Virus record (IMG/VR): IMGVR_UViG_3300042934_000534
Location: 1-26,158 of that record
Direction: 5' to 3' (one strand)
DNA: 26,158 bases
Source: a virus
In this document: positions 1-26,158 of the stretch, in pieces
How positions within the stretch are numbered: position 1 is the first letter of the stretch
Layout of the letters: each line of letters starts with the position of its first letter
Translations under genes and position numbers: made by a program
Notes under the pieces: model-generated
Databases searched by the model: none
What the model saw: only the letters and a program-made list of their open reading frames with translations
Told to the model about the DNA's origin: nothing

Positions 1-237
1 GTAGCTATTGACGATCTGCCCACCGTTTCGCCCCGAAGCGCCGAAACCGACTTTCGCCGCCTCCAGCACGGTTACGCGAAAACCGTTCTCCAGCAGAAAC
101 AAAGCGGAGGACAGCCCGGTATACCCAGCGCCGATCACACAGACGTCCGTCTCCACATCATCCTGCAGCACAGGACGTGGCGGCACGGCATTGGCCGACG
201 CAGCGTAATAAGACTCTGGGTATTGGGTGTTCGCCAT
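1..237 (-). CDS. FAD-dependent oxidoreductase, N-terminal part (gamma-glutamylputrescine oxidoreductase-like)
   Basis: The gene begins at the ATG at 237 on the minus strand and runs off the left edge, leaving 79 codons. The visible protein has a Rossmann FAD-binding signature, DVCVIGAGYTGLSSALFLLE, at about residues 30-49, followed by a GASGRNGGQ segment near residue 70. Both are typical of the DAO/PuuB family, which oxidises amino acids or gamma-glutamyl-polyamines using FAD. The N-terminal ESYYAASA stretch also fits PuuB-like proteins of pseudomonads. An AGAGG sequence lies upstream as a ribosome binding site. It is a host gene flanking the prophage. The exact substrate cannot be read from this fragment. 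Confidence 0.75.
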   Translation of the reverse strand, partial: MANTQYPESYYAASANAVPPRPVLQDDVETDVCVIGAGYTGLSSALFLLENGFRVTVLEAAKVGFGASGRNGGQIVNSY

Positions 238-379
238 CCTGCTGCCTCTGTTTAATATATTTTACGAGTGCGTCGATCCTACCCGAGTTGAAAAACCTCC
301 GCCAGCCACCGGAAACTCTTCTTCGCTGAGGCGAAATTAAATATTTTGCATATTCATAGGGTTAGGTGAAAAAAAGGTG

Positions 380-407
380 TTGACACCCCTCCGGAATTCC
401 GTAGAAT
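380..407 (+). promoter_or_regulatory. Sigma-70 promoter of tRNA-Val
   Basis: A perfect -35 box TTGACA (380-385) and a -10 box TAGAAT (402-407) are separated by 16 bases. Transcription would start around 414, just before the tRNA at 421. Confidence 0.7.
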
Positions 408-420
408 GCCGCCTCACAGC

Positions 421-497
421 AGGCACGTAGCTCAGTTGGTTAGAGCACCACCTTGACATGGTGGGGGTCGTTGGTTCGAGTCCAATCGCGCCTACCA
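421..497 (+). tRNA. tRNA-Val (GAC), prophage attachment gene
   Basis: A full cloverleaf of 77 bases including the encoded CCA. The anticodon stem CCACC/GGTGG encloses the loop TTGACAT with anticodon GAC, and the T arm carries GGTTCGAGTCC. The acceptor stem pairs AGGCACG with CGCGCCT, which leaves one A-C mismatch at the fifth pair. The phage integrase lies directly downstream, so the 3' half of this gene is probably phage DNA that restored the tRNA on integration. The mismatch may record a different donor tRNA allele. Confidence 0.93.
472..497 (+). other. attL: Probable attL core (3' end of tRNA-Val)
   Basis: Tyrosine integrases of temperate phages often cross over in the T arm and 3' end of tRNA genes. 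The integrase gene is convergent and ends 110 bases away. The expected second copy, a short tRNA 3' fragment at attR, is not in the window, so the core limits are a guess. Confidence 0.5.
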
Positions 498-528
498 AAC
501 AAAATCCGCTCTGCTGGGCGGTCTAGAA

Positions 529-556
529 GGGCTCACCGAAAGGTGAGCCCTTTTTT
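529..556 (+). terminator. Intrinsic terminator after tRNA-Val
   Basis: A perfect 9-bp stem GGGCTCACC / GGTGAGCCC is closed by a GAAA tetraloop and followed by six T on the plus strand. It would end the tRNA transcript. On the minus strand the tail after the stem is not T-rich, so it is a poor integrase terminator. Confidence 0.85.
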
Positions 557-566
557 GTTGTCTGCG

Positions 567-599
567 ATTTGCAAAACTTTTGCAAAACTTTTGCAAAAC
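567..599. repeat. Three tandem 11-bp repeats, candidate integrase arm-type sites
   Basis: Three head-to-tail copies of TTTTGCAAAAC (567-577, 578-588, 589-599; the first begins ATTTG) lie between attL and the end of the integrase gene. The 11-bp period puts them on one face of the helix. Position and spacing fit arm-type binding sites for the integrase N-terminal domain. Each copy also contains the palindrome TTTGCAAA. Confidence 0.6.
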
Positions 600-606
600 C
601 CCCACC

Positions 607-1743
607 TCAAAACGCCAGTTCGGCGCTCACCTCAACATAGTCGATCGTCTTGTCGCCGTGTCCCTCCTGATAGTGCTTCGTCATCTTCTCGTCCGCGTGG
701 CCCAGCAGCGCCTGGATGTATTCTTGCGGGAAGTTCTGCTGCTCGTACAGCCACGCACCTAAAGCGCGAATCTCGTGAAAAGTGGGGCGCTCACCGGCGG
801 GCACATGGTCATAAGCGTGCGCAGCGTCGCGGGCCTTGCTGAACTCCTTGGTCAGATAATCCGGCGTTACCGAGGTCCAGTGGTCCTTCGCGTCGATCTG
901 TTCACGGCGCCGCGCCTTCGGTTTGTAGTGGATCAGATAAGGCGACACCAACGGCGATCGCAGGCACTCGCCGACGACTTCACGCAGCGCGGCGCCCATG
1001 GTGATCTTCAGGTGAACCGGATTGTCGTAGCCCTGCGTCTTGCCCGGCGATACGGTCAGCGTGTTCTTGTCCATGTCGACCGCCGACTTCAGCCAGGTCA
1101 CGATATCTTCGCGGCGCTGGAGGCTGGCCAGTGCCAGGCGGATTGCCCGCTTCAGCCAGGGCGGCGTGGTCGCCGCGCCGATGATCGTCTGTAGTCCTTC
1201 CAGCGTGTGCCGCTGGCGCTTCTTCTCGGCTTCCTTCTTGACCAGCGTCAGCTCGGCGCAATTGCGCTCGGCCAACCCCTTGGCCACGGCGAAAGCGAAG
1301 ATCTGCACCCACAGCCCGCGATGCTTTGTGTAGGCGTTGTTGCTGAACTGGTCCAGGTATTCAGCCATGGCCAGCACATCCATCTGCCCGATCAGTCGGT
1401 CGCCGAGATCCTGCCGGTACCGCTCAAGCTTGAATTTGATCTCTTCCAGTGTCCGCGCCGCATAGCCCTTGTCCACCAGCCATTCGTCATTGAACCGCTG
1501 CAGCAGGTTGCTCACCGTTGGCAACCGGTCGCCGGTCAGCAGGGTGAGCAGCGCCCCGTCATCGACGACCAGCGCCGCAACCTTGAGGTTTGCCGCGTGC
1601 GCGAGCTTGATTGCCTCCTCAAGTGGGCGGTTGATGCTCGTCATCAAACCGGTGATTGGGTTCCGGTACCGAAAATATTTACCGTTCGGGTAAAGATTTG
1701 GCGGTAGCTTCCTGTTTTTTAGCGTGCGCGGCCGGGCAGCCAT
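607..1743 (-). CDS. int: Phage tyrosine integrase
   Basis: A 378-residue site-specific recombinase that would integrate and excise the prophage at the tRNA-Val gene. The N-terminal 50 residues (PNLYPNGKYFRYRNPITG) form a lambda-Int-like arm-binding domain. Residues about 75-160 look like a core-binding domain. The catalytic set is visible: Arg at 210/211 (LQRRED), Lys235, His323 and Arg326 (HEIR), His349 (LLGH) and nucleophile Tyr358 (KHYQEGH). The start overlaps the stop of the upstream excisionase gene (TGATG), so the two are probably translationally coupled. It is the last gene of the leftward operon and points toward attL, as in lambdoid phages. Confidence 0.95.
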   Translation of the reverse strand: MAARPRTLKNRKLPPNLYPNGKYFRYRNPITGLMTSINRPLEEAIKLAHAANLKVAALVVDDGALLTLLTGDRLPTVSNLLQRFNDEWLVDKGYAARTLEEIKFKLERYRQDLGDRLIGQMDVLAMAEYLDQFSNNAYTKHRGLWVQIFAFAVAKGLAERNCAELTLVKKEAEKKRQRHTLEGLQTIIGAATTPPWLKRAIRLALASLQRREDIVTWLKSAVDMDKNTLTVSPGKTQGYDNPVHLKITMGAALREVVGECLRSPLVSPYLIHYKPKARRREQIDAKDHWTSVTPDYLTKEFSKARDAAHAYDHVPAGERPTFHEIRALGAWLYEQQNFPQEYIQALLGHADEKMTKHYQEGHGDKTIDYVEVSAELAF

Positions 1744-1976
1744 CAGCCTATCTCCAACATCTTGGCCAGCAGGGGATCATCTGACCCCATCACGGCCGCC
1801 TGCACATCCACGAAATACATCCCGCCTTTTACTTCTCCTACCACTTCGCCTTCCTCAATCCATTTTTTCAACTGCTGCAAACTCGGCTTGCCGCCGACGT
1901 AGCGGAGCTTTCTGTACTCGCCTGCCTCCATAAGGCGCGGCAACTTGACCGTGATCTGGCCCAGAATTTTTGCCAT
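1743..1976 (-). CDS. xis: Excisionase-like small DNA-binding protein
   Basis: A basic 77-residue protein directly upstream of, and overlapping, the integrase gene. The central segment PSLQQLKKWIEEGEVVG followed by GGMYFVD reads as the helix-turn and wing of a winged-helix excisionase, which bends attachment-site DNA and steers the integrase toward excision. A GGAG lies seven bases before the ATG, and a 6-bp hairpin (TGCCGC/GCGGCA, 1989-2005) sits immediately upstream of it. Assignment rests on size, the wing-like motif and position; an unrelated small regulator is the alternative. Confidence 0.7.
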   Translation of the reverse strand: MAKILGQITVKLPRLMEAGEYRKLRYVGGKPSLQQLKKWIEEGEVVGEVKGGMYFVDVQAAVMGSDDPLLAKMLEIG

Positions 1977-2020
1977 TGTGATGCTCCATGCCGCGCGTGG
2001 CGGCAGAAGGTGGTGATGGG

Positions 2021-2455
2021 TTATTCGGCGTCATCCAGGTCGAGGTCGTCTTCGCCGTCAGGGCTGACGCTGATCGGCAGCTTCCCGAGGCGCTCAAGGG
2101 CGAGCACCATGCCGATGCGCAGTCCCTTGGCCATGTCCTTTGTCAATACGATCTCGATCGGATCCTCGATGCCGAGTTGCAGCGTCACACCTTCCTTTGC
2201 GTTGTCGCTGATCATCTGCACCTGGTCGGCCTGCCGCTTGTGCCAAGCCAGTAACGACTGGATCATTTCGCCGACGTCTTGCGGAGCGTTGACCGATCCT
2301 TCAAGTGCGCTGGTTACCATCTTCCGCAGTTCCACCTTTTCTTCTTCTGCGCGCTCGAGCTGATCGTCGGCCGCGAACGGCCCGCCGACCATTGACCAAC
2401 TGCTGGCGAATACTTGCGCCTGTTCCATGATGGCTTTGATATTTTTCTCAGACAT
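2021..2455 (-). CDS. Phage protein of unknown function, acidic C terminus
   Basis: A 144-residue protein starting MSEKNIKAIM, chosen because AGGA lies seven bases upstream; a longer reading from 2479 lacks this. Residues about 35-50 (LERAEEEKVELRKMV) form a short charged helix, and the C terminus is strongly acidic (DGEDDLDLDDAE). No enzyme motif was recognised. It lies between the excisionase and the ParB-like gene and is probably a non-essential early left gene. A 6-bp stem-loop (2467-2487) abuts its ribosome binding site. Confidence 0.7.
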   Translation of the reverse strand: MSEKNIKAIMEQAQVFASSWSMVGGPFAADDQLERAEEEKVELRKMVTSALEGSVNAPQDVGEMIQSLLAWHKRQADQVQMISDNAKEGVTLQLGIEDPIEIVLTKDMAKGLRIGMVLALERLGKLPISVSPDGEDDLDLDDAE

Positions 2456-2503
2456 ACGAATTCCTCGCCCGCCGTACACCAGCAGGCTGTTGAGTTGGGG
2501 GTG

Positions 2504-2845
2504 TTAGAGTTGTGGTGCGAGCAGGTCGGCGACCACTTCGCCGGTATCGTGGAAATACCAGTCGCTGTCGGTCAGGTTGTTGATCATGAAAGCGGCGAAA
2601 CTGTCGGGCGACATGCGCTTCATGATTCGTTCAAACTTGGGCGCCGGGCCTTTCCAGGTTGGCTCTGTGCCGGCGATGCGGGCGGCTGCCAGGTTATGGT
2701 GACCGTCCAGCAGGACCCGGTAGTGCTTGCCGCGAATCTCCATGGTCACGGTCCTGACAATGAAGATCTTGAATTTGGCCGCCTTTCTGTTGATGACATC
2801 GGGATTCAGGTATCGCTGGCTGCTGATCAGCGGGGGCAATGTCAT
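2504..2845 (-). CDS. ParB/sulfiredoxin-like small phage protein
   Basis: A 113-residue protein. The segment YRVLLDGHHNLAAARIAG (about residues 43-60) matches the core of ParB-N/sulfiredoxin-type domains, in which a D-G-x-H-R/N loop precedes a helix. Family members range from DNA-binding and nuclease proteins to CTPases, so activity cannot be told from this. The ATG overlaps the stop of the upstream gene (ATGA at 2845-2842), indicating coupled translation; a GTG three codons upstream is a weaker alternative start. Confidence 0.65.
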   Translation of the reverse strand: MTLPPLISSQRYLNPDVINRKAAKFKIFIVRTVTMEIRGKHYRVLLDGHHNLAAARIAGTEPTWKGPAPKFERIMKRMSPDSFAAFMINNLTDSDWYFHDTGEVVADLLAPQL

Positions 2846-3540
2846 GGCTTCCACCGCCTGCCAACGCGATAAACCGTCATCAGGTTGTGATGGAGCGGCA
2901 CCTTGAGCACATGGTCAAAAAACTCACCCTTGCCGGAGATGAAACCAGTTGGCACCTTGGTTCCTCCGGTGCCGAATTCTCGCCAGCATTCTTCGCCGCC
3001 GTTCTTGTCCCAGTAGGCGCGCTCGCGTTTTGGAATCTCATCGTAGGTTTTTTCGAACACGGAGATATCGGGGATATCACAGATCCGGCGCCATGCTGGA
3101 TTGCGCTTGCACCACTCGGCGGCATGCCGGGCAGCTTGGTCTGCGGAGTAAAACTCTCTGGTGCTTTGTTCGCTCATTACCGCGGCCCCTTGTAGCAGTA
3201 CACGAAGGCGGACCAGGCGAGGGCGATCATGGCTCACCTCGCGGCGTGCCCATTGCACATAGGGGCCGTCGTCCGTGTCGAAAATGCCGAGCAGGAACCA
3301 GTCGTAGTCTGTTGGCGCTTCTGGCTCCCAGCCGAGGCAGTGCGCCTCATCATTGTCCCAGTAGGGGTGGGCTTCCAGATCGGAGTCCATGTGCCAACCA
3401 ATGACCGTCAGGCCCTGCGCTTCGAGCCACGCTTTCCATGCTTCGGCGTCTTCGTCGAAGTCCGGAATGTCCGGGTGATACCAGTACCCGTCTTCATCAC
3501 GAGCGACAGCGATGGGGCCGATCAACTTTTCTTCAGGCAT
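2842..3540 (-). CDS. Unknown phage protein, apparently an in-frame fusion of two small genes
   Basis: The open frame gives 232 residues, but it looks like two proteins joined. Residues 1-102 are acidic and rich in Trp, Asp and Tyr (DGYWYHPDIPDFDEDAEAW) and end at QWARREV. Residues 122-232 begin with their own Met (3177, preceded by AAGGGG) and form a basic domain (REFYSADQAARHAAEW ... YRVGRRWKP). The linker of about 20 residues is Arg/Leu-rich and lies where another frame encodes a 17-residue ORF with a good ribosome binding site. Either a lost stop fused the genes, or the second half is also made separately. Neither half was recognised. A hairpin (3553-3566) and AAGGA precede the 3540 start. 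Confidence 0.6.
   Translation of the reverse strand: MPEEKLIGPIAVARDEDGYWYHPDIPDFDEDAEAWKAWLEAQGLTVIGWHMDSDLEAHPYWDNDEAHCLGWEPEAPTDYDWFLLGIFDTDDGPYVQWARREVSHDRPRLVRLRVLLQGAAVMSEQSTREFYSADQAARHAAEWCKRNPAWRRICDIPDISVFEKTYDEIPKRERAYWDKNGGEECWREFGTGGTKVPTGFISGKGEFFDHVLKVPLHHNLMTVYRVGRRWKP
3177..3230 (-). CDS. Possible 17-residue hydrophobic peptide inside the fused frame
   Basis: MIALAWSAFVYCYKGPR is encoded in a different frame from the 2842-3540 ORF. GAGGTG lies six bases before its ATG, and its TAA overlaps the internal ATG at 3177 (TAATG). This is a typical coupled-gene layout, which suggests three genes once stood here in series. No homology is claimed. Confidence 0.3.
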   Translation of the reverse strand: MIALAWSAFVYCYKGPR

Positions 3541-3552
3541 GACTTCGTCCTT

Positions 3553-3566
3553 GCCGCTATAGCGGC
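3553..3566 (-). promoter_or_regulatory. Leader hairpin GCCGCTATAGCGGC ahead of the 3540 gene
   Basis: A perfect 14-bp palindrome folds as GCCGC-TATA-GCGGC in the minus-strand transcript. It is followed at once by the ribosome binding sequence AAGGA and, seven bases on, the ATG at 3540. An identical palindrome followed by the same CAAGGA occurs at 4900-4913 without a gene. Confidence 0.5.
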
Positions 3567-3635
3567 GGAGAAATGATTTAGGGGATAGGAACCATATGGC
3601 TGGGGTAGGGAGCTTGGTGTTACCGTTCGGCGCGG

Positions 3636-3663
3636 TTGCGCTTCACGCGAATGGGTCTATCTT
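3636..3663 (+). promoter_or_regulatory. Candidate promoter for the plus-strand islet
   Basis: TTGCGC (3636-3641) and TATCTT (3658-3663) are 16 bases apart. The palindrome GTGTTAACAC (3671-3680) begins eight bases after the -10 box, near the expected transcription start, and could be an operator. Confidence 0.4.
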
Positions 3664-3708
3664 TGGGGCTGTGTTAACACCCTCTCAAGAAACGGGCAGG
3701 AGGGCACT

Positions 3709-4008
3709 ATGAGGCATCGAGGCGATATCTTTTGGGCGTGGGCAGATCCTGATCTCCATAACAGAACGCATGATGAAACGCTGAGTAACGGGACTCACAT
3801 CGACGTTCAGGTCAGGCTGTCGCGCACCGGCGAGACACAGTTGTTCATCGGGGTTTACGCGTCCGATGGCGTGGCTTTGCATGAGGAGGCTGTTTGCCCT
3901 GGCGCGGGCGAATCGATGACCTGTGCTTTAGCTTGGGGTGTTGAGCGAGCTCGTCAGGTAGCTCTTGATCAAGGTTCGAAAAACCGTCCAGCAGTCGCAT
4001 CAAAATAG
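3709..4008 (+). CDS. Small unknown protein, first gene of the plus-strand islet
   Basis: A 99-residue protein with GGAGG eight bases before its ATG. The middle (HIDVQVRLSRTGETQLFIGVY) alternates like beta strands and is followed by a helix (LAWGVERARQVALDQ). This strand-strand-helix plan resembles the small protein at 5409-5651, but I cannot show homology. It is transcribed against the phage left operon, so it is likely cargo with its own promoter. Function unknown. Confidence 0.65.
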   Translation: MRHRGDIFWAWADPDLHNRTHDETLSNGTHIDVQVRLSRTGETQLFIGVYASDGVALHEEAVCPGAGESMTCALAWGVERARQVALDQGSKNRPAVASK

Positions 4009-4122
4009 CGGTCGACTGCTCGCTGTTGCGGCTGGCATCCAGCGGTCAGGATGCCGGCCGTCTGACTCTTCACGGCAATCGCTAGGCCGATGTCACAATG
4101 ATGTCATGCGCGGAAAGGACGT

Positions 4123-4134
4123 CGCTCTTTGACA
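4123..4134 (+). promoter_or_regulatory. boxA-like sequence upstream of the 4160 gene
   Basis: CGCTCTTTGACA differs by one base from the boxA-type sequence CGCTCTTTAACA found in the pL leader at 16140-16129. It lies 26 bases before the ATG at 4160. A single 12-base match with no recognised boxB is weak evidence of an antitermination site. Confidence 0.25.
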
Positions 4135-4159
4135 GCCATCTAATGACCAGTGTGACGCT

Positions 4160-4423
4160 ATGCCCTCTACCGATGATTTTCGATTTAATGCCCATCATCT
4201 GTTGGTTGAGCTCGACGCAACCAATAACCACCTCATGATGCTGGTGGTCTCACGCACAGTGACCGGCAGCCGGTGGGATGAAGCCGTGCTCCGCCACAAG
4301 CAAGCATATGAAGCTTGGGCTTCCCTCCTAATTGGAATTCAAGTTGATCCGATGCCTGCCCTTGATGGCCGAGCAACAGACGGTGCCGGCGAGTCTACGC
4401 CGTCCAGCTCACCCAGTCTCTGA
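4160..4423 (+). CDS. Small unknown protein, family A copy 1 (DDFRF motif)
   Basis: An 87-residue protein. It shares more than half of its first 71 residues with the gene at 5077-5322: DDFRF at residues 5-9, LLVELDA at 14-20, LMMLVV at 25-30, WDEA at 39-42 and VDPMP-LDGR at 62-71. It looks all-helical, with no signal peptide, membrane segment or metal ligands. No good ribosome binding site precedes the ATG, but the start matches that of the paralog. The C-terminal tail is Ser-rich and not shared. Function unknown. Confidence 0.65.
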   Translation: MPSTDDFRFNAHHLLVELDATNNHLMMLVVSRTVTGSRWDEAVLRHKQAYEAWASLLIGIQVDPMPALDGRATDGAGESTPSSSPSL

Positions 4424-4428
4424 CCCCC

Positions 4429-4536
4429 GTGCTTAGTCCATCAGTAAGGCATTTTCATGACGCACGAACTCAGCTCTTAGAAATCCGACGGCTGGCTGCC
4501 TTGGCAGACGAACTCCCTGAACCAGCCCGTGTTTGA
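4429..4536 (+). CDS. Possible small ORF or gene remnant
   Basis: A GTG-started frame of 35 residues whose second half (TQLLEIRRLAALADELPEPA) looks like a coding amphipathic helix. No ribosome binding site is visible, and the frame stays open upstream into the end of the 4160 gene without a better start. It may be the tail of a decayed gene. Confidence 0.25.
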   Translation: MLSPSVRHFHDARTQLLEIRRLAALADELPEPARV

Positions 4537-4565
4537 GCAAGTCTACGGGTAAATTGGAGTCGGTA

Positions 4566-4817
4566 ATGATTTGTACATGTTGGATCTGCTGGGGCAGCGC
4601 CGTCCGTAAGGGCATATTCGGCGACTGGGATGACCTGGTCTGCTCTGGGTGCGGGCGCTACAAAATCAGCAAGCGGCTCGTCAAGAGCAGCATTGGTAAG
4701 AAATTTGATGTGGAGCAGATGCGGGTAGGGCTTGCGCGAAGTCGGGCTGTAGGCGAGATTCCGGTGGTGAACTTTTACAACGCTGCTTTCGTTGGCGATC
4801 TTGCCCACATTGAATGA
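4566..4817 (+). CDS. Small zinc-finger protein, family B copy 1
   Basis: An 83-residue protein; the start at 4566 was chosen because GGAG lies just upstream. Two Cys pairs, CWIC near residue 6 and CSGC near residue 27 (VCSGCGRYKIS), would bind one zinc. The C-terminal half has FDV, a RVGLARSRAVGEIP segment and a hydrophobic end. The gene at 6379-6612 has the same plan: CxxC, VCxxCGxYxxx, FDV, R-x2-LA-x2-R-x2-G-x-IP. The role may be nucleic-acid or protein binding; nothing more specific can be said. Confidence 0.65.
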   Translation: MICTCWICWGSAVRKGIFGDWDDLVCSGCGRYKISKRLVKSSIGKKFDVEQMRVGLARSRAVGEIPVVNFYNAAFVGDLAHIE

Positions 4818-4899
4818 ACATCCATAACCCATGTGGCCGACCCGCTAGATGGCAAGTTGGCCATAGTGCTAGCGCGCGGTTCCTCTGGCCCGGTTCCTT

Positions 4900-4913
4900 G
4901 CCGCTATAGCGGC
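4900..4913 (-). repeat. Orphan copy of the leader hairpin GCCGCTATAGCGGC
   Basis: Identical to 3553-3566 and followed on the minus strand by CAAGGAACC, matching the leader of the coiled-coil gene (GCGGCAAGGAACC at 12865-12853). Here no ATG or gene follows. It looks like the leader of a left-operon gene lost when the islet was inserted. Confidence 0.45.
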
Positions 4914-4970
4914 TGACTTTGAAGGGGGAGGGGGGTAGCGATACTTAATAGGTGATCGCCGCTAAAACAC

Positions 4971-4998
4971 TTGTACAGGCGACTGGTATTTGTATAAG
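4971..4998 (+). promoter_or_regulatory. Candidate promoter for family A copy 2
   Basis: TTGTAC (4971-4976) and TATAAG (4993-4998) are separated by 16 bases, ahead of the 5077 gene. The interval 4818-5076 has no other gene that I can see; besides this promoter it holds only the orphan hairpin at 4900. Confidence 0.5.
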
Positions 4999-5076
4999 AA
5001 CATGTCAAGCTTCAGATAGGAGAATCGCGCTTCAAAACCAGCCTGCTACGCCGTGCCCGCGCTTTCGAGAACCACC

Positions 5077-5322
5077 ATGACTTCGAATGACGACTTCAGA
5101 TTTCAATCGCACGCTCTGCTTGTAGAGCTCGACGCTGCAACAACCCAATTGATGATGCTGGTAGTAGCCGGCGAACTCTCAGGACGCGCTTGGGATGAAG
5201 CGTTCTCCCGGCAAAGCGCCGCCTACACCGCTTGGTTGAAAGCGGCAACCGGAGTGAGCGTTGACCCGATGCCGGTACTTGATGGGCGTCCACCTGATCG
5301 CGACAACCTGGCGGTAGAGTGA
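5077..5322 (+). CDS. Small unknown protein, family A copy 2 (DDFRF motif)
   Basis: An 81-residue paralog of 4160-4423. The start MTSNDDFRF was chosen by alignment with the paralog; a frame from 5053 adds eight unlikely residues. The conserved blocks DDFRF, LLVELDA, LMMLVV, WDEA and VDPMPVLDGR are in the same order and spacing, so the two are clearly duplicated or separately acquired members of one family. The upstream promoter and leader differ, which suggests separate expression. Function unknown. Confidence 0.7.
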   Translation: MTSNDDFRFQSHALLVELDAATTQLMMLVVAGELSGRAWDEAFSRQSAAYTAWLKAATGVSVDPMPVLDGRPPDRDNLAVE

Positions 5323-5408
5323 GGGGGTGGCTTTTTGCCTCGATAGGCGAAGCGGCCTATTTCGTCGAAAATCACCTTCTTGCCAACGGGTGCCTATAGG
5401 AAGAGGAC

Positions 5409-5651
5409 ATGTCCCACAGCCTGGATAGGCCGATCGCCCACGAATATCGAGGGCATGAAGTGATCATCAAATTCGACTGGGACAAGCCCAACGACGAAGC
5501 CCCTGTGGGTGCTCATGTAATTGAGGCCAGTGAAGTACCAGGTTTTGCCAACACTGTTGCCGATCTCTCTGGCCCATGGGAGGACTATCAAAGCGCGCTG
5601 GCGGAGGCGCTGGCCACTGCTGAGCGATGGGTCGACAGTCAGTTGCCTTGA
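5409..5651 (+). CDS. Small unknown protein of the plus-strand islet
   Basis: An 80-residue protein with AAGAGGA just before its ATG. The N-terminal half (YRGHEVIIKFDWDKP) reads as beta strands, the C-terminal part (SALAEALATAERWVDSQ) as a helix. It is acidic and soluble. It converges with the minus-strand gene ending at 5653, leaving no room for a terminator between them. Not recognised. Confidence 0.65.
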   Translation: MSHSLDRPIAHEYRGHEVIIKFDWDKPNDEAPVGAHVIEASEVPGFANTVADLSGPWEDYQSALAEALATAERWVDSQLP

Positions 5652-5652
5652 T

Positions 5653-6294
5653 TCAAGCTGCTCGCTGCTCCAGCGGTTGGCGCAGCGCAGCCTGCACTGC
5701 TTCAACCACTCTGCGCAGGTAGGCGAATTCGTGATTCTCCTCGACAGCCTTGTCGCTGACCGGGTAGTGCCACTCATCGCCGAACAGTTTAGTCAGCAGC
5801 CTGTCGTGATGCCAGCACTCGTTCGGCGACTCGACGCTTCGTAGAACTTCGATGTCGTGCCAGAGCTCACGCGCCTCATCTTTGCTCAGCTCATCCAGCT
5901 CCCAGTCGTGTCGCCCGGTCTGTTGTCGGCGGCGCTGGACGATGCATTTTTTCGCGAAGGCGTGAAGGGCATTCCCGCTGAACCGCGTGCTGCTGATACC
6001 GCGATCGAGGCAGTTCAGGACGTAGTGCCAATCACAGTCGGCCACGAACTCGGCCACCGTGCGCGGACCCATACCGCCCCAGTAGGCGCTCCAGCTGTTG
6101 TCCCAGCAATTGACCGTGATCTTGCCCTGGGCGGTCTGATAGCTCGGGTCGGATTCAGTAGGGCAGTCGCGGCGGCCGAAGTCCTCTAGGAACACGGTAA
6201 TCGCGTCGAGACGCGGCGCGCCGGTGATCACCAGCTTGGTCACAGTCGAGCGTTCAACTTTCAGCGGCTCGGCCGGTTTTTTTTCTGTGGGCAT
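5653..6294 (-). CDS. Phage protein of unknown function
   Basis: A 213-residue soluble protein. The middle contains several Trp and Cys residues (NCWDNSWSAYWGGMGPRTVAEF and CDWHYVLNCLDRG), then a basic KKCIVQRRRQQ stretch and an acidic helical C-terminal part. I think similar proteins occur in early regions of other temperate phages, but I do not recognise a function. AAAGGA follows a perfect stem-loop CCGGTT-ATC-AACCGG (6307-6321) and precedes the ATG, repeating the hairpin-plus-ribosome-site pattern of this operon. Confidence 0.7.
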   Translation of the reverse strand: MPTEKKPAEPLKVERSTVTKLVITGAPRLDAITVFLEDFGRRDCPTESDPSYQTAQGKITVNCWDNSWSAYWGGMGPRTVAEFVADCDWHYVLNCLDRGISSTRFSGNALHAFAKKCIVQRRRQQTGRHDWELDELSKDEARELWHDIEVLRSVESPNECWHHDRLLTKLFGDEWHYPVSDKAVEENHEFAYLRRVVEAVQAALRQPLEQRAA

Positions 6295-6324
6295 GGGGCG
6301 TCCTTTCCGGTTGATAACCGGTCA

Positions 6325-6353
6325 TTGTTGAGCGAATTGGTGCTGGCTATATT
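6325..6353 (+). promoter_or_regulatory. Candidate promoter for family B copy 2
   Basis: TTGTTG (6325-6330) and TATATT (6348-6353) are 17 bases apart, in the divergent interval between the 6294 and 6379 starts. Confidence 0.5.
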
Positions 6354-6378
6354 TGAAAAAAAGCCAAGAGGGGGCGTC

Positions 6379-6612
6379 ATGTCTTGCTTGATATGCAGCG
6401 GGCCAGCGGCGGTAGGTTTGCATGAGGCCTACCAGGAAAGAGTGTGTCCGGATTGCGGAAGTTATCGAGTCACTCGCAACGCTATCGCTCTTTTGAGAAA
6501 CAACAATTTCCGCTTTGATGTGCATCTCTCTCGATCGTGGCTGGCGCAGCAGCGGGGCTCCGGGGTTATTCCAACAATCGATTCTCACGAGGCTGTCCTC
6601 CTCGGGGTCTAG
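6379..6612 (+). CDS. Small zinc-finger protein, family B copy 2
   Basis: A 77-residue paralog of 4566-4817. The start at 6379 has GAGGGGG upstream. CLIC (residues 3-6) and CPDC (residues 22-25, in VCPDCGSYRVT) form the presumed zinc site. FDV, then R-x-WLAQQRGSGVIP, match the second block of the paralog. It is a plus-strand gene isolated between minus-strand phage genes and converges with the methyltransferase ending at 6657. Function unknown. Confidence 0.7.
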   Translation: MSCLICSGPAAVGLHEAYQERVCPDCGSYRVTRNAIALLRNNNFRFDVHLSRSWLAQQRGSGVIPTIDSHEAVLLGV

Positions 6613-6656
6613 GCGTCCTATGCCGGGGCATGCCCGGGCGGTGGAGGGTGGGTAGT

Positions 6657-7940
6657 TCAGGCGGTGCCGAACAGATCGAGCTGATCGGATTCGGCTTGCT
6701 GCTCTTGATGACGGGTGATTTCGTGTTCGATTCGTGCCCGGCCGATCGCCGCGTACTGCTCATCTATTTCGCATCCAATGAACTGGAAGCCTTCACGCAT
6801 CGCGGCTTTGCCTGTGCTACCGCTGCCCATGAATGGATCGAGCGCCACGCCGCCGGCGGGTGTCACCAGTCGCAGCAGGTAGGCCATCAGGTCAGTCGGC
6901 TTGACGGTCGGGTGAGTGTTTCCCGTCGTCGCAGTGTTCTCGACCTTGCGCAGGGTGGTGCCTCGGGTGAACTGCGGGCCGGGGTTGAGCAGACCCTCGT
7001 GCCGATCGGTGCGACTGGTCTTGGCGCAGTAGAAGAACCTGGCTGCGCTGCCGCTGTCGCCGTGGAAGGCGCCCTCGACCCGATCGCGGCGCTCGGTGAT
7101 GAGGCCAGCACTTGCGGCACTCGCCTCGGTGCCGCGAACTCGCGATGCGGCGCCGGCCTCGGCAGGGAACATCGCCACTACCCCGGGGCTTCCATCGTGG
7201 ATAAGGTTCGCTGGCCAGCGGCCAGCCTTAAGCATGCCGGTGTACTGCGCGTCCTGCTTCCAGGCGCCGGTGTCGTTTACCACGTGGCCGGGCGCCATTC
7301 GCTTCTGGGTGTACTCGGTGGCCTGCGCATCGGCGCCGTGAATTCGGCAGGCGTCAATGTTCAAGGCCCCGGTGCCGTGCGTGATGACATTGGCCGCAAC
7401 AGTACCGGGGAACGGCTTTCGGGCCATGCATATGGGTTCGTGCGCTGGCTTTAGCGCGGTGCCCCATCCTTCGTGCTCGCCTTTGAGGTTATGCGACTTC
7501 GGGAAGCCCGAGCCGAAAACCCACATGATCTGGTCGCGGATTTCGAACCCGGCCATTTCAATTCCAACGGCCATATGGTGATAGGTCCGGGCAGCGGCGA
7601 ACGACAGCAGGTGACCGCCTGGTTTGAGCACGCGCAGACACTCTGTGGCCCATTCAAGCGTGAAAGCCTGAAAGGCCCTCATACCGTCAGGCGTCAGGTC
7701 GTACTTGCCGGCCTCGGCCGCGATCGAGCGATGTCCGCCATTCGGCCCACAAGCGCTAGCGTGGGAAGGCATGCTGGCCCGGTACGCGGCGCGGTCCTCG
7801 ATATCCTTGCCATCCCAGCTTTTGCCCATGAAGCGGATCCCGTAGGGTGGATCAGTCACCACGCTGTCGATGCTGTTGTCTGGCAGCGTCCGCATCATCT
7901 CAATGCAGTCGCCGACCAGGATCTGGTGAGAAGGTGGCAT
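6657..7940 (-). CDS. DNA methyltransferase (N4/N6, beta class) with C-terminal clamp-binding-like motif
   Basis: A 427-residue enzyme expected to transfer a methyl group from S-adenosylmethionine to adenine N6 or cytosine N4. The catalytic motif IV, TDPPYG, is at residues 29-34, and motif I, DPFMGSGSTG, is at 368-377; this order defines the beta class. The region between (about 180-320) is long and holds the target recognition part. The last residues include QLDLF, the textbook sliding-clamp-binding pentapeptide. No restriction enzyme gene is adjacent, so it is probably an orphan that protects phage DNA or alters regulation. Start supported by GAGG eight bases upstream. Confidence 0.9.
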   Translation of the reverse strand: MPPSHQILVGDCIEMMRTLPDNSIDSVVTDPPYGIRFMGKSWDGKDIEDRAAYRASMPSHASACGPNGGHRSIAAEAGKYDLTPDGMRAFQAFTLEWATECLRVLKPGGHLLSFAAARTYHHMAVGIEMAGFEIRDQIMWVFGSGFPKSHNLKGEHEGWGTALKPAHEPICMARKPFPGTVAANVITHGTGALNIDACRIHGADAQATEYTQKRMAPGHVVNDTGAWKQDAQYTGMLKAGRWPANLIHDGSPGVVAMFPAEAGAASRVRGTEASAASAGLITERRDRVEGAFHGDSGSAARFFYCAKTSRTDRHEGLLNPGPQFTRGTTLRKVENTATTGNTHPTVKPTDLMAYLLRLVTPAGGVALDPFMGSGSTGKAAMREGFQFIGCEIDEQYAAIGRARIEHEITRHQEQQAESDQLDLFGTA

Positions 7941-7991
7941 AGGGGATCCTCGCCGGCTGGCGTGATTCGTAGAAGTGGGGTATTTGTGTTG

Positions 7992-8010
7992 GGTCGATAT
8001 CTGATCGACC
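7992..8010. repeat. Inverted repeat upstream of the AbiC-like gene
   Basis: GGTCGAT (7992-7998) and ATCGACC (8004-8010) are perfect 7-bp arms around a 5-base centre, 25 bases before the ATG at 8035. The position suits an operator for the plus-strand gene. Promoter boxes here are weak (TTGGGT and AGAATT, 17 apart). Confidence 0.4.
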
Positions 8011-8034
8011 GAGAATTTGAGCTGTGAGGAAAGG

Positions 8035-8871
8035 ATGAAAAGGAAATTTAGGCTGTTAATGAAGATTCTACAGAGATGTATTTCTAGGAATTTCCTACAG
8101 GTGATTCTAGGTTTCGCTGCAATCGTGATCGTGATTGTTCTAGCAAATTACTTTTTAAACTTTCCAAGTGTTCGCTCTTCTGATCAGGCTGTTTGGGGGC
8201 AGTTCGGTGATTATTTCGGTGGAGTGCTCAATCCAATCTTAAGTTTTTTTGCACTTATTGCAGTTCTTCTCAGCCTAAGATCCCAAGGCAAAGAAGTTGA
8301 TGCGGCTCGTAAAGAGGCCAGCGCTGCTATAGCGATGCAGATTGAGCAGACAAAGGTGTTCCAGCAGCAGAGCTTTGAATCAGCATTTTTCGGGCTTATT
8401 CAACTTCACCTAAAAAATCTCGAGAGGGTAAAAGCTCCAGTTGGCGTTGACGCGCGCGGGACCGTATTCGAGTTAATTTCGTTCAAGTTTAATTTGGATA
8501 GAGTTGATGATGGAATAGATCCCATCGCGATAAACCCCCCGGGTAGTATTGAGTCAAACCGGCTTAAAGTTTCAATTTACTGCGATAATTTTATGTCCGA
8601 ATATGGGCGCAAGATTGCCTACTACTTCGCAACCCTAGAAGAGATAATCAAGTATATAGATAGCGCGTCAAGGCCGAAATCTGTCGAGCCAAACCAGTAC
8701 GTTTCTATATTTAAATCTCTTTTGTCGCCCGAAGAGATTGAGTGCCTGGTGATGTACGCTGTTAGTAAGCGTGGTAAAAATGTCAGGCAGTTTCTAGTGC
8801 AGCATAAACTATGTGAATTGATGCCTAGGCGTGCGCGTTTAGGTTTGGCAGAACAACTTATTTCTGAGTAG
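8035..8871 (+). CDS. Putative phage abortive-infection protein (AbiC-like, two membrane segments)
   Basis: A 278-residue protein from MKRKFRLLMK, chosen because AGGAAAGG directly precedes it. Hydrophobic segments at about 22-44 (VILGFAAIVIVIVLANYF) and 65-83 flank the motif WGQFGDYFGGVLNPILSFFALIAV. A helix with QQSFESAFFGLIQLHLKNLE follows. This combination matches my knowledge of the putative abortive-infection (putAbiC) family. The rest is cytoplasmic. It is markedly more AT-rich than its neighbours, runs opposite to the left operon and has its own leader, all signs of a transferred cargo gene. It probably blocks superinfecting phages, but no activity can be proven from sequence. Confidence 0.65.
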   Translation: MKRKFRLLMKILQRCISRNFLQVILGFAAIVIVIVLANYFLNFPSVRSSDQAVWGQFGDYFGGVLNPILSFFALIAVLLSLRSQGKEVDAARKEASAAIAMQIEQTKVFQQQSFESAFFGLIQLHLKNLERVKAPVGVDARGTVFELISFKFNLDRVDDGIDPIAINPPGSIESNRLKVSIYCDNFMSEYGRKIAYYFATLEEIIKYIDSASRPKSVEPNQYVSIFKSLLSPEEIECLVMYAVSKRGKNVRQFLVQHKLCELMPRRARLGLAEQLISE

Positions 8872-8888
8872 GACTTGCCAATCTATTG

Positions 8889-9251
8889 TTATTCCGGCTT
8901 TTCGACCTCGTCGTCAGGTTCCGGCGGATCGTCGGCGAGCGACTTCAAGCCTGCGGCCTGAATAAGTCGCGACACCTTTTCGTTAACAACAAAAGGTGTC
9001 GTGACACAGCGGAGCATCTTGGCCTGGGTTTCGAAGTCGGCGGCGATCAGGTTCCGAATGAGGTTCTGATGGATTTCCTGCTGGTTGTTGAAGCCGTGAT
9101 CCTTCATCACCTTCTTCAGGTCTGGCTTGAACACCCCGGCGACTTCAACCGTAAACTTCTCGACGCCCAGTGCAGCGTCCTTTGCTGCTGCCTTCTCGCG
9201 CTTTTTCTTCTGCTTGATGGCTTCCTTCGTTGGCTCCTGTACTTCGGCCAT
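8889..9251 (-). CDS. Unknown phage protein
   Basis: A 120-residue protein with a Lys-rich N terminus (KQKKKREKAAAKDAA), a central segment VEKFTVEVAGVFKPDLKKVM followed by two helices, and an acidic proline-rich tail. The strand-helix-helix core faintly resembles ribbon-helix-helix proteins, but I would not assign it. Its 3' part contains a 14-bp inverted repeat (8967-9004) nearly identical to one inside the rha gene. GAGGT precedes the ATG. The 81 bases between it and the gene ending at 9333 contain no gene I can support. Confidence 0.65.
   Translation of the reverse strand: MAEVQEPTKEAIKQKKKREKAAAKDAALGVEKFTVEVAGVFKPDLKKVMKDHGFNNQQEIHQNLIRNLIAADFETQAKMLRCVTTPFVVNEKVSRLIQAAGLKSLADDPPEPDDEVEKPE
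8967..9004. repeat. Intragenic inverted repeat, 14-bp arms with 10-base loop (copy 1)
   Basis: TCGCGACACCTTTT (8967-8980), a 10-base centre, and AAAAGGTGTCGTGA (8991-9004), with one G-T pair. It shares arm length, loop length and 12 of 14 base pairs with 20893-20930; one shared position is flipped C-G to G-C and stays paired. Confidence 0.8.
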
Positions 9252-9332
9252 GGCCTACCTCTTCAATTCCGCTGGCCGGCAATTCCAGCCAGGTCTGTCG
9301 GCGGCGCGTGGCCGCCCGGTTGGTGGTTCGTT

Positions 9333-9797
9333 TCACGCTGCGACCTTCACCTGATTCCAGGCGCCCGCGGCGAGGAACAGCTTTGCGGCCTCGGCCTCTT
9401 CCAGCGACACCTCGGCCGGGATGGCGATCCACCCTGACGCGAGTATGTGGTTCGGGTTCGCGCTGTTGCGCAGCTCCAGGTAGTAATGCTCGATGGCATC
9501 GGTCAGGCGCTCGACCTTGTAGATGCCCTCGGGCGATATCTCCACTGACTTGATGTACTCAGCGCCGCGCTCGTCTCGACACATGGCGCCGATGTAGATC
9601 GTCCAGCGGTAGGAGAAGTCGAAGATCGCGTTGGCGATCGCCAGACTGCGGATCTGCTTACAGCTCTTCCAGCTCGCCATGATCTGGCTGCCGCTGGGGT
9701 CGATGTTCACGACCGCGACGTGGTTGGTGCGCAGCAGCGCCCGGCAGCTGCGTTCAGCCCGGGCGAAACCGTTGTTGGGTTTGCGTTTCGACTTCAT
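9333..9797 (-). CDS. Unknown phage protein of the recombination cassette
   Basis: A 154-residue protein with a basic N terminus (MKSKRKPNNGFARAERSCRA). Middle strands include WTIYIGAMCRDERG and YIKSVEISPEGIY, followed by an acidic helix ERLTDAIEHYYLEL. It starts at an ATGA overlap with the 9794-10036 gene, so it is translated in the exonuclease/RecT operon. No known domain was recognised. Confidence 0.65.
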   Translation of the reverse strand: MKSKRKPNNGFARAERSCRALLRTNHVAVVNIDPSGSQIMASWKSCKQIRSLAIANAIFDFSYRWTIYIGAMCRDERGAEYIKSVEISPEGIYKVERLTDAIEHYYLELRNSANPNHILASGWIAIPAEVSLEEAEAAKLFLAAGAWNQVKVAA

Positions 9798-10036
9798 AGC
9801 GAGTCCGCCATTTTGCGCAGCGCCTTGCGTTCGGCGGCCGATATTGGCTTCGGGCGCCGCTTGAGGACCGTTTCAGGGTCTATTGTCTTCGAGCGCTCGG
9901 CGGGATCGGGGTTTAGCGGCGGGCTTTTCAGTTGGTCGATCCGCCCGCCAGCGGCCAGGTACTGCGCGATTCGTTCAGCAATCGACTCGGCGTCCGGTCG
10001 GTGCTGCTCGACGAAGTTGAGGTGGTTGCTGATCAT
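9794..10036 (-). CDS. Small unknown phage protein
   Basis: An 80-residue protein. The N-terminal helix (DAESIAERIAQYLAAGGRIDQL) and basic C-terminal part (RRPKPISAAERKALRKMAD) suggest a compact helical nucleic-acid or protein adaptor, which is inference. It starts two bases after the exonuclease stop and overlaps the next gene by ATGA, so it belongs to a tightly coupled string. Confidence 0.65.
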   Translation of the reverse strand: MISNHLNFVEQHRPDAESIAERIAQYLAAGGRIDQLKSPPLNPDPAERSKTIDPETVLKRRPKPISAAERKALRKMADSL

Positions 10037-10038
10037 GC

Positions 10039-10707
10039 TCAGGCTCCTAATCGATGGGCTTGTGCCCGCGCTTTATCCGCTACTTCGTCAACCATCCGGC
10101 CAAGCTCCAGATTGAACTGGACCAGCTCTTGATGAAGCATCGCGATGTACTCGTCATCGCGTTTGATGGTCTCGATGTACAGCCGGCAGTCTTCATCTTG
10201 GCGCGGATCGAACGACAGGAAATCCCACCATTCCCGTCCCGTGACGAACATGCAGCCCTGAACCTGCGGCCTGTGTTCGTCGGGCATTCCTTCAAGCCAG
10301 GTACGGACGTGGACGGCTTCGTTGAATGGACACTTCGACTCGATGCCGCCGTCCTCGCCGATCAAGCCATCCGGCGAACAGCCCAGCCAGTCGTACTTCG
10401 GATGAACCACAAAGCCCGATTTGATGACGGTGTTGCCGGTCAGGATTTCGTAAAAGTCGTGACTCGACTGCTCAACCTCGGTCCCCCAAGCCATCGACTT
10501 GCTGCTGACCGAATGCTTCGACCGGTTAGCCAAGCGTTCAAAGGCCAGCTCGCGCATGTAGGTGGTTCGGGCGGCGAGTGGCTTACGCTTGCCATGTTTG
10601 TCACGATCCCCCCAAGCAATCACATCCTTGAAGCGGCTCGCTGTGAGGCGCCCGCTACGGTCCTGATGCCACTGCTCGGTGCGCTGAAGGTCTAATGGGG
10701 CGTTCAT
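10039..10707 (-). CDS. Lambda-Exo/YqaJ-type recombination exonuclease
   Basis: A 222-residue nuclease of the PD-(D/E)XK superfamily. LTASRFKDVIAWG (about 21-33) is the typical YqaJ N-terminal motif. Catalytic residues are visible in GCSPDGLIG (Asp113) and GIESKCPF (Glu123, Lys125). The protein would resect double-strand ends 5' to 3' and hand single strands to RecT. It overlaps the recT stop by ATGA, the same pairing as exo/bet in lambda. Length is close to lambda Exo (226). Confidence 0.9.
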   Translation of the reverse strand: MNAPLDLQRTEQWHQDRSGRLTASRFKDVIAWGDRDKHGKRKPLAARTTYMRELAFERLANRSKHSVSSKSMAWGTEVEQSSHDFYEILTGNTVIKSGFVVHPKYDWLGCSPDGLIGEDGGIESKCPFNEAVHVRTWLEGMPDEHRPQVQGCMFVTGREWWDFLSFDPRQDEDCRLYIETIKRDDEYIAMLHQELVQFNLELGRMVDEVADKARAQAHRLGA

Positions 10708-11684
10708 TGATCAGCGCCTTGCAGATCGTTGTCGGCATGGGCGTCTGCGCTATCGTTGAGGGTGGTGAACTCCGCCTCAATTGTCTGCGCAATCGACTTC
10801 AGCTCACCGTGACGCGTCACGCCAATAGCACCTCGCTGCTGCGGCTTGAGCGCTTTCCAAGCCTTCTCATAACCGTCGATTCCTTGCTCTTGAGCAACCT
10901 TTTTCAACTGCTCGAACAGGTCGGCAGTTGCGTCGGTTGTGTCGCCTTGGGGTACTGCAGCGGCTCCAACGTCTGCGGGCTTTTCGTTGGTAGATCGCGG
11001 GGTAACATCCGTTTCCGGAAGCGCGTAGCCGTCGTCCAGCTCGTCACGCGTGTACACGCCCAGAATCACGTCAGGGCAATACAGACGAGCCCATTTTTTG
11101 AGGGCCAGGTACGCGATCTGCTGCTTCGGATCGTCTGCCCATAACGTAGAGTTTCGGGTTCGTGCCTGAGTCATTAAGGTGGTCAGTTCGCGGGGAGCGT
11201 CTTCACCCTCGAAAGTAGCCCAGACGCGGACGCCGAGGCCTTTCTCGTCGTTTATGTTCCAGTTTGGGACGCGGTATTTCTTCGGCTGTCCGTGGTCATC
11301 CGTTTGTTTTTTGCTTTCGATTTCACGGAAGTTGCCAATGATCTTGCCCCAGTCGCCAAACCACTCGTAATGGATTCGATCAATGGTCGGAGCGCGAGTC
11401 GTGATGACCGCATTCACCAGCTGTGCTTCGTAGCTCAGCTGGCCACCGTTGACGATGAAAGTCTTCTGCGCCACCTGGAAGGGGTTCATGCCCCATTGCA
11501 TGGACTGCATGATCACCGCCATGCAGTCGGCAGTGTTTCCGTGGAAGTGTTTCGGCAGGGTGGTTTTGCCGCCTGCCATGATGCCTGCGAGTTCAGTCAT
11601 CGACTGCATGCTGTCGCGATTGAGGATCAAGCCCGTCGGGCTGGTGTCCATTGGTACGGTAGCAATCTGTGTTTTGGCGTTCAT
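10704..11684 (-). CDS. recT: RecT-family single-strand annealing protein
   Basis: A 326-residue annealing protein. The N-terminal half contains TLPKHFHGNTADCMAVIMQS and WGMNPFQVAQKTFIVNGGQL, the hallmark of RecT/Bet proteins, followed by LSYEAQLVNAVI. The middle has RNSTLWADDPKQQIAYLALK and WARLYCPDVILGVYTRDEL, again typical. The C-terminal 100 residues are a variable tail. The start at 11684 has GGAG six bases before it; a frame from 11696 would put the site inside the gene. With the exonuclease it forms a two-part homologous recombination system for replication and mosaic exchange. Confidence 0.93.
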   Translation of the reverse strand: MNAKTQIATVPMDTSPTGLILNRDSMQSMTELAGIMAGGKTTLPKHFHGNTADCMAVIMQSMQWGMNPFQVAQKTFIVNGGQLSYEAQLVNAVITTRAPTIDRIHYEWFGDWGKIIGNFREIESKKQTDDHGQPKKYRVPNWNINDEKGLGVRVWATFEGEDAPRELTTLMTQARTRNSTLWADDPKQQIAYLALKKWARLYCPDVILGVYTRDELDDGYALPETDVTPRSTNEKPADVGAAAVPQGDTTDATADLFEQLKKVAQEQGIDGYEKAWKALKPQQRGAIGVTRHGELKSIAQTIEAEFTTLNDSADAHADNDLQGADQ

Positions 11685-11739
11685 TCCTAACTCCATAGCC
11701 GACGACTTTGGCCGGCCTCCGGGGGGATTTCAGGTTTTT

Positions 11740-12849
11740 TTAGAACGACAGGGCGCGCAGCCAGGCCGATGCCTCGTCATTGGTGACGCAGAAGGCCATA
11801 GCCACGACCTCGACCACTTCGCTGGCGCTCGGCATGTTCGAGTCTGCGGGTTGATCTGTTGTCTGCGCAGGATCGGCATCCGCAACTGCCGTTTGCGCTA
11901 CGCCGGCAATTACCGGAGCCGAAGACAAGGTTGCTGCCGGAGCAGGTGCGGAAGCTTGGGCGCGGAGGCGAGCCAGTTCTTCTTGGTCGCGCTGATACTG
12001 AGCGTCGCGCTCGCGCTGTTGGCGCTGCTGCGCTTCCATATCGCGGCGCTGTTGGTCGAGCTCATCCTGCTGTTTTTTCAAGCGAAGGCGGTCTTCCTCG
12101 GCGCGTTGCTTGCGCAGCTCTTCGGCTTCAGCGTCAGCGATTCGCTGTTTCTCGCGCAGCTCTTCGAGTTCTTTCTGTTGAGCCGCCAACTTGGTGGCAG
12201 CCTCCTCGCGGTCAACAGCAGCCCTGTGCAGCGTTTCAAGCTGCTCAATAGCGTTATCGCGGGCGATGGTGCCTTCTGCTTCGAACTCGGCGTACTCCTC
12301 GGGCAGGATTGCCGAGTCCTTGACGTTTTGCAGGACGTTCGCAACGTCGGCAGCGCTGCGGCTTGCGTATGCGGCAGCGACAGAGCTGAACCGCGTGATT
12401 TTTGCCCGGATGCCTTCGACACGTTCGGCTTCGAGACGCTCACGTTCGGCCTTGGCATCAGCCGCGCGCTTTTCTTCGGCCTTGATGGCTTCGTCGACTG
12501 GCGCTTCGATTGCCAGCACGCGCTCCTTCAGCGCCTCACCGAACTCCTTCACTTGGTTGACGCGAGCCTGGGCGTCTTTAACCGCCTGCTGATAGGGTAC
12601 AAGTGCCGTTTTGGTGGTGTTGGCCAGGGCATAGCGGACATCGCGAATATCAACGCGAACTTCCTTCGCATTCGCCAAGCCTTCACTGGTCGAGCAGTCG
12701 ACAACCAGGTTCGCGTAGGTCGTTTCCAGGCGGACGATTTGTTCTTCATGCGGCCGATATTCGGCGATGTCGGTGACAGCCACTGTTGGCGCTATGGCGG
12801 TCATTTCGATGGATTCTTGCAACGGTGCTTGTTGGGCTTTTGCGGACAT
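11740..12849 (-). CDS. Coiled-coil phage protein upstream of recT
   Basis: A 369-residue protein. Residues about 25-145 are mixed helices, and residues about 215-300 form a long highly charged coiled coil (ELEELREKQRIADAEAEELR and more), followed by an Ala/Pro linker and a short conserved end (DEASAWLRALSF). Such proteins commonly sit beside RecT/exonuclease in phages of this type. The position recalls gam in lambda, but the sequence gives no evidence for nuclease inhibition. A 7-bp hairpin (12861-12877) and AAGGAACC precede the ATG. Confidence 0.7.
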   Translation of the reverse strand: MSAKAQQAPLQESIEMTAIAPTVAVTDIAEYRPHEEQIVRLETTYANLVVDCSTSEGLANAKEVRVDIRDVRYALANTTKTALVPYQQAVKDAQARVNQVKEFGEALKERVLAIEAPVDEAIKAEEKRAADAKAERERLEAERVEGIRAKITRFSSVAAAYASRSAADVANVLQNVKDSAILPEEYAEFEAEGTIARDNAIEQLETLHRAAVDREEAATKLAAQQKELEELREKQRIADAEAEELRKQRAEEDRLRLKKQQDELDQQRRDMEAQQRQQRERDAQYQRDQEELARLRAQASAPAPAATLSSAPVIAGVAQTAVADADPAQTTDQPADSNMPSASEVVEVVAMAFCVTNDEASAWLRALSF

Positions 12850-12892
12850 GACGGTTCCTTGCCGCGCTGAGCGCAGCTTGTGGTGGCTTTGT

Positions 12893-13009
12893 TTATTGAG
12901 TGATGCGATCGGCGAGGGCGCTGAGCAACATCAGGAAGGTGAACATGCCAATAGCGGAGAACGATCCGCGCCGAATGAGGATGCGGCGGGCCATCTGCCG
13001 GCTGGTCAT
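12893..13009 (-). CDS. 38-residue single-pass membrane peptide
   Basis: MTSRQMARRILIRRG forms a basic N terminus, followed by a hydrophobic helix (FSAIGMFTFLMLLSALA) and a short polar end. Its ATG overlaps the stop of the preceding small gene by ATGA, which supports real translation. By the positive-inside rule the N terminus would be cytoplasmic. Function unknown. Confidence 0.5.
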   Translation of the reverse strand: MTSRQMARRILIRRGSFSAIGMFTFLMLLSALADRITQ

Positions 13010-13131
13010 CGGAACACGTTGTAGGTGGTGGAGCGCGGCACCTGGCAAGTGCCCTGGCCGTCTTTAACGATGCCGTAGGCGCCTGCGCCGGCAATCAGAA
13101 TCACGACGAGAATCCAGTAGACGAGGTTCAT
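13006..13131 (-). CDS. 41-residue membrane peptide with one cysteine
   Basis: Starts MNLVYWILVVILIAGAGAYG, a strong membrane or signal-anchor helix, then a polar tail (DGQGTCQVPRSTTYNVF) likely outside the membrane. No lipobox. It overlaps both neighbours by ATGA, so it is part of a coupled chain of five small genes from 13779 to 12893. Confidence 0.55.
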   Translation of the reverse strand: MNLVYWILVVILIAGAGAYGIVKDGQGTCQVPRSTTYNVFR

Positions 13132-13316
13132 GGCCGAGCCCTCACCACGATTCGGCCATCCTGCAGGGACGACTCCAAGTGTTTTGGCAGCCTGGCCACA
13201 GGAAACTCCCGAGGAGCCAGCTCTTCCGGAACGGCGACGAATCCAAGCACCTGAAGCTTTCGGTCAATGTCCTCGACCAGTTCGTCGATCAAGCTTTTTA
13301 CCGGTGGCGTGGTCAT
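13128..13316 (-). CDS. Small unknown phage protein
   Basis: A 62-residue protein with a helical N-terminal half (IDELVEDIDRKLQVLGF) and a basic C-terminal half (ARLPKHLESSLQDGRIVVRARP). ATGA overlaps with both neighbours indicate coupled translation. Not recognised. Confidence 0.6.
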   Translation of the reverse strand: MTTPPVKSLIDELVEDIDRKLQVLGFVAVPEELAPREFPVARLPKHLESSLQDGRIVVRARP

Positions 13317-13546
13317 GCTGCAGCTCCTTGCGAGACGGAGGCGTTGTAGGTGGCGTAAATCTGGTCGATGCGAGCGCGGTAGTGGCGGTGCTCGTTGTCG
13401 TCAATGGCACGAAGCATGAAGGCCAGGGTGATGCAGGATGTCGCGGCGGCGCTGGCGTTGGGCTTGCCGAGGTCGCGGATCATGTTGCTGATCTCGCCTT
13501 CGATCCAGGTCACCGCCGTTTGATGGTCACGCTGATGGATGTTCAT
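13313..13546 (-). CDS. Small unknown phage protein
   Basis: A 77-residue, mostly helical protein (AVTWIEGEISNMIRDLG, then SCITLAFMLRAIDDNEHRHY). It starts at an ATGA overlap with the 13543 gene and ends in another with the 13316 gene. No motif recognised. Confidence 0.6.
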   Translation of the reverse strand: MNIHQRDHQTAVTWIEGEISNMIRDLGKPNASAAATSCITLAFMLRAIDDNEHRHYRARIDQIYATYNASVSQGAAA

Positions 13547-13779
13547 TTGAGCCCCCAGAATTCGCCGTAGGCGACCACCGCTGCCGCAACTCGCTTCGCC
13601 CGCGCCTTGCGGTCGACCAGCTCTTGAGCTGCCATCAAGGCCTGACGCTCTGTGCGTTCTTGCGCTGCGGCTTCGTAGTCGTGAAAGTCTTCAACCTTCG
13701 GCGCTTTGGGGCGCCCCCATTCATCAAATCGCCGATCCCACTCTCGGGCCTGCGCACTGTCTGCATAGCTGGTTGCCAT
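13543..13779 (-). CDS. Small unknown phage protein
   Basis: A 78-residue charged helical protein (EWDRRFDEWGRPKAPKVEDF, then AAQERTERQALMAAQELVDR). The start at 13779 is set by GGAGG upstream; the longer frame from 13827 lacks a site. First gene of the coupled small-gene chain. A two-part stem-loop (13823-13870) separates it from the HNH gene. Confidence 0.6.
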   Translation of the reverse strand: MATSYADSAQAREWDRRFDEWGRPKAPKVEDFHDYEAAAQERTERQALMAAQELVDRKARAKRVAAAVVAYGEFWGLK

Positions 13780-13822
13780 GGTCGCCTCCGTGGTGGCGGG
13801 TGTTGATCCAACAAAACTCGGA

Positions 13823-13870
13823 TGCACTCATCCGCTCCGCTGGTTGCCGTTGGGCGCGGAGGGGAGTGCA
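13823..13870 (-). repeat. Two-step stem-loop after the HNH gene
   Basis: Outer arms TGCACTC/GAGTGCA (13823-13829, 13864-13870) enclose inner arms CTCCGC/GCGGAG (13835-13840, 13856-13861). It sits between the HNH stop (13879) and the next start (13779). No T-run follows, so it is not a classic terminator; it may be a processing or stability element. Confidence 0.45.
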
Positions 13871-13878
13871 AACTTGGG

Positions 13879-14520
13879 TTATGCAGAGCGGCCGTGGTTT
13901 GGGTGGAACCCATACCGGAGCTCTGCAGATTTTCTCGCTGCCGCAGCATCAAGAAAGCATTTGAAGTGCCCGAGAGTCAGACACTTGCCGTCAACGCCGA
14001 TCGTCACTCGAAACGACGATGATTTTTTAAGGAAGTACACGCCGTGAATGCCGCTTCTGTTGAGGTGCTGAAGCTTGGCGTTACGGTTGTTGTCCGTGAT
14101 TGAGACGGTGCGTAAATTCTCTATCCGGTTGTCCGTTCGATTGCCGTTGATGTGGTCAATCCGAAGTCCTGGCGGGATCTCGCCGTGATGAATTTGCCAG
14201 ATTACCCTGTGCACGTACAGCGCTTTCCTGCCTGCTCGGGTAGTGAGATATCCGTCATATCGCAGAGAGCCAACGCGGGTACCAACAGCGGCACCTGATG
14301 CCCGGACAAGGCCTCCATCTTCAGCGCAATACTCGTAAATCTGTCGCAACTCGGTCGCGCTGAGATCCATTGGAGGAAGGTCTCTTTTTCTCCTATTGCG
14401 TGTCTTATCACATGATTTGCAATACGAGCCGTAGCCGCTTTTTCGGGACCGGTCTTTGTAAAAATGCTCAGTTGGTAGGTCTCGAAGACATTTGCCGCAG
14501 GGTTTTGTTTGCGCAAGCAT
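13879..14520 (-). CDS. HNH endonuclease with N-terminal zinc finger and AP2-like end (homing type)
   Basis: A 213-residue protein; the start at 14520 has GGAGG six bases upstream. Residues 8-38 hold Cys pairs (CGKC and YCKSC), a zinc finger. The HNH core is LYVHRVIWQIHHGEIPPGLR, then IDHINGNRTDNRIENLRTV (metal and catalytic His). The C-terminal part (SGIHGVYFLKKSSSFRVTI) resembles AP2-type DNA-binding domains of phage homing endonucleases. It is probably a free-standing selfish endonuclease inserted in the left operon; both neighbouring genes look complete, so it is not shown to sit in an intron. Strong structured DNA flanks it on both sides. Confidence 0.88.
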   Translation of the reverse strand: MLAQTKPCGKCLRDLPTEHFYKDRSRKSGYGSYCKSCDKTRNRRKRDLPPMDLSATELRQIYEYCAEDGGLVRASGAAVGTRVGSLRYDGYLTTRAGRKALYVHRVIWQIHHGEIPPGLRIDHINGNRTDNRIENLRTVSITDNNRNAKLQHLNRSGIHGVYFLKKSSSFRVTIGVDGKCLTLGHFKCFLDAAAARKSAELRYGFHPNHGRSA

Positions 14521-14578
14521 CGCCACCTCCCGGAAAAGGCGTCTTGTGTTGGAAGGGGTTGCCGGTCTTTCCCGGCTG

Positions 14579-14704
14579 TCACGGCGCTTGTGCCAGATCA
14601 AGGTAGCTCGCCAATACCAGGTTGGCGCTGACCCTGCGCAATGCGGGTTGAGCTATTCGCCGGTGATGCAGGTGGGCGGTTATAGGCCGCAGTTTCGTCC
14701 GCAT
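14579..14704 (-). CDS. Possible 41-residue ORF between methyltransferase and HNH genes
   Basis: A basic peptide starting MRTKLRPITAHLHHRR. No convincing ribosome binding site, and its first codons lie in one arm of the 18-bp inverted repeat, so coding status is doubtful. The gene-poor stretch 14521-14837 otherwise holds only that repeat. Confidence 0.22.
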   Translation of the reverse strand: MRTKLRPITAHLHHRRIAQPALRRVSANLVLASYLDLAQAP

Positions 14705-14784
14705 CGGTCTGCACTCAACTCAAGCTACTTATGGGCGGCCTGCCAGCCACGTTATGGCAGTAACGCTGAGTGCAGACCGATGCG
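14700..14784. repeat. Perfect 18-bp inverted repeat with nested hairpin
   Basis: CGCATCGGTCTGCACTCA (14700-14717) is repeated exactly in inverted orientation at 14767-14784, 49 bases apart. Inside lies a second stem, CTGCCA/TGGCAG (14740-14745, 14755-14760). In the minus-strand transcript it would fold into a long stem upstream of the HNH gene. Confidence 0.85.
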
Positions 14785-14837
14785 CTCTCATAGAGAGGAT
14801 CGGGCAGTTAACGACAGGCTGTCGTGGCGCTGGTTGT

Positions 14838-15599
14838 TCAGGCTGCTGCAGGGATCACCACCAGTACGGTGTTAACCATCGTCCCGGCCTGCTTGAATGA
14901 GGCTTCAGGCAGGGTTTCGATGCTGCCACCGCGCTGCTCGACGATCCCGCGAAAGTCTCGGGTCAGTGCGTCGTCGCGAAAGGTCACGCCAGAAGGCATG
15001 ATCGCCACCAGCCTGCCGCCAGGCTTGAGGAACTTCAGCGCATGAACGACGTGGTGAATGTCGCTGCGCTTCTTGTCGAAGGGCGGGTTCATCAGCACGC
15101 GGTCATAGATGGGCTTCGGCTCGACCTGCAGGAAGTCGCCGGGTTCGGAAACTCCCGACAATGGCAGCTTCAGTTCGATCAGCGCTTTGTGGTTGTCCGG
15201 CAGCAGTTCGTGCATATCGACCATGACGCCTACTGCTGCGGAGTTGGCGGCCACCGCAAGAGCACCACGGCCCGCACTTGGCTCCAGCACCATCATCCCG
15301 TCACCGATCATGGCGAGATCCGCAGCCTGTTTCGCAACGTTCGGCGGAGTAGGGAAGAAGCCGAAGTCCTGCGGCACGGTTACTTCACCAGTCATCAGGA
15401 TGTTTTCAATTGCGTCGGCGGCGTCACCGGCGAACAGGTGAGCTTTTGCTTTGGTGTTCCACTTACCGCCCGCAGCTTTGAGCGTCTTGTCGAGGCGCTG
15501 GTAGAGGTTTTTATCGAGTTGGCCGCCGGTGATGAATAGCTTGTTGCCTTCGGTGCGCGAGGCGCTGAGCAGCGCCATGACTTCGTTGTCGACTTTCAT
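14838..15599 (-). CDS. Phage DNA methyltransferase-like protein (EPSAGRG / NPPF)
   Basis: A 253-residue protein with SAM-binding motif I at 104-114 (VLEPSAGRGAL) and catalytic motif IV NPPF at 171-174, in the order typical of gamma-class N6-adenine methyltransferases. The GFFPTPPNVAKQ segment just before motif I is common in phage members. The N-terminal 70 residues (KLFITGGQLDKNLYQRL and KAAGGKWNTK) are an extra domain. There is no clear separate recognition domain, so specificity is unknown. GGGAG precedes the start at 15599, and a hairpin leader twin to that of the 15850 gene lies 22 bases upstream. Confidence 0.82.
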   Translation of the reverse strand: MKVDNEVMALLSASRTEGNKLFITGGQLDKNLYQRLDKTLKAAGGKWNTKAKAHLFAGDAADAIENILMTGEVTVPQDFGFFPTPPNVAKQAADLAMIGDGMMVLEPSAGRGALAVAANSAAVGVMVDMHELLPDNHKALIELKLPLSGVSEPGDFLQVEPKPIYDRVLMNPPFDKKRSDIHHVVHALKFLKPGGRLVAIMPSGVTFRDDALTRDFRGIVEQRGGSIETLPEASFKQAGTMVNTVLVVIPAAA

Positions 15600-15620
15600 T
15601 TGTGACTCCCGGTTGTTTTC

Positions 15621-15649
15621 CCAATGCACCCGTCACCAGGTGCATCAGT
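15621..15649 (-). promoter_or_regulatory. Hairpin leader of the methyltransferase gene (twin 1)
   Basis: On the minus strand it reads ACTG-ATGCACC-8 bases-GGTGCAT-TGG and ends 22 bases before the ATG at 15599. The flanks are the same as in 15872-15901 while the stem bases differ but still pair. Confidence 0.55.
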
Positions 15650-15661
15650 GAAAAGGCCCGG

Positions 15662-15850
15662 TCAGCCCTCGCAGCCCATTTGATAGTTGCTTGCATGCTC
15701 TGCGCTGCAAAACGGCAACTCTCGAGTGCGAAGCACCTGACGGTTGGTGTATGGGTCGCGAGTTCGGTCGTGGATGTTGCGGCGCACCACCTGTTCGGCT
15801 GGCTTACCGCAGTACGTGCACTTCGTTTGCGTTGCTGCTGCATCGGTCAT
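15662..15850 (-). CDS. Small zinc-ribbon phage protein
   Basis: A 62-residue protein; the start MTDAAATQ has GGAGGG upstream. Ligands are C-T-Y-C near residue 11 and F-C-S-A-E-H near residue 48, a treble-clef-like or zinc-ribbon arrangement with a basic middle (VVRRNIHDRTRDPYTNRQV). It is the first well supported gene of the pL operon. It may be a regulator or an adaptor; nothing more specific can be said. Confidence 0.65.
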   Translation of the reverse strand: MTDAAATQTKCTYCGKPAEQVVRRNIHDRTRDPYTNRQVLRTRELPFCSAEHASNYQMGCEG

Positions 15851-15871
15851 CGTGTTGCCCTCCGTTGATTT

Positions 15872-15901
15872 CCAATGCCGCCTCATCGAAGCGGCATCAG
15901 T
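15872..15901 (-). promoter_or_regulatory. Hairpin leader of the zinc-ribbon gene (twin 2)
   Basis: Minus strand: ACTG-ATGCCGC-9 bases-GCGGCAT-TGG, ending 22 bases before the ATG at 15850, the same distance as its twin. Paired changes in the stem between the two copies support an RNA structure. Confidence 0.55.
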
Positions 15902-15936
15902 AAATCTTTGGTCTTTCTCCGCACCCGCTTACCAGG

Positions 15937-16052
15937 TCATTCACTCAGTTCGGTCACCACCTCGTCCGCCGTCGCAGTGGGCTGCGCGTGGGCAGGCTTT
16001 CGGGCCTGTCGGATCGCCGGTCGCCGGTAGAGGCAAGTGCGGTTTTGTTCAT
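15937..16052 (-). pseudogene. Possible small pL leader gene, frame-broken
   Basis: GGAGG eleven bases upstream and ATG at 16052 open a 32-residue Arg-rich frame (MNKTALASTGDRRSDRP...) that stops at 15954. An overlapping frame without a start reads AIRQARKPAHAQPTATADEV and on to VVTELSE at 15937, and looks more protein-like. One shift near 16015 would join them. It may be a broken small gene or an Arg-rich peptide in its own right. The remainder of the interval 15851-16182 is the pL leader, with a further 20-residue frame (16057-16119) that I do not consider supported. Confidence 0.25.
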
Positions 16053-16128
16053 CGGTTTACTGACCTCCCACCGATGGAGCCGGGAGTGACCTAACCGGAC
16101 TGGCCGGGTAGTCGTTCATGGCGCTGGT

Positions 16129-16140
16129 TGTTAAAGAGCG
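16129..16140 (-). promoter_or_regulatory. nutL: boxA antitermination element in the pL leader
   Basis: The minus strand reads CGCTCTTTAACA, matching the ribosomal boxA consensus, about 45 bases after the predicted pL start. This is where lambdoid phages keep nutL. The following CAACCAGCGCCA shows no clear boxB hairpin. AACAACCAGCGCCA recurs on the minus strand at about 14836-14823, at the end of the methyltransferase gene. Confidence 0.55.
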
Positions 16141-16189
16141 GCGCGGCTTTCGCTACTGGCCGGCGGTGTTCGGTGCTGGCTTGAGACGA

Positions 16190-16218
16190 ATTTAAGCAAG
16201 CTGAAATAACCGTGTCAA
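16190..16218 (-). promoter_or_regulatory. pL: pL promoter
   Basis: On the minus strand, TTGACA (16218-16213) and TTAAAT (16195-16190) are separated by exactly 17 bases. It is the strongest promoter of the phage region and drives the left operon. Two repressor operators overlap its -10 and -35 boxes. Confidence 0.8.
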
Positions 16219-16250
16219 GCATGCTGAATAAATTAATTCAGATTGCTGAA
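16192..16250. promoter_or_regulatory. oL: Left operator cluster (three sites)
   Basis: Three 14-bp sites related to TTAAGCATGCTGAA: 16192-16205 TTAAGCAAGCTGAA, 16215-16228 TCAAGCATGCTGAA, 16237-16250 TTCAGATTGCTGAA. Centres are 23 and 22 bp apart, about two helical turns, as expected for cooperative repressor binding. Confidence 0.8.
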
Positions 16251-16263
16251 ATTTAGAGGCGAT

Positions 16264-16288
16264 AAAAAGCCCGCTCAATGGCGGGCTC
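16264..16288 (-). terminator. Intrinsic terminator of the DUF1654 gene
   Basis: On the minus strand, AGCCCGC / GCGGGCT with a six-base loop, then five T. It insulates the prophage-state genes from pL. Confidence 0.8.
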
Positions 16289-16290
16289 AT

Positions 16291-16542
16291 TTATGCGTCG
16301 CAGTATTCTCGCCAGCCGATTCTGACGGTGCCGCCCTCCAGGGTCTCGACCCGGACGCCAGAGGTCTCGCCGATCTCATCCAGTAGGCGCTGCCAGTCCT
16401 CTGGTGATTCGTGATCCAGCCTCGCCACTGTGACCGCCTGTACCTTTTGAACGCTTGGAGCAGCGATCAGGGCTTGCAGGCGGCGGCCTGCCGACTCATA
16501 CGACGAGGACAGTTTCGATGTGGTGAAAGCTGGACTGGGCAT
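16291..16542 (-). CDS. DUF1654 family protein, probably SOS controlled
   Basis: An 83-residue protein. The start MPSPAFTTSK was chosen because AAGGAG lies six bases upstream. The segment VQKVQAVTVARLDHESPEDW followed by QRLLDEIGE is the DUF1654 signature as I know it from pseudomonads and their phages. The role is not established; location and regulation suggest DNA damage or induction. It has its own promoter overlapping a LexA-like box and its own terminator, so it is a one-gene unit lying between the CI-side genes and pL. Confidence 0.8.
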   Translation of the reverse strand: MPSPAFTTSKLSSSYESAGRRLQALIAAPSVQKVQAVTVARLDHESPEDWQRLLDEIGETSGVRVETLEGGTVRIGWREYCDA

Positions 16543-16559
16543 GTGGCGCTCCTTATCTA

Positions 16560-16601
16560 TACTGGTTCTATATACAGTATTTACGTTCCTTGGCATTGGC
16601 A
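16560..16601 (-). promoter_or_regulatory. Promoter with LexA-like SOS box
   Basis: Minus strand: TTGCCA (16601-16596), 17 bases, TACTGT (16579-16574). The -10 box is part of TACTGTATATAGAACCAGTA (16579-16560), which fits the CTGT-N8-ACAG LexA box with one mismatch in the second half-site (CCAG). Confidence 0.65.
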
Positions 16602-16655
16602 AGCGTAGTTATGCATTACTGCATATATTTTGCGAGCCGCTTTCTCGTGGGCATG

Positions 16656-16678
16656 AAAAAGCCCGCGCATAGCGGGCT
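16656..16678 (-). terminator. Intrinsic terminator of the membrane zinc-ribbon gene
   Basis: On the minus strand, AGCCCGC / GCGGGCT around a five-base loop, then TTTTT. It lies 18 bases after the stop at 16696. Confidence 0.8.
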
Positions 16679-16695
16679 CTGTTTAGCTTGATGGA

Positions 16696-17271
16696 TCAGT
16701 CCGCAATCGGCGGGTACTTGCCGCTCACCGAGTCTCTATAGACGATCTCGCAGAATAGCCGCGGGCCCTCACGCATAGTGACCAGTGCCCGCTTTGCCTC
16801 TTCCTTCGTTTCAAATGGGCCAGCACCCACAGCCAGGCCGATCATAGGAACAACCGGGAGTCCGGTGCTGGTAATTGCCTCAATGGTTCGCTGCCGCTCC
16901 TCTTCGTCACGGCAGGCAGTTGATGCAACCCATCCATTTTTCAGCTTTGTGGCGGCTACTGGTTCAACGTCTGCACCGCAGTGTTTGCACTTAACGGCCG
17001 CTGTCTTGATGCTCTCGGCACACATAGGGCAGGGGCGCGTGTCTTTCTCTGCCTGGGCAGCAGCAGGGGAGCTTTTGCCGCCAAGCAGAACCATGAGCAG
17101 GCCGGCGAGCGCGATCATCCCGCCAACAATGGTGTGTATCTGTCGGTCAGCCATCAAGCCCATGTTGTTGACTCGCCCGCCAGCGCCGGTCGGCACTGAC
17201 ACGTCCATGCTCAGTGCGAAAATCAGCCAGCACAGGCCTACGATCAGCGCGAACGTTCCAAATCCTTTCAT
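16696..17271 (-). CDS. Two-pass membrane protein with zinc ribbon
   Basis: A 191-residue protein; the start at 17271 has GGAGGG upstream. Membrane helices lie at about 4-22 (FGTFALIVGLCWLIFALS) and 47-64 (IVGGMIALAGLLMVLLGG). A zinc ribbon follows at about 79-99 (CPMC ... KCKHCGADV). The C-terminal part has a GPFETKEEAKRALVTM segment reminiscent of SPOR-type repeats. Located among genes expected to be expressed in the lysogen, it could be a superinfection-exclusion factor, which is inference from place and topology only. Confidence 0.65.
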   Translation of the reverse strand: MKGFGTFALIVGLCWLIFALSMDVSVPTGAGGRVNNMGLMADRQIHTIVGGMIALAGLLMVLLGGKSSPAAAQAEKDTRPCPMCAESIKTAAVKCKHCGADVEPVAATKLKNGWVASTACRDEEERQRTIEAITSTGLPVVPMIGLAVGAGPFETKEEAKRALVTMREGPRLFCEIVYRDSVSGKYPPIAD

Positions 17272-17390
17272 TGGATCCCTCCCGTAATTGAGCCAGCACT
17301 TTACCATCCATGGCTTGTCGCCACCATGGTCGAGCCGAAAGGGGAGGAGGCCCATTTAGTGGCGGTTACAGCTCTGATCAGGGGAGGGCA

Positions 17391-17420
17391 GAAAGAAGAA
17401 GCCCGGCGCTGGGCCGGGCT
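17391..17420 (-). terminator. Terminator after the DUF3037 gene
   Basis: On the minus strand, AGCCCGGC / GCCGGGCT with a five-base loop, then a pyrimidine tail TTCTTCTTTCT. The T-run is interrupted, so efficiency is uncertain. Confidence 0.55.
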
Positions 17421-17424
17421 CAAC

Positions 17425-18267
17425 CTAAGCTATTTCAGCCGATGCTGGAATACCTTCCTTAATTAGACTCACCATGCTTGCTCGATCTTCTTCTGAGCTG
17501 ATCACGCGAACCTCTGGAAACGCGCTCAATTCTGTCGAAACCTCTTTATAAGCCTTAAAAAGCTTCGGCTTTCCAGCGATAGGAGGGCCTGCGACAAACA
17601 AGGTATCTGGTGGTAGCTGGCCCTTAGCGCTTAGGCGTCGCACTCTTGATATCCACGCATCCCCGTGTTCATAGATTTTTCCGGATTCTTCGTGACCAAG
17701 GTGCAATGGTTTGATTGCCTGCACAGGCTTGCCACCCTGAATCAGTACGAATGGAAATTTCACTGGGTAGTCCGATGAGCCCAGCTTTCGATCCACGTAA
17801 TGTTGCTTCAAATTGACGTCAGCCAACAGCCTGCCTAGCTGTTTCTCTAGCGCTGCTTCCTGATATTCCTTTGTCGCAAAGCTGTGCTTCACATAGTGGT
17901 CAAATAGAGCTTTTAGTGCCTGGTCTGAATTTGCCGCAACTATTGAGCCTGGCTCACTGAAGCGCATCATCGTTTCCCGCGGATGCACCAAGTGACTGAA
18001 TGTCGCAGAGAGCGCCTGGCGATCAGATCTATGGCTCGTGAAAAAGCCGCTGAGTCTAGCAAGCTCAGCATTTACTTCTTTTCGTGCCCTGATAAAAATC
18101 TTGGCATCAAGACTTGGGAAAAATGTTGTTACGCGCTGGCGCTTGGTCTCTACGACGAAACGAAAATCACCATTATTGGCAAGCAGCACTATCCCGATGT
18201 TTACAAACTCACCCGTCTCTGGGTAAGGGAGAAACCTCAAAATTGAGTAATTACATATGATTCTCAT
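17425..18267 (-). CDS. DUF3037 family protein, partner of the HipA-like kinase
   Basis: A 280-residue protein. The N-terminal part (YSILRFLPYPETGEFVNIGI and VLLANNGDFRFVV) is the DUF3037 hallmark. The middle is helical, and the C-terminal third has alternating strands (LPPDTLFVAGPPIAGKPKL). No catalytic motif is evident. Its ATG overlaps the kinase stop (ATGA, 18267-18264), so the two proteins are made together and probably act together. Lower GC than the phage core suggests transfer as a cassette. The biochemical role of DUF3037 is, to my knowledge, undefined. Confidence 0.8.
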   Translation of the reverse strand: MRIICNYSILRFLPYPETGEFVNIGIVLLANNGDFRFVVETKRQRVTTFFPSLDAKIFIRARKEVNAELARLSGFFTSHRSDRQALSATFSHLVHPRETMMRFSEPGSIVAANSDQALKALFDHYVKHSFATKEYQEAALEKQLGRLLADVNLKQHYVDRKLGSSDYPVKFPFVLIQGGKPVQAIKPLHLGHEESGKIYEHGDAWISRVRRLSAKGQLPPDTLFVAGPPIAGKPKLFKAYKEVSTELSAFPEVRVISSEEDRASMVSLIKEGIPASAEIA

Positions 18268-19007
18268 AGGGCCCCCCAGAATCGCTCTTCCTTGAACATC
18301 TGCAGAATTTCTAGCCGGCTTGCTAGCGTTGGCTCGGTCAGGTCGATGAGGTCTGCATCCCTATATAGCCAGTCTTCGGTCAAAAAGGTGATGATCGTAT
18401 CCCAGTTCGACAACGCCTTGCTCAGGATATCAGTGTATTCCTGACGAACGAGGTAATCCCTGAAATCTTTGCGGCACTCGCAGAACACGTGCTCTTCAAG
18501 AAATTCTTCGGGATTGAAGGACTTATGAAATGCCAGGTTGTGATCGATGACGGCTAGCTCGCCACGGCTGTCCAATATTAGGTTCACGTTCCCACCCATT
18601 GGGCCGAGAATCCTGTCTCCATTTTGCACCCACCAATCAAATAGTAGAACCTTTCTCATCAGGTCCCGAGGGGTGGATTTCAAATGGGCAATGTTGAAAT
18701 CTACAGCGCTTTCGACCGCTTGCGATGCGAAGGCTAATCCTCCCTCCAGATCGGAGACGTTGGGAACCACGCTGAAGTCGATCAGGTCTTGAGGTACGAC
18801 CATTTTTTTCCACGGAGGAATAGGCAAGCCGAGGGTTTTGCCCAGTTCTGCGCAGAGCAACTCCGATATCAGCGCCGGGCCGCCAGATTTGGAAAGCCCT
18901 TTTACAAAGTAGGTTTCACCATCGTCAGCACGAATAATGAATGGCTTTATGGATATTCCCTGATGGCTTTGTCGAACAATTTCGACAGCTGTTACTAGGT
19001 CCGACAT
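18264..19007 (-). CDS. HipA-like kinase family protein
   Basis: A 247-residue protein, shorter than HipA (about 440). KPFIIRADDGETYFVKGL (about 21-38) includes the ATP-binding Lys; NGDRILGPMGGNVNLIL (about 133-149) matches the catalytic loop with Asp and Asn; LAVIDHNLAF (about 154-163) supplies the metal-binding Asp. This suits the compact HipA-like group often found next to DUF3037. Its substrate is unknown; HipA itself phosphorylates glutamyl-tRNA synthetase. No HipB-type antitoxin is adjacent, so DUF3037 may be the control partner. Its start region carries repeats of AGCCGTAC. The ribosome site is weak (AGGGA). Confidence 0.8.
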   Translation of the reverse strand: MSDLVTAVEIVRQSHQGISIKPFIIRADDGETYFVKGLSKSGGPALISELLCAELGKTLGLPIPPWKKMVVPQDLIDFSVVPNVSDLEGGLAFASQAVESAVDFNIAHLKSTPRDLMRKVLLFDWWVQNGDRILGPMGGNVNLILDSRGELAVIDHNLAFHKSFNPEEFLEEHVFCECRKDFRDYLVRQEYTDILSKALSNWDTIITFLTEDWLYRDADLIDLTEPTLASRLEILQMFKEERFWGAL

Positions 19008-19038
19008 AGCCGTACTATCCCTGAGCTAAATTTGAATG

Positions 19039-19071
19039 CGTAACTTTATTAGCCGTACGGCTCAGGTTACG
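19039..19071. promoter_or_regulatory. Nested inverted repeats before the HipA-like/DUF3037 pair
   Basis: CGTAAC (19039-19044) and GTTACG (19066-19071) enclose the perfect 12-bp palindrome AGCCGTACGGCT (19051-19062). A direct copy of AGCCGTAC lies at 19008-19015, beside the kinase start. This resembles an autoregulatory operator. Confidence 0.5.
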
Positions 19072-19297
19072 TTCTGCTTATGCTTCCCGCCTTCACCTGT
19101 TCTGCGTACCGCTCCAGCCGATCCTCACCAGCCTGCATCACAACGCATATCCGGATCACTGCCTGAGCGTCCGCCTCATTGCCCGCTAGGCTTAGTCGCT
19201 CAGCGATACGCATCAGCTCAACCGCCGACCACTTGAGGTCTGAGGCTGTACCCTGGAGGTCGCGGCGTAATTCTTGGTCGGGTTTGGTGAGGGGCAT
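19067..19297 (-). CDS. Small unknown protein downstream of cI
   Basis: A 76-residue, mostly helical protein (DLKWSAVELMRIAERLSLAG, then EADAQAVIRICVVMQAGEDR). GGAGGTCGCC before the ATG is an excellent ribosome binding site. It starts 13 bases after the cI stop and is probably expressed with the repressor. Its end overlaps the inverted repeat ahead of the kinase pair. Function unknown. Confidence 0.65.
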   Translation of the reverse strand: MPLTKPDQELRRDLQGTASDLKWSAVELMRIAERLSLAGNEADAQAVIRICVVMQAGEDRLERYAEQVKAGSISRT

Positions 19298-19310
19298 GGC
19301 GACCTCCAGC

Positions 19311-19970
19311 TCAGTAGTGAAACTTCTGTGTTGCTTGCACTACGACGCCAACTATTCGGCAGTTTTCATCAAAGACTTCGGTCGGGTATCCGGGGTTGAG
19401 CGGCTTTAGGTAGAGCTTTCCGCCGTCGCTGACCAGTTTCTTAAAGGTCGCCTCGTTGCTGTCTGGAAGTTTGGCCACAACAAGCTTGCCTGGCGCCGCC
19501 TCTACTTCGGTATCCACCAAGATTAGTGAGCCCTGGGCGATGCTCGTACCTACTGGCGATGTCATCGAGTCGCCTTTGACTTCAAGCCAGAACGCTGGGC
19601 CTTTCGAGTTGTATTCGGAAAACTCGTAGCGATCCGATATGCCTGCAGGGTAGGGCTCTACAGCCTCGGCCCAGGAGCCAGCCGATACCCAACTGATCAC
19701 TGGGTAGCGGAAGCTCTGAGAAGGCTGCTCAGGCATGGAGACATTGGGCTCTGATGCCTCCTGCTCAGCACCCTCACCAATAGCAAGCCACTCTGCTCTG
19801 AAGCCAGTTGCTTTTGCCAATGCGTAGAGATTCTCTGGCCGGAGGCTTTTGCTCTCGCCAGTAATCCATTGAGTGACAGCAGAGTTCGCGACGCCGCACA
19901 GCGCCGCAATTTCGCCCTTCTTTTTCCCGCTGAGCTGTATAGCTCGGGCAATACGTTCATGTCTTTCCAT
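19311..19970 (-). CDS. cI: CI-type prophage repressor (HTH plus S24 self-cleavage domain)
   Basis: A 219-residue repressor. Residues about 17-41 (KKKGEIAALCGVANSAVTQW) form the helix-turn-helix. The cleavage site is Ala97-Gly98 (WVSAGSW), the catalytic Ser135 is in GDSMTSP, and Lys177 is in ATFKKLV; the spacing Ser to Lys (42 residues) is close to lambda CI. It should keep the prophage silent by binding the 14-bp operators and be destroyed after RecA activation. There is almost no ribosome binding site before the ATG, so a leaderless transcript is possible, as for lambda cI. Confidence 0.93.
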   Translation of the reverse strand: MERHERIARAIQLSGKKKGEIAALCGVANSAVTQWITGESKSLRPENLYALAKATGFRAEWLAIGEGAEQEASEPNVSMPEQPSQSFRYPVISWVSAGSWAEAVEPYPAGISDRYEFSEYNSKGPAFWLEVKGDSMTSPVGTSIAQGSLILVDTEVEAAPGKLVVAKLPDSNEATFKKLVSDGGKLYLKPLNPGYPTEVFDENCRIVGVVVQATQKFHY

Positions 19971-19980
19971 GGACTCAATA

Positions 19981-20050
19981 TTAAGTTAACTGAATTTAAG
20001 CATGCAGTAGGCGGAAAACTCCGTTGACGCAATCACTTAAGCATGCTGAA
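19981..20050. promoter_or_regulatory. oR: Right operator cluster (three sites)
   Basis: Sites 19981-19994 TTAAGTTAACTGAA, 19996-20009 TTAAGCATGCAGTA and 20037-20050 TTAAGCATGCTGAA share the pL operator consensus. The first two are adjacent near the cI start; the third lies inside the pR promoter. Spacing (15 and 41 bp between centres) differs from the even pL array. Confidence 0.75.
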
Positions 20051-20052
20051 AT
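20024..20052 (+). promoter_or_regulatory. pR: pR promoter
   Basis: TTGACG (20024-20029) and TGAAAT (20047-20052) are 17 bases apart. The strongest operator (20037-20050) overlaps the spacer and -10 box, so a bound repressor would block RNA polymerase. Confidence 0.65.
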
Positions 20053-20079
20053 TGCGTCAGAGTCGAACGAGGATGCGAA

Positions 20080-20259
20080 ATGAATACGCATGAAGTCGCC
20101 GAATTCTTCGGCAGCAAGACAAAGCTGGCACTAGCTCTGGGCATCCGCCCGAGCGCTGTGACCATGTGGGGGGAAACCATCCCCGAATCCCGGCAGTACC
20201 AGATTCAGGTTCTTTCCAAAGGAAAGTTCAAGGCAGCAAAGAAGGCACAAGCCGCCTGA
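20080..20259 (+). CDS. cro: Cro-like repressor
   Basis: A 59-residue protein whose sequence (EVAEFFGSKTKLALALGIRP then SAVTMWGETIPESRQYQIQV) is that of a Cro-family helix-turn-helix protein: KTKLALALGI is helix 2 and PSAVTMWG helix 3. The basic tail KGKFKAAKKAQAA fits non-specific DNA contact. It is the first gene of pR, divergent from cI, and would shut off cI and lower early transcription during lytic growth. GAGGA lies seven bases before the ATG. Confidence 0.85.
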   Translation: MNTHEVAEFFGSKTKLALALGIRPSAVTMWGETIPESRQYQIQVLSKGKFKAAKKAQAA

Positions 20260-20323
20260 CATCCCAGTCCGCCGTTTCATTGAAGCCATCTTGACCGCAA
20301 CCTCCCCAAGGAAAAACTAGGAC

Positions 20324-20791
20324 ATGAAAACGCCCGTACTAGAGACCCGCCGCCAAGTTATGGCAGCCGTGTCCAACGCTTTCCCTGGCGGGATGGATTG
20401 CGCAGCGGCTCGCCTTGGCATCAAGAACAAGCGTCTGGAAAACCAGATCTACGAGACAGCAGGCTGCAAGCCGTTGAGCGATGCCGAGATATTCGTGCTG
20501 GAAAGCGAAACGAAGACCGAGCATCTGCCGGACTACATCTGCGCCATGTACGGCGGTGTGTTCGTGAGGATCCCGGAGGCGGGGGAGTTGGACAACGTCG
20601 ACCTGTACCAGCGCTCGCTGGCTGCATCTGCACAACGCGGCGCCCTTGATCAGATGGTTGCGTCAGCTTTGGAAGATGGCGAGATCGATGCGAATGAAGC
20701 AAAGAAGATCCGCGCCCTGCACGCCAAGTACATGTCGGCGAGCCTTGAGGCTATCGGGGCGGTGATTGAGTTGCACAAAGCCCGCGCATAA
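20324..20791 (+). CDS. CII-like phage regulatory protein (YmfL family)
   Basis: A 155-residue protein. The N-terminal half carries a helix-turn-helix (GGMDCAAARLGIKNKRLENQ) and the middle the motif LPDYICAMYGGVFVRIPE, typical of the CII/YmfL-type regulators. The C-terminal 60 residues are helical (DGEIDANEAKKIRALHAKYM). As second gene of pR, the place of cII in lambdoid phages, it probably controls the lysis-lysogeny decision. AGGAAAAACTAGGAC precedes the ATG. Confidence 0.78.
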   Translation: MKTPVLETRRQVMAAVSNAFPGGMDCAAARLGIKNKRLENQIYETAGCKPLSDAEIFVLESETKTEHLPDYICAMYGGVFVRIPEAGELDNVDLYQRSLAASAQRGALDQMVASALEDGEIDANEAKKIRALHAKYMSASLEAIGAVIELHKARA

Positions 20792-20802
20792 ATCGCAGGC
20801 AC

Positions 20803-20828
20803 AAAAAAGCCAGGTTCGTGGCCTGGCT
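20803..20828 (-). terminator. Terminator-like hairpin facing the minus strand
   Basis: Read on the minus strand, AGCCAGG / CCTGGCT with a seven-base loop is followed by TTTTTT. On the plus strand, the direction of the surrounding genes, there is no T-run. No minus-strand gene precedes it, so it may stop antisense transcripts or act only as an mRNA hairpin. Confidence 0.6.
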
Positions 20829-20852
20829 CATTGCTACTTCAGCGAGGCAATA

Positions 20853-21683
20853 ATGAATACACAGAATGCTTACGTCAATACCCCCAACAATGTCGCGACA
20901 CGTTTTTCCAATTCTGAAAACGTGTCGCGAACAGTTTCTATGTCCAGCTTGGAGCTGGTTCAGTTCATCAATTCAAATCGCGAACAGGGCGATCCCGTAC
21001 TCACCCATAAAAACCTGATGGCCAAAGTGCCTCGAGTTTTGGGTGCAGATCAATCGGCTAAATTTTCAGCCGATTACATGGACAGTCGAAGCCGCTCCCA
21101 AAAATGCTTCGTCTTCCCAAAGCGGGAAGCATGCCTCATCGCGATGTCCTACAGCTATGAGCTCCAAGCGCTCGTTTTCGACCGGATGACGGCACTTGAG
21201 GATCGCGAACGAGCTCGCTCCAGTCCATCCAATCCAAAGATCGTCGGCGAGCTGGCAATTCTCGAATGCTTCGATCGCCTGCTCAAGCCAGCGGCGTCGA
21301 GCAAGATGATGATGCTTGCCCAAATCGCCGCCAACAACGGACTTGATGCCAAGTTTCTGCCCGGGTATGCCGTCGATGCTGCGCCTGATGCAGCTGGCGG
21401 ATCTTCGATGCCGACGAAGTCAGCCACAGCGCTACTGAAGGACAGCGGCATCCGCTGCGCGCCGGCGGCTTTCAATCGTGCGCTGGCCGACCATGGCTTC
21501 CTCAAGCAGCTCCAGCGCAAGAACTCCAAACACGAGATGGTCGACTTCTGGTCCGTGACTGAAAAGGGCCTCAAGTACGGCAAGAACCTCACCAGCCCTC
21601 AATGCCCGCGCGAGACGCAACCTCACTGGTACGTCGACCGCTTCCTTGAGCTTGCCGTGCTTATCGGCAAAGGACGCCCATGA
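20853..21683 (+). CDS. rha: Rha-family phage regulatory protein
   Basis: A 276-residue protein; the start at 20853 was chosen for GAGG upstream; a frame from 20766 would run through the previous gene. Residues about 25-95 contain the Rha domain: SSLELVQFINSNREQ, then LTHKNLMAK and YSYELQALVFDRMTALED. The C-terminal half has a KilA-C-like or antirepressor-type segment (SATALLKDSGIRCAPAAFNR). Rha proteins are linked to phage growth and host-dependent interference. Codons 14-26 form a perfect 14-bp hairpin (20893-20930) shared with another gene of the phage. Confidence 0.8.
   Translation: MNTQNAYVNTPNNVATRFSNSENVSRTVSMSSLELVQFINSNREQGDPVLTHKNLMAKVPRVLGADQSAKFSADYMDSRSRSQKCFVFPKREACLIAMSYSYELQALVFDRMTALEDRERARSSPSNPKIVGELAILECFDRLLKPAASSKMMMLAQIAANNGLDAKFLPGYAVDAAPDAAGGSSMPTKSATALLKDSGIRCAPAAFNRALADHGFLKQLQRKNSKHEMVDFWSVTEKGLKYGKNLTSPQCPRETQPHWYVDRFLELAVLIGKGRP
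20893..20930. repeat. Intragenic inverted repeat, 14-bp arms with 10-base loop (copy 2)
   Basis: TCGCGACACGTTTT (20893-20906) and AAAACGTGTCGCGA (20917-20930) are perfect complements. The left arm also holds TCGCGA and lies in the 10-bp palindrome TGTCGCGACA. Same architecture as 8967-9004. Confidence 0.85.
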
Positions 21684-22489
21684 TGGCCAGATCCAGAAAT
21701 ATCAAACCGGGGTTCTTCTCGAACGAACACCTGGCTGAAGTAGATTTTGCAACGCGCCTCCTGTTTATCGGCATGTGGACCGAGGCCGATCGGGAAGGGC
21801 GCCTGGAAGACCGCCCGCGCCGTCTGAAAATGGCTCTGTTCCCGGCAGACGATGTCGACATCGAAAAGATGCTCGCCGACCTGGATCATTTGGGGTTCAT
21901 CACGCGGTACACCGTCGGATCATTCAAGGCCATCCAGATCGTGAACTGGTCGAAGCACCAGAACCCACACGTCAAAGAAGCCAAGAGCATCATCCCTGAA
22001 ATGCCCGGGTTAGAGGCTTTAGAGGAAGAGCATGGTGCAAGCCCGGTGCAAGCACCAGACAAGCACAGTTCTTTCCCTGCTGATTCCCTCTCTCTTGATT
22101 CCGGATTCCTGATTCCTGATTCCCTCACTCCGTCGCAGGCTCCGGTGGCGACCGAGGGCTTGTTCGCGTCGTTCTGGAAGCTCTACCCGCGCAAGGTCGG
22201 AAAGGACAAAGCCGAGAAGGCGTGGGCGAAGCTCAAGGTCAATCAGGCGCTGTACGACCTGATGGTCGCCGCTCTGGCCAAGCAGGTGCTGACACCTGAC
22301 TGGACCAAGGAGCGGGGCCAGTTCATCCCGCACCCTGCGACGTGGCTCAACGGCAAGCGCTGGCAGGACGAGATCCCCGAGCTTGCCAGCAACGTGCACC
22401 CGTTCCCGCAATCCCGCCACACCGGCTTCGCTGAACGCGATTACACGTCCGGCCTGAAGATGCGGGAGGACGGCAGCTATGCGCTCTGA
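21680..22489 (+). CDS. Phage replication initiation protein (O-like)
   Basis: A 269-residue protein. The N-terminal part (SRNIKPGFFSNEHLAEVDFA, then RLLFIGMWTEADREGRLEDR) is the usual start of winged-helix phage replication proteins; a Ser/Pro-rich linker follows (about 125-155); the C-terminal domain (FASFWKLYPRKVGKDKAEKA) is the DnaT/O-type helicase-loading part. The partner DnaC-like gene overlaps it by 11 bases. The linker DNA contains short direct repeats, a candidate origin as in lambda O. Start overlaps the rha stop (ATGATG). Confidence 0.83.
   Translation: MMARSRNIKPGFFSNEHLAEVDFATRLLFIGMWTEADREGRLEDRPRRLKMALFPADDVDIEKMLADLDHLGFITRYTVGSFKAIQIVNWSKHQNPHVKEAKSIIPEMPGLEALEEEHGASPVQAPDKHSSFPADSLSLDSGFLIPDSLTPSQAPVATEGLFASFWKLYPRKVGKDKAEKAWAKLKVNQALYDLMVAALAKQVLTPDWTKERGQFIPHPATWLNGKRWQDEIPELASNVHPFPQSRHTGFAERDYTSGLKMREDGSYAL
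22034..22123. repeat. Short direct repeats in the replication gene, candidate origin
   Basis: GGTGCAAGC occurs at 22034-22042 and 22045-22053. GATTCC begins at 22082, 22097, 22104, 22111 and 22118, the last four 7 bp apart. They lie in the linker-coding part of the O-like gene, where lambdoid origins carry iterons. Confidence 0.4.
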
Positions 22490-23285
22490 GCCAGTCCAAA
22501 CCACTCCAGAACTGCCGCCGGGCACTCGCATCCAGCCAGCCGAGTGCGAAACCCACGGCGCTTACGACCAGAAGGTTTATGCCGTGCTGGGCCGGCAGCT
22601 TAGAAGCAATTGCCCCGAGTGCAGCCGTATCGCCCGGGAGAAGTCCGAAGCCGCCGAGCAAGCCAACAAGGCGATGGAACTGCGCATGTCTCTTGCTCGC
22701 AAGCTGGGCGATGCGCTGATCCCGAAACGCTTCACCACTCGCACCCTGGGCAACTACCAGGCCGAGAACGAAGGCCAGCGCAAAGCCCTGCGGTTCTGCC
22801 AGCACTACGTGCAGATCTTTGACGAGATCCTGAAGACCGGCCGCTGCATGGTGCTGATCGGCAAGCCCGGTACCGGGAAAACCCACCTCGGCGCTGGCAT
22901 GGCCAACGAGCTGCTGCACAACACGTCTCGCACGGCCGTGTACCGCACTGTCGGCGCAATCCTTCAGGCGATCCGCTCCACGTACGACAAGCACAGCGAA
23001 CGCAGCGAGGCAGAGATTCTGTCGAGCCTGATCGACCCCGATCTGCTGGTGCTGGACGAGGTAGGCGTGAGCAAGGAACAGCCGAGCGACTTCGAGCTGA
23101 CGACCCTGTTCGCAATCATCAACGGCCGGTACGAGCAGGAGCGCCCCACGGTGGTGATCTCCAACCTCGAAGCCAGCCAGTTGCCGGCCGCCATGGGCGA
23201 TCGCTGCGTCGACCGTCTGCGCGAGGGCGGAATGATCGTGGTCCCGTTCGATTGGGAATCTCAGCGCGGCAAGGAGGGTTTCTGA
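22479..23285 (+). CDS. DnaC-like helicase loader (AAA+ ATPase)
   Basis: A 268-residue protein. Residues 23-48 hold a small zinc finger (CETHG ... CPECSR). Walker A GKPGTGKT is at 128-135 and Walker B LLVLDEVG at 189-196. The later SNLEASQLPAAMGDRCVDRL is the DnaC/IstB sensor and Arg-finger region. It would load the host DnaB helicase at the phage origin together with the O-like protein. The gene starts inside the end of the upstream gene, a coupled arrangement. Confidence 0.88.
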   Translation: MRSEPVQTTPELPPGTRIQPAECETHGAYDQKVYAVLGRQLRSNCPECSRIAREKSEAAEQANKAMELRMSLARKLGDALIPKRFTTRTLGNYQAENEGQRKALRFCQHYVQIFDEILKTGRCMVLIGKPGTGKTHLGAGMANELLHNTSRTAVYRTVGAILQAIRSTYDKHSERSEAEILSSLIDPDLLVLDEVGVSKEQPSDFELTTLFAIINGRYEQERPTVVISNLEASQLPAAMGDRCVDRLREGGMIVVPFDWESQRGKEGF

Positions 23286-23286
23286 C

Positions 23287-23751
23287 ATGAGCATCGACAA
23301 AGAAAAACTCCAGAAGCTGCTGTGGGCCGAAGCCGCGTCCTACCGTGCCGACTGCGCAGACTGGAAGCGCAACACCGAGGCGCTGCAGGAATTCCTCGGA
23401 GAGAAGACCGTGGAGGAGGTGGCGCTGGAGCTGCTGGCCGAGAACGATCGTCTTGGGCAAATTGAGTACGCATTTTCGGAGTGGATCGAGAAAACCGATT
23501 GGGTGCAGTCCACCGTGCAAGCGTCCGAACTTGGTCGTCACCGCGCTGATGTGCTGCGTACACGTATTGACCAGTTCAAGGCCGAGAACGAGGCGCTGCG
23601 GAAGGATGCCGAGCGCTACCGCTGGCTTCAGCATGGTCACAGTGGCTACATCGAAGTCGTCGAGTGGATCGGACCGCACGCTACCGGGATGACCGGCGAA
23701 GACCTTGACGCGCTTGTGGACGGCGCGATGGCCAAGGCGGTGCAGCCATGA
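23287..23751 (+). CDS. Unknown phage protein with coiled-coil middle
   Basis: A 154-residue acidic protein. Helices with heptad features occupy about 40-120 (TVEEVALELLAENDRLGQIE and FKAENEALRKDAERYRWLQ), and the end is GEDLDALVDGAMAKA. This AERYRWLQ ... DxDxxVDxAM layout is common in small early phage proteins; no function is known to me. AAGGAGGG lies ten bases before the ATG; the end overlaps ninB by ATGA. Confidence 0.65.
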   Translation: MSIDKEKLQKLLWAEAASYRADCADWKRNTEALQEFLGEKTVEEVALELLAENDRLGQIEYAFSEWIEKTDWVQSTVQASELGRHRADVLRTRIDQFKAENEALRKDAERYRWLQHGHSGYIEVVEWIGPHATGMTGEDLDALVDGAMAKAVQP

Positions 23752-24146
23752 ACGAGTTCGCAATCCGCAGCCAGCGCGATATCAGCCGCCTCATGGGCGT
23801 CCTGCACGCAACCGACTTCACCAAACCCAAGATCGTGGTCATAAAGGACGAGAAACGCCCTGACGTCTGCAACCGCAAGATGTGGGCAATGCTCAAGGAC
23901 GTATCCGAGCAAGTGGTCTGGCACGGCAAAAAGCTGACCAGTGAAGACTGGAAGTGCCTTTTCAGTGCCTCGCTGGAGAAGCAGCGCGCGGAGCCAGGCC
24001 TCGATGGTGGATTCGTCGTGATGGCCGTATCGACCCGCAAGCAGTCGCAGAAGTGGTTTAGCGATCTGTTCGAGCTGATGCATGCCTTTGGCGCCGAGCA
24101 TGGCGTGCGCTGGAGTGAGCAGGACAAGTGGGGAGGGCGCTACTGA
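23748..24146 (+). CDS. ninB: NinB-like recombination mediator
   Basis: A 132-residue protein, slightly shorter than lambda NinB (146). The typical NinB features are the middle KRPDVCNRKMWAMLKDVSEQ, then GKKLTSEDWKCLFSASL, and a late SRKQSQKWFSDLFELMHAFG with His/Glu-rich end. NinB (Orf) binds single-stranded DNA and helps load recombinases. It overlaps the genes on both sides (ATGA and TGATG). Confidence 0.85.
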   Translation: MNEFAIRSQRDISRLMGVLHATDFTKPKIVVIKDEKRPDVCNRKMWAMLKDVSEQVVWHGKKLTSEDWKCLFSASLEKQRAEPGLDGGFVVMAVSTRKQSQKWFSDLFELMHAFGAEHGVRWSEQDKWGGRY

Positions 24147-24757
24147 TGCGCGTAGCCATCAAGGAATCGAAGGCGCCCAAGCCGAAGAAGTGCAAGAACC
24201 CAGCGTGCGGCGAGTCATTCGTCCCGCAGCGCCTCGGGCAGGCGGTATGTGGGTACAAGTGCGGTCTGGCCATCAAGGAAGTCAATCAGGCGAAGGCCGG
24301 CAAGGCGTTGGCCCAGATTGGTCGCCGCGAGATCAAGGTCCGCAAGGAAAAACTGAAGACGAGGGCGGATCACCTGCGAGAAGCGCAGGCCGCCGTAAAC
24401 GAGTACGTCCGCCTGCGTGACGCGCACCTGCCGTGCATCAGCTGCGACTCGATGCCGAACGACAACGACCTGATGACGGGCAGTCGCTGGGACGCCGGTC
24501 ATTACAGGTCGGTCGGCGCCTGTCCGGAGCTGCGATTCGAGCCGCTGAACATCCACCGCCAGTGCGTGAAGTGCAACCGCAACCTGTCCGGTAACGCGGT
24601 CGAGTACCGCATCCGGTTGGTGCTGCGCGTCGGCGCCGAAACCGTGGCTTGGCTCGAAGGGCCGCATCAGCCCCGCAAGTACACCGCCGAAGAAATCAAA
24701 ACCATCAAGGCCGAATACCGGGCCAAGACCCGCGAACTGAAGAGGGCTGCAGCATGA
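24146..24757 (+). CDS. ninG: NinG-like recombination nuclease (Rap family)
   Basis: A 203-residue protein, the size of lambda NinG (204). The N terminus carries a zinc site (KKCKNPACGESFVP, then CGYKCGLA). The core has LPCISCDSMPNDNDLMTGSR, then WDAGHYRSVGACPELRFEPL and NIHRQCVKCNRNLSGNAVEY, an HNH-like treble clef with a second set of Cys pairs. NinG/Rap resolves recombination intermediates. The start at 24146 has GGAGGG nine bases upstream and overlaps the ninB stop. Confidence 0.92.
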   Translation: MRVAIKESKAPKPKKCKNPACGESFVPQRLGQAVCGYKCGLAIKEVNQAKAGKALAQIGRREIKVRKEKLKTRADHLREAQAAVNEYVRLRDAHLPCISCDSMPNDNDLMTGSRWDAGHYRSVGACPELRFEPLNIHRQCVKCNRNLSGNAVEYRIRLVLRVGAETVAWLEGPHQPRKYTAEEIKTIKAEYRAKTRELKRAAA

Positions 24758-25449
24758 TCTATCCAAGTGTTCTGAACGCAGTTGTTTCGGCCCTCGCGGC
24801 TGAGGCCATCGACAACACCAGTAAGCAGGCTTGGCAGAAGCTATACAACTCTGCCGATGAGGAGGAGGGCGGGGATCTGGCGACACTGGTCCGCTCCCGT
24901 GGTGCTGACACCATCGACCGCACTCAGGTGGATTGCTGGGTATCTGCCCGGCTGCACAGCGCGCTTGAGCAAAAGCACTGGGATGCGCTTGTGGCGAAGT
25001 ACAGCACCCACAAGGGGCGCAAGGTGAAAGCCATTGCGGCACTGCAAACACAGATCAACACGCCGGCGCCGAAGCTGTTCCTGTTCAAGGCGACCACTGC
25101 CTGGGCTATCCCGCAGCTGAAGGGTGCGCGGCCCAAGGTGGCGACCTCCGTGTCTGTCGAGATCCCAATCGATGCGCCAGAGTGGCGCCGCGAGGCTGTG
25201 GTGAAGGCTGCGCTGGCTGCCGGTCAGGCGAAGGTGAAGCGTGACAGCTCGCGATCCGCCGACATGATCGTACTCAAGGACAGCTTTTACGACATGAACA
25301 CCTGGGACAACGACGGCACGCCGGAATCAACTCGCCGCCGGTGGCGGCAGGATATCGGCAAGGCTGCTGATGGCCTGGTCAACGAGGCGCTGGCACACGC
25401 CGCCGACATTCTCGGAGGCGAAGGTTTGCTGATTGACCAAGCTGCGTGA
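24754..25449 (+). CDS. Putative late-gene regulator (Q-like by position)
   Basis: A 231-residue protein from MIYPSVLNAV, overlapping ninG by ATGA. Helical N-terminal part (about 1-75), then HWDALVAKYSTHKGRKVKAI, a possible helix-turn-helix, and near the end FYDMNTWDNDGTPESTRRRW. In lambdoid phages the last early gene after ninG encodes antiterminator Q, and here a promoter-like box and a terminator follow, as pR' and tR' do. The sequence itself does not prove Q activity; the family is otherwise unnamed to me. Confidence 0.5.
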   Translation: MIYPSVLNAVVSALAAEAIDNTSKQAWQKLYNSADEEEGGDLATLVRSRGADTIDRTQVDCWVSARLHSALEQKHWDALVAKYSTHKGRKVKAIAALQTQINTPAPKLFLFKATTAWAIPQLKGARPKVATSVSVEIPIDAPEWRREAVVKAALAAGQAKVKRDSSRSADMIVLKDSFYDMNTWDNDGTPESTRRRWRQDIGKAADGLVNEALAHAADILGGEGLLIDQAA

Positions 25450-25456
25450 TTGCCTG

Positions 25457-25486
25457 TTGACATCAGTGAGCGAATGAGCGAAATTA
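25457..25486 (+). promoter_or_regulatory. Candidate late promoter (pR'-like)
   Basis: A perfect TTGACA (25457-25462) directly follows the Q-like gene. The -10 is poor (AAATTA at 25481-25486, 18-base spacer), so activity would need support. The terminator 45 bases on gives the lambda-like order promoter, terminator, late transcript. Confidence 0.3.
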
Positions 25487-25529
25487 ATCCCATCCTGTCA
25501 TTCCTGCGTGTGTAGGACTGACGAACGAG

Positions 25530-25554
25530 ACCCGGCCACTGCGCCGGGTTTTTT
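25530..25554 (+). terminator. Intrinsic terminator after the early right operon
   Basis: ACCCGGC / GCCGGGT with a six-base loop, followed by a run of T. It lies only 14 bases before the tRNA-Thr, so the tRNAs need read-through or a promoter within the hairpin region. Confidence 0.8.
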
Positions 25555-25568
25555 ATTGCCTGAAATTC

Positions 25569-25644
25569 GCCGTCATAGCTCCAGTGGTAGAGCAGTCGCC
25601 TTGTAAGCGAATGGCCCGGGGTTCGAATCCTCGTGACGGCACCA
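25569..25644 (+). tRNA. Phage tRNA-Thr (TGT)
   Basis: A full cloverleaf of 76 bases with encoded ACCA: acceptor GCCGTCA/TGACGGC, D stem GCTC/GAGC, anticodon loop CTTGTAA (anticodon TGT), T loop TTCGAAT. The first pair of the anticodon stem is a G-A mismatch; everything else pairs. It reads ACA codons, which are rare in GC-rich pseudomonads, a plausible reason for a phage copy. Confidence 0.93.
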
Positions 25645-25647
25645 AAT

Positions 25648-25722
25648 TGGCGTGTAGCTCAGCGGTAGAGCAGGCGGCTGTTAACCGCCCGGTCGGAGGT
25701 TCGAACCCTCCCATGCCAGCCA
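25648..25722 (+). tRNA. Phage tRNA-Asn (GTT)
   Basis: A full cloverleaf of 75 bases with encoded CCA: acceptor TGGCGTG/CATGCCA (one G-T pair), anticodon stem GGCGG/CCGCC, loop CTGTTAA, T loop TTCGAAC. It starts three bases after tRNA-Thr, so both are in one transcript. The following 204 bases (25723-25926) hold no gene that I can support. Confidence 0.93.
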
Positions 25723-25926
25723 GCAACACCTGTAGCCAGGACAGCCCTCGGGAAGGCCTGGACGTCGATAGCCGGACAGTGCGACGCACGGATCAACGCC
25801 GGCAGCCCGCGCACCTTGACCTCACAATGCTTTCAGGGTGGCGCGAGACAAGAACAGCGAGATCGATGCAAAGGGGCGTCGACGCTGGGATGGTCTTTGG
25901 CCGACAGCTCGGAAAGACGAGCGCAC

Positions 25927-26158
25927 CTATTTTCGCATCGCGCGATTTATCCGCATCCAGTCTCGGTAGGCTGCCGTTCGTTGAGCATCCGCCAGAGCTT
26001 TGGCATCAGTAAATCTCGCCCAAGCTTCGTCGCTAGAGTCGCAATCAATGATTTTGTAGGCAGCTTCCTCCAGCAGATCTGCTTGTCGGAACATTTCGGT
26101 ATTCGCGGCGATCTGGTCATCCCAGAATCGCTCGCCTGATAGATCTGAGGTGCTCTCG
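25927..26158 (-). CDS. Unknown protein, C-terminal part
   Basis: An open minus-strand frame enters from the right edge and stops at 25927, giving 76 residues. It is helical and charged (DDQIAANTEMFRQADLLEEA, then DAKALADAQRTAAYRDWM) and ends INRAMRK. Its start lies outside the window. It points against the early right operon and tRNAs, which is unusual at this place in a lambdoid map and suggests a separately expressed cargo gene. Not recognised. Confidence 0.5.
   Translation of the reverse strand, partial: ESTSDLSGERFWDDQIAANTEMFRQADLLEEAAYKIIDCDSSDEAWARFTDAKALADAQRTAAYRDWMRINRAMRK

Follow-up and report, generated by a model that had tools for sequence, protein, structure and literature searches.

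Short control sites that recur within temperate phage genomes have been described in several systems. In phage lambda, the CII protein reads direct repeats flanking the -35 box; its sites pRE, pI and paQ are few and dispersed, some lie inside genes, and one of them promotes an antisense transcript that runs through cII/cro and on into cI. The stoperators of mycobacteriophage L5 are dispersed protein sites in a temperate phage, proposed to stop transcription. In the modular theory of lambdoid phages, conserved short sequences (boundary or linker sequences) are found at the junctions of exchangeable modules. Lox-like sites share one tyrosine recombinase, and the sites that exchange have the same spacer; repeats of the REP/REPIN type occur in large numbers, scattered through a host genome. 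In coliphage 186, the activator CII binds an inverted repeat upstream of the promoter pE, its half-sites lying at -38 and -58 with two turns between them (PMC6593788).

The window analysed here is the whole 26,158-nucleotide stretch of the viral record IMGVR_UViG_3300042934_000534. An earlier note on this DNA had reported an inverted repeat in each of two different genes, with arms of 14 nt around a 10-nt centre, and both were confirmed from the sequence (Table 1). The copy in the rha-like gene forms 14 of 14 Watson-Crick pairs; in the other copy 13 of the 14 are of this kind, and the remaining pair is G.T when read on the + strand and A.C on the gene-coding strand. The exchange of a C-G for a G-C pair between the two copies (arm position 10) is real, as is the frame V-x-T-x-F...E-x-V-S-R common to both genes. 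When up to 3 mismatches are allowed, the arm pattern matches the window at these two places only, each on both strands, and 100 dinucleotide shuffles gave 0 matches. The best explanation, to which a probability of about one half is given, is that both repeats are copies of an operator-like protein site of Pseudomonas temperate phages that would control a promoter directed towards cI.

Table 1. Positions in the window of the two dyad elements, the predicted promoter boxes and the genes concerned
Feature	Position	Strand	Remarks
Dyad element, slot A	20893..20930 (36-bp core 20894-20929)		Codons about 14-26 of the rha-like gene; PWM 45.2
Dyad element, slot B	8967..9004 (36-bp core 8968-9003)		Codons 83-95 of the 120-codon gene 8889-9251; PWM 39.3
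Predicted -35 box, TTGACG	20873..20878	-	Antisense, cI-ward; 15 bp from the element core
Predicted -10 box, CATTAT	20850..20855	-	17-bp spacer; overlaps the rha start codon
rha-like antirepressor gene	20853..21683	+	Carries element A; PHROG anti-repressor/transcription-regulation matches
phrog_5439 gene	8889..9251	-	Carries element B; left operon, adjoins YqaJ/RecT genes
CII-like CP76 gene	20324..20791	+	PF06892, E 2.3e-9; phrog_101; a leftward promoter would read it antisense
CI-type repressor gene	19311..19970	-	phrog_4 transcriptional repressor; sense target of a leftward promoter

Distribution of the dyad among Pseudomonas phages

Both hairpins of the window are members of one dyad family, CGCG[A/C]CAC-N20/21-GTG[T/G]CGCG, with A/T-rich inner blocks. 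The half-site is CGCG[A/C]CAC R WWW, inverted, with 20 or 21 bp between half-sites, and the signal has a length of 36-37 bp. At least 464 distinct copies were collected, after removal of copies whose inner blocks are poor in A/T or that have more than 2 mismatches; PWM cut-offs of 15-20 were used for scoring. The four sequence searches behind this collection select for the element. Two of them contribute the matches listed, whereas the search for mixed arms was complete (22 stretches), so that mixed arms are over-represented among the 464. The exact form was present in 92 of 199 Pseudomonas genomes, at 0-8 copies per genome, and in 1 of 369 genomes of the class, that one being the Pseudomonas centre genome.

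The arm-pattern search that the earlier note had proposed for related phages located the dyad at 1 to 4 places per record (up to 3 mismatches) in 50 records picked for the element; copies are thus not limited to the two of the window. In Medea1 there was also a doubtful fifth match (PWM score 15.5, spacer 22). Certain slots are recurrent across phages: slot B in the left operon, slot A between cII and the replication genes, and the intergenic slot C between lysis-region genes and terminase genes. Class labels were taken from peptide patterns (A 132, B 73, D 31), which left 228 of the 464 copies without a class. On the sequences compared, Pseudomonas prophages keep the dyad at a small number of recurring positions, some of them within genes. 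Among the titles listed for the arm letters and for the topic in an open-access library, none was recognised as describing such an element.

Conservation of the arms and alternative explanations

Homologues of the slot-B gene were gathered by protein (80 kept of 127 found), and all 80 keep the dyad at the same place. Among its 26 arm letters 0, 1, 2 or 4 changes were counted in 34, 34, 9 and 3 homologues, respectively, giving 68 of 80 with at most one changed letter. Over 78 unique sequences of this gene, the same-codon excess was 0.477 in the arms; the loop had 0.205 and the remainder of the gene 0.184. When the Rha body alone was used as the query (80 kept of 133 found), the dyad was present just before the body in 79 of 80 homologues. 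None of the three Rha relatives looked at in phages of Proteus, E. coli and Salmonella keeps it, and the dyad is therefore tied to Pseudomonas phages and not to the Rha protein family. The outcomes that the earlier note had named as evidence against its proposal (homologues without the repeat, or drifting arms) were seen in these four cases. Across the family, pairing is clearly kept only at arm position 6.

At this position A-T and C-G pairs are exchanged in both arms together, coherently in 441 of the 464 copies and without exception in the body-only sample (79 of 79). Such coherence is unexpected of one protein tolerating A or C. The claim that pairing is being kept had been made from position 10; it stands for position 6, which had not been cited, whereas position 10 is loose (G-C 203, C-G 81, G/T 75, A/C 49 and smaller classes, n=464). 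Inner position 2 of the A/T blocks is unpaired (T.T or A.A) in 110 of 464 copies. A function of the shared peptide was rejected, as slot C is intergenic and the frame changes with spacer length: a 21-bp spacer causes the left arm to be read PRHE.. in place of VATRF.., while the DNA stays. For this reason the peptide looks like a by-product of a constraint on the DNA. The arms are conserved at the nucleotide level, and among the readings first offered, dyad symmetry for a protein, or an operator, fits best; the dyad is a good candidate for, and probably is, a protein site at the DNA level.

An RNA hairpin in the early mRNAs, acting in translation control, processing or nut/put-like antitermination, was judged to be quite improbable. 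Most copies are able to form a G+C-rich stem of at least 8 bp, copies lie in the left and right operon transcripts, the change at position 6 preserves pairing, and in the two outermost slot-A pairs sense G.U exceeds A.C (12 vs 6). Over all pairs, however, sense-strand G.U is not favoured over A.C (21:22 in slot A, 8:77 in slot B and 8:9 in slot D), so that the wobble preference of a cis-acting RNA hairpin is lacking, and only position 6 among the arm letters co-varies strongly. Of 55 unique slot-B copies, 51 have A.C as their second pair, the inner pairs of slot D are broken (A.A in 15 of 25), position 6 has no G-C or T-A pair in the 464 copies, which were collected with A/C patterns and up to 2 mismatches, and no Rfam family was found at either window site. 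The earlier note had also raised a mobile miniature element, and a palindrome of the REP/REPIN or Rickettsia type, inserted in frame into phage genes, is suggested by the same sequence occurring in unrelated genes, both coding and intergenic. This is very improbable: the exact copies are far from the many per genome of REP/REPIN repeats and sit at recurrent slots, and recent mobility is unsupported, both homologue sets carrying the dyad at the same place. No empty site was seen among the loci examined (flank spacing 36 in 963 of 1011), which is a weak point as the loci were mostly chosen for the element.

The dyad could also be a recombination target, either site-specific or as short homology for annealing proteins such as that of the RecT type in the window; phages would use it to exchange antirepressor bodies, the tails of left operons and adjoining modules. 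This was considered unlikely. Among 449 flanked elements, 397 non-independent pairs have one flank in common (90% or more over 60 bp) and differ in the other (45% or less), and the break falls at the element or inside it. The bodies behind the slot-A dyad belonged to different Pfam families (Phage_pRha, Bro-N, KilA-N, ANT) in 5 of 6 tested, and the rha-like gene of the window gave no Pfam match at 0.1. The arm-spacer-arm layout with an asymmetric spacer resembles that of lox-like sites. The spacers, however, differ freely even in pairs with common flanks (identity 0.46-0.87), which disfavours lox-like strand exchange. Relatives of the lambda-type integrase of the window (PF00589) occur in 12 of 16 phages compared, several of them partial; no gene family is common to the 16 (BLAST level; the window and other records being partial). 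In addition, the conserved synonymous codons require selection on the site itself, and any conserved island would look like a junction. A combined reading, in which one host- or phage-borne factor recognises a genus-wide dyad that delimits exchangeable modules in Pseudomonas phages of otherwise different make-up and also controls the cI-ward promoter, is a rather remote prospect. If true, the dyad would be a shared control and exchange point: antirepressors and early modules would pass from phage to phage, and the switch to lysogeny would stay the same in all.

Predicted promoter at slot A and candidate binding proteins

The operator-like reading draws on a predicted antisense promoter beside slot A. 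By one rule, a predicted sigma70-like promoter was found in 103 of 115 scored slot-A leaders and in 14 of 577 other phage gene starts; the scored leaders were 115 of 125 unique ones, 10 having no scorable ATG. An earlier baseline gave 88.7% of 106 slot-A leaders vs 2.1% of 439 controls, the latter under a stricter ribosome-site rule. The -10 box is partly a free gift of the ATG start codon, for which the baseline accounts. In the body-only sample the predicted promoter was present at fixed offsets in 74 of 79 cases (at +15 alone in 69 of 79), and in 14 cases a free search ranked a promoter at +29 highest. A cI-ward match was obtained in all four annotated phages checked (PseuP_222, Medea1, phiPSA1 and VW-6S), which also have the slot-A gene order of the window, and in Medea1 a further dyad copy lies 8 bp upstream of TTGACA-N16-CATAAT. 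The distance from dyad to -35 box varies by codon steps, being mostly 15 or 12, with a few of 9 and 18 (11 in phiPSA1), and is therefore a poor fit to a helically phased activator. Slots B and D show no promoter on either side: the rates there, 3%, 3%, 7% and 13%, are near those of shuffles (8%, 6%, 7% and 10%). As in a lambda pRE-like control site, an antisense promoter sequence lies between cII and the replication genes and points toward cI, by sequence only; whether the dyad is linked to this predicted promoter is about evenly balanced.

The candidate site would work as double-stranded DNA, its two inverted half-sites kept at a spacing of 20 or 21 bp. A sequence-specific protein would bind the dyad at slot A and set the activity of the pRE-like promoter and/or block polymerases from pR; the leftward transcript would cross cII and enter cI, and binding might tune the choice between lysis and lysogeny. 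The same protein would also bind copies B and C, in the early and late operons, where, as a guess, these could serve as transcription boundaries or looping partners.

The comparison of 16 phages yielded no credible common gene family as binder at BLAST level. The top gene cluster, with members in 15 of 16 phages, consists of a frame that starts with GTG and lies opposite to other genes; it was taken for a shadow frame. A PF06892 match was detected in 25 of the 50 element-bearing records at E <= 0.001 (24 over cut-off), some records being fragments. As only half of these records show PF06892, a CP76-type CII is unlikely as the general binder, and the gene before slot A varies, the family assignment of the preceding gene clusters being our own reading. 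An operator of a host regulon was also rejected. Fifteen whole genomes chosen because they carry the element gave 38 matches with 0-1 mismatch, of which 30 have a neighbouring match less than 20 kb away, such clusters, with unannotated genes, being taken for prophages. The 13 matches with 2 mismatches do not exceed the 20 in all for the reversed pattern, and a few weak sites may exist in the host.

If the operator-like reading is true, a dyad at synonymous sites of antirepressor and recombination-operon genes, in many different phages of a single host genus, would point to a lysogeny regulator common to phages with different neighbouring regulators. The dyad can be searched for precisely, as a marker of the early region and of the junctions between modules, through which a protein reader, control of the cI-ward promoter and guidance of module exchange are testable.

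Comparison with described systems

Like coliphage 186, this locus has a leftward lysogeny-establishing promoter convergent with pR (here predicted), and in the window a PF06892 gene lies next door. Unlike in 186, the half-sites would be near -55 and -83, spaced 28-29 bp, further copies lie far from the promoter, and a phage-encoded CP76 CII is found in half of the element-bearing records. The dyads resemble the lambda CII sites in being few and dispersed, some of them in genes and one with a predicted antisense cI-ward promoter; they differ in being long, in lying upstream of the -35 box and in having no promoter at slots B and D. With the L5 stoperators they share the dispersal of candidate protein sites across a temperate phage genome. 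Stoperators, however, are short sequences without symmetry that occur in greater numbers and belong to a single type of repressor, whereas the 36-37 bp dyads are common to phages with different neighbouring regulators. As in the lambdoid boundary sequences, a conserved short sequence is present at module junctions, but here it takes the form of a defined dyad that recurs at several slots and, where it lies in a gene, is conserved at synonymous sites.

Two repeats and a family of dyads

The inverted repeats that an earlier note had described in two unrelated genes were found at 8967-9004 and 20893-20930 with the structure reported, and the arm pattern, with up to 3 mismatches allowed, had no third place in the window (0 matches in 100 shuffles). 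A search for the arm pattern in other phages and genomes returned a family with more than two copies. From 513 loci, 464 distinct copies were retained, all having A/T-rich inner blocks and no more than 2 of 16 arm letters mismatched. The half-site in these copies was CGCG(A/C)CAC, followed mostly by a purine (C in slot B, the recurrent position represented by gene 8889-9251) and then WWW. The spacer was 20 bp in 357 and 21 bp in 107, with a weak, asymmetric consensus (TTTTC-N8-CAAAA). The compensated base pair noticed earlier, arm position 10, is indeed swapped in the window, but is not a well-kept pair in the 464 copies (G-C 203, C-G 81, G/T 75, A/C 49, the rest smaller).

The exact pattern was present in at least 119 IMG/VR stretches. 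A collection of 84,980 species genomes contained it in 83 stretches, of which 75 have Pseudomonas in the record title. When relaxed, the pattern was detected in 92 of 199 Pseudomonas genomes (reversed-pattern control, 2/199); among 369 genomes of the class it turned up in one, the Pseudomonas centre itself (reversed control, 1/369). A PWM scan gave sites in all six annotated Pseudomonas phages scanned, all preselected by an earlier match, and no reversed-sequence hit above 15. A Streptomyces sp. IBSBF 2953 contig carried a typical Pseudomonas slot-B gene; this assembly is possibly contaminated.

Up to 2 mismatches were allowed in a scan of fifteen whole genomes, picked for having the element. 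The matches with 0-1 mismatch numbered 38, and 30 of these had another match within 20 kb; no convincing chromosomal sites were observed away from such clusters. With slots assigned from positions, a B-A-C triple was present in five genomes (B-A 9.8-13.1 kb, A-C 5.7-8.2 kb; 3 of the 15 members have 2 mismatches). The A-B distance in the window is 11.9 kb and, from the A-C spacing of the triples, a C copy would fall just past its right end.

Slot A occupies the 5' end of antirepressor-type genes located between cII and the replication genes; five of six gene bodies tested matched Phage_pRha, Bro-N, KilA-N or ANT, and one had no match. Slot B lies within phrog_5439 genes of the left operon. Slot D is of left-operon type with a 21-bp spacer, and the peptide after the element appears to resemble that of some B genes. 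Slot C is intergenic. In one phage it immediately follows a holin gene (PF05106); on the lysis side of phiPSA1 and Medea1 it precedes the annotated terminase gene by 1.6 and 2.6 kb, respectively. Four sites are clear in Medea1, and one of these stands 8 bp upstream of TTGACA-N16-CATAAT.

Features of the window and predicted promoter boxes
Feature	Positions	Strand	Remark
Whole record	26,158 bases		virus; lambda-like gene order
Element B host gene	8889-9251		120 codons; phrog_5439, family function not assigned
Element A host gene, rha-like antirepressor	20853-21683		element near gene start
CI-type repressor gene	19311-19970	-
CII-like CP76 gene	20324-20791	+
Predicted -35 box	20878-20873	antisense	TTGACG
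Predicted -10 box	20855-20850	antisense	CATTAT
YqaJ and RecT genes			left operon
Lambda-type integrase			PF00589
Replication initiator, DnaC-like loader and NinG genes			after rha-like gene
Putative abortive-infection gene	8017-8871	+	PF16872 (E 3.5e-10); adjoins element-B gene, opposite to left-operon direction
DUF3037 and HipA_2 kinase genes, adjacent	17425-19007	-	PF11236 (E 4e-22), PF20613 (E 4e-65); beside repressor; possible two-gene system
Perfect 18-nt inverted repeat	14700-14784		arms 49 nt apart; no relation to dyad
tRNA genes Thr, Asn	25569, 25648
Proteo-phage-1 RNA	25730-25807	+	RF03044, 72.4 bits; directly 3' of tRNA genes
Another dyad, GCGCACCTTGACC...CAGGGTGGCGCGA	25809-25846		after Proteo-phage-1 RNA; similar motifs in several related phages

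Selection on DNA, apparent borders of gene exchange and a disfavoured RNA stem

Comparison of relatives indicates that selection is on the DNA of the element. Six peptide patterns, one of which touches the element, retrieved 127 slot-B relatives, and the arms were kept in all of the best 80 of 127: of 26 arm letters, none had changed in 34 relatives, one in 34, two in 9 and four in 3. Over 78 unique slot-B genes, same-codon excess reached 0.477 in the arms, against 0.205 for the loop and 0.184 (sd 0.189) for the remainder of the gene. Codons 26-42 of the phrog_5439 gene (9251-8889) form a second stretch with unusually constant codons, which may conceal a further signal or simply reflect recent shared ancestry. 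For slot A, 133 relatives were found with one Rha body (that of locus L008); the element preceded the body by 1 or 4 nt in 79 of the best 80 of 133, locus L629 being the exception. Three Rha relatives taken from phages of Proteus, E. coli and Salmonella lacked it (best scores -13.4, -11.8 and 1.6), compared with 33-36 for three regions of Pseudomonas phages (one slot A, two slot B). With a 21-bp spacer, the left arm is read in another frame (PRHE..) and the DNA is unchanged.

The 449 elements having 150-bp flanks gave 397 pairs (many of them overlapping in membership) in which one side was 90% or more alike over 60 bp and the other 45% or less. Identity per 10 bp was 0.88-0.96 for the near flank, close to 1 across the arms and 0.46-0.87 in mid-spacer; it was 0.40 over the 10 bp just outside the element. 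This one-sided similarity and drop suggest that the element marks borders of gene exchange, also inside genes, of which it may be cause or consequence.

A role as an RNA stem is disfavoured. A stem should favour G.U, and the sense-strand counts of G.U versus A.C mismatches (slot A, 21 versus 22 in 102 unique copies; B, 8 versus 77 in 55; D, 8 versus 9 in 25) speak against one; the sole exception is the outermost two pairs in slot A, where G.U prevails (12 versus 6). The A/T-rich inner blocks frequently fail to pair (A.A in 15 of the 25 D copies), and an Rfam search gave no match at either repeat of the window. Pairing, or else strict dimer symmetry, is best supported by the coherent change at arm position 6 (A-T 282, C-G 159, mixed 21, other 2 of 464 copies). 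Just 22 mixed-arm stretches were counted in the complete scan versus at least 120 C-G stretches, and a sample collected with the Rha body only had 45 A-T, 34 C-G and no mixed copies. An operator-like DNA site, the preferred reading, does not fully explain this coherence.

A predicted cI-ward promoter

As an operator-like site, the element would be bound by a protein that acts on a promoter pointing to cI, or blocks polymerase; any role of the B and C copies is likewise inferred. No phage gene was common to all 16 phages compared, the window and some records being partial, and the putative binder could come from host or phage.

On the antisense strand, a sigma70-like promoter is predicted after the slot-A element, mostly with TTG... 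at 15 or 12 bp, a 17-bp spacer and CATAAT over the start codon. Scores of at least 8/12 were obtained for 94% of 125 unique slot-A flanks, versus 16% of shuffles and 2% on the other side. One-rule scoring of both sets over start codons passed 103 of 115 scorable leaders (of the 125) versus 14 of 577 other gene starts. In the body-only sample 74/79 passed at fixed offsets (69 at +15) and 76/79 with a free offset, and the same match was seen in PseuP_222, Medea1, phiPSA1 and VW-6S.

A transcript from it would run leftward across cII into cI, in the manner of lambda pRE or 186 pE. The inverted repeat recognised by CII in 186 has its half-sites at -38 and -58 of pE, two turns apart (PMC6593788). 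The element-promoter distances differ from those of pE, and a match to the 186-type CII family (PF06892) was absent from half of the element-bearing records; for these reasons the slot-A element is not placed in the pRE/pE family, although by analogy it may work like a pRE/pE site.

Follow-up and report, generated by a model that had tools for sequence, protein, structure and literature searches.

The 26,158-bp stretch of DNA analysed here (hereafter the window) is an IMG/VR virus record of a Pseudomonas-type prophage, and the two genes hipA and hipD near its cI-type repressor very probably form a HipAD-type toxin–antitoxin defence cassette of a temperate phage, acting by a mechanism that we propose by analogy with experimentally studied relatives. 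HipAD/DS-6/PDC-M66 is already known, and the window copy is a new example of it at a cI-proximal site. We favour this explanation because both proteins can be assigned to HipA_2, DUF3037 and PDC-M66, because the pair shares homology and gene order with that of coliphage PhiR5_1, and because relatives have been tested in published work. It draws equally on results computed here, namely the identity of the genes, an intact active site with invariant catalytic residues, conserved pairing in a retained gene order, a terminator that closes the unit and a survey revealing a variable cargo site. An experimentally recognised, kinase-based defence system thus occupies the same cI-proximal position in phages of two different host groups, and this shared position suggests that expression in the lysogen is selected for.

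A kinase gene and a DUF3037 gene follow the repressor

On the minus strand, the order of the unit is cI, a gene for a 76-aa protein, hipA, hipD and an intrinsic terminator (Table 1). The hipA product matches the HipA_2 family (PF20613, E = 3.8e-65, residues 8–245) and the hipD product matches DUF3037 (PF11236, E = 4.1e-22, residues 7–126); together with the sequence of the gene junction, these matches confirm the preliminary description of a HipA-like kinase/DUF3037 pair overlapping by ATGA. In PADLOC, HipA matches PDC-M66A (E = 4.7e-8, with the match confined to residues 4–161) and HipD matches PDC-M66B (E = 5.5e-19), and hipA and hipD fall in PHROGs 3162 and 5137, both labelled 'unknown function'. 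PF20613 was the sole Pfam match of the hipA product at E ≤ 0.1, with no match to HipA_C (PF07804).

The unit also has no HipB-like gene, as had been noted before, the only HTH proteins nearby being cI and those of the divergent Cro/CII side. Divergent from cI lies a 59-aa Cro-like ORF (window 20080–20259, plus strand) that falls under the ORF-listing cut-off. The placement of the pair behind cI is real and is found likewise in PhiR5_1, but that wording passes over the 76-aa gene in between. A promoter scan of positions 17200–20400 recognised none, that of cI included, and is therefore barely informative on whether hipA has a promoter of its own.

Table 1 Features of the cI-proximal unit and its surroundings, in window coordinates
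Feature	Position	Strand	Basis
cI-type repressor (HTH and peptidase S24), at the head of the presumed transcription unit	19311..19970	-	PF00717 (E = 7.1e-28), PF01381 (E = 1.2e-6)
76-aa gene (phrog_6388), located between cI and hipA; possible cargo-site anchor	19067..19297	-	PHROGs, relatives
Nested palindrome CGTAAC-CTG-AGCCGTACGGCT-AATAAA-GTTACG	19039..19071	.	Sequence; not conserved; extends over the 76-aa gene's stop codon
Third GTACGGCT, immediately upstream of the hipA start codon	19008..19015	-	May pair with the palindrome's AGCCGTAC in RNA
hipA, HipA_2-family Ser/Thr-kinase-like toxin, 247 aa	18264..19007	-	Pfam, PADLOC, invariant residues, model
ATGA junction where the hipA stop and the hipD start overlap (translational coupling)	18264..18267	-	Sequence; identical junction in aligned relatives
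hipD, DUF3037 partner and presumed antitoxin, 280 aa	17425..18267	-	Pfam, PADLOC, model, invariant residues
Intrinsic terminator GAGCCCGGCCCAGCGCCGGGCTTCTTCTTTC closing the unit; repeated element and candidate cassette boundary	17391..17421	-	Terminator scan, copies, position bias
Next gene past the terminator (phrog_8032), weak zinc-ribbon match	16696..17355	-	Found again in relatives, beyond the cargo site

Tested relatives point to kinase-dependent defence

A HipA/DUF3037 pair was described by Nakamura et al. (2025; PMC12548924) beside the type III retron reverse transcriptase of Retron-Sda1. Deleting its HipA kinase led to loss of defence against Bas51 and deleting DUF3037 was toxic, whereas the reverse transcriptase and the ncRNA were dispensable. 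The window pair has the identical two domains and matches both PDC-M66 models, but no retron gene was seen beside it. DeWeirdt et al. (2026; PMC13092281) described the defence system DS-6, for which they took over the name HipAD from Brenes & Laub 2025; a mutant of its predicted catalytic site lost defence, and AlphaFold3 predicts contacts between kinase and partner and between the partner (DS-6B) and DNA. With this class of mechanism published, the earlier statement that the pair has no established mechanism is out of date, and the earlier suggestion of a toxin-type defence operon gains support through homologs, from the deletions in the one study and the kinase-site mutant in the other.

In coliphage PhiR5_1 (PV340545.1), genes annotated as 'HipA toxin' and 'HipD antitoxin' lie immediately after cI, and tblastn searches with the window proteins matched both (HipA, E = 7e-26 with 86% covered; HipD, E = 8e-24 with 82% covered). 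Like HipAD, the window locus has a HipA_2 kinase gene followed by an overlapping DUF3037 gene, the order cI–hipA–hipD and no HipB; unlike HipAD, DS-6 and PhiR5_1, it has the 76-aa gene and a palindrome between cI and hipA. Some points weigh against the assignment to HipAD: identity to the PhiR5_1 pair is just about 31% for HipA and about 33% for HipD, the PDC-M66A match covers only part of the kinase, and DUF1829, which is reported for DS-6B, gave no Pfam match at E ≤ 1 in the HipD of either the window or PhiR5_1. A further difference from HipAD/DS-6 is that the window relatives occur in Pseudomonas rather than E. coli. With HipBA and HipBST the window unit shares the kinase fold and conserved catalytic residues, but it has neither the HTH antitoxin HipB nor a separate HipS, its partner protein is DUF3037, and its kinase belongs to PF20613 and not to the HipA_C family.

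By analogy with these relatives, toxicity, neutralisation and phage defence would be expected of the window pair. In the lysogen, hipA and hipD would probably be read off the transcript of cI and the 76-aa gene, ending at the terminator. HipD would be made by translational coupling with HipA and would bind and silence the kinase, a role supported in the Retron-Sda1 relative by the toxicity of the partner's deletion. When a second phage infects, HipD might be lost, drawn off or altered, and the freed HipA would then phosphorylate a host factor, which on the analogy of HipA and HipT is probably one acting in translation, such that growth would stop before progeny form.

HipA retains the residues of an active kinase

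In an alignment of 23 HipA sequences with identity down to 31%, the residues K36, E49, N129, D131, R132, G138/G139, N142 and I154-D155-H156-N157 are invariant. With the roles of these residues taken by analogy, the active site of the window protein is intact, as expected of an active HipA-type kinase. Loss of kinase residues among homologs, which the preliminary description had considered, did not occur in these 23 sequences at K36, N129, D131, R132, N142 or D155. A sequence search of solved structures with HipA gave no match; its AlphaFold2 model (mean pLDDT 78) has CtkA as the top structural match (Z = 12.8) and also matches PI4K-II, CotH, HipT and HipA at Z of about 10–12, with E. coli HipA at about 10.8 and HipT at about 10.6.

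The pairing of the two genes is conserved as well. A search of 399 genomes from the genus to which Pseudomonas sp. ANT_J12 (assembly G002) belongs gave kinase matches in 16, and a DUF3037 gene follows the kinase in 13 of these; the remaining three are weak matches (E of about 1e-4). The hipA–hipD order is retained in relatives, including the overlapping junction in those that were aligned. A second subfamily occurs on plasmids of the P. syringae group and on chromosomes.

HipD is modelled with a nuclease-like fold but lacks conserved catalytic acids

The HipD model has a mean pLDDT of 78 and a pTM of 0.57, which leaves the placement of its domains uncertain. Residues 131–280 are modelled in the order alpha-beta-beta-beta-alpha-beta, that of the PD-(D/E)XK core, and the best match among solved structures is the restriction enzyme BstEII (Z = 10.0 over 132 residues, 3.3 Å). 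Several nucleases of the PD-(D/E)XK group follow at Z = 7.5–8.1, with Cdn1, PspGI, Bax1 and Can2 at Z = 7.7–8.1, intermixed with unrelated folds; because matches below Z = 8 are mostly G-protein and other common alpha/beta folds, BstEII alone stands out. For the N-terminal DUF3037 part, where model confidence is low, no fold match appeared among those listed, and a sequence search of solved structures with HipD gave no credible match.

A fold of this kind could make HipD the effector, a nuclease for which the kinase would serve as regulator, and the modelled PD-(D/E)XK-like C-terminal domain is what speaks for such an arrangement. Its conserved residues do not bear the idea out. Across 27 HipD homologs the invariant positions are A184-x-K186-P187, H201-x-D203-x-W205 and R211; with strands assigned from the model, the place of (D/E)-x-K is taken by the invariant A184-x-K186, and the preceding strand carries no conserved aspartate. 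In the Retron-Sda1 relative, moreover, it is HipD deletion that is toxic and HipA deletion that abolishes defence (PMC12548924), and we regard a nuclease effector as highly improbable. Because the signature acids are not conserved, the modelled C-terminal domain of the presumed antitoxin HipD most likely serves DNA binding, sensing or repression rather than cutting. Such a degenerate nuclease-like fold suggests a testable hypothesis for the action of the antitoxin.

The upstream palindrome is not conserved

Both a nested palindrome upstream of hipA and a third copy of its repeat at the kinase start had been described earlier, and both are present; the 8-mer GTACGGCT at the start of hipA is its sole further occurrence in the window. 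Perfect palindromes of 12 bp are common in the window (11 observed against 7.5 expected). The nested arrangement is rarer, with 1 observed against 0.13 expected per window, or about 0.0007 per 150 bp, by criteria set post hoc.

The palindrome and the third copy might serve as an operator for the HipA–HipD complex, giving autoregulation of the HipB kind, a role that would be compatible with a defence cassette. The rarity of the nested arrangement, the AlphaFold3-predicted contact of DS-6B with DNA in the relative (PMC13092281) and the resemblance of the HipD C-terminal fold to DNA-cutting enzymes are all in keeping with this, but comparison with relatives is not. The exact nested palindrome occurs in none of the other loci among 260 fetched; the lone match, L001, is the window. 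When the window is aligned with the five relatives closest to it, none of the ten palindrome pairs is changed on both sides and 73% of cells remain paired, so the element decays without compensation. L036, whose HipA is 92% identical to that of the window, does not have the palindrome, and in L002, L003, L005 and L035 the third copy reads GTGCGGCT. Nucleotide homology between the window and other HipAD copies stops at the terminator (window 17385–17391) and begins at 19301 (L002), 19098 (L003), 19031 (L036) or 18992 (L016 and L024); the starts in L036, L016 and L024 therefore exclude the palindrome from the shared homology. The cI–cro operator region (19900–20400) contains no related repeat. 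Alignment, pair counting, the exact search of 260 loci and the homology breakpoints thus all leave the conserved operator proposed in the preliminary description unsupported. An operator role in the window itself appears rather unlikely, and the palindrome is unlikely to be an operator as a general feature of HipAD.

Alternatively, the element might act in RNA, with AGCCGUAC pairing with GUACGGCU at the hipA start in a hairpin that would leave the AGGGA ribosome site bulged and would curb translation of the kinase from the cI read-through transcript. This hairpin is the predicted minimum-energy fold of the hipA leader, and in six relatives 86% of its cells are paired and two pairs show changes on both sides, above slid controls. 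Against it, the covariation score was reached by 52 of 500 shuffles, the z of the fold energy is just −1.3 for the window and +1.6 for L002, and the hairpin is missing from L036; we consider it quite unlikely.

The cassette appears to occupy a variable, terminator-bounded cargo site

At least 118 viral contig stretches carry relatives of the 76-aa gene, in one to three copies, with up to three tandem diverged copies (for example in L003 and L119). Of 75 testable loci, 68 have a repressor-like ORF no more than 2 kb upstream of this gene, a count in which the iterated repressor model possibly also catches other HTH proteins. ORFs downstream of the 76-aa gene group into 55 clusters. In PADLOC, the 55 cargo representatives match 154 families compared with 6 for 55 control ORFs from the same loci, a contrast inflated by a single ATPase that accounts for 98 families and by the shorter average length of the controls (173 versus 236 aa). 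Strong cargo matches include PDC-M53A (9e-158), PDC-M11A (5e-134), PDC-S13 (7e-92) and PD-Lambda-2_B (3e-48), compared with 3e-6 for the best control ORF, and Pfam matches of the cargo include DUF1828, a HigB-like toxin, an ImmA/IrrE-like peptidase and ATPases.

The cassette could instead be an addiction module, in which HipAD kills cells that lose the prophage and phage defence is a side effect. Toxin–antitoxin logic and the toxicity of antitoxin deletion in a relative (PMC12548924) fit that account equally well, and copies of the second subfamily reside on plasmids. It is nonetheless an improbable account: among the alternative cargos at the site are defence genes, validated or candidate (PD-Lambda-2_B, PDC-M11A and PDC-M53A), and defence in the relatives is kinase-dependent (PMC12548924, PMC13092281). 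Under the defence explanation, the cassette would be one of many alternative cargos between the 76-aa gene upstream and a common terminator downstream.

Across 69 prophage loci, the terminator core, GCCCGGCCCAGCGCCGGGCTTCTT, occurs 75 times on the coding strand in the 4 kb that follow the last 76-aa gene, with at least one copy in 50 of these loci, compared with 2 copies on the opposite strand; none occurs in their remaining ~507 kb. These copies follow very different cargo genes, in the window as in loci L058-L137 and L142-L221. With one mismatch allowed, 35 of 199 genomes from the genus contain the terminator. A repressor or 76-aa gene lies within 4 kb upstream at 11 of 20 inspected chromosomal terminator places and in 38 of the 45 viral loci that have sufficient DNA.

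Blocks shared between loci span from terminator to terminator, as in L003 7588–8104 compared with L119 8274–8788 (96%) and with L111 7025–7542 (97%), which suggests that gene-plus-terminator cassettes may be exchanged. Boundary sequences and morons, long known from lambdoid phages, embody a similar idea. In L159, terminator copies at 7867, 8562 and 9257 (oriented) have an exact spacing of 695 bp, suggesting tandem duplication of one cassette.

HipAD thus seems to be one of the cassettes carried at a defence-cargo site close to cI, apparently a plug-in position at which different defence genes are swapped among related prophages. Lambda RexAB and the RexABpp of P. putida prophage P1 are likewise two-gene defence units downstream of a cI-type repressor, although their proteins and mechanism differ. 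RexABpp sits two genes behind the CI-like repressor of P1 (PMC12894663); these two extra genes are comparable to the 76-aa gene of the window, and by this analogy its location is possibly the same kind of site.

Taken jointly, these results lead us to a tentative reading, plausible though short of probable: many Pseudomonas-type temperate phages would carry a modular, terminator-bounded defence-cargo site after the repressor and an often duplicated 76-aa anchor, the conserved 24–29 bp terminator would be a recombination boundary, and HipD would be a nuclease-derived, cleavage-dead antitoxin or sensor. The terminator and the 76-aa anchor provide a simple sequence handle for listing interchangeable prophage defence genes, many of them unnamed.

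An unnamed pair of genes (about 178 and 252 aa) recurs downstream of the 76-aa gene in L104, L100, L101, L105, L107 and L081, and its second gene in L081 has a weak PADLOC match to PDC-M24B. In the window, a DUF1654 gene (PF07867, E = 4.6e-19) lies at 16291–16602 on the minus strand.
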